Source: Bryoerythrophyllum caledonicum
Lineage: Eukaryota > Streptophyta > Bryopsida > Pottiales > Pottiaceae
DNA length: 64,000 nucleotides
Assembly (NCBI GenBank): GCA_963971425.1
Contig: OZ020525.1
Span: 1,178,001 to 1,242,000, forward strand
Reading direction: 5' to 3'
Part shown: positions 1 to 64,000 of the stretch, piece after piece
How the letters are laid out: every line of letters begins with the position of its first letter
Position numbering within the stretch: the first letter of the stretch is position 1
The notes under the pieces: generated by a model
What the model was told of the DNA's origin: nothing
The model's database searches: none
What the model saw: the letters and a program-made list of their open reading frames with translations, nothing else
Program-made: the position numbers and the translations under genes

Positions 1-1152
1 CCTCAAGGTGAAGATGCGGCAATGATCTCACGTCAAGACAAGAAGGGCAGCTCTAGCACAAGGCAAGAGGCGCGTACGTGCTACAAGTGTGGCAAACCGG
101 GCCACATTGCTCGCAATTGTTGGAGCAACAAGGAAGTGGCCAACAATGCAAGAGATGAGGTAAGCCACAATGACTTTGTGTTTGTGGCCAATGGCGGGGC
201 AGCCAACACCTCCATGAACAATTGGATTGTTGATTCGGGGGCCACACAACACATGACACCCCACAAGCATGCCTTTGACACGTATGAGTCCATTTCGGGG
301 CGCAACGTGTTTATGGGAGACAACGGCGTGGTGGAGGTGGTGGGCAAGGGTTCCATCGTGGTGGAGAGCAACGTGGAGGGCCAGCGGAGGCGCATCGTGG
401 TGCACGACGTGCTCCATGTGCCCAAGTTGCATGCCAACTTGCTATCGGTGAGCAAGCTCGTATCAAGAGGGTTGGTGGTGCAATTCAACACCAAAGGATG
501 TGCGGTGCGCTCTTGTGAAGGTAATTTGATTGCCACATCTTCAATGGAGGCCAACTTGTATCGATTGGAGCTCAAGGTGGTGAGTGGGGCTGATGTGGGT
601 TGCCTAGCACACACATCAGCCAACGGGCCACTCATGGAGCTTTGGCATAGAAGGATGGGCCATCTCAATGCGAAGGGAGTCAAGGCGTTGCAAGGCATGA
701 CAAACGGCATGGACCTAGGCAAGGCTCCATCCAATGTGGTGCCATTTGCTTGTGAAGGGTGCATTGAAGGCAAGCTTGCAAGGCAGCCCTTCCCTACCGA
801 TGGTGCGGAGCGTGCCACCAAGGTGTTAGAGCTAGTCCATTCGGGCGTGTGCGGGCCGATGAAGACGACATCTTTTGGAGGAGCAAGGTACTTCCTCACC
901 TTCATTGATGACTTTTCAAGGAAGCTGTGGGTGTATGTGCTCAACTGCAAGAGTGAGGTGCTACCACGCTTCAAGGAGTGGAAGAGCTTGGTTGAGAAGC
1001 AATCGGAGCACAAGGTGAAGGTATTGCGCTCCGACAATGGCGGCGAGTACACGGGCAAGGCATTCGATGAGTTCTTGCGCAAGCATGGCATTGCGAGGAA
1101 CACATCAGCCCCCTACACTCCACAACAAAATGGTGTTGCGGAGCGTGCAAAC
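1..1152 (+). pseudogene. Family B copia gag-pol, left part (B1), cut by window edge and by A1
   Basis: The frame is open from base 1 and enters mid-gag. Visible in order are a CCHC zinc knuckle (CYKCGKPGHIARNC, bases about 79-120), the retropepsin motif DSGAT (about 232-246), the GAG-pre-integrase region (ELWHRRMGHLNAKG) and an integrase core with DNGGEY and YTPQQNGVAERAN. It is nearly identical to bases 53651-54800 of element B10. The protein would make Gag, protease and integrase of a Ty1/copia retrotransposon. The frame breaks where element A1 was inserted after base 1152, and the five bases 1148-1152 (CAAAC) are repeated after A1. B1 resumes at 6598 and again at 12069. The element is dead by insertion, and its 5' LTR lies outside the window. 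Confidence 0.93.
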
Positions 1153-1569
1153 TGTTGGAGTATAGTGTTGCTCGTAGTTATTACGGCATTGTAAATAGTT
1201 GTATTGAGGTAGAATGAAAGGGCGGGAGTAAAATGGGAGAAAATGGAGAGAGGTGTATTGGCACATGTTGCATATGGGCAAGGCAAAGTCAAAAGAGAAG
1301 GATCAGCCCACTTGTGTTGACTTAGCCAAGTCAAAGTAGGGGCATGAAAGTCAAGTGGGTGGTGGCAAAAGTCTTTGGGCGTCCATGACGCCCATGTGGG
1401 TTGTAAAGACATGGAAGTTGCATGAGAAGGCACTAGGAATGTGTCTTGTGCAATGGTATAAGTAAAGGCCTTCGAAAGAAGGCAAACATCTCATTCCAAG
1501 CATTGTTTGTACTACCTTGTGTGTATCTTTGCTAGTGCAACCATCTCTCTTCTTCTATTTACTTCATTA
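1153..1569 (+). repeat. 5' LTR of A1
   Basis: 417 bp, beginning TGTTGGAGTATAG and ending TACTTCATTA. It contains a TATA-like GGTATAAG near 1454, followed about 12 bp later by a perfect 6-bp inverted repeat with a 4-base loop (GCCTTCGAAAGAAGGC). That order suggests a promoter and the start of the R region, which is inference. It is matched by 6181-6597. Confidence 0.95.
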
Positions 1570-1583
1570 GGTTATGGGCCCAC
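1570..1583 (+). other. Primer-binding site of A1, initiator tRNA-Met anticodon-loop type
   Basis: GGTTATGGGCCCAC directly abuts the 5' LTR. It is the reverse complement of GTGGGCCCATAACC, the anticodon stem-loop (anticodon CAT) of plant initiator tRNA-Met. It does not match the tRNA 3' end. This is the priming mode known for Drosophila copia and yeast Ty5 (half-tRNA primer). Confidence 0.8.
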
Positions 1584-2315
1584 TCATGCGAGTTGCTAGT
1601 GAAGAGTTATAGTTGCAAAGTTGTGTGGAGGAGGTCACTTTTGTCTTTTGTGTGTTGGAGGAGTTCAAGGGCTGATTTGGAGCCAAGGAGATGCACAAGG
1701 GTTGATTTGGAGCTTTGGAGGTGCACACGGGCTTGTTTGAAGCATTGGAGTGCACAAGAGCGAATTTGGAGCATTGCAGGTGATTGGGAAGGCACAAGAA
1801 GTTGGGAGGAGCGGCGGTGGTACACATTCAAGAGTTTGAACCTTGTAAGTGTTCAACCATTGTGCATGTGCTTGTTTACTCTCTAAAAGTGCTGATTTGA
1901 GTGAAGGAGGTGCTTAGATGCACATTAGAGTCTATGTGAAGCTCATTGAGGTTATTGAAGTTCCTATTTGCATGTATGAGCAAATGAGGGGCTGATATGA
2001 TTAGATGAGGTGCAAAGGTGTCCATTTGAGTCTTAAACGATTGGATTTGAGTGTTTGAGTTGCACCTTGCACGTTTGAGCTTAGAAGAGACTTGTTTGAT
2101 TGATTTGAGTGCAAACTTGCACATTAGAGCCTTGAAGGGGTTGATTGGAGTGTGTGAGTTGCCTAGGTGTGTATTAGAGCTCTAAAGGGGCTAATGTGAG
2201 TTTTTGAGGTGCTTGCATGCACATTGGAGCCTAGAAGGGGCTCATTTGAGTGATTGTGGTGCATTTGTGCACATTAGAAACTAGAAGGGGCTGATTTGAG
2301 TGTAAGAGTGTAAAC
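1584..2315 (+). repeat. A1 untranslated leader built of degenerate tandem repeats
   Basis: The 732-bp leader has no good coding frame. From about 1660 to 1790 it repeats a unit of about 30 bp around TTGATTTGGAG...GGTGCACA. From about 1880 to 2310 it repeats a unit of about 60 bp around GGGGCTGATTTGAGTG...GCACATTAGAG. The same leader is in A2 (47393-48124), and shorter motifs of the same kind are in the family B leader. Confidence 0.75.
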
Positions 2316-5300
2316 ATGGCCACATTTGAGAACGAGAGTGCGAGGGTCATTGACAAGTTCAAAGGGGACAACTTCAACCTTTGGAAGTTCAAGATGGAGA
2401 TGGTGTTGGAGTCCATGGACCTTTGGGAGATCGTTGAGGAGACCGAGGAGCCTCCATCATTCGATGATGAGCCAAAGGTGATAAAGGACTACAATCGGCG
2501 TGTGAAGAAGGCCATGTCGGTGATTGGGCTCAATTTGGTGGATAACCAACTTGCCCACATCAAGAATTGCAAAGGACCAGCGGAAGCATGGAAGACATTG
2601 TGCAACATCCACGAGACGAAGAGTTTGTCGAACATCCTCTTCATTCGCCGCAAATTCTTCACCATCAAGATGCAAGAAGGTGATGACTTGTTGACCCACA
2701 TCAATCAAGTGAAGGCCCTCGCGGATCAACTCACATGCTTGGAGGTCCCCGTGAGAGATGAAGATGTGGTCATGACCTTGCTTGAAAGCTTGCCACCTTC
2801 ATTTGAGAACTTGATCACCGCGTTGGAGACCTTACGCATGAAGGATCTCACCATGGAGTTTGTAGTGGCGCGAATGATGCACGAAGTATCCAAGCGCAAG
2901 GAGAAAGAGCCCCATGGTGACGATACGGCTTTGGTATCAAAGCAAAGCAAGTCGGGCGGCTCATCTTCTCGTGGCGAGCCAAAGGTGTGTTACAATTGCG
3001 GCAAACCGAGCCACATTGCACGAAATTGTTTCAAGCCCAAGAAGTGGGAGCGCGACAATGCGAATCAAGCAAAGGAGAAGGAAAATGCCAACCATGCGAA
3101 GGAGGATGATGACTATGCATTTGCAACTCAAGATGGACCTCATTCCATGTCGTTGTGCAAGTGGATCATGGATTCGGGCGCCACAAAACACATGACACCA
3201 CATAGGGCGGCATTTGACACATATGAGGTAATTACCTCGCGCAACGTGCATTTGGGTGACGATAGTGTTGTGGATGCCATTGCAGTAGGTTCCATTGTTG
3301 TGGAAGTGCATGTGAGGGGATGTGCGAAGAGGATTACCGTCAAGGATGTCCTCCATGTGCCAAAATTGCAAGCCAACTTGCTCTCGGTGAGCAAGCTTGT
3401 CACAAGTGGAATGAAAGTGCAATTCAATGTCGACGGGTGCACTTTGAGAGCACCAAACGGAGATGTACTTGCGGTGGCACCCCGGGAAGACAACTTGTAC
3501 CAAGTGACCTTCAACAAGGTGTTTGAGGCGGATGCAGCCAACTTGGCACAACCATCAACGAAGCGTGATTCAATGGAGCTTTGGCATCGTCGACTTGGAC
3601 ATTTGAATGTGAGAAGTGTGCGGTTTCTTCAAAGTATGGTAAGTGGTTTGACCCTTGACAAGGAGGAAGCTTCTATGTCCTTTTGCGAAGGATGTGTATA
3701 TGGCAAACATCATAGGGCACCATTTCCAAAGGATGGAGGAACTCGTGCATCCAAGCCTTTGGAGATTGTGCACTCGGACGTGTGTGGTCCAATGAGGACC
3801 ATGTCGATTGGTGGATCAAGGTACTTCGTCACCTTCATTGATGATTTTTCAAGGAAGGTGTGGTTGTATACGTTGAAGACGAAGGGGGAGTGCCTTGAGA
3901 AGTTCAAGGAGTTCAAGGCGCTTGTAGAGACGCAATCGGAGCACAAGATCAAGGCGTTTCGATCGGACAATGGTGGGGAGTTCATTTCTAAGACCTTTCA
4001 ACGTTTCTTGAAGAAGCATGGCATCGAGAGGCAATCATCAACTCCATTCACGCCCGAGCAAAATGGAGTTGCGGAGCGTGCCAACCGCACCATTGTGGAG
4101 ATGGCAAGGAGCATGATTCATGCTCAACACCTCAAGCTTGAGTTTTGGGCGGAAGCGGTGACGAATGCGGTGTACATTCGCAATCGGTGTCCAACAAGGG
4201 CTCTTGTCACCATCACACCACAAGAGGCTTGGAGCGGTCGCAGGCCATGCATTGCACACATGCGAGTCTTTGGTTGTATCGCATATGCAATGGTGCCACA
4301 AGCCAAGAGGGGTAAGCTCGATGCAAAGGGCACCAAGTGTTTGTTTCTTGGCTATTGTGAGGGTACGAAGGCATATCGCCTCATGTGTGTAGAGACGGGG
4401 AAGATCATTCGAAGTCGTGATGTAGTCTTTGTTGAAGATAGCACTAGCGTTGGTCATGGTTTGGCGATGAGTGTTAACGAAGGGGAAGGAAGTGTTGAAG
4501 AGCCTCGGTATCCACGAAGGGAGCGGCGCGCGCTTGGAGAGTGGTGGATGAACCACATCTTGCCACAACATGAAGTGGAGCGAGCCAACGTGGCACATCT
4601 CGATGATCCATTGAACATGTGCGAAGCTATGCAATCGGGGGATGCGAGCAAGTGGGAGAAAGCAATGCACGAGGAGTATGACTCACTCATAGCAAATGGC
4701 ACATGGAAATTGGCTCCCCTTCCAAAGGATCGCAAGCGAATTGGGTGCAAGTGGGTGTTTCGCACGAAGAAGGATGCTTCGGGCGAAGTTGTGCGCCACA
4801 AGGCAAGATTGGTGGCGAAAGGATACTCTCAAGTGGAAGGTGTTGACTTCCTTGAGACCTTTGCGCCCGTTGCCAAATTCACCACAATTCGGTGCATTCT
4901 TGCACTTGGAGCGGCTTTGGACATGGAGATCCATCAAATGGATGTGAAGACGGCGTTCTTGAATGGCGAGTTGGAGGAGGAGATCTACATGGAGCAACCC
5001 CATGGTTTCGCACAAGAAGGCTTTGAGCATCTTGTGTGCAAGCTCAAGAAGTCGCTGTACGGACTCAAGCAATCACCTAGGGCATGGTATCAACGAATCG
5101 ACTCCTTCTTCACCAAAGAAGGCTTCACAAGAAGCCAAGCGGATCACTCGTTGTATATCAAGCAAACAAGTGAGTATTGTTGATAGTACTCATCTATGTG
5201 GATGATTTGATCATCTTGGCTAGCCTTATGGCAATGTTGGCGTGGCTCAAGGCCAAACTCAAGAAGGAGTTTGAGATGAGCGACCTTGGAGAGTCGAGGT

Positions 5301-6193
5301 ACTGTATTGGAGTGGAATTCGAGAGGGATCGCAAGGCACGCACCATCACTATGAGCCAACGGAAGTACATTGAAGAGGTACTCAAGCGATTCAACATGGA
5401 AGAATGCAAGCCCATTGGTACCCCACTTGACGTAAATGTCAAGTTGTTAAAGCTCTCGGAAGAAGAGTTTGAGGCCATTCAAGGTGAGATGGAAGGCGTA
5501 CCATATAAGGGCGGAGTTGGGTCTTTGATGTATGCGATGGTAGGCACAAGGGCGGACCTTGCATTTGCGGTGAGTTTGGTGAGCCAATTCATGTCAAAGG
5601 CCGGTCCGGCACACTGGAGTGCGGTGAAGCGCATCATGCGGTACTTGCAAGGTACCTTGGACTTCAAGTTGTGCCTTGGCGGTGACAACATCACCTTGAG
5701 TGGGTATTGCGATGCGGATTGGGCGGGAGATCTAAATGAACGGCGATCGTCAACAGGGTATGTGTTCTTTGTTGGAGTTGGTGCAATCTCATGGAATTGC
5801 AAGAGGCAACCCACCATTGCCTTGTCCACAACGGAGGCGGAGTACATGGCCACTAGCCAAAGCACGAAGGAGGCCATTTGGCTTCGCAAGCTATTGGGTG
5901 ATGTAGGGTTTGTTCAAGAAGGAGCAACGACGATCATGTGCGACAATCAAGGGTGCATTGCTCTTGCAAAGAATCCCACACACCACTCACGTACGAAGCA
6001 CATTGATGTGCAACACCACTTCATTCGTGAGAAGTTAGAGAGTGGTGAGATTTGTTTGAAGTATTGTCCAACGGAAGACATGGTGGCGGATGTGTTGACA
6101 AAGGCACTTGCGAAGGAGCGCCATCAACAATTGGTGAAGGCGATGGGATTGCGAGAAGGTAACGACTCGCAAAGTGGGAGTGTTGGAGTATAG
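2316..6193 (+). pseudogene. Family A gag-pol polyprotein of A1, frameshifted
   Basis: The start MATFENESARV agrees with A2. In order: Gag with the UBN2-type region (LWKFKMEMVLESMDLWEIVEE near residues 23-43), CCHC knuckle (CYNCGKPSHIARNC), retropepsin DSGAT, GAG-pre-integrase (LWHRRLGHLN), integrase (SDNGGEF; TPEQNGVAERANR), reverse transcriptase starting at GCKWVFRTKKD, catalytic YVDD, and RNase H ([19 protein letters not shown]). One T is missing near 5177 relative to A2, putting a stop at 5181-5183. The RT catalytic motif and RNase H continue in another frame from about 5177 to 6193. There is also an in-frame 159-bp (53-codon) deletion at about 4472 relative to A2, in the variable integrase-RT linker. 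The stop codon at 6191-6193 lies inside the 3' LTR. The knuckle has Ser where A2 has Gly. Confidence 0.95.
6171..6180 (+). other. Polypurine tract of A1
   Basis: AAAGTGGGAG immediately precedes the 3' LTR. It would prime plus-strand DNA synthesis, and it lies within the last gag-pol codons. Confidence 0.8.
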
Positions 6194-6597
6194 TGTTGCT
6201 CGTAGTTATTACGGCATTGTAAATAGTTGTATTGAAGTAGAATGAAAGGGCGGGAGTAAAATGGGAGAAAATGGAGAGAGGTGTATTGGCACATGTTGCA
6301 CATGGGCAAGGCAAAGTCAAAAGAGAAGGACCAGCCCACTTGTGTTGACTTAGCCAAGTCAAAGTAGGGGCATGAAAGTCAAGTCGGTGGTGGCAAAAGT
6401 CTTTGGGCGGCCATGACGCCCATGAGGGTTGTAAAGACATGGAAGTTTCATGAGAAGGCACTAGGAATGTGTCTTGTGCAATGGTATAAGTAAAGGCCTT
6501 CGAAAGAAGGCAAACATCTCATTCCAAGCATTGTTTGTACTACCTTGTGTGTATCTTTGCTAGTGCAACCATCTCTCTTCTTCTATTTACTTCATTA
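6181..6597 (+). repeat. 3' LTR of A1
   Basis: 417 bp, TGTTGGAGTATAG to TTCATTA, followed by the target duplication CAAAC at 6598-6602. The first 13 bases also encode the end of gag-pol. Confidence 0.95.
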
Positions 6598-6921
6598 CAA
6601 ACCGCACCATTGTGGAGATGGCGCGGTCCATGTTGTATGCCCAAGAGCTTGGGCGTGAGTTTTGGGCTGAGGCGGTGTGTACCACGGTGTACACACGCAA
6701 CCCGTGCCCTAGTAGGGCTCTCCAAGGTGTGACGCCAGAAGAAGCATGGAGCGGTAAGCGTCCCACCATCTCCCACATGCGTGTCTTTGGTTGTGTGGCT
6801 TATGCAAAGGTGCCCGATGAGAGGAGGACCAAGCTTGATGCAAAGGCCATCAAGTGCTTGTTCCTTGGATATTGTGAGGGCACGAAAGCGTATAGGCTGA
6901 TTTGCATGGCAACGAAGAAGG
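6598..6921 (+). pseudogene. B1 integrase C-terminal fragment between two insertions
   Basis: Continues B1 after A1. Translation gives EMARSMLYAQELGREFW, TPEEAWSGKRPTISHMRVFGC and FLGYCEGTKAYRLICMATKK, the integrase C-terminal region of family B. It stops where the minus-strand element B2 was inserted after base 6921. B1 resumes at 12069 with the next codons. The fragment carries a few substitutions relative to B10. Confidence 0.92.
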
Positions 6922-7156
6922 TATTGAAGAATGAAATGAAAGGAAGACAATGAAGAATGAACAAGTTGGTGGTAAAGCTTGCAATGAGAGAGGTGAATTC
7001 TCCCACTTCCCATGCTCTTCTTATCAATGGAATACATCAGCCCTTGATTGTAATCCTTATGGGACAATGACACCAAGCTATCCTTTTCTACTTCTTATCT
7101 TCCAAGGTAGGGCTGGTCCTACCTTTCTATACTAGTTTAGCACTCTATACTCAACA
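6922..7156 (-). repeat. 3' LTR of B2
   Basis: 235 bp. On the minus strand it begins TGTTGAGTATAGAGTG and ends CTTCAATA. Next to it (7157-7165, plus-strand CTCCCACTT) is the polypurine tract AAGTGGGAG of the minus strand. Confidence 0.95.
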
Positions 7157-10100
7157 CTCCCACTTAGCGAGGTGTCCTTGGACTCTAAGCGCATTGCCTT
7201 GCTCAACATCACATGTCGCTCTCTTCCAAGTGCCTTTGTGAGCACATCAGCCACCATGTGCTCCGTGGGGCAATACCGCAACTCAATTACCTCATCTTCA
7301 ATCTTCTCTCGAATGAAATGGTGTTGCACATCTATGTGCTTCGTTCTTGAGTGGTGCTTGGGGTTCTTCGCGAGTGCAATGCAACCTTGGTTGTCGCACA
7401 TGATGGTGGTTGCCTCCCATTGCACACACCCTACATCAGCCATCAATTGCCTTAGCCAAATGGCCTCCTTGGCGGATTGGCTCGCCGCCATGTACTCCGC
7501 TTCTGTGGTTGATAGAGCCACCGTTAGTTGGCGTTTGCTATTCCACGATATGGCGCCCACTCCAACGAAGAAGACATAGCCCGTCGTGGACTTCCTTGTG
7601 CTTGCATCGCCTCCCCAATCCGCATCGCAATATCCATGAAGGCTGATGTCTTTGCCTCCAAGAGTCAACTTCATCTCCATGGTGCCCTTCAAGTACCTCA
7701 TGATCCTCTTCACCGCTGCCCAATGCATAGGACCGGGCTTGGACATGAATTGAGACACCACGCTTACCGCAAATGCAAGGTCAGCCCTTGTGGCTACCAT
7801 TGCATACATTAGACAACCCACACTCTCCTTGTAGGGGATATCCAACATACCTTCCTCATGGTGTTGAAACTCTTCATCGCCAAGCTTCACCAATGGCGCC
7901 TTTGCATCCAAAGGTGTGCCAATGGGCTTGCAATCCTCCATGCCAAAGCGTTGGAGCACACCCTCGATGTAGCTCCGTTGGTGCATGGTGATGGTGAGGG
8001 CTGCCCTATCCCTCTCAATGTGAACTCCCAAGAAGAAATGCAACTCACCTAGATCACTCATGTCATACTCCTCTTCAAGGCTGCCCTTCAACTTGCTCAT
8101 CATCAACATGCCACTTACCAACAAGATCACGTCGTCCACGTAGATGACCACCGCCATGAAGTAGTCCGTTGTTTGCTTGATGTACAATGAATGGTCCGCC
8201 ATGCTCCTTGTGAAGCCCTCCCTTGTGAAGAATGCATGGAAGCTCTCATACCAAGCACGTGGAGATTGCTTGAGCCCATAAAGGCTCTTCTTCAACTTGC
8301 ACACAAGGTCGGCTTGGCCTTCTTGCACAAACCCCGGTGGCTGGTCCATGTACACATCCTCCTCCAACTCTCCATTCAAGAAGGCCGTCTTCACATCCAT
8401 TTGATGGATCTCCAAGTCCATGGCTGCCCCGAGAGCTAACATGCACCGAATGGTGCTAAACTTCGCAACGGGAGCAAAGGTCTCATTGAAGTCCACACCT
8501 TCAACTTGTGAGAAGCCCTTTGCGACGAGCCTTGCCTTGTACCTCACGATGTCACCATTGGCATCCCTCTTCGTTCGAAAGAGCCACTTGCACCCTACTC
8601 GCTTGCGGTTTGAAGGCAATGGTGCCAACTCCCACGTTCCATTGGCCATCAAGGAGTGATACTCTTCTTGCATGGCTAGCTCCCACTTGCTCGCATCTTG
8701 CGAGTGTATGGCCTCACTCATGGTGTGAGGCTCCGCAATGGCAGCCACGTTTGCACGCTCCACATCACGTGGGGGCAAGATGTGGTTCTTCCACCACTCT
8801 CCAAGTGGCTTGCGCACCCTCCTCGAGTACCGAGACGCCTCCGTGGTGTCGTTGTCATCATTCCTTGGTGGTGGCTGCGGTGGAGCCTCCCTTGCAATCC
8901 TCCTTGTCCTCGCACGAAGAATAGAAGCCGATTGCCCTCCTTGCTTGGGCTGGCTCCACCTCTTCATCAATGGTGCCTTCCCCTCCGTCCACAAAGCTCT
9001 CCGAAGGGCCACAAAGGGCTGGTTGCACCACCAAAGGCTTTGGCTCTTCTTCAAACTCTTCATCGTCATCGGATTTGAAGGAGCCGTCCACCTCAAGGGC
9101 TGGTCCTTCATCAACACTCCCACTTGGACGCTCCTTCAAAAACTCCTTGTCTTCGAAGAACTCCACGTCCGGGCTCTTGATTATCTTCTTCGTTGCGATG
9201 CAAATCAGCCTATACGCCTTCGTGCCCTCACAATATCCAAGGAACAAGCACTTGATGGCCTTTGCATCAAGCTTGGTCCTCCTCTCATCGGGCACCTTTG
9301 CATAAGCCACACAACCAAAGACACGCATGTGGGAGACGGTGGGACGCTTACCGCTCCATGCTTCTTCGGGCGTCACACCTTGGAGAGCCCTACTAGGGCA
9401 CCGGTTGCGTGTGTACACCGCGGTACACACCGCCTCAGTCCAAAACTCACGCCCAAGCTCTTGGGCATACAACATGGACCGCGCCATCTCCACAATGGTG
9501 CGGTTTGCACGCTCGGCAACACCATTTTGTTGTGGAGTGTAGGGGGCTGATGTGTTCCTCGCAATGCCATGCTTGCGCAAGAACTCATCGAATGCCTTGC
9601 CCGTGTACTCGCCGCCATTGTCGGAGCGCAATACCTTCACCTTGTGCTCCGATTGCTTCTCAACCAAGCTCTTCCACTCCTTGAAGCGTGGTAGCACCTC
9701 ACTCTTGCACTTGAGCACATACACCCACACCTTCCTTGAAAAGTCATCAATGAAGGTGAGGAAGTACCTTGCTCCTCCAAAAGATGTCGTCTTCATCGGC
9801 CCGCACACGTCTGAATGGACCAGCTCTAACACCTTGGTGGCACGCTCCGCACCATCGGTAGGGAAGGGTTGCCTTGCAAGCTTGCCTTCAATGCACCCTT
9901 CACAAGCAAATGGCACCACATTGGATGGAGCCTTACCTAGGTCCATGCCGTTTGCCATACCTTGCAACGCCTTGACTCCCTTCGCATTGAGATGGCCCAT
10001 CCTTCTATGCCAAAGCTCCATGAGTGGCCCGTTGGTCGATGTGTGTGCTAGGCAACCCACATCAGCCCCACTCACCACCTTGAGCTTTAATCGATACAAG

Positions 10101-11248
10101 TTGGCCTCCATTGAAGATGTGGCAATCAAATTACCTTCACAAGAGCGCACCGCACATCCTTTGGTGTTGAATTGCACCACCAACCCTCTTGATACGAGCT
10201 TGCTCACCGATAGCAAGTTGGCATGCAACTTGGGCACATGGAGCACGTCATGCACCACGATGCGCCTCCGCTGGCCCTCCACGTTGCTCTCCACCACGAT
10301 GGAACCCTTGCCCACCACCTCCACCACGCCGTTGTCTCCCATAAACACGTTGCGCCCCGAAATGGACTCATACATGTCAAAGGCATGCTTGTGGGCTGTC
10401 ATGTGTTGTGTAGCCCCCGAATCAACAATCCAATTGTTCATGGAGGTGTTGGCTGCCCCGCCATTGGCCACAAACACAAAGTCATTGTGGCTTACCTCAT
10501 CTCTTGCATTGTTGGCCACTTCCTTGTTGCTCCAACAATTGCGAGCAATGTGGCCCAGTTTGCCACACTTGTAGCACGTACGTGCCTCTTGCCTTGTGCT
10601 AGAGCTGCCCTTCTTGTCTTGACGTGAGATCATTGCCGCATCTTCACCTTGAGGTTCCCTCTCCTTCCTCTTGGACACTTCATGCATAAGTCGTGCGGTA
10701 ATGAACTCCACGGTGAGCTCCTTCACGGGCCGCGTCTCCAAGGCCGTGATCAAGTGCTAGTACGATGGTGGAAGGCTTTCAAGCAAAGTCATAACAACAT
10801 CTTCGTCTTTGACGGGCACATCTAAACAAGTGAGCTGGTCCGCAAGGGACTTTACCTTGTTGATGTGATCCAACATGTCGCCGCCTTCCTCCATCTTCAC
10901 CGTGAAGAACTTCCTTCTCAAAAACAAGATGTTGGAGAGGCTCTTGGTCTCGTGTATGTTGCACAACGTGGTCCACGCTTCCGCAGGTCCTTTGCAAGCC
11001 TTGATGTGCGCCATCTCCTTGTCCACCAAGTTGGTGGCAATCACCGCAAAGGCACGCTTGCAACGCCGCTCATAATCTTTCTTGTCCTTCTCATCGGCCG
11101 TGGGTGGTGGGGGCAACTCCGTTTGATCCACGATGTCCCATAGGTCCTTGGCGGAGAGGATCATCTCCATCTTAAACTTCCATAGGCTGAAATTGTCTCC
11201 ATTGAACTTGTCCACGAGCCGTAGCCCCTCTCCTTCACTTGAAGCCAT
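7132..11248 (-). pseudogene. Family B gag-pol polyprotein of B2, nonsense and frameshift
   Basis: The start is the minus-strand ATG at 11248 (MASSEGEGLRLVDKFNGDN), shared with B6 and B10. Order: UBN2-type Gag, CCHC knuckle (CYKCGKLGHIARNC), DSGAT protease, integrase with DNGGEY and GVAERANR, linker rich in acidic residues, RT with YVDD, RNase H with [10 protein letters not shown] and [12 protein letters not shown]-to-TAG nonsense codon lies at about 10757 (after ESLPPSY). A 2-base loss near 8935 in the acidic linker shifts frame, so RT-RNase H reads from about 8935 to 7132. The stop codon falls inside the 3' LTR. The histidine of the standard T-P-H-K stretch after DSGAT is retained but P is A (HMTAHKH). 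The copy is not autonomous. Confidence 0.95.
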
Positions 11249-11819
11249 AGCTTGGTGTGGAGTAGCTCCCACTCACTCCAAGCACTTCAGCCCTCTTCAC
11301 AAGACCCTCGCAATTCCTATGCACTCAAAACACTATACCAAGTGCACATGCAAGTGCAAATCAGCCCTATTAGTGTCACTTGCAACCCTAAGCTCTCCCT
11401 TTAGCACCTCTAGGGTAAATGACCACTCTAAAGACTCAAATCAGCACCTCTAGTGCTACACACGACCCTAGGCACTCACCTTGGCACCTCTGGTCCACAT
11501 CAGCCCCTCTTCAAGTGCACATCCACTAAACTCACTAGTTTAGACACTAGTGCAACACCATGCACTCTAATGCACTAAAATGGGCACTCCAAACATCAAG
11601 AGCACAATCCCAAGGTCAAATGTGTTGACCTAACCCTAAATGAAGACTCATGAAACCCTAGTTGCTCCAATGAGCCTCAAATCCACCCAAACGACCTCTC
11701 AACAACACAACAACAAGCAAACACTCACCAAGGCACAATGTTGAGCAATGCGGCTCTCCCAAGGTGCTCCAAGCTTGCTCCAAGTAGATCAGCCCTCCCC
11801 TCCTTCGCAACTCACGTTC
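11249..11819 (-). other. B2 leader region
   Basis: 571 bp between PBS and gag ATG on the minus strand, without a coding frame of note. It contains spaced copies of GGGCTGAT and TAGAGGTGC-like motifs. The same leader occurs in B10 (52486-53056). Confidence 0.7.
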
Positions 11820-11833
11820 GTGGGCCCATAACC
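11820..11833 (-). other. Primer-binding site of B2, initiator tRNA-Met anticodon-loop type
   Basis: The plus strand reads GTGGGCCCATAACC, so the minus strand carries the same 14-base site as family A, again touching the 5' LTR. Confidence 0.8.
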
Positions 11834-12068
11834 TATTGAAGAATGAAATGAAAGGAAGACAATGAAGAATGAACAAGTTGGTGGTAAAGCTTGCAATGAG
11901 AGAGGTGAATTCTCCCACTTCCCATGCTCTTCTTATCAATGGAATACATGAGCCATTGATTGTAATCCTTATGGGACAATGACACCAAGCTATCCTTTTC
12001 TACTTCTTATCTTCTAAGGTAGGGCTGGTCCTACCTTTCTATACTAGTTTAGCACTCTATACTCAACT
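11834..12068 (-). repeat. 5' LTR of B2
   Basis: 235 bp matching 6922-7156. Its outermost base is T on the plus strand where A is expected, a terminal mutation. Confidence 0.94.
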
Positions 12069-12257
12069 GAAGATAATCAAGAGCCCGGACGTGGAGTTCT
12101 TCGAAGACAAGGAGTCTTTGAAGGAGCATCCTAGTGGGAGTGTTGATGAACGACCAGCCCTTGAGGTGGGCGGCTGCTTCAAATCCGATGATGATGAAGA
12201 GTTTGAAAAAGAGCCAAAGCCTTAGGTGGTGCAACCAGCCCTTTGTGGCCCTTCGGA
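12069..12257 (+). pseudogene. B1 integrase-RT linker fragment, right of B2
   Basis: Continues B1 after B2: IIKSPDVEFFEDKESLKEH, then the acidic stretch FKSDDDEEF. A stop (TAG) follows EPKP near 12222, where B10 has a leucine codon. The fragment ends abruptly at ...CTTCGGA (12257), where minus-strand B3 sequence begins. Confidence 0.88.
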
Positions 12258-14348
12258 TACATTAAACAACCCACACTCTCCTTGTAGGGGATATCCAACA
12301 TACCTGCCTCATGCTCTTGAAACTCTTCATCGCCAAGCTTCACCAATGGCGCCTTTGCATCCAAAGGTGTGCCAATGGGCTTGCAATCCTCCATGCCAAA
12401 CCGTTGGAGCACACCCTCGATGTAGCTCCGTTGGTGCATGGTGATGGTGAGGGCTGCCCTATCCCTCTCAATGTGAACTCCCAAGAAGAAATGCAACTCA
12501 CCTAGATCACTCATGTCATACTCCTCTTCAAGGCTGCCCTTCAACTTCCTCATCATCAACATGCCCCTTACCAACAAGATCACGTCGTCCACGTAGATGA
12601 CCACCGCCATGAAGTAGTCCGTTGCTTGCTTGATGTACAATGAATGGTCAGCCATGCTCCTTGTGAAGCCCTCCCTTGTGAAGAATGCATGGAAGCTCTC
12701 ATACCAAGCACGTGGAGATTGCTTGAGCCCATAAAGGCTCTTCTTCAACTTGCACACAAGGTCGGCTTGGCCTTCTTGCACAAACCCCGGTGGCTGGTCC
12801 ATGTACACATCCTCCTCCAACTCTCCATTCAAGAAGGCCGTCTTCACATCCATTTGATGGATCTCCAAGTCCATGGCTGCCCCGAGAGCTAACATGCACC
12901 GAATGGTGCTAAACTTCGCAACGGGAGCAAAGGTCTCTTTGAAGTCTACACCTTCAACTTGTGAGAAGCCCTTTGCGACGAGCCTTGCGTTGTACCTCAC
13001 GATGTCACCATTGGCATCCCTCTTCGTTCGAAAGACCCACTTGCACCCTACACGCTTCTAGTTTGAAGGCAGTGGTGCCAACTCCCACGTTCCATTGGCC
13101 ATCAAGGAGTCATACTCTTCTTGCATGGCTAGCTCCCACTTGCTCGCATCTTGCGAGTGTATGGCCTCACTCATGGTGTGAGGCATCGCAATGGCAGCCA
13201 CGTTTGCACGCTCCACAGCACGTGGGGGCAAGATGTGGTTCTTCCACCACTCTCCAAGTGGCTTGCGCACCCTCCTCGAGTACCGAGACGCCTCCGTGGT
13301 GTCATTGTCATCTTTCCTTGGTGGTGGCTCCGGTGGAGCCTCCCTTGCAATCCTCCTTGTCCTCGCACGAAGAATAGAAGCCCTTTGCCCTCCTTGCTTG
13401 GGCTGGCCCTCCACCTCTTCATCAATGGTGCCTTCCCCTCCGTCCACAAAGCTCTCCGAAGTGCCACAAAGGGCTGGTTGCACCACCAAAGGCTTTGGCT
13501 CTTTTTCAAACTCTTCATCATCATCGGATTTGAAGGAGCCGTCCACCTCAAGGGCTGGTCGTTCATCAACACTCCCACTTGGACGCTCCTTCAAAGACTC
13601 CTTGTCTTCGAAGAACTCCACGTCCAGGCTCTTGATTATCTTCTTCGTTGCGATGCAAATCAGCCTATACGCCTTCGTGCCCTCACAATATCCAAGGAAC
13701 AAGCACTTGATGGCCTTTGCATCAAGCTTGGTCCTCCTCTCATCGGGCACCTTTGCATAAGCCACACAACCAAAGACACGCATGTGGGAGATGGTGGGAC
13801 GCTTACCGCTCTATGCTTCTTCGGGCGTCACACCTTGGAGAGTCCTACTAGGACACCGGTTGCGTGTGTACACCGCGGTACACACCGCCTCAGTCCAAAA
13901 CTCACGCCCAAGCTCTTGGGCATACAACATGGACCGCGCCATCTCCACAATGGTGCGGTTTGCACGCTCCGCAACACCATTTTGTTGTGGAGTGTAGGAG
14001 GCTGATGTGTTCCTCGCAATGCCATGCTTGCGCAAGAACTCATCGAATGCCTTGCCCGTGTACTCGCCGCCATTGTTAGAGCTCAACACCTTCACCTTAT
14101 GGGGTGATTGCTTCTCAACCAAGCCCTTCCACTCCTTGAAGCGTTGTAGCACCTCACTCTTGCACTTGAGCACGTACACCCACACCTTCCTTGAAAAGTC
14201 ATCAATGAAGGTGAGGAAGTACCTTGCTCCTCCAAAAGATGTCGTCTTCATCGGCCCGCACACGTCTGAATGGACCAGCTCTAACACCTTGGTGGCACGC
14301 TCCGCACCATCGGTAGGGAAGGGCTGCCTTGCAAGCTTGCCTTCAATG
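12258..14348 (-). pseudogene. Family B copy 3 (B3), RT to integrase fragment
   Basis: Minus-strand gag-pol from integrase (YIEGKLARQPFPTDG end, near 14345) through linker and RT (YVDDVILL near 12590) to the residues GMLDIPYKESVGCLMY, where it breaks at 12258. RNase H and the 3' LTR are missing. Nonsense codons occur at about 13058 (PSN then stop) and about 13811 (EEA then stop, TGG in B10). The high-end boundary is the A3 LTR at 14349. Together with 14844-15630 it is one decayed B copy missing about 0.4 kb at the A3 site. Confidence 0.9.
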
Positions 14349-14843
14349 TATTGAAGTAAATAGAAGAAGAGAGATGGTTGCACTAGCAAAGATACACACA
14401 AGGTAGTACAAACAATGCTTGGAATGAGATGTTTTCCTTCTTTCGAAGGCCTTTACTTATACCATTGCACAAGACACATTCCTAGTGCTTTCTCATGCAA
14501 CTTCCATGTCTTTACAACCCACATGGGCGTCATGGCCGCCCAAAGACTTTTGCCACCACCCACTTGACTTTCATGCCCCTACTTTGACTTGGCTAAGTCA
14601 ACACAAGTGGGCTGGTCCTTCTCCTTTGACTTTGCCTTGCCCATGTGCAACATGTGCCAATACACCTCTCTCCATTTTCTCCCATTTTACTCCCGCCCTT
14701 TCATTCTACTTCAATACAACTATTTACAATGCCGTAATAACTACGAGCAACACTATACTCCAACACTCCCATTTTGCGAGTCGTTACCTTCTCGCAATCC
14801 CATCGCCTTCACCAATCGTTGATGCCGCTCCTTCGCAAGTGCT
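14349..14843 (-). mobile_element. Family A 3' end fragment (A3): full LTR plus end of pol
   Basis: A complete 417-bp A LTR in minus orientation (14349-14765), followed by the minus-strand polypurine tract and about 70 bp encoding the end of family A pol (LAKERHQRL...). It joins B sequence at about 14843 with no target duplication. The rest of this A copy is gone, so it is a truncated insertion or recombination product. Confidence 0.9.
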
Positions 14844-15630
14844 CCCTCTTGATACGAGCTTGCTCACCGATAGCAAGTTGGCATGCAACTTGGGCACATG
14901 GAGCACGTCGTGCACCACGATGCGCCTCCGCTGGCCCCTTCACGTTGCTCTCCACCACGATGGAACTCTTGCTCACCACCTCCACCACGCCGTTGTCTCC
15001 CATAAACACGTTGCGCCCCGAAATGGGCTCATACGTGTCAAAGGCATGCTTGTGGGGTGTCATGTGTTGTGTGGCCCCCGAATCAACAATCCAATTGTTC
15101 ATGGAGGTGTTGGCTGCCCCGCCATTGGCCACAAACACAAAGTCATTGTGGGTTACCTCATCTCTTGCATTGTTGGCCACTTCCTTGTTGCTCCAACAAT
15201 TGCGAGCAATGTGGCCCAGTTTGCCACACTTGTAGCACGTACGCGCCTCTTGCCTTGTGCTAGAGCTGCCCTTCTTGTCTTGGCGTGAGATCATTGCCGC
15301 ATCTTCACCTTGAGGTTCCCTCTCTTTCCTCCTGGACACTTCATGCATAAGTCGTGCGGTAATGAACTCCATGGTGAGCTCCTTCACGGGCCGCGTCTCC
15401 AAGGCCGTGATCAAGTGCTCGTACGATGGTGGAAGGCTTTCAAGCAAGGTCATAACAACATCTTCGACTTTCACAGGTTCATCTAAACAAGTGAGCTGGT
15501 CCGCAAGGGACTTTACCTTGTTGATGTGATCCAACATGTCGCCGCCTTCCTCCATCTTCACCGTGAAGAACTTCCTTCTCAAAAACAAGATGTTGGAGAG
15601 GCTCTTGGTCTTGTGTATGTTGCACAACGT
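14844..15630 (-). pseudogene. B3 gag-protease fragment
   Basis: Minus-strand family B Gag from [19 protein letters not shown] through CYKCGKLGHIARNC and VDSGATQHMTPHK to SKLACQL-like residues. The first 90 or so Gag residues and the leader are missing. At 15630 it joins an LTR fragment in the opposite orientation. The region between the protease and integrase pieces was lost where A3 now sits. Confidence 0.9.
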
Positions 15631-16093
15631 AGAAAAGGGTAGCTTGGTGTCATTGTCCCATAAGGATTACAATCAAGGGCTGATGTATTCCATTGATAAG
15701 AAGAGCATGGGAAGTGGGAGAATTCACTTCTCTCATTGGAAGCTTTACCACCAACTTGTTCATTCTTCATTGTCTTCCTTTCATTTCATTCTTCAATAAC
15801 ACCAAGCTACCATTTTCTTCTTCTTATCTTCTAAGGTAGGGTTGGTCCTACCTTTGTACACTTGTTAAGCACTGAATACTGAACATGCTCGCCAATCTGC
15901 CATGGAGGCCATTTGGCTTAGGCAACTGATGGCTGATGTAGGGTGTGTGCAAGGGGAGGTACCCACCATCATGTGCGACAACCAAGGTTGATAAGGAGAG
16001 CATGGGAAGTCTCAGAATTCACCTCTCTCATTGCAAGCATTACCACTATCTTGTTTATTCATTTTTGTCTTCCTTTCATTTTATTCTTCAATA
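15631..16093. repeat. Cluster of family B LTR and RNase H scraps
   Basis: Four adjoining pieces: 15631-15798 is the 3' two thirds of a B LTR (plus); about 15799-15885 is the first part of a B LTR (minus); 15886-15989 is a B RNase H piece (plus; AIWLRQLMADVG, MCDNQG); about 15990-16093 is the last part of a B LTR (plus). No target duplications were seen. This looks like repeated insertion plus illegitimate recombination. Confidence 0.82.
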
Positions 16094-16671
16094 ACGCCTT
16101 CCCTTAACTACCTCTGTGGCAACACCTCAACACTCCGTATGTGCCTCCCCATAGGAACCAACCACCGGCGGTAACTAGCTATGTACCGCAAGGCTATACA
16201 TCTCCATGCCAAGGTTATGGAGGACTTCGGAGCCCACGATATGAAATCCATCACACGTGTGGCAAGAGACATGCACCGGGGCAATGTTGGATCGAAAGTC
16301 GGGTAGTATGTCGAAACTGTGGAGGTAATCAACCTATCCAAGTATGTCGTAGACCAGACAAGGTAATTCCCATGCCCTTTCCTCCAACGAACTACCCTCA
16401 ACAAGCCCAAGACGACTTGAGAGGTGCACGTAACCCCACCTCTGATAATACCCTTAGGCCGCCTAGTTTCTATTACGACTACAACAACAACCGCCAAAAT
16501 CAGACTCTTCTAATGGGGGTATATCAAGGCCGGTTACATCCCTAATAACCTAGGACAAAACCACGGGGGCCAACAAAACCAAGGACAAAACCCTTGGAGC
16601 CAACAACACCAAGACTGACAGGATGTTTGCTATGCCATCATATCAAGTAAAATCCTGTCCACACACAACCC
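16094..16671 (+). pseudogene. Possible Ty3/gypsy-type Gag remnant with zinc knuckles
   Basis: An open stretch at 16141-16545 encodes a P/Q/N-rich peptide with two cysteine clusters, TCGKRHAPGQCW and CRNCGGNQPIQVCRR. They resemble the zinc knuckles near the end of gypsy-type Gag proteins. It does not resemble family A or B. No methionine start, protease or RT follows, and the stretch is hemmed in by B LTR scraps. The family assignment is inference. Confidence 0.4.
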
Positions 16672-17183
16672 TATTGAAGAATGAAATGAAACCAGCCCTA
16701 CCTTAAAAGATATAGAAGTAGAAAACGGTAGCTTGGTGTCATTGTCCCATAAGGATTACAATCAAGGGCAGATGTATTCCATTGATAAAAAGAGCATGGG
16801 AAGTGGGAGAATTCACCTCTCTCATTGCAAGCACTAGCCCCAACTTGTTTATTCTTCATTGTCTTCCTTTCATTTCATTCTTCAATAGGATATGGGCCCA
16901 CGGACGTGAGTTGGGAAAGAGAGGAGGGCTGATGTACCTGGAGCAAGCTTGGAGCGCCTTGAGAGAGCCGGATTGCTCAACATTGTGCCTCGGTAGTTGT
17001 TTGCTTGTTATTGTGTTGTTGGGAGGTCGTTCCGGCTGATTTGAGGCTCATTGGAGGAACTTGGGTTTCATGTGTCTTGATATAGGGTTAGGTTAGCACA
17101 TTTGACCTTGGGATTGTACTCTTGATGTTTGGAGTGCCCATTTGAGTGCATTAGAGTGCATAGTGTTGCACTAGTGTCTAAAC
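16672..17183 (+). mobile_element. 5' end of family B copy 5 (B5): LTR, PBS and leader
   Basis: 16692-16887 is a B LTR lacking its first 40 bases. These are replaced by a 20-bp inverted copy of the LTR end (16672-16691). The PBS at 16888-16901 reads GGATATGGGCCCAC, one change from the standard site. The leader runs to 17183, where a family A LTR interrupts it. Confidence 0.85.
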
Positions 17184-17600
17184 TATTGAAGTAAATAGAA
17201 GAAGAGAGATGGTTGCACTAGCAAAGATACACACAAGGTAGTACAAACAATGCTTGGAATGAGATGTTTGCCTTCTTTCGAAGGCCTTTACTTATACCAT
17301 TGCACAAGACACATTCCTAGTGCCTTCTCATGCAACTTCCATGTCTTTACAACCCACATGGGCGTCATGGCCGCCCAAAGACTTTTGCCACCACCGACTT
17401 GACTTTCATGCCCCTACTTTGACTTGGCTAAGTCAACACAAGTGGGCTGGTCCTTCTCTTTTGACTTTGCCTTGCCCATGTGCAACATGTGCCAATACAC
17501 CTCTCTCCATTTTCTCCCATTTTACTCCCGCCCTTTCATTCTACCTCAATACAACTATTTACAATGCCGTAATAACTACGAGCAACACTATACTTCAACA
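17184..17600 (-). repeat. Solo family A LTR (A4)
   Basis: A full 417-bp LTR, minus orientation, with no A internal sequence on either side and no target duplication. Left flank is the B leader; right flank is B reverse transcriptase. It therefore marks a deletion of roughly 3.5 kb of B5. Confidence 0.92.
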
Positions 17601-18550
17601 GCCTTGAAGAGGAGTATGACATGAGTGATCTAGGTGAGTTGCATTTCTTCTTGGGAGTTCACATTGAGAGAGATAGGGCAGCCCTCACCATCACCATGCA
17701 CCAACGGAGCTACATCGAGGGTGTGCTCCAACGCTTTGGCATGGAGGATTGCAAGCCCATTGGCACACCTTTGGATGCAAAGGCGCCATTGGTGAAGCTT
17801 GGCGATGAAGAGTTTCAAGAGCATGAGGAAGGTATGTTGGATATCCCCTACAAGGAGAGTGTGGGTTGTCTAATGTATACAATGGTAGCCACAAGGGCTG
17901 ACCTTGCATTTGCGGTAAGCGTGGTGTCTCAATTCATGTCCAAGCCCGGTCCTATGCATTGGGCAGCGGTGAAGAGGATCATGAGGTACTTGAAGGGCAC
18001 CATCGAGATGAAGTTGACTCTTCGAGGCAAAGACATCAGCCTTCAAGGATATTGCGATGCGGATTGGGGAGGCGATGCAAGCACAAGGAAGTCCACGACG
18101 GGCTACGTCATTTTCCTTGAAGTGGGCGCCATATCGTGGAATAGCAAGCGCCAACCAACGGTGGCTCTATCCACCACGGAAGCGGAGTACATGGCGGCGA
18201 GCCAATCCGCCAAGGAGGCCATTTGGCTAAGGCAATTGATGGCTGATGTAGGGTATGTGCAATGGGAGGCAACCACCATCATGTGCGACAACCAAGGTTG
18301 CATTGCACTCGCGAAGAACCCCAAGCACCACTCACGAACGAAGCACATAGATGTGCAACACCATTTCATTCGAGAGAAGATTGATGATGAGGTAATTGAG
18401 TTGCGGTATTGTCCCACGGAGCACATGGTGGCCGATGTGCTCACAAAGGCACTTGGAAGAGAGCGACATGTGATGTTGAGCAAGGCAATGCGCTTAGAGT
18501 CCAATGACACCTCGCTAAGTGGGAGTGTTGAGTATAGAGTGCTAAACTAG
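17601..18550 (+). pseudogene. B5 RT C-terminus and RNase H
   Basis: Open from the A4 junction (LEEEYDMSDLGELHFFLGVHI) through [20 protein letters not shown] to RNase H ([38 protein letters not shown]). It ends with a stop inside the 3' LTR. The frame itself is unbroken, but gag, protease, integrase and the RT palm with YVDD are missing. Only the RNase H domain could be whole. Confidence 0.9.
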
Positions 18551-18760
18551 TATAGAAAGGTAGGACCAGCCCCACCTTAGAAGATAAGAAGTAGAAAAGG
18601 GTAGCTTGGTGTCATTGTCCCATAAGGATTACAATCAAGGGCTGATGTATTCCATTGATAAGAAGAGCATGGGAAGTGGGAGGATTCACCTCTCTCATTG
18701 TAAGCTTTACCACCAACTTGTTTATTCTTCATTGTCTTCCTTTCATTTCATTCTTCAATA
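18526..18760 (+). repeat. 3' LTR of B5
   Basis: 235 bp, TGTTGAGTATAG to TTCTTCAATA, preceded by AAGTGGGAG. It is followed by leader sequence of another B copy (B6), so B5 is inserted into B6. Confidence 0.93.
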
Positions 18761-19199
18761 GTGTTTTGGGTGCATTGGAGAGTTGTGGATCTTGTAAAGA
18801 GGGCTGAAGTGCTTGGAGTGAGTGGGAGCTACTCCACTCGCAAGCTATGGCTTCAAGTGAAGGAGAGGGGCTGCGGCTTGTCGATAAGTTCAATGGAGAC
18901 AACTTCAGCCTATGGAAGTTCAAGATGGAGATGATCCTCTCCGCCAAGGACCTATGGGACATCGTGGATCAAACGGAGCTGCCCCCACCATCCATGGCCG
19001 ATGAGAAGGACAAGAAAGATTATGAGCGTCGTTGCAAGCGTGCCTCTGCGGTGATTTCCACCAACTTGGTGGACAAGGAGATGGCGCACATTAAGGCTTG
19101 CAAGGGACCAGCGGAAGCGTGGACCACGTTGTGCAACATACACGAGACCAAGAGCCTCTCCAACATCTTGTTTTTGAGGAGAAATTCTCCAGAGTGAAG
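18761..19199 (+). pseudogene. Family B copy 6 (B6), leader end and Gag N-terminus
   Basis: After leader sequence, an ATG at 18847 opens MASSEGEGLRLVDKFNGDN and runs to NILFLRRN at about 19190. It covers the UBN2-type part of Gag only. It then breaks into minus-strand B sequence. PPTADEKDKK of other copies reads PSMADEKDKK here. Confidence 0.9.
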
Positions 19200-20253
19200 A
19201 CAAGTGCCTTCGTCAACACATCAGCCACCATGTGCTCCGTGAGACAATACCGCAACTCAATTACCTCATCATCAATCTTCTCTCGAATGAAATGGTGTTG
19301 CGGATCTATGTGCTTCGTTCGTGAGTGGTGCTTGAGATTCTTCGCGAGTGCAGTGCAACCTTGGTTGTCGCACATGATGGTGGTTGCCTCCACTTGCACA
19401 CACTTCACATCAGCCATCAATTGCGTTAGCCAAATGGCTTCCTTGGCGGATTGGCTCTCCGCCATGTACTCCGCTTCCGTGGTGGATAGAGCCACCGTTG
19501 GTTGGCGCTTGCTATTCCACGATATGGCGCTCACTCCAAAGAAGAAGACGTAGCCTGTCGTGGACTTCTTGTGCTTGCATCGCCTCCCCAATCCGCATCG
19601 CAATATCCTTGAAGACAGATGTCTTTGCCTCCAAGAGTCAACTTCATCTCGATGGTGCCCTTCAAGTACCTCATGATCCTCTTCACCGCTGCCCAATGCA
19701 TAGGACCGGGCTTGGACATGAATTGAGACACCACGCTTACCGCAAATGCAAGGTCAGCCCTTGTGGCTACCATTGTATACATTAGACAACCCACACTCTC
19801 CTTGTAGGGGATATCCAACATACTTTCGTCATGCTCTTGATACTCTTCATCGCCAAGCTTCACCAATGGCGCCTTTGCATCCAAAGGTGTGCCAATGGGC
19901 TTGCAATCCTCCATGCCAAACCGTTGGAGCACACCCTCGATGTAGCTCCGTTGGTGCATGGTGATGGTGAGGGCTGCCCTATCTCTCTCAATGTGAACTC
20001 CCAAGAAGAAATGCAACTCACCTAGATCACTCATGTCATACTCCTCTTCAAGGCGGCCCTTCAACTTCCTCATCATCAACATGCCACTTACCAACAAGAT
20101 CACGTCGTCCACGTAGATGACTACCGCCATGAAGTAGTCCGTTGTATGCTTGATGTACAAGGAACGGTCCACCATGCTCCTTGTGAAGCCCTTCCTTGTG
20201 AAGAATGCATGGAAGCTCTCATATCAAGCACATGGTGATTGCTTGAGCCCATT
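19200..20253 (-). pseudogene. Family B copy 7 (B7), RT and RNase H fragment
   Basis: Minus-strand sequence from GFTRSMVDRSLYIK and YVDDVILL of RT to [10 protein letters not shown] near the pol end. A small deletion near 19570 (DASTR/KSTTGYV) shifts frame, and a stop replaces the Trp of the WYESFHAFF motif near 20225. The 3' LTR is missing. The high-coordinate side joins a B LTR fragment. Confidence 0.9.
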
Positions 20254-20492
20254 TTTGAAGAATGAAATGAAAGGAAGACAATGAAGTTGGTGGTAAAGCT
20301 TGCAATGAGAGAGGTTATCTCTCCCACTTCCCATGCTCTTCTTATCAATGGATTACATCAGCCCTTGATTGTAATCCTTATGGGACAATGTCACAATGAC
20401 ACCAAGCTACCCTTTTCTATTTCTTAGGGGTAATGACACCAAGCTACCCTTTTATATTTCTTAGGGACAATGACACTAAGCTACCCTTTTCG
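20254..20492 (-). repeat. B LTR fragment ending in a 37-bp tandem triplication
   Basis: A minus-orientation B LTR piece (20254 to about 20394) ends in three copies of a 37-bp unit starting at 20395, 20432 and 20469. Its core is AATGACACCAAGCTACCC. The last copy runs directly into the 3' end of the kinase-like gene, whose final codons and stop it supplies. Confidence 0.85.
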
Positions 20493-21881
20493 GTTTTCGT
20501 TGCAGACTCTCTCCATGTACATATGAAATATATCCGCAAATTCTTGATTTGAGAATACTACGGAACTCCGAGATTCCCGTTGCAGATTCTCGTAGTCTAT
20601 GGACATTGTCCGCCCGTTGATTCGTTGCGCTATTCGGGCCGTAGCGAACTCCTCCGAAGCCATCGATAACTTCGGAATCATTTGCACATCCGCATCTGGT
20701 TTGTGCAAGTACGCAACCCGCGGATCAACCCACCATCGCTTTCACAGAGTCTCGGCCATGTCTTCACGCTTTGTGAACGTATAAAGAGACTGCATTGGTT
20801 CGTTAACCTTCGTGGTCATGCCCCAATCGCATACTCCAATATACAATCGCGATTCATCTGGAGGGAAGTGGAGGAGGATATTGTCCGGAGACAAGTCATT
20901 GTGGAGATTGTTGCTCTTGTGGACCTCGTTCATGATGCGCAACAACGCCCACGCAAGCTCGGTCCGTTTTTTGCGAAAACGAACCAACTGTTGAACTCGA
21001 ATAATCTCATCATCGGGGAATCTCCCATAGTTCAAATGTGTGATGACATCGTCACTAAACTCGATATCCCGATTCAACATCTCTCGAACTGTCCCGCCAT
21101 TCCACCAATACGCATAGCCTTCGTACTTGTCCGGATGAATGGCGACGAAACGGATGACACCCGCATGTGGAATCCTCACCGCCATCGACTCATTCTGATG
21201 CTCAACTTTTGCCAAATCCGGCCGTGTCTCCGATTGGTTGGACAACTTGGCGGCAAATTCCCAGAATGGTTCAATGCCCGGAGCACCCTCAATGCGGACT
21301 TTGCGAATGGTGGCGTATCCACCTCTCCTGTTCGCATTGTCCATTCGTATAACCGCTGCTGTTGGCGAAATGGCAATGAGATGGGCTTTACGCAGCAGTT
21401 CTTCTTGGTGCCCCTCTATCGAGTTCCACCATCCCACGGAGCCACGCCGGTTTCGATTCTTGGCGAATGGCTTCATCTGGGCCACGAAGAAATCCGCCTT
21501 CAACAACACGTCGTTGAAAACTTCATCCGCCGCACGATTGAACCTCCTAAACTTGGTCAACAAGTTCTTGGCATTCCAGAGTGAATCGTGCACTCTAGCA
21601 TCCAAGAACTTCAAAAACCCGCGCTTCTGGGTCTCCGTATTCCACATCGGGGCTTGAAGCGCGTCCATCATGTGCTGCCGCATGTCCGTCGGGAACTTCT
21701 CGGGGCCTTCATCTCTATATCTGACGTACTTGCTCTCCAATGATCGAATAGAATTTTCCTCATAGAATCTGACGGTCAGTTCTATGAGGAAATTCTTGCA
21801 AGCCTCAGATGGAACGTCGTGGATTGGATGAAGCTTCACTCCGAAGTCCGCAACCTTCTGCTTCTTCTTGTCCTTCGGCAT
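20481..21881 (-). pseudogene. Protein-kinase-like gene with in-frame UGA
   Basis: The minus-strand ATG at 21881 opens a 379-residue frame. Residues 1-165 are an N-terminal part I do not recognise (MWN...FLKFLDARVHDSLWNAKN). From about 176 it looks kinase-like: RRGGYATIRKV (185-195) resembles a glycine loop, K212 may be the ATP lysine, and FVAIHPDKYEGYAYWWNGG (245-263) a hinge. HNDLSPDN (327-334) is the catalytic loop with D329 and N334, and DWG (352-354) stands for DFG. A TGA at 20742-20744 then interrupts the frame. It reopens with RWWVDPRVAYLH and runs about 85 residues to a TAG in the LTR-derived repeat at 20481. Key catalytic residues are present, so loss of activity is not evident apart from the UGA and the foreign C-terminus. 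It could be a recent pseudogene, a true 379-residue protein or a readthrough product. Confidence 0.7.
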
Positions 21882-21904
21882 CTTCTTGAACCCGCCGCCG
21901 TTCG

Positions 21905-22200
21905 AAGTTTTAATAAAAAACTTTTTAGAACAAGTTTTAAAAAAACTTCAAGAAAAAAACTAGATGGGAACAAGTTCTAAAAAAAACTAAGAGAAAAAAC
22001 TTCTTACAACAAGTTTTAAAAAAAAGTTCATCAAATAAACTAGTTTGGAATAAGTAAAAAAAAAAACTATGAGAAAAAACTTCTAAGAGCAAGTTTTAGA
22101 AAAAACTTGAAGAGAAAAACTAGTTTGGAAAAAGTTCTAAAAAAAAACTATGAAAAAAGCATTTTACGAGCAAGTTTTTAAAAAAACCGCAAAAAAAACC
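21905..22200. repeat. A-rich tandem repeat, unit about 80 bp, upstream of the kinase-like gene
   Basis: About three and a half diverged copies of an A-rich unit built around AAAAAACTTCT...CAAGTTTTA...ACTAGTTTGG. It lies directly 5' of the kinase-like start codon, where a 5' UTR would be expected. Confidence 0.75.
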
Positions 22201-22369
22201 GCAAAAACTCCCCCCCAAATGTGAATCACTTTCTCTCTCCCAAAGATGAGAAGCCAATGGATGGAAAAATGCCAGCCAAAGCCACTCCGCATCCACTCAA
22301 AAATATATTTGAATTTTCGAGAGGGGAAGGAAAAAGTGAGAGAGAGAGGTTAGTGAACGGCCTATTATA

Positions 22370-22800
22370 GGGTGGCGGACGGCCATGAGGCCGACCGCCA
22401 CCGCGGCCTTCCGATCGGGCGGCCGTCCGCGGATCGGACGGCCCTAAAGCCGTCGGCCTAATCGGATGGCCGTCGTGCGCCCTCGCGATCAAATCGGGGC
22501 CGTACGATTTGTCCATCGGCCGTCCGGTCACGCGATGGCCGAGGTGCCGTCCGATCTCTCCGACGGCGGGGTCCGGTCGGACGACCTGACGCATTTCGAC
22601 GGCTGAGATCTCGCCGCGTGGCACTTCGTCGAATCCGACGGTCCAGAAAACTTACTACGGCCTTCCGTAAATGCATTTTACCCCCCCCCCCGGACGCTGC
22701 GTCCGACGTGACGCCCTCGTCCTAGGACGCCCTCGTCGTAGGACGCCCGAGGACGCTCTCAGACCCCTAAGGACGTCGGATTGGTAACCCTGTATATAAC
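22370..22800. promoter_or_regulatory. CpG-rich GGACGGCC repeat array
   Basis: 22370-22630 is packed with direct and inverted copies of CGGACGGCC/GGCCGTCCG. 22685-22770 holds several copies of GGACGCCCTCGTC and GACGTC motifs. It sits about 490-920 bp 5' of the kinase-like ATG. The minus strand has CCCTATAATAGG at the array edge (about 22363-22374), a possible TATA element. A promoter role is inference. The end GGTAACCCTG at about 22785 resembles a hAT-type terminus and may be one end of a small transposon. Confidence 0.5.
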
Positions 22801-23039
22801 AAACTTGAAAACACAACCAACACTAACACACAAAAAACATGCATGAGATCGAATGTGATGAACATATTCTCTAGCCATAATCTACATCCAAAGTTTAGTC
22901 CCTAAAATGTTATTTTTAAATATACTCCAAAATGTCTAATTTTCAAAACTATTGTAATTAATTTCTTCTTTTCTACTAGATGAAAAGGCACCTAAAAAGC
23001 CCAAATCCGAATTCGGAATTCCAAAAAAATGAATATTTT
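22801..23039. other. AT-rich spacer
   Basis: No coding frame, repeat or RNA signature was recognised here. Confidence 0.5.
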
Positions 23040-23700
23040 GGAAGTTATTAACTCGCTGTTAAGTTAATTCTTCCAAAATAACAGTTTCATCCGGTGTGGA
23101 TGAAATTCCATGCGGCGGAAGAAAAATTTCGCAGCGAGCGAAAATGTCCGCAGCGGATGAAAAACAGCGCAACAAATGAAAAACAGGCTGCGGATGAAAA
23201 AACAAATTGCGGATAAAAATCAGACTACGGATGGAATTTTTGCAGTGGATGAAAATTAGACTACGGATGAATTTTTTAAAAACAAATTTTAATATTAAAC
23301 TACATTAGAATGGTTGGACTAATGCGTTGCAAAGCAAGCGCCAACCGCTAGTTTGCATCTATAGAAGTTCAGTAGTGGTTCGCGCTTGTTTTGCAACGCA
23401 TTATAACAACGATTTTAATGAATTTTCTATAGTACCGAATATTAAAAAAAAGATTCATTTCAAAATTTCTTGTAAGAAATTGAAAGAGTAGCAAGGGAGC
23501 AGGTTACAAACATTAAGTGTTTCTTAATAGTGTTTGTGATGATTCTTAACACTTAGCCATAGTCATTCGCAGACGGTTTTTCTTCCGCAGACTGTTTTTC
23601 GTCCAGGGACTATTTTTTCAACCACGGATTTCTTTTCCACCCTCTGACTATTTTCATCCGCAGTGGATGAAATTGTAATTTGGCCAGATTATATTAATAG
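23040..23700. repeat. Foldback region with central hairpin
   Basis: The left half (23090-23290) repeats GCGGATGAAAA motifs and the right half (23560-23680) repeats the complement TTTTCATCCGCAG, giving a loose inverted repeat. In the middle, 23321-23346 and 23377-23402 form arms of about 26 bp (AATGCGTTGCAAARCAAGCG on one strand) with a loop of about 30 bp. This fits a small foldback or MITE. Confidence 0.6.
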
Positions 23701-24059
23701 TGGATATCGGTTCTCTAAGTAGGGTTTTGATTTAGTAGAAAAAGTAAATTGCGTAGAAGGTTTTCCAAAAACCACATTCTTGTGTGTGTTTATAAAGCAT
23801 TTAAGGAAGTTCAATGCCTAACTCCGTAGGTAGATTGCTACGACATATTTACTTGGACATCTAGAACCATAACAATTTTAAGCAATGAAGTATATGCAAT
23901 CATTAATACAAACATGCATACATTAAATTGTAGAGGCATTCAAATTTTGAATAGCAAAAATGCTTATAGGAAGATTTTGTTGTATTCATTGATATTGTAT
24001 AATGAATTTGGTCTACTATTTTGTGTACTCTATGGAGTAATTTCCACACACTAAAATAT

Positions 24060-25420
24060 CCTTAGAGCCGAACTTATGGCCATACACAAAACACGACAAA
24101 TCATCACAACACAATACAACAACGAACCCGCACACATATTCACTGACTGTATCAATGCACTTTATCTACTAAACATCCAAATAACAAACCCTATCCTCTA
24201 CAATAGCCATCTTGACCAAACTATTTTAATGTCATTGGTCCACATATTACAAAACAGAACACATATAACAACCCTTCACAAAGTTCTGCTCATGCAAATA
24301 TCGATGGAAACGAACAAGCAAATAAACTTGGAAAAGAGGTCCGCAAAAAAAATGCATGAAAATGCCAAAGACTCGTACGAACATGCACATGCTACCCCAT
24401 ACTACCAAAAAAAGATTGGCCTTCTAAAGAGGATACCCCCGATAAAGGGCCGGTTTTATTCTTGAACAAATATCTCAAGAAAAAAGACCTCTATAACAAC
24501 CTTGACACAATCGCAAAAAACTTCTTTAATACAGGATAATGGGTGGGCAACAACAAAATAGACTATGAACTCTCTACAAATTCTTGGAAGAATCCCATCA
24601 TCCCGAACTCACAAATAACATGCGTCATCAAATTCCGTAATAGTTGATACATGGGAAATGCCCGAAAACAACTCTTATTTGGAATAGAAAAAGTCCCATA
24701 TGTAACATGCCCCATATGCACTTTCTCAAACCCCGACATATTGCTCCATGTTCTACTCAAAATGCCAAAACCATCACATACACTCCTTAATTGTCAAAAG
24801 GCATAACAAAACGGTATGGGAAATTCGAAAACTATTTACCTCCCATAACAAATCACAATGATTTATCCTCATGAATGTCGGCACCTTTAAAAACAAGTTA
24901 CAACCCACAAGGAAATACGGTCCCCCCTTGGCTACACCCGAGTCCCATGTACATGCGCAACTTAGCGTTGTCCCTGTAACGCTAGACTCAAAGCCGACAT
25001 ACTTTGCATTCGGGGCCTACCATACAATGACCCTGCACCTGACCACATTAACCAAGAGAATACCATTCAAATTTCAATTCATTGAATTCACATATTGTAA
25101 TGATAGATTCTCTCCGGAAACAATTCAAAACAAAATAAATGAATTCCAACCCGGCAACCCCTTATTAATGACATCGTTGCCCACGGATGGAAAATGGACC
25201 CGCTTATTGCAATCACTGCCGGTGCTCGTGCCACCACCTTTATTCCATCTATAAATATCCGTTTGAGTTACCTTTAAAATCTCCATCGAAACAATTTCAC
25301 ACACTTTCAATATTATTAACACCGTTGCCATTCAATAGGCCATGTCCATTCTACTACACCAATGCAAAATTGAAAACAAACCAAGCCCTTCCCGACACGA
25401 TGTTTGGTGGGCATGGTCCT
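24060..25420 (+). pseudogene. LINE-type retrotransposon 3' remnant (RNase H and C-terminal region)
   Basis: Translation with frameshifts shows an RNase H-like region: RAELMAIHKTRQ near 24068, HIFTDCINALYLLN near 24140, and, one frame off, AHANIDGNEQANKLGKE near 24290. Further on are CPICTFSNPDT near 24705, an HNKTVWEIRKLF-like segment near 24810 and QFIEFTYCNDRFSPETIQ near 25075. This layout (RNase H followed by a cysteine motif and conserved tail) fits a plant non-LTR retrotransposon ORF2 C-terminus. Many stops and frame changes show it is old. No poly-A tail or target duplication was found, and no reverse transcriptase lies upstream. Confidence 0.6.
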
Positions 25421-25949
25421 AGTGATGGAACGAACAGACCCTTTATTCACGCCGGCCCCTTCGCGGACCGGCGTTCCTCTTCCTGCTTTAACATTTGGGT
25501 GAGAAATACTCAAGGAACTTTAGAGGTACAGGTTGTAAAAAAACACTTATTTAACATGTAATGATATGAAATACTCTTTAACTTATATGAGGTGAATGAA
25601 AAGTTGGAATGTATAAAAATTTCTCAATCCACACATCCACTTATACTAAAAAATTATCTATTAAATTCATTTGGAAACGCGTAACATGCATTGTACATTC
25701 ATCATCCACATTCACATGGCCGCAACGTAGAAGTATTTAATAAACATCAATTTGAAGATCTTAAAAAATGACCTTCTAAATTTACAAAATAGTCAACATT
25801 GTTCTCGCATGAAGACATTATCTATATGGATTACATTACACAAAGACCATATATGATTAATTGGAATCTGAGTCAATATCACGTCTTTGACTGGGCCCAG
25901 CGCCACTTGAGTACGGCCCGCTTGAATAAACATCATACAAGTTATTGTA
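25421..25949. other. Spacer without recognised features
   Basis: AT-rich. Possible 3' UTR or terminator of the minus-strand gene ending at 25950 lies here, but no clear signal stands out. Confidence 0.4.
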
Positions 25950-26906
25950 CTACCTGTTCATATAGCGAAATTCATCTTCGAGCCTGCGGATGTACTCGTT
26001 TTGGCTTTGTATTGTGGCTTCATGCATTTGTCTCTCAAACTCGGCATCTTTGGTCTGACGAGGTGGAAACATTGATGGAGGCGTGTTGTCTCTCCCATCT
26101 AAGCTCCGGCCATATCCATCGTAAGCATGGTCATATCCGTCGTAATAGATGTGTGTAGAGCTTGGGGTGTCGTGTTCTTCCTCTTTCCCGGGGAAATTAC
26201 GGCCAGACTCGTACGTATCCCTTGAATGCGTTGGCGTATAGCTCTGAGGGGTGTTGGCCCTTGTGCCACATTGGCCGCCTTCGTAGTAATGGCTGCCACT
26301 CTCCCCACCAAATGATACAGGCACGGAACCCATATCGTTGCCACGGTTGTAGTCGTTGTAGTTATGGCCCCTATACTCTTCTGGAGGTGTCCGCCGTTGT
26401 TGGTGGGCATCAGAATCGTCCCCGGATCTTCGGTTTGACCAACGTGGCCAACAATCACTCGGTTGATTCCAGGTGGTTGGTATAAAATGGGCAGTTCGAT
26501 CCATCCAGCTGACATTGCGGTTTGCCACGGTGCGCCAGTCCACATCCTTTTCTAGGACAATTTCCGCCCAAACCATCGCCATGTTCGAGTACAACATGAT
26601 CTCCGGCCTTGAGTTGCGCACACCCACCGCAGTAGTGACCTTATCATATCGATGGCGGAAATGGTCGCTCTGACAACTGCTCGCTAGACCTTTGTGCCGC
26701 GGCCCTGATATCCTCGCTTGTGCCTTGGGCCACAACTTCATGAGATGCTCCATCTTCACGTACCTCTTGCACATGGTGCAAGTCCACAACCTCTCTTCCT
26801 CGTCCTGCCATCCATACTCCGCAACAACATCTGGATCGTCCGTTGCGTCCCAATCCATCTCGGGGGCTTTCCCCTTTGGAGCAACGGGCCGGTTGGACCT
26901 TGGCAT
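25950..26906 (-). CDS. GW-C-H domain protein, 318 residues, intact frame
   Basis: ATG at 26906, TAG at 25950-25952, no interruption. Residues 18-45 are acidic with DDPD and a GW pair (32-33). The shared domain follows: W41, C46, K47, Y49, H54, L58-W59-P60, then C78, D81, F83, R84, and WAEIVLEKDVDW (113-124). The same spacing recurs at 31654, 58500 and 60733, so I treat it as a real domain of unknown function. Residues about 150-280 are low-complexity, rich in G, Y, S, H and D. The last 35 (TKDAEFERQMHEATIQSQ...) look helical, a probable short coiled coil. A CpG-rich GGACGGCC array starts about 155 bp upstream. It is the only intact member here. Function is unknown; a DNA- or protein-binding role is speculation. 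Confidence 0.75.
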   Translation of the reverse strand: MPRSNRPVAPKGKAPEMDWDATDDPDVVAEYGWQDEEERLWTCTMCKRYVKMEHLMKLWPKAQARISGPRHKGLASSCQSDHFRHRYDKVTTAVGVRNSRPEIMLYSNMAMVWAEIVLEKDVDWRTVANRNVSWMDRTAHFIPTTWNQPSDCWPRWSNRRSGDDSDAHQQRRTPPEEYRGHNYNDYNRGNDMGSVPVSFGGESGSHYYEGGQCGTRANTPQSYTPTHSRDTYESGRNFPGKEEEHDTPSSTHIYYDGYDHAYDGYGRSLDGRDNTPPSMFPPRQTKDAEFERQMHEATIQSQNEYIRRLEDEFRYMNR

Positions 26907-27054
26907 CTTCCCTAACTAGAACAAACAATGAAATGAATGAATGAAAATTAAATGAATTAAAAAAAATAATGAGCCACTCAAGGGGGCGCGAGTGATTTGG
27001 CAGAAGATGCCAAAGCGACCAGCTTGCCCACTAAAGTGTGGGAGAATGGTTAGC

Positions 27055-27290
27055 CGTTTGCCTTTTATGCCGACCGCGGGTGGCGGACGGCCTCGGCGGA
27101 CGGTTGGCGAATCGTCCGAGCCGTCCAATGGCGGACGGCCTCGGGCGTATCGCCCGATCGGACGGCCACGATGCCGCCACGGACGGTCGCGGCGGTCCGA
27201 TCGGATCCGTCCGTAGAGTCCGACCGTGGTTGTCGGATCGGACGGCCGAGGCCGTCCGCGGCTGACCCTGATCGGTTGGCCTCCCCTCTT
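27055..27290. promoter_or_regulatory. CpG-rich GGACGGCC repeat array upstream of the 318-residue gene
   Basis: About ten direct and inverted copies of GGACGGCC/GGCCGTCC, several extended to GATCGGACGGCC, within 235 bp. It shares its core with the arrays at 22370 and 31385. It lies 150-385 bp 5' of the ATG at 26906. A regulatory role is inferred from position only. Confidence 0.5.
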
Positions 27291-28099
27291 TGCTCGTCCA
27301 CTTCCTTATGCTCCCTCCCCTCCCAACTCTCTCCCTTCTCAACTTCCCTCCCTTTTCCTCCACTTCCTTTTCAAGGACGGTTGACTTTGCACGTGCAATC
27401 CAAATCTGGAGATCCAGTCATGTGCATTAATGGTCGGAAGAATGTCGAGAAGATTTTATGCGCATTCACGAGGATATTCTATTGTGCGCGTGGAAGCACA
27501 TATTTATATAGTTTCTTAATATTGGTTCCACTTAAAATATCTTCAATAACATGTAAGAGATGCTCGTTTCCTTTTTTATGTTTGACTCACCAGGAGGAAA
27601 TTGGAATGGCCCACGGGCACAATGTTCCAAGGGCCAATGGTACATTGCCCACGGCATAGGCATAACTTTGTATGGGAGGATTTTTGGCCTCTACATGACT
27701 ATATCTCCTTCGCGGCAAGTTTTTAATTTTGGGCAGGTTTCTAGATTGCGAATATGAAGAAACAACTTTCCAAAATTTTATGTTACTTTGTCCCTGGAAA
27801 GAGCTATTTGAATGTATTAATTTGTTTATTTTTTGGATTTGTGGTTTCAAATTTAGTACCACCCATAGTCAAAAAAGGAAAGCACTGGCATCTAAAATCC
27901 TTTTATAGAATTGTCTATTGACATTCACTCATTGAGGTTTTTCATACTCATCTCAAATATTTTTTTATTTAAAGATTTCCCAAAAAAATGATGGTCTTCA
28001 TTGTAAATTTGCATTTTATTCGAAGTAAAATCATTTCACCATTTTTTGTGCAATGTGCAACAAAACTTCTTCTTTTCAAGTTTTCCTCGATAAAACTTA
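27291..28099. other. Spacer without recognised genes
   Basis: A pyrimidine-rich start (27290-27370) followed by AT-rich sequence. Short open frames lack any recognisable motif. Confidence 0.45.
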
Positions 28100-29170
28100 C
28101 TAATTTTTATGTTTTTTTCACTTCTTTTTTTGTTCTCCTAAAAGATGTGATGTACACCCTTTTATCAACCAATTGAAATATGGAAAACTGTTCTAAAAGA
28201 TATTTAGTTCACAAGTGATTGTAACGTGAATTGGCCATTCTTGAACCTCCACTTGTTGTTGAATTTTTTTGAAGATGCTACACCCCTCTTTTATCTCTAG
28301 AAATTGGTGTATGGGATATCAACATGATGCCTAACTTTTAAGACAATGGTAAAAGATTTGGAACTTTTGTACTTCAAACATTACATAGACACTATAATCT
28401 ATCGATTTGAGCGATAATTTGCAACTAATACAATATGGCGTGTTCATATATTTGGTTCCTATCGACCGCACAAATAGATAAATGATGGGGTTTACAACCC
28501 AAACAACAACTCATTCTCTTCCTTGCGTTGATCTATATTCATGAGACACTAAGACTTTGACAACACTTCGTATCATATTTATGTAATATGCAAGGTCTAA
28601 ATATTTTACCCTTGTTTGAATCTCTAAAGGAACATGGCCAATTTAGCTTAAAAATTAGTCCATAACCGTCACATTGAAAAAGAGGCATAGCAATCACATT
28701 TTTCAAGTGATCTTTAGAATTTAAACTGTAAGATCCTAAAGTAGACTTCTATATGAACACACCATGCTCTTATGGTTGCAATCCAACGCATGGATTGATA
28801 GATTATAGTGTATAAAGTAAAAAAATGTTCATTTTCTTCCATCGTTGATTGGTATTCTAGACTTTAACTTTTCTTTTTATAAACCCTGATCCAATCAAAA
28901 AGTTCGTAATTTTATATTGTTCTGTGAAGCTTGATGACAAAACTTAATTCCATCTACACCAATTTATAGAGGTAAGAAATGGGAGTAGCATATTCAAACA
29001 AATTTGTGCAAGGAGTGGAGGTTCAAACATGGCCAATTTACATTTCACTTTTTTGTGCACCCGGCATCTTTTAGAATGTTTATCCAATCAATCAATGAGA
29101 ATGTTTATAACACATCTTGTACAAGAGAAAACAAGATGTTTCAAATTTAATAAGGTGTACATTTATAATT
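28100..29170. repeat. Diverged long inverted repeat, about 1.07 kb
   Basis: Left arm (about 28130-28480) and right arm (about 28740-29170) match in reverse complement in several blocks. Examples are ACACTATAATCTATC (left) against its complement near 28800, GTGAATTGGCCA...TTGAACCTCCAC near 28228 against its complement near 29020, and TTCTAAAAGAT near 28190 against ATCTTTTAGAA near 29070. About 260 bp separate the arms. A third, direct copy of part of the arm lies at about 30860-30970. No coding was found. It is probably a non-autonomous foldback transposon relic. Confidence 0.6.
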
Positions 29171-29760
29171 GTCCCTCTCTCTCTCTGGTTCTCTTCTCCT
29201 TCTAGTTTACCTGGCAGTTTCATTTTTATTTGGTTGTCCGTCTCTTCCTTTTGTCTTTTAAAAATAAAATAGGGATGTTCCTTCCCAGACTCATGCCTTC
29301 TAAATTACTTAATATCTAAATCAATAATTGTCCCTAAAGCCTAAACCCTCTTCTTTCTCTTCTAATTTACTGAAGTCTTCATTTACTATTGTCCATCTCT
29401 CGTTCTTGCCTCCTGTTTTTTTGTTTTTTGAAGAACCTTCTTTATTTCTATTTATATTTTTTTTGCATTCTTCTCCGCTCCTTCCAATAATAAGAAGGTG
29501 GAATTATTTTGCCTTGGATCCTCTTCTTCTAATTTAACTAGGATCTTCTTGAACGATTGTCCATCTCTCCCGTCTCCACTCACTCCATCTAAATTAAATG
29601 AGACCTACATTTATAAATGTCCCTCCCTCTCTCCCTCCCTTCTCTTTCCGTTTAAGTTCAGATCTAGAATTTTGTAGATTGTCACTCTCTTCCTTTTGTC
29701 CACTTCATTTATTTATTAGTTTTCTATTTCTTTGGTTTTTTAAACTCCTCATGACTCCTT
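29170..29760 (+). repeat. Diverged pyrimidine-rich repeats
   Basis: About four copies of a loose unit around ATTGTCC(C/A)TCTCTC and CTTCTAATTTACT occur at about 29170, 29325, 29500 and 29610. No protein was recognised. Confidence 0.45.
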
Positions 29761-31320
29761 TAACCCGTAATGGTCTAATCAATTTTAGATTAATCTCTAC
29801 TTTGTTGATTAATAACTACGAAGAAGAACTTATTGAAATTGTAACTATAGGATTTCCTTCTAAACTGATATGAGATAATATGGTCAAAATTTTGTGAATT
29901 CTGATTGTACAGATTGAAAGCTAATTGCTTGTTAAAGTATGCATTTCTGTACCATGGAGACACTTGGGCTTACACAGGTTGAGTTGACAAAAAGAAATGA
30001 AAGCCTTTGTGCCTATTGTTAAAGTGAAAGTCAACTTAGAAACGATGAGTAGATTCTATATCCGCATAAGGTAAAATGAACTTATGTTTCTGTATTTGCT
30101 CAAAGTAAAGTGAGCTTGTAGTTTACTTTACCTTCTACGGTGGGAGGAAAGTATAATGTATATGAGACAACTCTCCCACAAAGTTGAAAAAGCTTCTCCC
30201 TAGCTAATATATTTAAAATATATTTGTGTTATTTGTTGTCTCTCCCTTATATTTGCTCTCTCTCCTTCTTATATTCAGGTTTCCTTAGAGTATGTAGCTC
30301 TACTATCTTACGGTATATAGGTCCATCTTAACACCTAAAGGATCAAGTGTCAAAAGTGGGCTTTTTGAATGTTTGGTGAGGTTTCTATGGTGTGAATTTC
30401 CAACATTCTTCTTTGAAATTTTTACTATAGAAAGGCATTACCGATACCTTAGTGGGAAAACAACTTTTGCTTAAATTGGACATTTGACGAAAAAATTATA
30501 GGGTTTTGAATTTCCAATGGGGAGAGCGGGCACCTCGGAAACATGGAAACACTTTTGCTATGACACTCCATTGAAAGTGAGATTTTCAATACTCGCAAGT
30601 AATATTGCTTCCCTTGATATTGTGAAAAGACAAGTCTTGTCTTTACTGAAAAATAGCATATCAACCCAAGTCAAACATTTTCACACATTGTCACTCATTG
30701 TTGGGCAAGGTACGAAATAGAAATTCTTCTTTTCGAGATAAAATGTAGAGATCTTCATAATTTTCACGTATTATTTTTTTCACAACAACATCTGTTGTAA
30801 GCCTTCCTATTGACCATTGAGATTATCAATCAAAAACATATTTATCTCACAAAAAATTAAAGTGTGAATTGGCAAATTTTGAACCTCCAGTACTTGCACA
30901 TTTGTTTTGAATATGCTACACTTGTCCTTTACCTTTAAAAATTGGCGTATCAGGAACTATCATCATGTTTAACAAGATGGTAATGGATTTAGACCTTGTG
31001 TAGTGCAAAAATTTGACAGCAACTGGGTCAAAGATTGGTGATCTATTGAGTGGAGGTAAGAAAATGAACCATTTGCTTGACTTCAAACATTATAAACTTT
31101 CAAACCGTGTGATCAAAGTTTATGAAATTTTGTGAGTACATTACTTACTAAGTCTTAATTGAAATCCTATGGTCAAAACTAAAAGTTGAAGTTCTTGTTT
31201 CCATCTTTGTTCATTTCAATATAATCCAATACTTTTGAAGTGTTTTTGGTGGAAAACTATCACGGTAGTTCGAGATTAAATCCTTCCACTCTTTTAACGA
31301 AGGAAAAAATAAAGGAGAAA
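29761..31320. other. AT-rich spacer with one repeat copy
   Basis: The only recognised item is the direct copy of the 28130-28480 arm at about 30860-30970. Short open frames show no motif. Confidence 0.45.
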
Positions 31321-31653
31321 AAATGGTAAAAAGAGGGAAAAAAAAGAAAAAAAAGAAAAAAAAAGAAAAAAAAAAGTTTGAGAAGGGCGGCGGGCGGACG
31401 GCCGCCCGATTAGGTATGACGGCCGTCCACATATATATGCGGACGGCCACTTTTTTTTTCCTCACATCCTCTCCTCTCATGCCGAGTCGGATGTGCTGCA
31501 GTTACAGTTTTCGGTACTTGTTGCTCTTACTAGGTGAGGAGATGGGGGTCCTTTTATTGTGACCGGATAAACCGTTTCTTAATTTCCCGAACCGTTCACT
31601 TACGAATTAATACCGGAGTGTCCGCGCTTGTTTTTTTAAAAACAAGCATTATC
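31321..31653 (+). promoter_or_regulatory. Upstream region of the GW-C-H/RING gene with GGACGGCC array
   Basis: An A-rich run (31313-31380) is followed by 31385-31450 with GGGCGGACGGCCGCCC, GACGGCCGTCC and GCGGACGGCC, enclosing a TATATATA stretch near 31432. The core motif is shared with arrays upstream of the two preceding loci. The ATG is at 31654. A promoter role is inference. Confidence 0.45.
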
Positions 31654-34600
31654 ATGGCGACGGAGAAGCAAATCGTGGTGGAAGATGTGAGTGAAATTCG
31701 AACGGGAGAGTCGAAGAAACGGTTCAAACAAAAAGGTGCTACTCATGATCTACGGTGGGAGATTTTGGACGATGAAGACATTCTAGTGGAGGACGGTTGG
31801 GAGGCTGAAATGGAGGATTATTGGGTATCCAAGACATGCAAGAAATACGTGAAGATGTACCACATCGATAATCTTTGGCCAAGAGATTGCCACATAAGTC
31901 ATACGACTTACTTTGCTTGCAAGCCGTGGATGTGCAAAGATGACCACTTCATTTATCGTGTGGAGGAGGTTTGGCGGGCTTTGTTTGGGGATCGTCCAAG
32001 AAGCAAAGGATTTTTCAATAGCAGCCTACTATCAATGGTATACACCGAGGTCGTGTTGAAACGAAAGGTGGATTGGAGCACGTTTCCGACTTCTACACAA
32101 TATCCGCTTAGGATTGGGCAAAATCAGAGCATATTCCTGATTTATTCAATCTTGAATCGACCTTGACCAAGGCTATTTTGGAGGAGTTGAAGAAAAAGCC
32201 TCGTCAGATGACCGCGGTGGATACCATGCCGAAAATACAACCATCGGTGGAGGAGGTTGCCGTTGTGATGGAGTCTGACAAACATTTGGACATTGTGGTC
32301 AACAATATATTGTCAACCACAATCCCCAAAGAGACTTTGGAGCTAATGATGGTAGAAGACTCCGTATAATCAGATATTTTGAATATTGTGATTGTAGGAG
32401 GTAAAGACGACGGTAACGCCGAACGAGGGGGAGAGAATACAGATGGAGAAGAAACCGCTGTTCCAATCGTTCAAACTTTGGGAGGCATGGCATCAGAGAC
32501 AATGGATGCCAGACCAAACACTTCAACGCGGGGAATATTGGAACCAATTTCCAATGATCCAATGATTGACAAGAGTACTTTGATTTCCGATATTGAAGAA
32601 ATGCTTCGAACCATGCCAAACAAGGAAAATTCAAAGACTTGCTCGACTTCAGTGTTAAGTGGACTGAAGCGTACGTTGAAGCAAAGGAATTTTGTCATCT
32701 ACTCGATCTGCAAAGTGATTTGAGGGAATGGGCCAAAATACATGAAGTATTGGGAGTGGCTTATGATTTGAAGAACGGGGCCGAAACTCTTATAGCAATG
32801 GCTCCTTCTCTTTTAAAAATGGCTCATGCGTTTTCAAGTATCACTCCGTATGTGCTATAAGGCGTTAATGGCTTCGACAAATTGGCTTCATGTATACTGC
32901 CAATGTTACGAAAAAGGGTCGCGATAACTCAGAAAGTAATGGATATGGAGAAGGAGGCCTATAAAAGTGAAATCCTTACTAGAGACGTTAAATGGGAATT
33001 GGAAAAGAACAAGCGACAGTTGGAGGCCAGTAGGAGACTCCTTAACAAGATGTCGGAGAAGATGAATGCGCAGGTGCCTGAGGTGGATGTGGTGGTCATT
33101 GAAGATAGTGACGGAACTTCGAACGACCTCGCTCTTTCCAAGTTTGTAGAGAATGATGCAGAAGATGCCACACCGGTCAAATCTAGCAACACCGCCGGGC
33201 CTTGTTCTGTTCAATTGACAGTACCAGCTGGGAGTAGCCAAGTACGGCGAGAAGCGCCTGAAAAAAGGAAGGCAATAATGGAATGTGAGGGAGAGATGGA
33301 ATTGATGTCACAGAAGTTGGAGGTGGCAAATAAGGAGAGGGACGAGGCACGAGCGGAACTAGAGACACTGCGGATGACATTGAGATTGGTGGACGATACA
33401 CCATGAAACAAGAACACAATGCCTTGGTTGAGTTGGGTTCATCGCCTTGAGGACAGGGAGACCATGATCTCGAAAGCACAACACGATCTCAAGAAATTTG
33501 CCGCCGAATCACAAAAATCATGTGAACTTGTGGATACCTCATTAGAGCGATTCAAGAAATTCGTTGGACAACATAGACATGAGTCCACAAAGGTTACTAT
33601 TTGAGGTGATGTCCCGGAGATGATGGATCGTACAAATTATCATCGGAAAGGAAAGAGCTATGGTATTGACTGGGCTTTAGAAGTGGAGGAAGGATGGGTG
33701 CCCTACAATACCTTCTCATCACATTTTGTAAAATCGCAACGAAGAGTAATCCATACTTGCAACTCTGTCCCGGCATTCCTCAATGACAAATGCAGCTTGT
33801 GTCAAGATCATTTCGGTTTGGACGGAGCGTATACATTGGGCCAATGTGGCCATAACTTTCATATTACTTGCATTTCCGCATGTTCTATGATACAATCGGC
33901 GTGTCCTATGTGTCGCTCTCCAACTAGCACAAGATTTTAGGAGGTGATGGAGATAAGAGATGTTATGCCACCGGGGCACGAGTTCAACCGATGGAATCTC
34001 CCCTTGGATCAACTTCCGAAGAAATCCTTGAACTATCGTGAGTGGGGAAAACCACGTATGTGGAATAGTGAGTTTTCTTGTCACCAACTATACGAGGTGT
34101 ATGAGATGGAAATTGATCTATTTTTAGAATGACACAAGACTATGAGGTGGAGATATGGGCGTGAGAGATTGAGGATGGCAAACAACAAGAGTTGTTTTGC
34201 CAAAACTTTGGGGGGCATAGGAACACTGAGCACAAACGTTTCTTCCGATTTCCTCCCAGGAGAGCTGAGAAGGGAGAAGATGGTGTATGGCATGAGGTAA
34301 GCGATGGCATTGAGCTGAGAGATGAATACAAGAAATACAATCGTACATTGTGGGAAGAGCCCTGGTCGTTGCAAAGTTGGAAGAGGCCACAAAGCTACGG
34401 AGTTCAATGGAAGAGGATTCTTTTAAAGACGTAGACTGTTCTTATTGGGATGCGGTACAAGCATTTGATCGGAGGATTGAGGACATCATAGGATATTGGC
34501 GGAACGTGCTACAGAAACCGGAAGGAAAATTATTGGTGTCATTTCCAGAGAATGATGCTTTTGTGAGCAATGTGGTGGAACGAATAAAGAAGACCATCGA

Positions 34601-34818
34601 AATCTTTGCGGCAAAGAAGGTGGATCCAGACGGGAAGGAAGGGGGATGATGGCAATGACAGCGACATTAGTTGGTGGTCGGAGATGCATAGGGAAATTGC
34701 AGCCGTGGATCGAGAGTACGAAGAGGGGGAAATGATTGCTAGGCCAAGCCAGAGACCGTGGACTCGTAGTAGCACTCGAACGGATCATACCGATGAACCT
34801 TCTTCTTCAAGGCAATAG
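31654..34818 (+). pseudogene. Decayed GW-C-H / coiled-coil / RING-H2 gene
   Basis: ATG at 31654. The first 500 bases encode the GW-C-H domain (DDEDILVEDGW, W56-C61-KKYVKMYH, NLWP, VYTEVVLKRKVDW). About 32163-32640 encode an acidic linker in another frame. About 32640-33600 encode a long helical, coiled-coil-rich part (KWELEKNKRQLEASRRLL; EVANKERDEARAELETLR). Bases 33791-33913 encode a C3H2C3 RING-H2 finger: CSLC, then CGHNFHITC, then CPMC. A conserved-looking tail follows, with WNLPLDQLPKK, NFGG, FRFPP and SYWDAVQAFDRRI, to a TAG at 34816-34818. In-frame stops (near 32164, 32367, 32858, 33404, 33602, 33938 and 34130) and at least four frame changes break it. RING-H2 fingers usually mark E3 ubiquitin ligases, so the ancestor may have been one. 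An unusual intron pattern is an unlikely alternative, because frame changes occur without room for introns. Confidence 0.75.
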
Positions 34819-35684
34819 AATGTGGTAGATGAATGTAAAGCTTAGCGTAGTTGTTGGTTAAGGAATGGTGTAGCAAGAAGTCGGAAGCATGCCGTGGTGG
34901 GGCATACTTTTTGAAATAAAGGTTTACAATTTATAAGATATTTTGTCAACTTCTCAATTCTTTAATTGTATGTGGGTGTTAGAAATATTGTGGTGCATCA
35001 GGTGGATGCAAAGCAGTGAAATGAATAGAAGTTTGCAAACTCGAAGTACATTGTGCATACAACAAGAATGTCATGTTTAAGTGATTTTGTATAGGATGAC
35101 TAAATCCATACACGAAATACAAGACGATAGAATAGCAAAAGAGATGGATGTAAAACTTGTGCATATATGAAAAAACTTTATTGATATTCGGAATAAATCC
35201 AAGAATCAATTGAGGCAATAGAAGCTTTCAATGCATACGCGGAACGGCTATAAAGTATAGTAAACTCAAACTACACTATTTACAAACAAAATAAGTGCGG
35301 TGAACGCATACTTCGTAAATGGGCCACATTTTCCTACTCATTCACATTGGTAGGAAGTTCGTAATCGATGTCTCCTTTGATTTCAACTCCACTAGATCCC
35401 AAACGATCGTCATTATTATTTGTGGCGGCTTCTTCTTTGATTCTCCGTTTCATCAACAATGTTTTAATGGTTTTGAATCAGTTGCAAATTTCAATGACAT
35501 CAAAGGGATTACTAGGTCGCGTGCAAAAAAATGGATGCATGGGAGCTTTACATTTCTTCGTGTCGTTTGTAGGCCGCCTAAGTTGTAACCCTAAACCTCC
35601 CTGAACCTCGGGGTGATGTATGAAGAGCTTAGACAGAGGTACATCGCCATCACTAGGTAGGCCATCGGATTGGTGTTGCGGCGT
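34819..35684. other. Spacer between two pseudogenes
   Basis: AT-rich, no recognised gene or repeat. Confidence 0.45.
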
Positions 35685-37970
35685 TCAGGGTCGCACATGT
35701 TTTGAAAGGGACACCAAACCGTGGGAGGATTTCAAATTGGTTGTAGTGACCGTTGCAAGAGGGGTTGCAAATAGAGACCGCGACGCGCGACCTTGCAAGG
35801 ACGGTTGATCCTTAGAGGAGGATGCCTTTTTCTCCGTAACGTGAATGGGACTCCGTGTACCGCCGTAAGTACCGCCCTCCATAGTTTTCTCCCCGAGAAC
35901 AACGGTGTCGTTAAGGAATGGCTCTTTCGTTATTTGCTCGGGGTTCTCCGCAAGTGCGAGACCGTGGTGCTTGCCATCCTCAACACTCATCACTGAGGGC
36001 CCTTGCGTTTTTTGTCCGTGTAGTGCCATTGCACGTGAGGATGATAAATCTTCTCCTCCCTTGTCTTTCGTATCTTCCAGAAGCGGAGTCGATCCACGAC
36101 GAAGGATATTATTGCTATTGACCATGCCGTCTCCATTCAAGTACCGCGCTACGGGCAACAAGTCATCTTCTTTATCTGCATCAACGTTGTCATCGAAAAA
36201 ATCATTCTCAGTGATTGGGGTGTCGTGAGTATGATCCATACGTTGAGAAGGGCTGCTGACGATGTCATCGTCTAGATGCTCTGCATCGTAATTGGCAACG
36301 GCACCGTTGCTTGAATCGTCAGAATAGTCCGGGTCATCCGACTCACGTGGTTGTGGATCCTCTAAATCCAAGTTCTCTGCGTACCACCTCTTCTCATCCG
36401 TCAACTTTGCATTTGCAAGCAATTTCGAGTTCGTATACACAAAGACCAAGTCATCAGCTCTTCCGATAATAACCAATTCTGTTTCTTGTCATGGACAAAA
36501 GAGTAGCTACTCCAATTGCGTTCGCAATAAGAAGTTGACACTGTCTACGCTAGTATTCTCTTTGCAATTGGTGCAAGGAGCTTTCCACAAGCACCTTCAA
36601 AATCCCACCAAACATACGGAGAACATTTTTGGTCCTTAGGATCCAACATGTCATGGAATGGTACATCCTTGTTTCAAAATGCGAGGAATTCGTTCACCAC
36701 CTCCGGGTAAGTCTCAGGATCACATAACTTTTGTAGTACTCGTTTGCATGCCGTGATGACATCCGGATCATCGGCCAACTCTTCGTCATGGAGTAAATAA
36801 GGATTGAGAAGTGCACCGGCGGAATGTAAATCCATGGTCATCATCCGTTTCCGTGCGTAGAACTCGTTCTTAGCAATGAACGCTAAATCACTATCGAGAC
36901 TGAATGGTTCATCAAGCAACGCTAGGACATGCTTCTCGAGGTCGCGAAGGATGTGGAAAACCTTGGACATGCAAGGTTCCTTGGCATCGAATTCCCGAAG
37001 CACATACACTACAGGGGCTACCATCTCGTGGAAGTTCGTGCACCGCTCCCAGAAATGCTCATCTAGAACCACTCTTTTAATGGCTTGAGAACTGACTACT
37101 TTATCTCTAGCCGAGAGTGACTTCTTGGAGGCATATGCCCGCCATTCAGGATCAACAACGGTTTGCTCCAATGATTCCTTGACCTTCAGCAGGCGATCTA
37201 TCATTATGAAATTACATGCAAATCTTGTTTGCCCGGGGAGCAATAAGCTGAACTTCGCCTCGTGTTTACGAAACAGGGCGAGGGGCATTTGCCGATTCTT
37301 GACAAACTTAACCAAGAACTTGGCCTTCTCGAGAGTTTCTTTTACCCATGTAGCCTTCCCCTAGTCCTCCAACAATAAGTCCATGGCATGCGCGGCACAT
37401 CCTTGAATGTGTATGTGTGGATATTTCTTGACGACCAATGTTGAGGCATTGAGCATGACTGGAGCATTGTCAGTACACACTTGAACAATGTTGTGGGCGC
37501 CAACTTGTTCAATGAACTTGACATGATGGATGCCAGGTACGCAGCGTTCTTTTCTTTGCGTGTAGTATCTACAGCTCCCAAGAAGAGCTCTCTAGCGGGA
37601 GACACAAGCATTACATTGCACAAAGGTCGACTAGTCACAAATGTCCACCAATCTATGGCTAGAGTTCCTCCAAATTTCCGAACACTCTCGAACGGTATTT
37701 TATTGAGTTGTGCTTCTGAATCAGCCTTCGCTTGTCCCAACAACCTTGTTCGAATGTCATGGTAAGAGGGTGGGACATATGGTTTTTTGAAAGAGACAGT
37801 CTTCATCACGGCTTCCTTGAATGAAACATTCCATGCTATAGCAAACATCACGTTTGCTTCGTGGAAAAACTTCGCCCACACTTTGTCTAGCTCCCGCCGC
37901 TCCACTTCTTGAAAGCCCTCTTCGAGCACGGATTGCCTCACCAATCAAGGGAAGGTGGCACCTATTCTTC
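35685..37970 (-). pseudogene. hAT-superfamily transposase relic
   Basis: Read from high to low coordinates. 37944-37342 encodes the DUF659-type segment (FKKPYVPPSYHDIRTRLL; GGTLAIDWWTFVTSRPLCN; LVSPARELFL). 37315-36674 encodes the middle part (LLLPGQTRFACNFIMIDRLL; VVYVLREFDAKEPCMSKV). 36640-36480 encodes the hATC dimerisation core with WWDFEG, LAPIAKRIL and ERNWSSYSFVH, with a TAG after RILA. 36476-35685 encodes an acidic tail after LVFVYTNSKLL. Frame changes occur at about 37330 and 36478. It would have cut and pasted a DNA transposon. The N-terminal BED finger is missing: at 37971 a GC-rich inverted-repeat element interrupts the gene. Confidence 0.88.
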
Positions 37971-38370
37971 CTCAGGGTTGTCAGGACGCTCGACGTCCGG
38001 ACGTCAGGACGGAAGACGTCCTCCCGGCCTATCAGGACGTCCGGTGACATAACCTGTTTTGTCANNNNNNNNNNNNNNNNNNNNNNNNNNNNNNNNNNNN
38101 NNNNNNNNNNNNNNNNNNNNNNNNNNNNNNNNNNNNNNNNNNNNNNNNNNNNNNNNNNNNNNNNNNNNNNNNNNNNNNNNNNNNNNNNNNNNNNNNNNNN
38201 NNNNNNNNNNNNNNNNNNNNNNNNNNNNNNNNNNNNNNNNNNNNNNNNNNNNNNNNNNNNNNNNCCCGGGTAAACTGACAAAACTCGTTATGTCTCCGGA
38301 CGTCTTGATAGGCCGGAGGACGTCCTCTGTCTTGACGTCAGGGACGTCGAGCGTCCTGACAACCCTGCTT
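37971..38370. mobile_element. Foldback/MITE with CAGGGTTGTC termini, containing an assembly gap
   Basis: CAGGGTTGTCAGGACGCTCG (37974 onward) is mirrored by CGAGCGTCCTGACAACCCTG ending at about 38367. Both arms continue with GACGTCC- and AGGACGTC-rich sequence for about 90 bp. CAGGG termini suit the hAT superfamily. No clear 8-bp target duplication was seen (left TTCTTCCT, right CTTGTAAG). 38065-38264 is 200 N. The true size is unknown because of the gap. Confidence 0.72.
38065..38264. other. Assembly gap (200 N)
   Basis: Exactly 200 N, probably a fixed-size scaffold gap, located between the arms of the inverted repeat. Confidence 0.99.
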
Positions 38371-40114
38371 GTAAGGGTGACACCTTCAAAAGGTCACATT
38401 AAACATGTCTATTGTATAAGCTATGGATGTATGGGAGAGACACAGGACCAAATGTTTTTTAGTATACATATAGATGTACAAAAAATATAAATGTCAATAG
38501 AAGCTCTAGTAAAATTTCTAGCAATATAGGACATAACTATTAACTTCTTTCTTGAACTCATGTCTAAATACAATAACGATAGAACTTTGTATGGTTTGCA
38601 TGAAATTCTTTTCCTAAATAAATATAATTTTGACGTTGTTTTGTACTATACATATGCCGTATTTATAAATTGGGAATGTCAATTTCTTTATGTTCAAATG
38701 GAAACTATTACATTTCCTGTAACATGTGCAAACTATTTATATGTTCCTTAATTTTTTTGTTTATCTTTCCATGCCCCTTCTTAACATTGGATTCAATTGT
38801 AGAATACTTATATATAAAGAGTATTACCTTCTTCTAAGATTCCAAAAACAAAGTATTTTCTTTGTTGTTAATATACATTTTAACCCAAGTAGAGCACGTT
38901 TACACTTTTTGGGGAAGTTGGGAAAAAAAGTAATCTCGAAGGGGCCACTGGCATAAATTGTAGAAACGATGTACGATAAAGAAATAGGGGCAAATATATT
39001 CACTTAGGATAAATTTTATAAAGAAATTACATGAAACATACATTGCTTTAAAAGTGTGAAATATGGTTATAAGTAATATATAATTATATATAATGTCAAA
39101 GAACTATGTAATTGATACATACAAAATATCATGGAAAAAATAGGTACAAAATTTGAATGGGAGATTATACTGATTTAGGTTCTCACTATTTCTCAATGGA
39201 TGAAAAGGGGGTATTTATTGTGGGGCACTCATGCAATATTTTATTGTTGGGTAACTTGTACATTTCCTCCGTGGTTAGAAGTTTACACGACCCCTTATGT
39301 TTGAGGATATATATATTTCCCTCTCATTGCATGTTTAAATAATTCGTTTGTAAAGTTAAGTTGCGAAATTCCTTTGTAAAGTAAAGTTAAAGGGTTGTTA
39401 CACAAGGGATATATGGACATTGGATGATTTGACATTATGCTTCATAAATTTGAATATGACCTTAAGATGAGTCATTTAAGAACACATCTTTACATTAAAA
39501 CTACATTGCTCAATGGTATTTGTCCGTCGATAATAAAGGAGGTTTCACTTGTGCAAAGAATATTACCTTCTTTGAAAATGTCAAAAAGAATTTGTTGTTT
39601 ATAGCGTAATACAACATTCTAATTCAAGTACCACCATAGTCCACCCAATTATGGTAGAGGGTCCCACGGCTCCGATGTATAGGAACCCACAAAGTCCTTG
39701 GGGGAGATGAAATGTCGGTTGTCACCAATGCAATTACTGTAGACAAGCACTTAGAGTAGAAAAGTGTTTATCTTCAAGAGGGGGAAGTAGTTCTGTACAC
39801 ACTAGCTTATGTCCCGTGGCCATATGCTTAGTGAAGAGAATGAACAAACACTACAATCATGTCGGTCCCATTATAAGACTGTAGTTCTCTTCTTCTTCAT
39901 CTTCGCAAGTCCAATGGCACCATTTAAAGCAAAAAGCCGCTATATTTGGTTCTAACAAGATCTATGCATTTCTCAATCATCACGGCAATCATTTCCTTCC
40001 CTAGAAGTTGGAAGAAAAACTAAATTTACATTAAAAATATCGTTTCTCTAACGCATGGGAAGGAGGAAGACCTTTGCTAAGGCAAGAATGGAGTTTGCCC
40101 AACTTTGTTCCTCT
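38371..40114. other. AT-rich spacer
   Basis: No recognised gene. Short open frames carry no motif. Confidence 0.5.
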
Positions 40115-40475
40115 ATAAGGGTTGAGTCCTCGCCCTCACGTCTCCACCCCTAACGTCCCCGCCCCTTCCCCGCCTAAATTTGGAGTCAGAATGTTTGAAT
40201 GGGCATAATTCACTCAAAAATAGACAAATCAAGCGTTTGAGGTGTGATTTGACATCTACATTTTCCGTAAATGCCAAGAAACATCTCATACGCTTAATTT
40301 GGACTATTTTTGAGTGAGATATGGCCTCTCAAAGATCTTGATTCCAAAATTAGACGGGGAGGGGCGGTGACGTCTCCGCCCCTGCCATTTAGGGGCGGGG
40401 ACGTCTCTGCCCCTACCATTTAGGGGTGGAGACGTCTCCACCCCTACCATTTTGGGGCGGACACGTCCTTGCGGC
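40115..40475. repeat. Palindromic foldback element with GACGTC-rich arms
   Basis: The left arm, from about 40118, pairs with a right arm ending near 40400. Paired blocks include TCACTCAAAAATAG (40211) with CTATTTTTGAGTGA (40303), CTAAATTTGG (40176) with CCAAAATTAG (40345), and CCCGCCCC with GGGGCGG. The right side goes on as about three 31-bp tandem units, each a near-palindrome of the form GGGGCGG-GACGTC-CCGCCCC. This fits a non-autonomous foldback element with an expanded arm. Confidence 0.68.
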
Positions 40476-40916
40476 TAATATATTATTTTATGTAGTCAAC
40501 TATTCATTTTTTTAGTTTAAATTTTGCGTTGCAGCTCTATAGTTCATACGTGGTTGCGACGTCGCCTATTTTTTACCTTGCAGGTAAGTCAACTCTATAT
40601 TGACTGTATCGGACGAGTGCAAGCTCTACCGGACGGACGGGCGAACCGGACGTCCGTCCAGTATGACAACCGTGGCTAAAGCTACTAGGGATGGACGGCC
40701 GGCTAGCGACGCCATAGCCAACACTGAGCTACTTCCTAGAGAGGATCCGAACGCCTTCTCAGCACTAGTGGAGACGGAAGTTACAGCCCCGGCCGATCAC
40801 ACCCCGGACATCACCAGCCGCCAGCCATTGGACTCCCCGAGTGAATGCTGGCGACCTAGGAAAGATCATAGTGATGCTAGCCCTAGGGCCTACTTCCTCC
40901 CCGGAACCTACGGGAA
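40476..40916. other. Spacer with a GGACGTCC-rich spot
   Basis: 40620-40665 has several CCGGACG/GGACGTCCG motifs like those of the 37971 foldback. No gene was recognised. Confidence 0.4.
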
Positions 40917-42092
40917 CTATGTGGATTTCTTGGCTGCCTCTGATACTACTGGAGGTTCATCAAGAGATACGCCTGGATTGCCATGCCACTGACGGAGTTG
41001 CTGAAGTAGGAGATTGCATACGCCTTGACGGAAGTCAGGCGGACAGCTTTCAAGGAGATGAAGACACGACTGGTGACACCACCAATTCTGGCCCCACCAG
41101 AGAATAGCCTCAATCAGCTGCGCACCTGGAATCTCCTTCATGCTTTTGCGTGCGTGACCCAGAACCCGGCGGAGATTAATGAGTATTAGCAGTGCTCAGT
41201 CTAACACCTCATGCTTGGCCCGGACCGCTTCATCAAAGTATTCAAGCAGGTTCAGGCTGGCGTGTGTGGTAGTCTTCCTCAGGCACAAAACCTCCAAGAG
41301 TGCCTTGATCCGAGGCTGGTAGTGCTCGCGGAACCTGGACACCCGAACCCCATCCATTTAAAAATCCTCTTCAACCAAAGAAAACCTTAGTGCAATGCTG
41401 GACCTCTGCTCCTCATCCTCTTTGTATGCCTTGAGCCGCCGGGTTCCAATCAACCTGAATACCTCCGGGATCACTTTCGCCAACAATGCCACCTCTAGCC
41501 CTCTGACCCTGGCCCGGATAAGAGCTAGAGCGCCGCCGGCCTTGTTTTCCAGTGGGAGTATCCCTGCAATAAATTCCTGCACCAAATTTAGGCGGAGTAC
41601 GGGCCAAGTATACTCATATAAAACCCCCAACCCAACCTCACTGGCCCACTTGTCATCTTCGGCTTGCCTCCGGGGCTTCCACTGCACCCAGGGTATGAAG
41701 GTCTAGTCATAAGTCGGCTCCTCTACAGCTAGTCTCCATGCTCCCCGGGTATCCTTCTTGGCGAACCGGAGCTGGGTTGGAGTAGAGTCTTCAGTTGTGC
41801 CTGGGGTTGTCACATTGGCCTGGCGCCCAAGTGCTGTAGGTGTGGCAGTCTCCCGTGAAGATAGCTGCATGGTCCGGACTGGAGTCTGCCTGGTCATCCG
41901 CCGGTGGCACATCACCTCGAATTCCTGGGCCTCACTATCTGGTGTACTGCCATCAGTGTTAGAAAGTAGAATAATACCTCCGGGCTGAGAAGCCAACGGT
42001 ACACTGGATGGTATGACTAGTTCTGGTGATGCTCCGCGCCCGGGTTCAATGTCGTAGTTTGTAGAGTCAGTATTCTTCCGGAATGCACTCAA
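40917..42092 (-). pseudogene. Unrecognised decayed gene, downstream exon-like part
   Basis: One minus-strand frame reads through from 42092 to about 40917, broken by TAG near 41702, TAA near 41356 and TGA near 41190. Clear protein-like stretches include GVLYEYTWPVLRLNLVQEFI, LIRARVRGLEVALLAKVIPE, RLIGTRRLKAYKEDEEQR and LLEVLCLRKTTTHASLNLLE. They are helical and basic/hydrophobic mixed. I do not recognise the family. It is likely the 3' part of the same gene as 43709-45156, given strand and spacing. A transposon-encoded protein is possible. Confidence 0.5.
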
Positions 42093-43708
42093 TCGTCACT
42101 AAGTACTTCCAAAGCAAACCACTCCGGATTCGTTCCCACAGAGATCTATCAATCCATTCAGACTATCTAAATACAACTAAACTATCAATCATTTAGGTTA
42201 GCTATTCTATTCTATCACGTATCCGAATCCTTCCGGACTCTAGAACTCATACAAAGTTTGCGGGAACTAGTTTCCGGAATACATATACAGAGGTTTCTAG
42301 AAAAGGTTTCCGGAGAACCAGAGGGTAGTTTGATTATCCTCTGCAAAGATACTTCCGGAAGCTTTAAACGAGTGACCGGAAAGCCACTGATCCAATTTTT
42401 TGTAAGTGGCCGGATTCCTCACTGCCTTGTGATTTTAAGTGGCTAGACATCCACTGCCCGGAACTTATAGTGACCAGACACCACTCCTCCTACTCCACTA
42501 ATTGGTGATTGATTGTTGTTACTAGACCTAGACTCTCACAACACCCGGATGGTCTTCTCGATGCGGTCACGCAGAGACAAGTTTGGACTACAACGACGTT
42601 CCAGTAGCACTATTGTAATTCTTCGGAAGTTATTGGTACAACTTAGAAAGGACTCCTTCTAGACTTTACATAGAAGGCTTTTGTCCTGTCGTGGAAGTAA
42701 ATTCCGGCTTTGACCAAAATCCGGGTTCACACGGAAGAATCTATGCCCTAGAGATTTACCAGGAACACCCTTGCAATAACTCTCTTCCCCTCCTGGCTTC
42801 TTCTAGACCCTGGAGGTTACCAGGAACACCTCTGCAATACCCTCCAGCTCTTCCGGGCGTTCTCCTACTGTAGATCCCAACCGGTTCAGTCTCCAATAAA
42901 TCAAGTACTAACTATTTCCAAAGAACTTCTTTACAATAATGACTACCACAACGGATACTGTCCGACGCAAAGATAACACTTCTAGTCAAAAGAACTAGGG
43001 AGCAATTTCTAGTAATGGATCTGAAAGTGTATTCAAAGCAAGGAAAAAACAAGATGATGAGTTTTCTAAAATTCATCTACTAAGTACTACTATTATTCCT
43101 AATCTTAGGCTAATCTTATCTACAAGAAATCCAAAGGATCTTATCCCTAAAAGCAAGGAACTTATCCCTAAAACTCCGGGAAAGTGAATCTCAGATCCTA
43201 TTTTCCCAGGACCAGATTCCAGACATAAAAAAAAAACGCAAAAGTCTGGAAGTTACACGAAGGCCTTAGCTTCCGGATTAAGTAGCAGGGTGCAACTGTG
43301 AGCCCCATCGTTAATCGCTACCAAATCTCGATCACTAAACTGCTCCTACTTCTAAATCTAAACCTATCTAAAGGGGTGATCCAACACTCTTGAATCGGGG
43401 ACTGGTACGCCTCGTCGAAGCCTCCGCCTTGGACTTGCCGGCTCTCTTCCGCTGGGGCGTCGTAGCTGCTGGAATCCCCTGTGATCAGGCTCCGGTAGCT
43501 AGTACTGGTGGTGCTGCCGGTAGAGTTGGATCGGTGGTGGTCTCCACCACAATAGTCTCTGGAGCTTCCAAGCAGCCCTCGAACTGGGCTCCGGGACTGG
43601 GAGGATCCGTTGCCAAACGCGTAGCAAGCAAGGGAGTTGACTTCCGGCGGCTTGATGAAGGAGGAGTAGATAAGGGTGGATGGGAGAAGGAGTTTCGTCC
43701 GGACTTAC
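42093..43708 (-). other. Possible intron or non-coding stretch between two exon-like parts
   Basis: No coding frame in the gene sense. On the minus strand GGAG/GTAAGT at 43703-43708 is a good 5' splice donor. The stretch is rich in TTCCGGA/CCGGAA motifs and holds a short repeat ACCAGGAACACC (42755 and 42819). Intron status is inference. Confidence 0.35.
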
Positions 43709-45156
43709 CTCCAAAAGTATATCCATCCAGTGCTTTCCAGTACCTGCGTTCGGATTATCGGGAGGGCTGCAGCTCATGTGTGCAGCGGGCTCCGGCTGGG
43801 TCATGATCACCTTCTACTCTCCCGCAGCCTCCGGATGCACTCTCGATGGTCCGGCTTCATCCGCAGAGGTCCGGACTCAGACCGGAAGCGCGCGGTCCTC
43901 CTGTGCTTGAGTACTTAGGGTCTCCGGTCCCTTCGTGGTCATGTTGGCCACCAGGTCTTGCATCCGACTCCACGTCTTCTCCATCTTCCTGCTGTGGTCG
44001 TGCAGAAATCAAATAATTTGGACCATGTTCATCTTGTCCTCCTTCTCCAGCTGACCTATGAAGAGGAGACTGCGGTTGACAGTGTCAACCGCAAATGCAA
44101 GCGCTGATCTAACCACTGTTAGGGCGTGGGCGGAAGCGTTCGCATGATCTTCGGCTTCCTTCAACTTCTTCCAGGATTCCTCCAACGCCGTAAACATCTC
44201 GTCGCACTTGGTAGCGAACTGGTCGCGACACCGAATGATAGCTTCCTACTGATTATACAAGGCTTGAAGTGAAAGCATGTTCTTCCGAAGCTCCGCGATT
44301 GCTGTCGGTATGTCCACCATCTTCTCCACCTCCAGCTCCTACCAAATGCCGTCAAAAATATGGACGTGTCGTGCGTCGGAGTAGCACACGATGGCCGCAC
44401 GCCAACCCACGTGCTGGATGAGCTCTAGCAGGTCGGGTCCGTTGAGTCCGACAAGTGTTGGTAGTTCCGCCGGAGGAATGCGACCTTCACGTGGAGCTTG
44501 TCTAAGGTTTCCCTGAGGTTGAACACCCGTGGGTTGGCTCGATGAAGTGGGTTCCGGCGTTGACTTCCTCTGTATAGATCGGCTCCTCTTTCGGTGTAGA
44601 CGAACCGACTCGGGTACTGAAACATCAATGATCTCCATACCTTCGTCGTTGGATGCTAGATCCGGACCGCTATAGTTCTAGATGCTCAGCAGCCCCTCGT
44701 ATGCGTCTTCCTCGTCCGGTGTAAGCACGTCGTGTTGAGCGTAAAGATGGGTAAGGTAAGAGGGGAGGGAGGATACGGCTCGCTTCAACCTCAAGAGCTC
44801 TCTCACCATCCAATTTGTCATCTCCCTCATAATAAGCAAGGCGTAATCTACATTCATCTTTCCTCTCATCGACCCTAGAATGGTGGTGGCCCATTTAGAC
44901 ACCACCCGTTTAGGTGTTTTCAGGGTGGAAGATGGGATTCATGAACCTTACCACAATCTGCGCGTATTGATGCCGGAGATCGTCAGTGTTGTAGCCTTCC
45001 TTTGGGTTGGCTTGATTCGTGATCTCGTCTCCGAGGATCTTGTCCTTCCGCTCCGCCGTCTTCAGGTTTCCGCTGGCGTAGGAGTAGGAACGTTGCCACT
45101 CCAATACACCCGAGGTTCTAGGGAGAGCTCGGATGGTGCCCTTGTACGGTTGTCCG
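43709..45156 (-). pseudogene. Unrecognised decayed gene, upstream exon-like part
   Basis: Minus strand, cut at its 5' side by the B9 LTR at 45157. Reading order: YKGTIRALPRTSGVLEWQRS, then ERKDKILGDEITNQANPKEG, QYAQIVVRFMNPIFHPENT, a frame change near 44905, MNVDYALLIMREMTNWMVRE, a P/S/R-rich linker, LVGLNGPDLLELIQHVGWRA, and a coiled-coil-like part (EMFTALEESWKKLKEAEDHA). In-frame stops lie near 44676, 44339, 44250, 44009, 43880 and 43820. I do not recognise it. It may be a host gene or a Gag-like transposon product. Confidence 0.5.
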
Positions 45157-45388
45157 AATTGAAGAATGAAATGAAAGGAAGACAATGAAGAATAAACAAG
45201 TTGGTGGTAAAGCTTGCAATGAGAGGTGAATTCTCCCACTTCCCATGCTCTTCTTATCAATGGAATACATCAGCCCTTGATTGTAATCCTTATGGACAAT
45301 GACACCAAGCTACCATTTTCTACTTCTTATCTTCTAAGGTAGGGCTGGTCCTACCTTTCTATACTAGTTAAGCACTCTATACTCAACA
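45157..45388 (-). repeat. 3' LTR of family B copy 9 (B9)
   Basis: 232 bp, slightly shortened by small deletions. The outer end reads AATTGAAG instead of TATTGAAG. It truncates the decayed gene to its left. Confidence 0.9.
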
Positions 45389-46961
45389 CTCCCACTTAGC
45401 GAGGTGTCCTTGGACTCTAAGTGCATCGCCTTGCCAAACATCACATGTCGCTCTCTTCCAAGTTCCTTCGTGGGCACATCAACCACCATGTGCTCCATGA
45501 GACAATACCGCAACTCAATTTCCTCATCTTTAATCTTCTCACAAAGAAATGGTGTTGCACATCTATGTGCTTCGTTTGTGAGTGGTGCTTGGGGTTCTTT
45601 GCGAGTGCAATGCAACCTTGGTTGTCGCACATGATGGTGGTTGCTTCCCATTGCACACACCCTACATCAGCCATCAATTGCTTTAGCCAAATGGCCTCCT
45701 TGGCGGATTGGCTCGCCGCCATGTACTCCGCTTCCGTGGTGGATAGAGCCACCGTTGGTTGGCGCTTGCTATTCCACGATATGGCGCCGACTCCAAGGAA
45801 GAAGACGTAGCCCGTCGTGGACTTCCTTGTGCTTGCATGGCCTCCCCAATCCGCATCGCAATATCCTTGAAGGTTGATGTCTTTGCCTCCAAGAGTCAAC
45901 TTCATCTCCATGGTGCCCTTCAAGTACCTCATGATCCTCTTCACCGCTGCCCAATGCATAGGACCGGGCTTGGACATGAATTGAGACACCACGCTTACCG
46001 AAAATGCAAGGTCAGCCCTTGTGGCTACCATTGCATACATTAGACAACCCACACTCTCCATGTAGGGGATATCCAACATACCTTCGTCATGTTCTTAATA
46101 CTCTTCATCGCCAAGCTTCACCAATGGCGCCTTTGCATCCAAAGGTGTGCCAATGGGCTTGCAAACCTCCGTGCCAAAGCGTTGGAGCACACCCTCGATG
46201 TAGCTCCGTTGGTGCATGGTGATGGTGAGGGCTGCCCTATCCCTCTCAATGTGAACTCCCAAGAAGAAATGCAACTCACCTAGATCACTGATGTCATACT
46301 CCTCTTCAAGGCTGCCCTTCAACTTCCTCATCATCAACATGCCACTTACCAACAAGATCACGTCGTCCACGTAGATGACCACCGCCATGAAGTAGTCCGT
46401 TGTATGCTTGATGTACAATGAATGGTCAGCCATGCTCCTTGTGAAGCCCTCCCTTGTGAAGAATGCATGGAAGCTCTCATACCAAGCACGTGGAGATTGC
46501 TTGAGCCCATAAAGGCTCTTCTTCAACTTGCACACAAGGTGGGCTTGGCCTTCTTGCACAAACCCCGGTGGCTGGTCCATGTACACATCCTCCTCCAACT
46601 CTCCATTCAAGAAGGCCGTCTTCACATCCATTTGATGGATCTCCAAGTCCATGGCTGCCCCGAGCGCTAACATGCACCGAATGGTGCTAAACTTCGCAAC
46701 GGGAGCAAAGGTCTCATTGAAGTCCACACCTTCAACTTGTGAGAAGCCCTTTGCAACCAACCTTGCCTTGTACCTCACGATGTCACCATTGGCATCCCTC
46801 TTCGTTCGAAAGACACACTTGCACCCTACACGCTTGCGGTTTGAAGGCAATGGTGCCAACTCCCACATTCCATTGGCCATCAAGGAGTCATACTCTTCTT
46901 GCATGGCTAGCTCCCACTTGCTCGCATCTTGCGAGTGTATGGCCTCACTCATGGTATGAGG
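45389..46961 (-). pseudogene. B9 RT and RNase H fragment
   Basis: Minus-strand pol from MSEAIHSQDASKWELAMQEE through [29 protein letters not shown] and [11 protein letters not shown] to the pol end. A TAA interrupts near 46095, where other copies have CAA. A frameshift near 45545 disturbs the IDVQHHF region. Changes such as FRTKRD preceded by Cys for Trp mark decay. The element is cut at 46961 by A2. It shares several substitutions with B12 (63000-63320). Confidence 0.9.
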
Positions 46962-47378
46962 TGTTGGAGTATAGTGTTGCTCGTAGTTATTACGGCACTG
47001 TAAATAGTTGTATGGAGGTAGAATGAAAGGGCGGGAGTAAAATGGGAGAAAATGGAGAGAGGTGTATTGGCACATGTTGCACATGGGCAAGGCAAAGTCA
47101 AAAGAGAAGGACCAGCCCACTTGTGTTGACTTAGCCAAGTCAAAGTAGGGGCATGAAAGTCAAGTGGGTGGTGGCAAAAGTCTTTGGGCGGCCATGACGC
47201 CCATGTGGGTTGTAAAGACATGGAAGTTGCATGAGAAGGCACTAGGAATGTGTCTTGTGCAATGGTATAAGTAAAGGCCTTCGAAAGAAGGCAAACATCT
47301 CATTCCAAGCATTGTTTGTACTACCTTGTGTGTATCTTTGCTAGTGCAACCATCTCTCTTCTTCTATTTACTTCAATA
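46962..47378 (+). repeat. 5' LTR of A2
   Basis: 417 bp, TGTTGGAGTATAG to TACTTCAATA, with the same TATAAG and GCCTTC/GAAGGC hairpin as in A1. Confidence 0.95.
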
Positions 47379-47392
47379 GGTTATGGGCCCAC
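47379..47392 (+). other. Primer-binding site of A2
   Basis: GGTTATGGGCCCAC directly after the LTR, identical to A1 and B10. It matches the initiator tRNA-Met anticodon stem-loop. Confidence 0.8.
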
Positions 47393-48124
47393 TCATGCGA
47401 GTTGCTAGTGAAGAGTTATAGTTGCAAAGTTGTGTGGAGGAGGTCACCTGTGTCTTTTGTGTGTTGGAGGAGTTCATGGGCTGATTTGGAGCCAAGGAGA
47501 TGCACAAGGGTTGATTTGGAGCTTTGGAGGTGCACACGGGCTTGTTTGAAGCATTGGAGTGCACAAGAGCGAATTTGGAGCATTGCAGGTGATTGGGAAG
47601 GCACAAGAAGTTGGGAGGAGCGGCGGTGGTACACATTCAAGAGTTTGAACCTTGTTAGTGTTCAACCATAGTGCATGTGCTTGTTTACTCTCTAAAAGTG
47701 CTGATTTGAGTGAAGGAGGTGCTTAGATGCACATTAGAGTCTATGTGAAGCTCATTGAGGTTATTGAAGTCCCTATTTGCATGTATGAGCAAATGAGGGG
47801 CTGATTTGATTAGATGAGGTGCAAAGGTGTCCATTTGAGTCTTAAACGATTGGATTTGAGTGTTTGAGTTGCACCTTGCACGTTTGAGCTTAGAAGAGAC
47901 TTGTTTGATTGATTTGAGTGGAAACTTGCACATTAGAGCCTTGAAGGGGTTGATTGGAGTGTGTGAGTTGCCTAGGTGTGTATTAGAGCTCTAAAGGGGC
48001 TAATGTGAGTTTTTGAGGTGCTTGCATGCACATTGGAGCCTAGAAGGGGCTCATTTGAGTGATTGTGGTGCATTTGTGCACATTAGAAACTAGAAGGGGC
48101 TGATTTGAGTGTAAGAGTGTAAAC
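47393..48124 (+). repeat. A2 leader of degenerate tandem repeats
   Basis: 732 bp, nearly identical to the A1 leader, with the units of about 30 bp and about 60 bp described there. Confidence 0.75.
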
Positions 48125-51100
48125 ATGGCCACATTTGAGAACGAGAGTACGAAGGTCATTGACAAGTTCAAAGGGGACAACTTCAACCTTTGGAAGTTCA
48201 AGATGGAGATGGTGTTGGAGTCCATGGACCTTTGGGAGATCGTTGAGGAGACCGAGGAGCCTCCATCATTCGATGATGAGCCAAAGGTGATAAAGGACTA
48301 CAATCGGCGTGTGAAGAAGGCCATGTCGGTGATTGGGCTCAATTTGGTGGATAACCAACTTGCCCACATCAAGAATTGCAAAGGACCAGCGGAAGCATGG
48401 AAGACATTGTGCAACATCCACGAGACGAAGAGTTTGTCGAACATCCTCTTCATTCGCCGCAAATTCTTCACCATCAAGATGCAAGAAGGTGATGACTTGT
48501 TGACCCACATCAATCAAGTGAAGGCCCTCGCGGATCAACTCACATGCTTGGAGGTCCCCGTGAGAGATGAAGATGTGGTCATGACCTTGCTTGAAAGCTT
48601 GCCACCTTCATTTGAGAACTTGATCACCGCGTTGGAGACCTTACGCATGAAGGATCTCACCATGGAGTTTGTAGTGGCGCGAATGATGCACGAAGTATCC
48701 AAGCGCAAGGAGAAAGAGCCCCATGGTGACGACACGGCTTTGGTATCAAAGCAAAGCAAGTCGGGCGGCTCATCTTCTCGTGGCGAGCCAAAGGTGTGTT
48801 ACAATTGCGGCAAACCGGGCCACATTGCACGAAATTGTTTCAAGCCCAAGAAGTGGGAGCGCGACAATGCGAATCAAGCAAAGGAGAAGGAAAATGCCAA
48901 CCATGCGAAGGAGGATGATGACTATGCATTTGCAACTCAAGATGGACCTCATTCCATGTCGTTGTGCAAGTGGATCATGGATTCGGGCGCCACAAAACAC
49001 ATGACACCACATAGGGCGGCATTTGACACATATGAGGTAATTACCTCGCGCAACGTGCATTTGGGTGACGATAGTGTTGTGGATGCCATTGCAGTAGGCT
49101 CCATTGTTGTGGAAGTGCATGTGAGGGGATGTGCGAAGAGGATTACCCTCAAGGATGTCCTCCATGTGCCAAAATTGCAAGCCAACTTGCTCTCGGTGAG
49201 CAAGCTTGTCACAAGTGGAATGAAAGTGCAATTCAATGTCGACGGGTGCACTTTGAGAGCACCAAACGGAGATGTACTTGCGGTGGCACCCCGGGAAGAC
49301 AACTTGTACCAAGTGACCTTCAACAAGGTGTTTGAGGCGGATGCAACCAACTTGGCACAACCATCAACGAAGCGTGATTCAATGGAGCTTTGGCATCGTC
49401 GACTTGGACATTTGAATGTGAGAAGTGTGCGGTTTCTTCAAAGTATGGTAAGTGGTTTGACCCTTGACAAGGAGGAAGCTTCTATGTCCTTTTGCGAAGG
49501 ATGTGTATATGGCAAACATCATAGGGCACCATTTCCAAAGGATGGAGGAACTCGTGCATCCAAGCCTTTGGAGATTGTGCACTCGGACGTGTGTGGTCCA
49601 ATGAGGACCATGTCGATTGGTGGATCAAGGTACTTCGTCACCTTCATTGATGATTTTTCAAGGAAGGTGTGGTTGTATACGTTGAAGACGAAGGGGGAGT
49701 GCCTTGAGAAGTTCAAGGAGTTCAAGGCGCTTGTAGAGACGCAATCGGAGCACAAGATCAAGGCGTTTCGATCGGACAATGGTGGGGAGTTCATTTCTAA
49801 GGCCTTTCAACGTTTCTTGAAGAAGCATGGCATCGAGAGGCAATCATCAACTCCATTCACGCCCGAGCAAAATGGAGTTGCGGAGCGTGCCAACCGCACC
49901 ATTGTGGAGATGGCAAGGAGCATGATTCATGCTCAACACCTCAAGCTTGAGTTTTGGGCGGAAGCGGTGACGAATGCGGTGTACATTCGCAATCGGTGTC
50001 CAACAAGGGCTCTTGTCACCATCACACCACAAGAGGCTTGGAGCGGTCGCAGGCCATGCATTGCACACATGCGAGTCTTTGGTTGTATTGCATATGCAAT
50101 GGTGCCACAAGCCAAGAGGGGTAAGCTCGATGCAAAGGGCACCAAGTGCTTGTTTCTTGGCTATTGTGAGGGTACGAAGGCATATCGCCTCATGTGTGTA
50201 GAGACGGGGAAGATCATTCGAAGTCGTGATGTAGTCTTTGTTGAAGATAGCACTAGCGTTGGTCATGGTTTGGCGATGAGTCCAAGTGGGAGTGATACAC
50301 CGCCGTTGGTGTTGATGGACGAATCTCCAAACCAAGCTTCCACAAAAGATTGTGAAGGCGGTGATGCAAAGAAGGAGGAACAAGCGCATGCCCAAGAAGA
50401 AGGTGTAACGGAGGCACCTTCGTCAACGCCAACACCAAGTGTTAACGAAGGGGAAGGAAGTGTTGAAGAGCCTCGGTATCCACGAAGGGAGCGGCGGGCG
50501 CTTGGAGAGTGGTGGATGAACGACATCTTGCCACAACATGAAGTGGAGCGAGCCAACGTGGCACATCTCGATGATCCATTGAACATGTGCGAAGCTATGC
50601 AATCGGAGGATGCGAGCAAGTGGGAGAAAGCAATGCACGAGGAGTATGACTCACTCATAGCAAATGGCACATGGGAATTGGCTCCCCTTCCAAAGGATCG
50701 CAAGCGAATTGGGTGCAAGTGGGTGTTTCGTACGAAGAAGGATGCTTCGGGCGAAGTTGTGCGCCACAAGGCAAGATTGGTGGCGAAAGGATACTCTCAA
50801 GTGGAAGGTGTTGACTTCCTTGAGACCTTTGCGCCCGTTGCCAAATTCACCACAATTCGGTGCATTCTTGCACTTGGAGCGGCTTTGGACATGGAGATCC
50901 ATCAAATGGATGTGAAGACGGCGTTCTTGAATGGCGAGTTGGAGGAGGAGATCTACATGGAGCAACCCCATGGTTTCGCACAAGAAGGCTTTGAGCATCT
51001 TGTGTGCAAGCTCAAGAAGTCGTTGTACGGAATCAAGCAATCACCTAGGGCATGGTATCAACGAATCGACTCCTTCTTCACCAAAGAAGGCTTCACAAGA

Positions 51101-52117
51101 AGCCAAGCGGATCACTCGTTGTATATCAAGCAAACAAGTGAGTATTTGTTGATAGTACTCATCTATGTGGATGATTTGATCATCTTGGCTAGCCTTATGG
51201 CAATGTTGGCGTGGCTCAAGGCCAAACTCAAGAAGGAGTTTGAGATGAGCGACCTTGGAGAGTCGAGGTACTGTATTGGAGTGGAATTCGAGAGGGATCG
51301 CAAGGCACGCACCATCACTATGAGCCAACGGAAGTACATTGAAGAGGTACTCAAGCGATTCAACATGGAAGAATGCAAGCCCATTGGTACCCCACTTGAC
51401 GTAAATGTCAAGTTGTTAAAGCTCTCGGAAGAAGAGTTTGAGGCCATTCAAGGTGAGATGGAAGGCGTACCATATAAGGGCGGAGTTGGGTCTTTGATGT
51501 ATGCGATGGTAGGCACAAGGGCGGACCTTGCATTTGCGGTGAGTTTGGTGAGCCAATTCATGTCAAGGGCCGGTCCGGCACACTGGAGTGCGGTGAAGCA
51601 CATCATGCGGTACTTGCAAGGTACCTTGGACTTCAAGTTGTGCCTTGGCGGTGACAACATCACCTTGAGTGGGTATTGCGATGCGGATTGGGCGGGAGAT
51701 CTAAATGAACGGCGATCGTCAACAGGGTATGTGTTCTTTGTTGGAGTTGGTGCAATCTCATGAAATTGCAAGAGGCAACCCACCATTGCCTTGTCCACAA
51801 CGGAGGCGGAGTACATGGCCACTAGCCAAAGCACGAAGGAGGCCATTTGGCTTCGCAAGCTATTGGGTGATGTAGGGTTTGTTCAAGAAGGAGCAACGAC
51901 GATCATGTGCAACAATCAAGGGTGCATTGCTCTTGCAAAGAATCCCACACACCACTCACGAGAGAGTGGTGAGATTTGTTTGAAGTATTGTCCAACGGAA
52001 GACATGGTGGCGGATGTGTTGACAAAGGCACTTGCGAAGGAGCGCCATCAACAATTGGTGAAGGCGATGGGATTGCGAGAAGGTAACGACTCGCAAAGTG
52101 GGAGTGTTGGAGTATAG
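48125..52117 (+). pseudogene. Family A gag-pol polyprotein of A2, one nonsense codon
   Basis: Begins MATFENESTKV. The first frame is open for 1212 residues: UBN2-type Gag, knuckle CYNCGKPGHIARNC, protease DSGAT, integrase (LWHRRLGHLN, SDNGGEF, TPEQNGVAERANR), linker of about 60 residues rich in E, S and P, RT with YVDD, and RNase H to GYVFFVGVGAIS. A TGA at 51761-51763 stands where A1 has TGG. Downstream, a 45-bp in-frame deletion after base 51960 removes the TKHIDVQHH segment near the RNase H end. The stop at 52115-52117 is in the 3' LTR. Compared with A1 it keeps the 53-codon linker and has no RT frameshift. It is the better of the two A copies but still disabled in RNase H. Confidence 0.95.
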
Positions 52118-52236
52118 TGTTGCTCGTAGTTATTACGGCATTGTAAATAGTTGTATTGAGGTAGAATGAAAGGGCGGGAGTAAAATGGGAGAAAATGGAG
52201 AGAGGTGTATTGGCACATGTTGCACATGGGCAAGGC
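52105..52236 (+). repeat. 3' LTR of A2, first part
   Basis: The first 132 bp of the LTR. Its last five bases AAGGC (52232-52236) are the target site of B10. Confidence 0.93.
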
Positions 52237-52471
52237 TGTTGAGTATAGAGTGCTAAACTAGTATAGAAAGGTAGGACCAGCCCTACCTTAGAAGATAAGA
52301 AGTAGAAAAGGGTAGCTTGGTGTCATTGTCTCATAAGGATTACAATCAAGAGCTGATGTATTCCATTGATAAGAAGAGCATGGGAAGTGGGAGTATTCAC
52401 CTCCCTCATTGCAAGCTTTACCACCAACTTGTTCATTCTTCATTGTCTTCCTTTCATTTCATTCTTCAATA
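52237..52471 (+). repeat. 5' LTR of B10
   Basis: 235 bp, TGTTGAGTATAG to TTCTTCAATA. Confidence 0.95.
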
Positions 52472-52485
52472 GGTTATGGGCCCAC
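52472..52485 (+). other. Primer-binding site of B10
   Basis: GGTTATGGGCCCAC with no gap after the LTR, the reverse complement of the initiator tRNA-Met anticodon stem-loop. Confidence 0.8.
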
Positions 52486-53056
52486 GAACGTGAGTTGCGA
52501 AGGAGGGGAGGGCTGATCTACTTGGAGCAAGCTTGGAGCACCTTGGGAGAGCCGGATTGCTCAACATTGTGCCTTGGTGAGTGTTTGCTTGTTGTTGTGT
52601 TGTTGAGAGGTCGTTTGGGTGGATTTGAGGCTCATTGGAGCAACTAGGGTTTCATGTGTCTTGATTTAGGGTTAGGTCAGCACATTTGACCTTGGGATTG
52701 TGCTCTTGATGTTTGGAGTGCCCATTTGAGTGCATTAGAGTGCATGGTGTTGCACTAGTGTCTAAACTAGTGAGTTTAGTGGATGTGCACTTTAAGAGGG
52801 GCTGATGTGGACTAGAGGTGCCAAGGTGAGTGCCTAGGAACGTGTGAAGCACTAGAGGTGCTGACTTGAGTGTTTAGAGTGGTCATCTACCCTAGAGGTG
52901 CTAAAGGGAGAGCTTAGGGTTGCAAGTGACACTAATAGGGCTGATTTGCACTTGCATGTGCACTTGGTATAGTGTTTTGAGTGCATAGGAGTTGCGAGGG
53001 TCTTGTGAAGAGGGCTGAAGTGCTTGGAGTGAGTGGGAGCTACTCCACACCAAGCT
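52486..53056 (+). other. B10 leader
   Basis: 571 bp with several GGGCTGAT and TAGAGGTGC motifs spaced 40-60 bp apart. No coding was seen. Confidence 0.7.
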
Positions 53057-56000
53057 ATGGCTTCAAGTGAAGGAGAGGGGCTACGGCTCGTGGACAAGTT
53101 CAATGGAGACAACTTCAGCCTATGGAAGTTTAAGATGGAGATGATCCTCTCCGCCAAGGACCTATGGGACATCGTGGATCAAACGGAGCTGCCCCCACCA
53201 CCCACGGCCGATGAGAAGGACAAGAAAGACTATGAGCGGCGTTGCAAGCGTGCCTTTGCGGTGATTGCCACCAACTTGGTGGACAAGGAGATGGCGCACA
53301 TCAAGGCTTGCAAAGGACCAGCGGAAGCGTGGACCACGTTGTGCAACATACACGAGACCAAGAGCCTCTCCAACATCTTGTTTTTGAGAAGGAAGTTCTT
53401 CACGGTGAAGATGGAGGAAGGCGGCGACATGTTGGATCACATCAACAAGGTAAAGTCCCTTGCGGACCAGCTCACTTGTTTAGATGTGCCCGTGAAAGAC
53501 GAAGATGTTGTTATGACCTTGCTTGAAAGCCTTCCACCATCGTACGAGCACTTGATCACGGCCTTGGAGACGCGGCCCGTGAAGGAGCTCACCGTGGAGT
53601 TCATTACCGCACGACTTATGCATGAAGTGTCCAAGAGGAAGGAGAGGGAACCTCAAGGTGAAGATGCGGCAATGATCTCACGTCAAGACAAGAAGGGCAG
53701 CTCTAGCACAAGGCAAGAGGCGCGTACGTGCTACAAGTGTGGCAAACCGGGCCACATTGCTCGCAATTGTTGGAGCAACAAGGAAGTGGCCAACAATGCA
53801 AGAGATGAGGTAAGCCACAATGACTTTGTGTTTGTGGCCAATGGCGGGGCAGCCAACACCTCCATGAACAATTGGATTGTTGATTCGGGGGCCACACAAC
53901 ACATGACACCCCACAAGCATGCCTTTGACACGTATGAGTCCATTTCGGGGCGCAACGTGTTTATGGGAGACAACGGCGTGGTGGAGGTGGTGGGCAAGGG
54001 TTCCATCGTGGTGGAGAGCAACGTGGAGGGCCAGCGGAGGCGCATCGTGGTGCACGACGTGCTCCATGTGCCCAAGTTGCATGCCAACTTGCTATCGGTG
54101 AGCAAGCTCGTATCAAGAGGGTTGGTGGTGCAATTCAACACCAAAGGATGTGCGGTGCGCTCTTGTGAAGGTAATTTGATTGCCACATCTTCAATGGAGG
54201 CCAACTTGTATCGATTGGAGCTCAAGGTGGTGAGTGGGGCTGATGTGGGTTGCCTAGCACACACATCGACCAACGGGCCACTCATGGAGCTTTGGCATAG
54301 AAGGATGGGCCATCTCAATGCGAAGGGAGTCAAGGCGTTGCAAGGCATGGCAAACGGCATGGACCTAGGCAAGGCTCCATCCAATGTGGTGCCATTTGCT
54401 TGTGAAGGGTGCATTGAAGGCAAGCTTGCAAGGCAGCCCTTCCCTACCGATGGTGCGGAGCGTGCCACGAAGGTGTTAGAGTTGGTCCATTCGGATGTGT
54501 GCGGGCCAATGAAGACGACATCTTTTGGAGGAGCAAGGTACTTCCTCACCTTCATTGATGACTTTTCAAGGAAGGTGTGGGTGTATGTGCTCAAGTGCAA
54601 GAGTGAGGTGCTACCACGCTTCAAGGAGTGGAAGAGCTTGGTTGAGAAGCAATCGGAGCACAAGGTGAAGGTATTGCGCTCCGACAATGGCGGCGAGTAC
54701 ACGGGCAAGGCATTCGATGAGTTCTTGCGCAAGCATGGCATTGCGAGGAACACATCAGCCCCCTACACTCCACAACAAAATGGTGTTGCGGAGGTGCAAA
54801 CCGCACCATTGTGGAGATGGCGCGGTCCATGTTGTATGCCCAAGAGCTTGGGCGTGAGTTTTGGGCTGAGGCGGTGTGTACCGCGGTGTACACACGCAAC
54901 CGGTGCCCTAGTAGGGCTCTCCAAGGTGTGACGCCCGAAGAAGCATGGAGCGGTAAGCGTCCCACCATCTCCCACATGCGTGTCTTTGGTTGTGTAGCTT
55001 ATGCAAAAGTGCCCGATGAGAGGAGGACCAAGCTTGATGCAAAGGCCATCAAGTGCTTGTTCCTTGGATATTGTGAGGGCACGAAGGCGTATAGGCTGAT
55101 TTGCATCGCAACGAAGAAGATAATCAAGAGCCCGGACGTGGAGTTCTTCGAAGACAAGGAGTCTTTGAAGGAGCATCCAAGTGGGAGTGTTGATGAAGGA
55201 CCAGCCCTTGAGGTGGACGGCTCCTTCAAATCCGATGATGATGAAGAGTTTGAAGAAGAGCCAAAGCCTTTGGTGGTGCAACCAGCCCTTTGTGGCCCTT
55301 CGGAGAGCTTTGTGGACGGAGGGGAAGGCACCATTGATGAAGAGGTGGAGGGCCAGCCCAAGCATAGAGGGCAATCGGCTCCTATTCTTCGTGCGAGGAC
55401 AAGGAGGATTGCAAGGGAGGCTCCACCGCAGCCACCACCAAGGAAAGATGACAACGACACCACGGAGGCGTCTCGGTACTCGAGGAGGGTGCGCAAGCCA
55501 CTTGGAGAGTGGTGGAAGAACCACATCTTGCCCCCACGTGATGTGGAGCGTGCAAACGTGGCTGCCATTGCGGAGCCTCACACCATGAGTGAGGCCATAC
55601 ACTCGCAAGATGCGAGCAAGTGGGAGCTAGCCATGCAAGAAGAGTATGACTCCTTGATGGCCAATGGAACGTGGGAGTTGGCACCATTGCCTTCAAACCG
55701 CAAGCGTGTAGGGTGCAAGTGGGTCTTTCGAACGAAGAGGGATGCCAATGGTGACATCGTGAGGTACAAGGCAAGGCTCGTCGCAAAGGGCTTCTCACAA
55801 GTTGAAGGTGTGGACTTCAATGAGACCTTTGCTCCCGTTGCGAAGTTTAGCACCATTCGGTGCATGTTAGCGCTCGGGGCAGCCATGGACTTGGAGATCC
55901 ATCAAATGGATGTGAAGACGGCCTTCTTGAATGGAGAGTTGGAGGAGGATGTGTACATGGACCAGCCACCGGGGTTTGTGCAAGAAGGCCAAGCCCACCT

Positions 56001-57174
56001 TGTGTGCAAGTTGAAGAAGAGCCTTTATGGGCTCAAGCAATCTCCACGTGCTTGGTATGAGAGCTTCCATGCATTCTTCACAAGGGAGGGCTTCACAAGG
56101 AGCATGGCGGACCATTCATTGTACATCAAGCAAACAACGGACTACTTCATGGCGGTGGTCATCTACGTGGACGACGTGATCTTGTTGGTAAGTGGCATGT
56201 TGATGATGAGGAAGTTGAAGGGCAGCCTTGAAGAGGAGTATGACATGAGTGATCTAGGTGAGTTGCATTTCTTCTTGGGAGTTCACATTGAGAGGGATAG
56301 GGCAGCCCTCACCATCACCATGCACCAACGGAGCTACATCGAGGGTGTGCTCCAACGGTTTGGCATGGAGGATTGCAAGCCCATTGGCACACCTTTGGAT
56401 GCAAAGGCGCCATTGGTGAAGCTTGGCGATGAAGAGTTTCAACACCATGAGGAAGGTATGTTGGATATCCCCTACAAGGAGAGTGTGGGTTGTCTAATGT
56501 ATGCAATGGTAGCCACAAGGGCTGACCTTGCATTTGCGGTAAGCGTGGTGTCTCAATTCATGTCCAAGCCCGGTCCTATGCATTGGGCAGCGATGAAGAG
56601 GATCATGAGGTACTTGAAGGGCACCATGGAGATGAAGTTGACTCTTGGAGGCAAAGACATCAGCCTTCATGGATATTGCGATGCGGATTGGGGAGGCGAT
56701 GCAAGCACAAGGAAGTCCACGACGGGCTATGTCTTCTTCCTTGGAGTGGGCGCCATATCGTGGAATAGCAAGCGTCAACCAACGGTGGCTCTATCAACCA
56801 CGGAAGCGGAGTACATGGCGGCGAGCCAATCCGCCAAGGAGGCCATTTGGCTAAGGCAATTGATGGCTGATGTAGGGTATGTGCAATGGGAGGCAACCAC
56901 CATCATGTGCGACAACCAAGGTTGCATTGCACTCGCGAAGAACCCCAAGCACCACTCACGAACGAAGCACATAGATGTGCAACACCATTTCATTCGAGAG
57001 AAGATTGAAGATGAGGTAATTGAGTTGCGGTATTGCCCCACGGAGCACATGGTGGCTGATGTGCTCACAAAGGCACTTGGAAGTGAGCGACATGTGATGT
57101 TGAGCAAGGCAATGCGCTTAGAGTCCAAGGACTCCTCGCTAAGTGGGAGTGTTGAGTATAGAGTGCTAAACTAG
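53057..57174 (+). pseudogene. Family B gag-pol polyprotein of B10, single frameshift
   Basis: ATG at 53057 (MASSEGEGLRLVDKFNGDN), chosen because B2 and B6 share it. Gag with UBN2-type region (LWKFKMEMILSAKDLWDIVD), knuckle CYKCGKPGHIARNC, protease DSGAT, LWHRRMGHLN, integrase DNGGEY and YTPQQNGVAE, then a one-base deletion at about 54793 relative to B1 and B2. The other frame continues from about 54795 with EMARSMLYAQ, an acidic linker (KSDDDEEFEEEPK), RT with YVDDVILL, RNase H with [10 protein letters not shown] and STTEAEYMA, and stops at 57172-57174 inside the 3' LTR. All catalytic motifs are visible. A programmed frameshift is unlikely, since other B copies are in frame here. Confidence 0.95.
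57141..57149 (+). other. Polypurine tract of B10
   Basis: AAGTGGGAG adjoining the 3' LTR and overlapping the pol frame. Confidence 0.8.
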
Positions 57175-57384
57175 TATAGAAAGGTAGGACCAGCCCTACC
57201 TTAGAAGATAAGAAGTAGAAAAGGGTAGCTTGGTGTCATTGTCCCATAAGGATTACAATCAAGGGCTGATGTATTCCATTGATAAGAAGAGCATGGGAAG
57301 TGGGAGTATTCACCTCTCTCATTGCAAGCTTTACCACCAACTTGTTCATTCTTCATTGTCTTCCTTTCATTTCATTCTTCAATA
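57150..57384 (+). repeat. 3' LTR of B10
   Basis: 235 bp, followed by target duplication AAGGC. Confidence 0.95.
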
Positions 57385-57674
57385 AAGGCAAAGTCAAAAG
57401 AGAAGGACCAGCCCACTTGTGTTGACTTAGCCAAGTCAAAGTAGGGGCATGAAAGTCAAGTGGGTGGTGGCAAAAGTCTTTGGGCGGCCATGACGCCCAT
57501 GTGGGTTGTAAAGACATGGAAGTTGCATGAGAAGGCACTAGGAATGTGTCTTGTGCAATTGTATAAGTAAAGGCCTTCGAAAGAAGGCAAACATCTCATT
57601 CCAAGCATTGTTTGTACTACCTTGTGTGTATCTTTGCTAGTGCAACCATCTCTCTTCTTCTATTTACTTCAATA
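57385..57674 (+). repeat. 3' LTR of A2, second part
   Basis: The remaining 285 bp of the LTR plus the 5-bp duplicate. It ends TACTTCAATA at 57674 and supplies upstream sequence, including TATAAG, to the fused gene that follows. Confidence 0.93.
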
Positions 57675-57716
57675 CTATGGGACATCGCGGATCAATCAGA
57701 GCTGCCCACACCATCT

Positions 57717-59321
57717 ATGGCCGATGAGAACGAGAAGGACTATGAGTGGCCTTCCAAACGCACCTTTGCGGTTATTGCCACCAACTTGGTGGACAAGGAG
57801 ATGGCGCTCATCAAGGCTTGCAAGGGACCAGCGGAAGCGTGGACCACGTTGTGCAACATACACGAGATCAAGAGCCTCTCCAACATCTTGTTTTTGAGGA
57901 GGAAGTTCTTCACGGTGAAGATGGAGGAGGGCGGCGACATGTTGGATCACATCAACAAGGTAAAGTCCCTTGCGGACCAGCTCACTTATTTAGATGTGCC
58001 CGTGAAAGATGAAGATGTTGTCATGACCTTGCTTGAGAGCCTTCCACCATCGTACGAGCACTTGATTACGGCCTTGGAGACGCGGCCTGTGAAGGAGTTG
58101 ACCGTGGAGTTCATTACCGCACGGCTTATGCATGAGGTGTCAAAGAGGAAGGAGAGAGAGCCTCAAAGTGAAGATGCGGCCATGATCTCACGCAAAGACA
58201 ATAAGGGCAGCTCTAGCACAAGGCAAGAGGCGCGTACGTGCTACAAGTGTGGCAAACCGAGCCACATTACTCGCAATTGTTGGAGCAATAAAGAAGTGGC
58301 CAACAATGCAAGAGATGAGGTAAACCATAATGACTTTGTGTTTGTGGCCAATGGCGGGGCAGCCAACACCTCCATGAACAATTGGATTGTTGTTTCGGGG
58401 GCCACACAACACATGACACCCCACAAGCGTACCTTTGAGACTTATGAGCCCATTTCGGGGCGCAACGTGTTTATGGGTTCGGGGCGCAACGTGTTTAAGG
58501 CATTTCGAGGCTGGAGAGATGTACCATGTCTGTGGACATTTACACAGTGTGCAAAGTACATTGCCTGGTGTCATTTCGGACAAATGTGGCGGCAATCGCG
58601 GTATTTGCAATTTCTGAAATACGACAAGGGTAATTTAAATTATTGTACCAATGAAGTGTTCAAAGAACGGTGCATCCAAATGTACCAGCACATCTATAAC
58701 ACGGCAAAGGTTCACCGGAACGAGGTGAATCTATCCATTTTACGTACGGTGTATTCTGAAATTATACTCGGAGTAGTAGTCGATTGGAGGACGATGGAAA
58801 TACAACCAAACTCCAAGATGACTCCAATATCCACGTCGTCACTACCAATAGAGCGCAAGATTCTGGGCGAAGCTCTAGGAAAAAAGGCCAAGGAGGTTGA
58901 AGTTCCAAACGAGGAAGTCGTGTAGTCTGACACTTCCAGTGACGACTCGGATACTAGGTGTGACTCAACTATTCGCAAATAGATTGAAGGCTTTATTAAA
59001 TGCCATTGGCTAGATTCTGCCCTCCAAGAAACACCGACAATTGGAGAAGATTCCGGCAAGGAAGAAGATCAAACTGAGATGGACGCGTTTGCATATGAGA
59101 ACATCAATGAAAACCTAGAGTCTTTTGATGATGTTCCAATTGGACGAGAGGCTCATCTTCAACTTCTTGCTAAATATCAGCAAAGTTTACAGGAAAACAA
59201 GAATCTACTAGAAGAAGCCAACTGCAACAAAGAAGAACTTCAAAAATTACGCGCTGTACACCAAGATAAGGACAATCAAATCCAGGAATACGTGAAGTTG
59301 GTGTTTACTTCAAAGTCGTAG
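57717..59321 (+). pseudogene. Fusion of family B gag with a GW-C-H domain gene
   Basis: ATG at 57717 opens 402 codons to a TAG at 58923. Codons up to about 58455 are family B Gag: [14 protein letters not shown], knuckle CYKCGKPSHITRNC, and the protease site changed from DSGAT to VSGAT, so the catalytic Asp is lost. A 23-bp duplicated stretch (TCGGGGCGCAACGTGTTTA) marks the joint at about 58455-58498. The frame then continues unbroken into the GW-C-H domain: RGWRDVPCLWTFTQCAKY, CHFGQMW, YCTNEVFKERC, VYSEIILGVVVDW. Past the TAG and another at 58979, the same frame holds an acidic part and a coiled-coil-like tail (LLAKYQQSLQENKNLLEEAN) to 59321. The A2 LTR just upstream could drive it. Whether it is expressed is unknown. 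Confidence 0.8.
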
Positions 59322-60040
59322 AATTTGATAGCAATGGAAGTAGTGGCATGAATGATAAACGGGCAATTTTGTTGCATTCTTTCTTGCATAATAAATGATT
59401 TGGGATGTAACAAAATCCCCAATATCAATGCAACATTATTATTCTTGGTTGAATTATATGTAACTAATTGCAACGGCCTTCCAAATGATAAGAGATGGCA
59501 TTCTACCATACAAATTATCCATATTATATCTTAATATGAGTATAAGTTTGCGGAACAAATCATTGAGCATGCTAATTGAAGGTACTAACTCTCCCCAAAA
59601 AATGATTAAGTAGGTATAAGTATTGTGTTAATAACGGTTTTAGAAGATGTTTTTAAAGCATTATAGTGTTTGACTACTTTCCTTGAACATTTCAAAAATA
59701 TTGGATTGTTTATGATTTTTTTGTACAAAAATCAAAATTTCAGTACATGCTCATAGATTTCTCGAAGATAGAAGTCAAATCATTTGAGCCAACCAAATAA
59801 ATTCACTAAATTGTAATAGTGCCAAAATTGTAGTAATATATTGTAACACAAAAAAAATTGCCATATACAAACCCAATCTACCCACTTTATGCAATTTTTA
59901 CTTTTATAGAATTCATGGAAATTGCAAATTAGTAATTTTATGTAGATGACCCATAATGTAAACTTGATTGAAGTTGACATTGGCATTTCTACATTAAGTA
60001 TTGTATGTAAAAGTATAAATATTGTATAAGTAAGTATAAA
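59322..60040. other. AT-rich spacer
   Basis: No recognised gene or element. Confidence 0.5.
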
Positions 60041-60147
60041 TTCAAGGCACTAGGTTATAAGTAAGTAGAAGTATTGTATGTCAAGTTCAAGGCACAAGGT
60101 TATAAGTAAGTATGAGTATTGCATGTCAAGTTCAAGGCAGAAGTTCA
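60041..60147 (+). repeat. 45-bp tandem repeat
   Basis: Two full copies and a partial third, starting at 60041, 60086 and 60131. The unit begins TTCAAGGCACAAGGTTATAA. Confidence 0.85.
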
Positions 60148-60159
60148 AGGGACACCCCT

Positions 60160-60324
60160 CTCGCTTACGCGCTCAGCCCTTCAGCGTACGCACGCAGCCC
60201 TCCAGGGTACGAGCGCAGCCCTCCAGGGCACGCCCGCAGCCCAATTGCGCACGTGCCGAGCCCTCTCGCGCACGCACTCCGCCCTCTCGCGTACGCGCGC
60301 AACCCCCTCGCATACGCGCAACTC
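60160..60324. repeat. GC-rich 21-bp tandem array running into an assembly gap
   Basis: About eight units of 21 bp around CAGCCCTCCAGGGTACGCGCG and CCCTCTCGCGCACGC. The unit length is a multiple of three, so all three plus-strand frames stay open and give 7-residue repeats (such as SPLAYAR); I do not call this coding. It lies upstream of the GW-C-H pseudogene at 60733. Confidence 0.8.
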
Positions 60325-60524
60325 NNNNNNNNNNNNNNNNNNNNNNNNNNNNNNNNNNNNNNNNNNNNNNNNNNNNNNNNNNNNNNNNNNNNNNNNNNNN
60401 NNNNNNNNNNNNNNNNNNNNNNNNNNNNNNNNNNNNNNNNNNNNNNNNNNNNNNNNNNNNNNNNNNNNNNNNNNNNNNNNNNNNNNNNNNNNNNNNNNNN
60501 NNNNNNNNNNNNNNNNNNNNNNNN
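60325..60524. other. Assembly gap (200 N)
   Basis: Exactly 200 N, inside or at the edge of the 21-bp array. The array is the likely cause of the break. Confidence 0.99.
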
Positions 60525-60732
60525 GCAACTGTCAGGTGGCGACTGCTTGCTTGGCACTTTTGGGAAGTTTTTTACGGTGTCTATTGACACCTTTGTATTT
60601 CGCCAGCTTCGTATTCCTCCACCTCGTCACCATGGATTATGGACAACCATCTACCACTAGCAGTCCCCACGGAAAATGACAACGTGATTTTCGTCACGCA
60701 CGCTCATAGCAGAAGAAGGCCTTCACGTGTTG

Positions 60733-61552
60733 ATGGATGAGAAGATGAAGGCATTATCAGGTTGGGAGGCAGTTCCAACTCCATGGACACTTGCACAATG
60801 TGCAAAATACATTGGATGGTGTCATTTGGGGCACCTCTGGCCATACTCGCGGTATTCTCTAATGCGACGTACTAATAGGGCCAACTTGGGGTACTGCACC
60901 AATGAGTTCTTCAAAGAGCGTTGCATCCAAGCGTACCAGCTTATTTATGACGAGGCGAAAGTGTGCCGCAACTCGGTAAATATTTCAATTTTACAGATGG
61001 TTTACGCGGAGGTGGTACTTGGCGTACCGGCTGATTGAAGGACAATGGAAATCCAAACAAACTCCAAGACTCGAGATGGCTCGAGTCATTGGATTAACAA
61101 TTCTGTTTGTGCGGAAGATTCCAGGAGAAGGTCTCGGGAGAACCATGGAAGTTGAACCTTCGGATCAAAAAATCGAGTGGTCCGCGTCTTCATTTGACGA
61201 CTCGGATATTAGATGTCATCCGTCTGTGCGTAGGCAACAAGAATTGTCCTTCAAATTAGGCTTGAACCCTAAACAGTCAGTTTGACAACAAGAAAGAGAT
61301 GCCACAAATACGGATGCGGTACCTGAGGAGGGCGTGGATAATACACAAAAGCCTACGCAGGGTGACTGGGTGAGTTGTGACGATTATCTTTGAGTTGTGA
61401 ATCAACTAAATGAAATCTTGAAGGTAATTGAGGATCTAGGAGAAGATCTCAATGAGAAGGAAAATGAAGTTGCGGAATGCCACGAAGAAATTTAAGACTT
61501 GAAGGAACAAGTTCGGGAGAAAGACCGTCTTCTTTCATTTTTGACTGGCTAA
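60733..61552 (+). pseudogene. GW-C-H domain gene, short decayed copy
   Basis: From ATG at 60733 (MDEKMKALSGWEAVPTPW) the domain is clear: WTLAQCAKY, CHLGHLWP, YCTNEFFKERC, VYAEVVLGVPAD. A TGA at 61036-61038 replaces the Trp of the VDW motif, and the frame then shifts near 61070. The second frame continues with ASSFDDSDIRCHPS, similar to SDDSDTRCDS after the fusion copy, and ends in a coiled-coil-like tail (LGEDLNEKENEVAECHEEI; QVREKDRLLSFLTG) at a TAA (61550-61552). Three more in-frame stops occur. It is closest to the GW-C-H half of the fusion at 58500 (FKERCIQ, TMEIQ). Confidence 0.75.
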
Positions 61553-61790
61553 AGTGGAGTTTAGAACTACATTAGTGCTAGAAATGTAAATAGAGCAATG
61601 TTGAAACATTTTGGAACAAGAGCTTTCGACAATTATATAACTGCCATTGAATATTGAGTGAAATTTTGTATGTATAATAAAACCTTGTAAATTGAGTGGC
61701 ATCATGTATATTTAGTGGATTTTTATGAGATGTTTTACATATCAAAATGATAAGTGTTGCAATGTTTCAATATATCGTTGAATTAGTGCG
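61553..61790. other. AT-rich spacer
   Basis: Nothing recognised. Probably the 3' flank of the preceding pseudogene. Confidence 0.45.
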
Positions 61791-61794
61791 CACA

Positions 61795-61970
61795 CCCCAA
61801 CATTGTGCGCGCCCGGCTCACGACGTGCGCGCCCAGCGCACAGCGTGCCCCTTCGGCCCACAGCGTGCCCACCCGGCCCTTTAACGTGCGGGCCGGGCCA
61901 CATAGAGTATGCCATCGGCACCCCTTGTGCGCGCCCGACCCGAGATGCTCCTGGTCCAGTACTATATAAG
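61795..61970 (+). promoter_or_regulatory. GC-rich array of about 21 bp units followed by a TATA box
   Basis: 61795-61940 holds repeated GTGCGCGCCCGGC and CACAGCGTGCCC motifs at about 21-bp steps. TATATAAG at 61963-61970 lies about 190 bp 5' of the ATG at 62160, a plausible core promoter for the hAT-type gene. Confidence 0.5.
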
Positions 61971-62159
61971 AACCATATGCGATGTGCTATACTCACCTCT
62001 CATCCTTGGCTTCGTGTCGTGGAACTCTTTATTAGGCTCCTTGCATGAATCTACAAGTTTGTGAGTGACCTTTGGGTCATTATTTTCTATGCACACACAA
62101 TTGCCTATTACTTTTGGCGGATTCTCTTTGGCACAACATTGCACATCAATTTTATTGTG

Positions 62160-62750
62160 ATGTCCTCTCAACAAAGGGCTCAAACGAAGGAGTGGGCTCC
62201 ATGGTACACATTTAACAAGAAGGATCAAGTGACATGTGTTTGGTGCAATTACACGTTCGCATACAAACGTGGGAGGTGCATGTCACACTATGGGTATCCA
62301 CAATGGACGAAGACTTTAAGCAGTAAGGCCCGAGCAGCTATTAAGGCCCGTTTTAAAAGATGCGGGAATATTATTCCTACTAGGATGACCGAGGCGGAGA
62401 TCGTTGGCCTTCCTAGCGCACCAGCAACATGTTCCACTGAACCTTGTTCTAGCCAATCCATCCAACAAGGTAGTTTCTTGGAAACTCGAAATGAGGAGAA
62501 CACGCAGTCCACAAATCCTCTAAGCCAAGCAGCATCATCAACACCAAGATCTATATGACAACGGAGCTTTCCAGGGGCTTACTAAATAGAAAACCGAAAA
62601 GAGTTGGACTAATAATGGGCACATTTATTTTATGAAGCAAACCTTGCATTCAACGTGGTTAGACATCTGGCCTTCATCAAGGCCACCCTCGCAACGTCAA
62701 AGGCGGGTTTCGATTATACACCGCCATCGTTCAATGCCATGAGGACAACA
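62160..62750 (+). pseudogene. hAT-type transposase N-terminus (BED-like finger and start of DUF659)
   Basis: ATG at 62160. Residues 12-45 look like a BED-type zinc finger (W12, C26, C29, H43; CVWCNYTFAYKRGR). A basic part and an S/T/Q-rich linker run to a TGA at 62556. The same frame, with four further stops by 62615, goes on to WAHLFYEANLAFNVVRHLAF and FDYTPPSFNAMRT, the start of the DUF659-type transposase region. It is cut at 62750 by a B LTR. It differs from the hAT relic at 35685, which lacks the finger. Confidence 0.75.
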
Positions 62751-62985
62751 TAGTGAAGAATGAAATTAAAAGAAGAGAATAAAGAATAAACAAGTTGTTG
62801 ATAATGCTTGCAATGAGAGAGGTGAATTCTCCCACTTCCCATGCTCTTCTTATTAATGGAATACATCAGCCCTTGATTGTAATCCTTATGGGACAATGAC
62901 ACCAATCTACCATTTTCTACTTCTTATCTTCTAAGGTAGGGCTGGTCCTACCTTTCCACACTAGTTAAGCACTCAATACTCAACA
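62751..62985 (-). repeat. 3' LTR of family B copy 12 (B12)
   Basis: 235 bp. The outer end is TAGTGAAG in place of TATTGAAG. The inner end CTCAACA adjoins the minus-strand polypurine tract. Confidence 0.92.
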
Positions 62986-63324
62986 CTCCCACTTAGCGAG
63001 GTGTCCTTGGACTCTAAGTGCATCGCCTTGCCAAACATCACATGTCGCTCTCTTCCAAGTTCCTTCGTGGGCACATCAACCACCATGTGCTCCATGAGAC
63101 AATACCGCAACTCAATTTCCTCATCTTTAATCTTCTCACAATGAAATGGTGTTGCACATCTATGTGCTTCGTTTGTGAGTGGTGCTTGGGGTTCTTGGCG
63201 AGGGCAATGCAACCTTGGTTGTCGCACACGATGGTGGTTGCCTCCCCTTGCACATACCCTACATCAGCCATCAATTGCCTTAGCCAAATGGCCTCCTTGG
63301 CGGATTGGCTCGTTGCCATGTACT
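62986..63324 (-). pseudogene. B12 RNase H end fragment
   Basis: Minus-strand [25 protein letters not shown] through CDNQGCIALAKN to the pol end. It is cut short at 63324. Shared variants with B9 (for example the LKDEEIEL-like residues and the same frame disturbance after QHHF) point to one subfamily. Confidence 0.88.
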
Positions 63325-63441
63325 CAATAAAGACAAGAAACTCTTAACTCCAAAATATTTTACTCCAAGCATTTTTTGTAATATCTGGTGTGTTTCATTT
63401 GCTTGTGCAACCATTTTTCTACTTCTATTGAACTTCTATAA
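63325..63441 (+). repeat. Old relic of a family A-like LTR end
   Basis: TCCAAGCATTTTTTGTAATA and TTGCTTGTGCAACCATTTTT (63353-63418) match the last part of the A LTR with many differences. It is much older than the other A copies, or belongs to a related family. Confidence 0.6.
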
Positions 63442-63777
63442 TATATTGACTTATTTTTACCAAAAATACTTCATTATTGTACATTTTAGTAAAAAGAGTG
63501 GATTTAGAAACCAAAGTTATTATTTCCAATAGAAATGACACTAATAATCTCATCATTCTAGATATTAAGAACAATCCAACTGAAATTAATTGGTGTAGAA
63601 GGAACTACATCACATTTACTATGAAGTACAAAATCTAAAATCTATGTATTACAATAGATCTTTTGTTGTCAATTTCATTGAACATGATAAGGTTGGGATG
63701 TTGAAATGACCTCCAAATGTGTTAGCTGAAGAATCTTCAATCCAAAGGTGTAAGTCTTGTTAGACTTTACTACATTT
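63442..63777. other. AT-rich spacer
   Basis: No recognised feature. Confidence 0.45.
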
Positions 63778-63945
63778 TTTGTATTCCATAGAGTAAAATA
63801 CATGCTTGTTCCATAGAGTAAAATACATACGGTTATTCCATAGAGTAAAATACATACGGTTTTTCCATAGAGTAAAATACATACGGTTATTCCATAGAGT
63901 AAAATACATACGGTTATTCCATAGAGTAAAATACATATGGTTCCC
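63778..63945 (+). repeat. 27-bp minisatellite, about six copies
   Basis: Unit TTATTCCATAGAGTAAAATA followed by CATACGG. The first two copies are variant, the last four nearly identical. Confidence 0.9.
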
Positions 63946-64000
63946 GACTGACGTTCAAGAGCATCTCCACTCCTGACGGGGAATTTCCCACACTAGGGGG

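Follow-up and report, generated by a model that had tools for sequence, protein, structure and literature searches.

Within one 64-kb stretch of a moss genome (hereafter the window), an earlier note made from the sequence alone described four dispersed copies of a domain, here called GW-C-H, that belonged to no recognised family. The question raised by this locus is what kind of genes carry such a domain and what their products might do. Rather than being dispersed, the copies form two pairs, each lying within one many-copy hAT-like transposon family, and thus the GW-C-H genes are almost certainly transposon genes, belonging to large hAT-superfamily elements in a moss genome. The assembly also contains an intact psaB, on C894, for which the top PDB matches are 7ksq, 6l35 and 8htu (1666 bits), ahead of 9lut (1633) and of others that reach 1599 or less; the top three are photosystem I of Physcomitrium patens, which agrees with a moss as host.

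The GW-C-H domain

The GW-C-H motif was located at all four positions in the window, in the genes referred to here as C1, C2, C3 and C4, and the domain is about 100 residues in length. Homology was assessed with one single-sequence HMM per domain, searched against every six-frame piece of the window of at least 30 amino acids (1297 pieces). The cross-hits among the C1-C4 domains were complete (12/12), with E-values ranging from 5.7e-40 (C3 to C4) to 9.8e-5 (C4 to C1), whereas the best non-member piece of the window reached 0.43 and the best shuffled piece, using one shuffle per piece, 0.15. The motif proposed for the four loci is thus borne out and the residues they share are better than chance, every cross-hit being stronger than the shuffled and the other window pieces. 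A comparison of C1 and C2 with C3 and C4 using hhalign gave a probability of 97.9 and an E-value of 3.5e-13 over 100 columns, and the alignment of all four has 15 invariant columns, with C, H and C among them; a stretch upstream of the domain is common to C1 and C2 and is absent from C3 and C4 in this alignment. The similarity indicates common descent of the four domains. No fifth copy was found within the window by the six-frame HMM search.

Searches of Pfam, NCBIfam and PDB sequences with the domain returned no match reaching cut-off, in agreement with the claim of an unrecognised family, and GW-C-H is, judged by its sequence, a real domain that matched none of the families in the libraries searched. 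The C-H-C pattern that had been noticed, which would supply the ligands of a putative zinc-binding domain, holds for the four window copies, all of which carry a cysteine in the Cys columns, but not for a degenerate member of a third family (see below), where no cysteine aligns at either column. The NuBaID/zf-C3HC (BIR-like) zinc finger PF07967 was matched by C1 only (E=0.031), at 14.8 bits against a cut-off of 22.2, and was rejected as an assignment.

The first hAT family

Comparison with other copies in the genome places C1 and C2 in one large repeated element of about 18-20 kb, which also contains a kinase-like ORF and the gene for a DUF659/hAT transposase. The features of this family-1 element in the window are as follows.

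20487..22792, minus strand: left end of the element, inverted in the window and collinear-inverted with the C12 copy; holds the kinase-like ORF
20742-21947, minus strand: kinase-like ORF, in the inverted left end (Pkinase 2.1e-5, below cut-off)
22770..22792, minus strand: left terminus, CAGGGTTACCAATCCGACGTCCT
25950..26906, minus strand: C1 gene, with the GW-C-H domain at 26517-26861, a low-complexity middle and a C-terminal helix
31654..32163, plus strand: first piece of the C2 gene, with the GW-C-H domain at 31738-32085
32861..33406, plus strand: middle piece of the C2 gene, coiled-coil-like by eye and with weak Pfam coil matches; collinear in the C12 copy
33605..33937, plus strand: RING piece of the C2 gene (zf-RING_2, E=2.6e-8)
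35685..37944, minus strand: fragmented hAT transposase, with the DUF659 part at 37345-37944 and the C-terminal tail at 35685-36488
38349..38367, plus strand: right terminus, ending GACAACCCTG

In searches of the 437-Mb assembly, window positions 22793-37972, which span C1, C2 and the ORFs at 35685-37944, proved collinear with a copy on C12 in three blocks at 91-94%. The transposase matches DUF659 in the window (E=2e-10), and the C12 copy has DUF659 (3.1e-33) and Dimer_Tnp_hAT (3.4e-9) in a pair of adjacent ORFs; zf-BED appeared in the transposase search at 0.14, below cut-off. Pkinase was matched by the kinase-like ORF of the C12 copy at E=0.013.

The ends of the element are CAGGGTT and CAACCCTG, forming terminal inverted repeats of the CAGGG type (left CAGGGTTACCA, right ...TGACAACCCTG). 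At the left, where the terminus starts CAGGGTTACCAATCCGACGTC, 40/40 scored matches (the best 40 of 522 candidates) begin at its base 1 or 2, and the flanks directly outside it were unlike in 5/5 copies examined; at the right, the terminus finishes with ACAACCCTG or similar at window position 38367, on C12 and on C9. Ends of the form CAGGG...CCCTG are typical of hAT elements, and these ends, together with DUF659 and hATC matches above Pfam cut-offs in both families studied, are shared with the hAT superfamily. Ac and other classic hAT elements code for one protein, the transposase alone, whereas those described here are large and carry two GW-C-H genes, plus the kinase-like ORF in family 1. A size of approximately 20 kb is obtained by summing the left end from C8 and the right end from C12, the window copy measures approximately 18 kb including the inverted piece, and one end pair on C9 lies 11.9 kb apart.

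The DNA of the C1 ORF has at least 49 matches in its own genome at 88-100% identity (best 40 of 343 candidates scored), and C2 has at least 151, listed down to 62% identity (best 150 of 2509 candidates scored); all such own-genome counts are lower bounds that lean to close copies, because only part of the first-look candidates was scored. Linkage was assessed using 40 of the 49 C1 matches (the nine left out being second pieces of copies already used), 40 of the 42 right-end matches (two short ones were left out; best 40 of 447 candidates scored) and the 150 listed C2 places. A listed C2 lies on the expected side and strand at 16/40 C1 places, 13 of these 16 being at 4.8-6.1 kb, and 13 pairs of C2 and right end were present among the matches listed, ten of them at 6.56-6.98 kb. 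No other arrangement of C1/C2 or C2/right-end pairs within 15 kb occurs among the matches listed, and this constant order and strand from C1 through C2 to the right end is what would be expected of a mobile unit.

Two observations point against such a unit. At 24/40 C1 places there is no C2 partner among the C2 matches listed, and no 8-bp target-site duplication was found at one end pair, which had unlike flanks, or in one junction search, which gave no match.

The description of C1 as intact suits its domain and its open frame but not the whole gene, because the frame (321 aa) ends 31 residues before those of the C12 and C9 copies (352 aa stop-to-stop). C2 is broken into pieces in the window; elsewhere it is one long frame, three stop-free matches lying in open frames of 1080, 990 and 912 aa. 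The RING is found in the C9 copy of C2 too (E=2.4e-6), and its confirmation agrees with the view that the tails following the domain differ between copies. Signs of the past selection that had been supposed for a real domain are also present, as dN/dS among ten C1 copies (from 10 distinct places, picked by DNA similarity) was 0.34 for the domain and 0.57 for the remainder of C1.

The second and third hAT families

By similar comparisons, C3 and C4 sit next to each other in a second hAT element (family 2), related to the first, in which the transposase follows C4.

58497..59305, plus strand: C3 gene remnant, with the GW-C-H domain at 58509-58796 and then a coiled-coil-like tail
60736..61035, plus strand: C4 GW-C-H domain
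62151..62752, plus strand: first part of the hAT transposase of family 2 (BED-like by eye), collinear with copies G and D and cut by Copia

The 5' part of C3 is cut at a Copia junction, the Copia fragment ending at 58477 and the similarity of C3 to other copies beginning at 58497. What is left of C3 is 92% identical to L034:240-1048, where C4 comes directly after it, and L034 also matches the window from 60525 onward at 88%, over C4 and the start of the transposase ORF. The window C4 frame stops at 61038, at which point other copies carry the W of VDW. Copy D has an open C4 frame (363 aa), 470 bp and then an open transposase frame (762 aa stop-to-stop), a single ORF matching DUF659 (1.9e-34) and Dimer_Tnp_hAT (2.5e-5), and copy G has the order C3, C4 and a frame-broken transposase. 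The right end GACAACCCTG is present in copy G and in another partial copy in stretch D; a family-2 left end was not found in the copies examined.

Both studied families hold two GW-C-H genes per element beside a DUF659/hATC transposase, the order being kinase-like ORF, C1, C2 (coil plus RING) and transposase in family 1, and C3, C4 and transposase in family 2. Since the transposases of the two families are 39-42% identical, the partnership between GW-C-H and hAT looks old, which suggests that a class of plant transposon with helper genes has been left among hypothetical proteins. The best 150 of 2647 candidates scored as own-genome protein matches of C4 all have E<=2.4e-55 and 84-100% amino acid identity, and genes such as C2 and C4, each with at least 150 places scored, would be miscounted if treated as families of host genes. 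For C4, dN/dS was 0.17 (29/30 copies, one locus having failed the frame test), a value biased low because the copies were picked by protein similarity.

A profile search of genome stretches with copies found further GW-C-H pieces on C9, at 17419455-17421035 (E=4.6e-7 and 1.3e-4), which are degenerate and split by a stop, with, by eye, a hATC-like ORF before them and a coil and a RING-like stretch after. In this one degenerate member the domain is also present in a third hAT lineage.

The many broken copies might suggest a passenger, a host gene that hAT elements had captured and that was amplified without having a function. There is a precedent for capture in a fungal hAT element with a captured histone H3, present in hundreds of copies and inactivated by RIP, as set out in the accessible part of one report (PMC6710886). 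As described there (PMC6710886), that element also carries an extra gene in a many-copy hAT, but the gene is a recognisable host gene, whereas the domain here is unplaced and each element has two such genes, with open frames. Capture without function is nevertheless very unlikely, as the domain is shared by three hAT lineages whose transposases have diverged, two of which carry it twice, dN/dS is below 1 and long open frames persist.

Non-coding motif clusters

Both families carry short motifs in their non-coding parts, as listed below. The word CGGACGG was observed 17 times in the window versus 2.66 expected, the largest count in 100 shuffles being 7, and 15/17 sites are grouped into three clusters, one each before the kinase-like ORF, C1 and C2; motif counts here describe rather than test, because the words were chosen after counting.

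22376..22553, no strand: CGGACGG cluster of 5 sites, at the element's left end and before the kinase-like ORF
27084..27258, no strand: CGGACGG cluster of 8 sites, upstream of C1
31395..31446, no strand: 2 CGGACGG sites, upstream of C2; 4 sites at this place in the C12 copy
60156..60319, plus strand: 21-bp tandem array of 7.8 copies, upstream of C4, adjoining the 200-N gap 60325-60524; like L034:1052-1194
61805..61879, plus strand: 20-bp array following C4 and preceding the TATA-like box of the transposase gene

In the C12 copy 14/15 CGGACGG sites are clustered, ahead of C1, ahead of C2 and at the end with the transposase, and in the C8 stretch the left end and the region before C1 together account for 12/24, with seven beside an N gap and five elsewhere. 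The family-2 21-bp arrays stand before C4 and before the transposase, and their core recurs near the right end, as seen near the right terminus of copy G (6/10 exact CGCGCCCGGC). The core is oriented, CGCGCCCGGC running in one direction in 10/10 cases and GTACGCG in 10/12; near-matches to it number 9 in L034 versus 0.14 expected, and a TATA-like CTATATAAG comes after the second array in 23/30 copies.

One way to read this distribution is that the GW-C-H protein may be a transposition cofactor, which would bind subterminal repeats and be needed for cutting or joining, with no role in silencing. Proteins such as TnpA of Spm/En and MURB of MuDR are the second proteins of other plant transposons, and the likeness, a small helper together with repeats at the element ends, is by description only. 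The family-2 motif near the right terminus of copy G and the extension of CGGACGG to the right end of the C12 copy would suit such a cofactor, as would coiled coils, which fit synapsis; other motif clusters, however, lie at promoters inside the element, and we regard this reading as somewhat unlikely.

A proposed role for GW-C-H proteins

We hypothesise instead, giving the explanation as a whole an even chance, that the GW-C-H proteins are accessory proteins of hAT elements which bind their own motifs and act in anti-silencing and/or transposase assembly. The coiled coil would multimerise the GW-C-H protein, which would then bind the non-coding motif clusters of its own element, at gene promoters and element ends. 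Once bound, it may shield the element from silencing and keep it transcribed, in the way VANC does for VANDAL elements, and/or help to assemble the transposase on the element ends; the RING of C2 would supply a ubiquitin-ligase activity, whose target might be a host silencing factor. For the role in binding and anti-silencing taken by itself, our estimate falls a little short of even.

The RING could also be accounted for if GW-C-H were a protein-interaction adaptor that binds a host protein, which the C2 RING would ubiquitinate, the motifs being unrelated promoter sequence. The coupling of the domain to a RING in C2 and, by eye, in the third family is consistent with this, as are a predicted structure weakly resembling helical EF-hand chains and a region before the domain that is not basic in C1 and C2. 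However, Pfam finds no RING in C1, C3 and C4, the family-specific arrays are left unexplained, and such an adaptor is in our view unlikely.

Proteins that bind and protect their own element are the reading we pursue here, and it is the setting shared with VANC, namely accessory genes by the transposase, family-specific promoter arrays and coiled coils, which leads us to propose an element-specific DNA- or chromatin-binding helper. VANDALs are Mutator-like elements and not hATs, and among the GW-C-H proteins Pfam reported no similarity to a VANC/DUF1985 domain. According to the accessible parts of two reports, in Arabidopsis the VANC protein of a VANDAL element binds short-motif arrays located in that element's non-coding parts and induces loss of methylation (PMC5735166; PMC10398659). 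An accessory gene beside the transposase, and short non-coding motif arrays that differ by family, are common to the elements described here and to VANDALs as portrayed in the first of these (PMC5735166). Tentatively, then, large multi-gene moss hATs may hold an independent counterpart of VANC, a DNA-binding GW-C-H family with two genes per element, one of them fused to a RING, which would be co-evolving with the arrays. The open frames and the defined promoter arrays offer a testable case, from an early land-plant lineage, of the ways in which a transposon might work against silencing.

The left end of the family-1 element, a large repeated hAT-like transposon, holds a kinase-like ORF whose Pkinase match (2.1e-5) lies below the cut-off, and a kinase would be unusual as transposon cargo, if this ORF is truly a kinase gene. 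In the same family, several copies of the GW-C-H domain gene C1 (among copies L003-L008) have stops where a tryptophan codon is conserved, a change expected if methylated cytosines had been deaminated.

Features of the window and of two other genome stretches
20742-21947, minus strand: kinase-like ORF
2295-6193, 7132-11272 and 48104-57174: long Copia-type retroelement frames
63782-63942: 27-bp tandem repeat, six copies, 94% matches
G000 C9:17416747-17421611 (L021): third hAT lineage locus, hATC-like ORF and GW-C-H gene
L055:232-3964: ORFs that include a Cys/His stretch resembling SWIM (by eye)

The Copia-type frames occupy a large share of the window, and both C3 and the family-2 transposase adjoin Copia sequence. 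The two 200-N gaps (38065-38264 and 60325-60524) lie inside GC-rich repeat regions of the elements, and such a stretch is also present in several C4 loci. At 37973-38367 an inverted CAGGGTTGTC terminus stands opposite the right terminus across the first gap; this inverted terminus is either an inserted short derivative or an assembly artefact.

In the third lineage, the gene following the hATC-like ORF comprises GW-C-H, coil, RING-like and C-terminal parts (hATC-like and RING-like assigned by eye). The L055 ORFs, upstream of family-2 copy G, look by eye like a MULE-type transposase.
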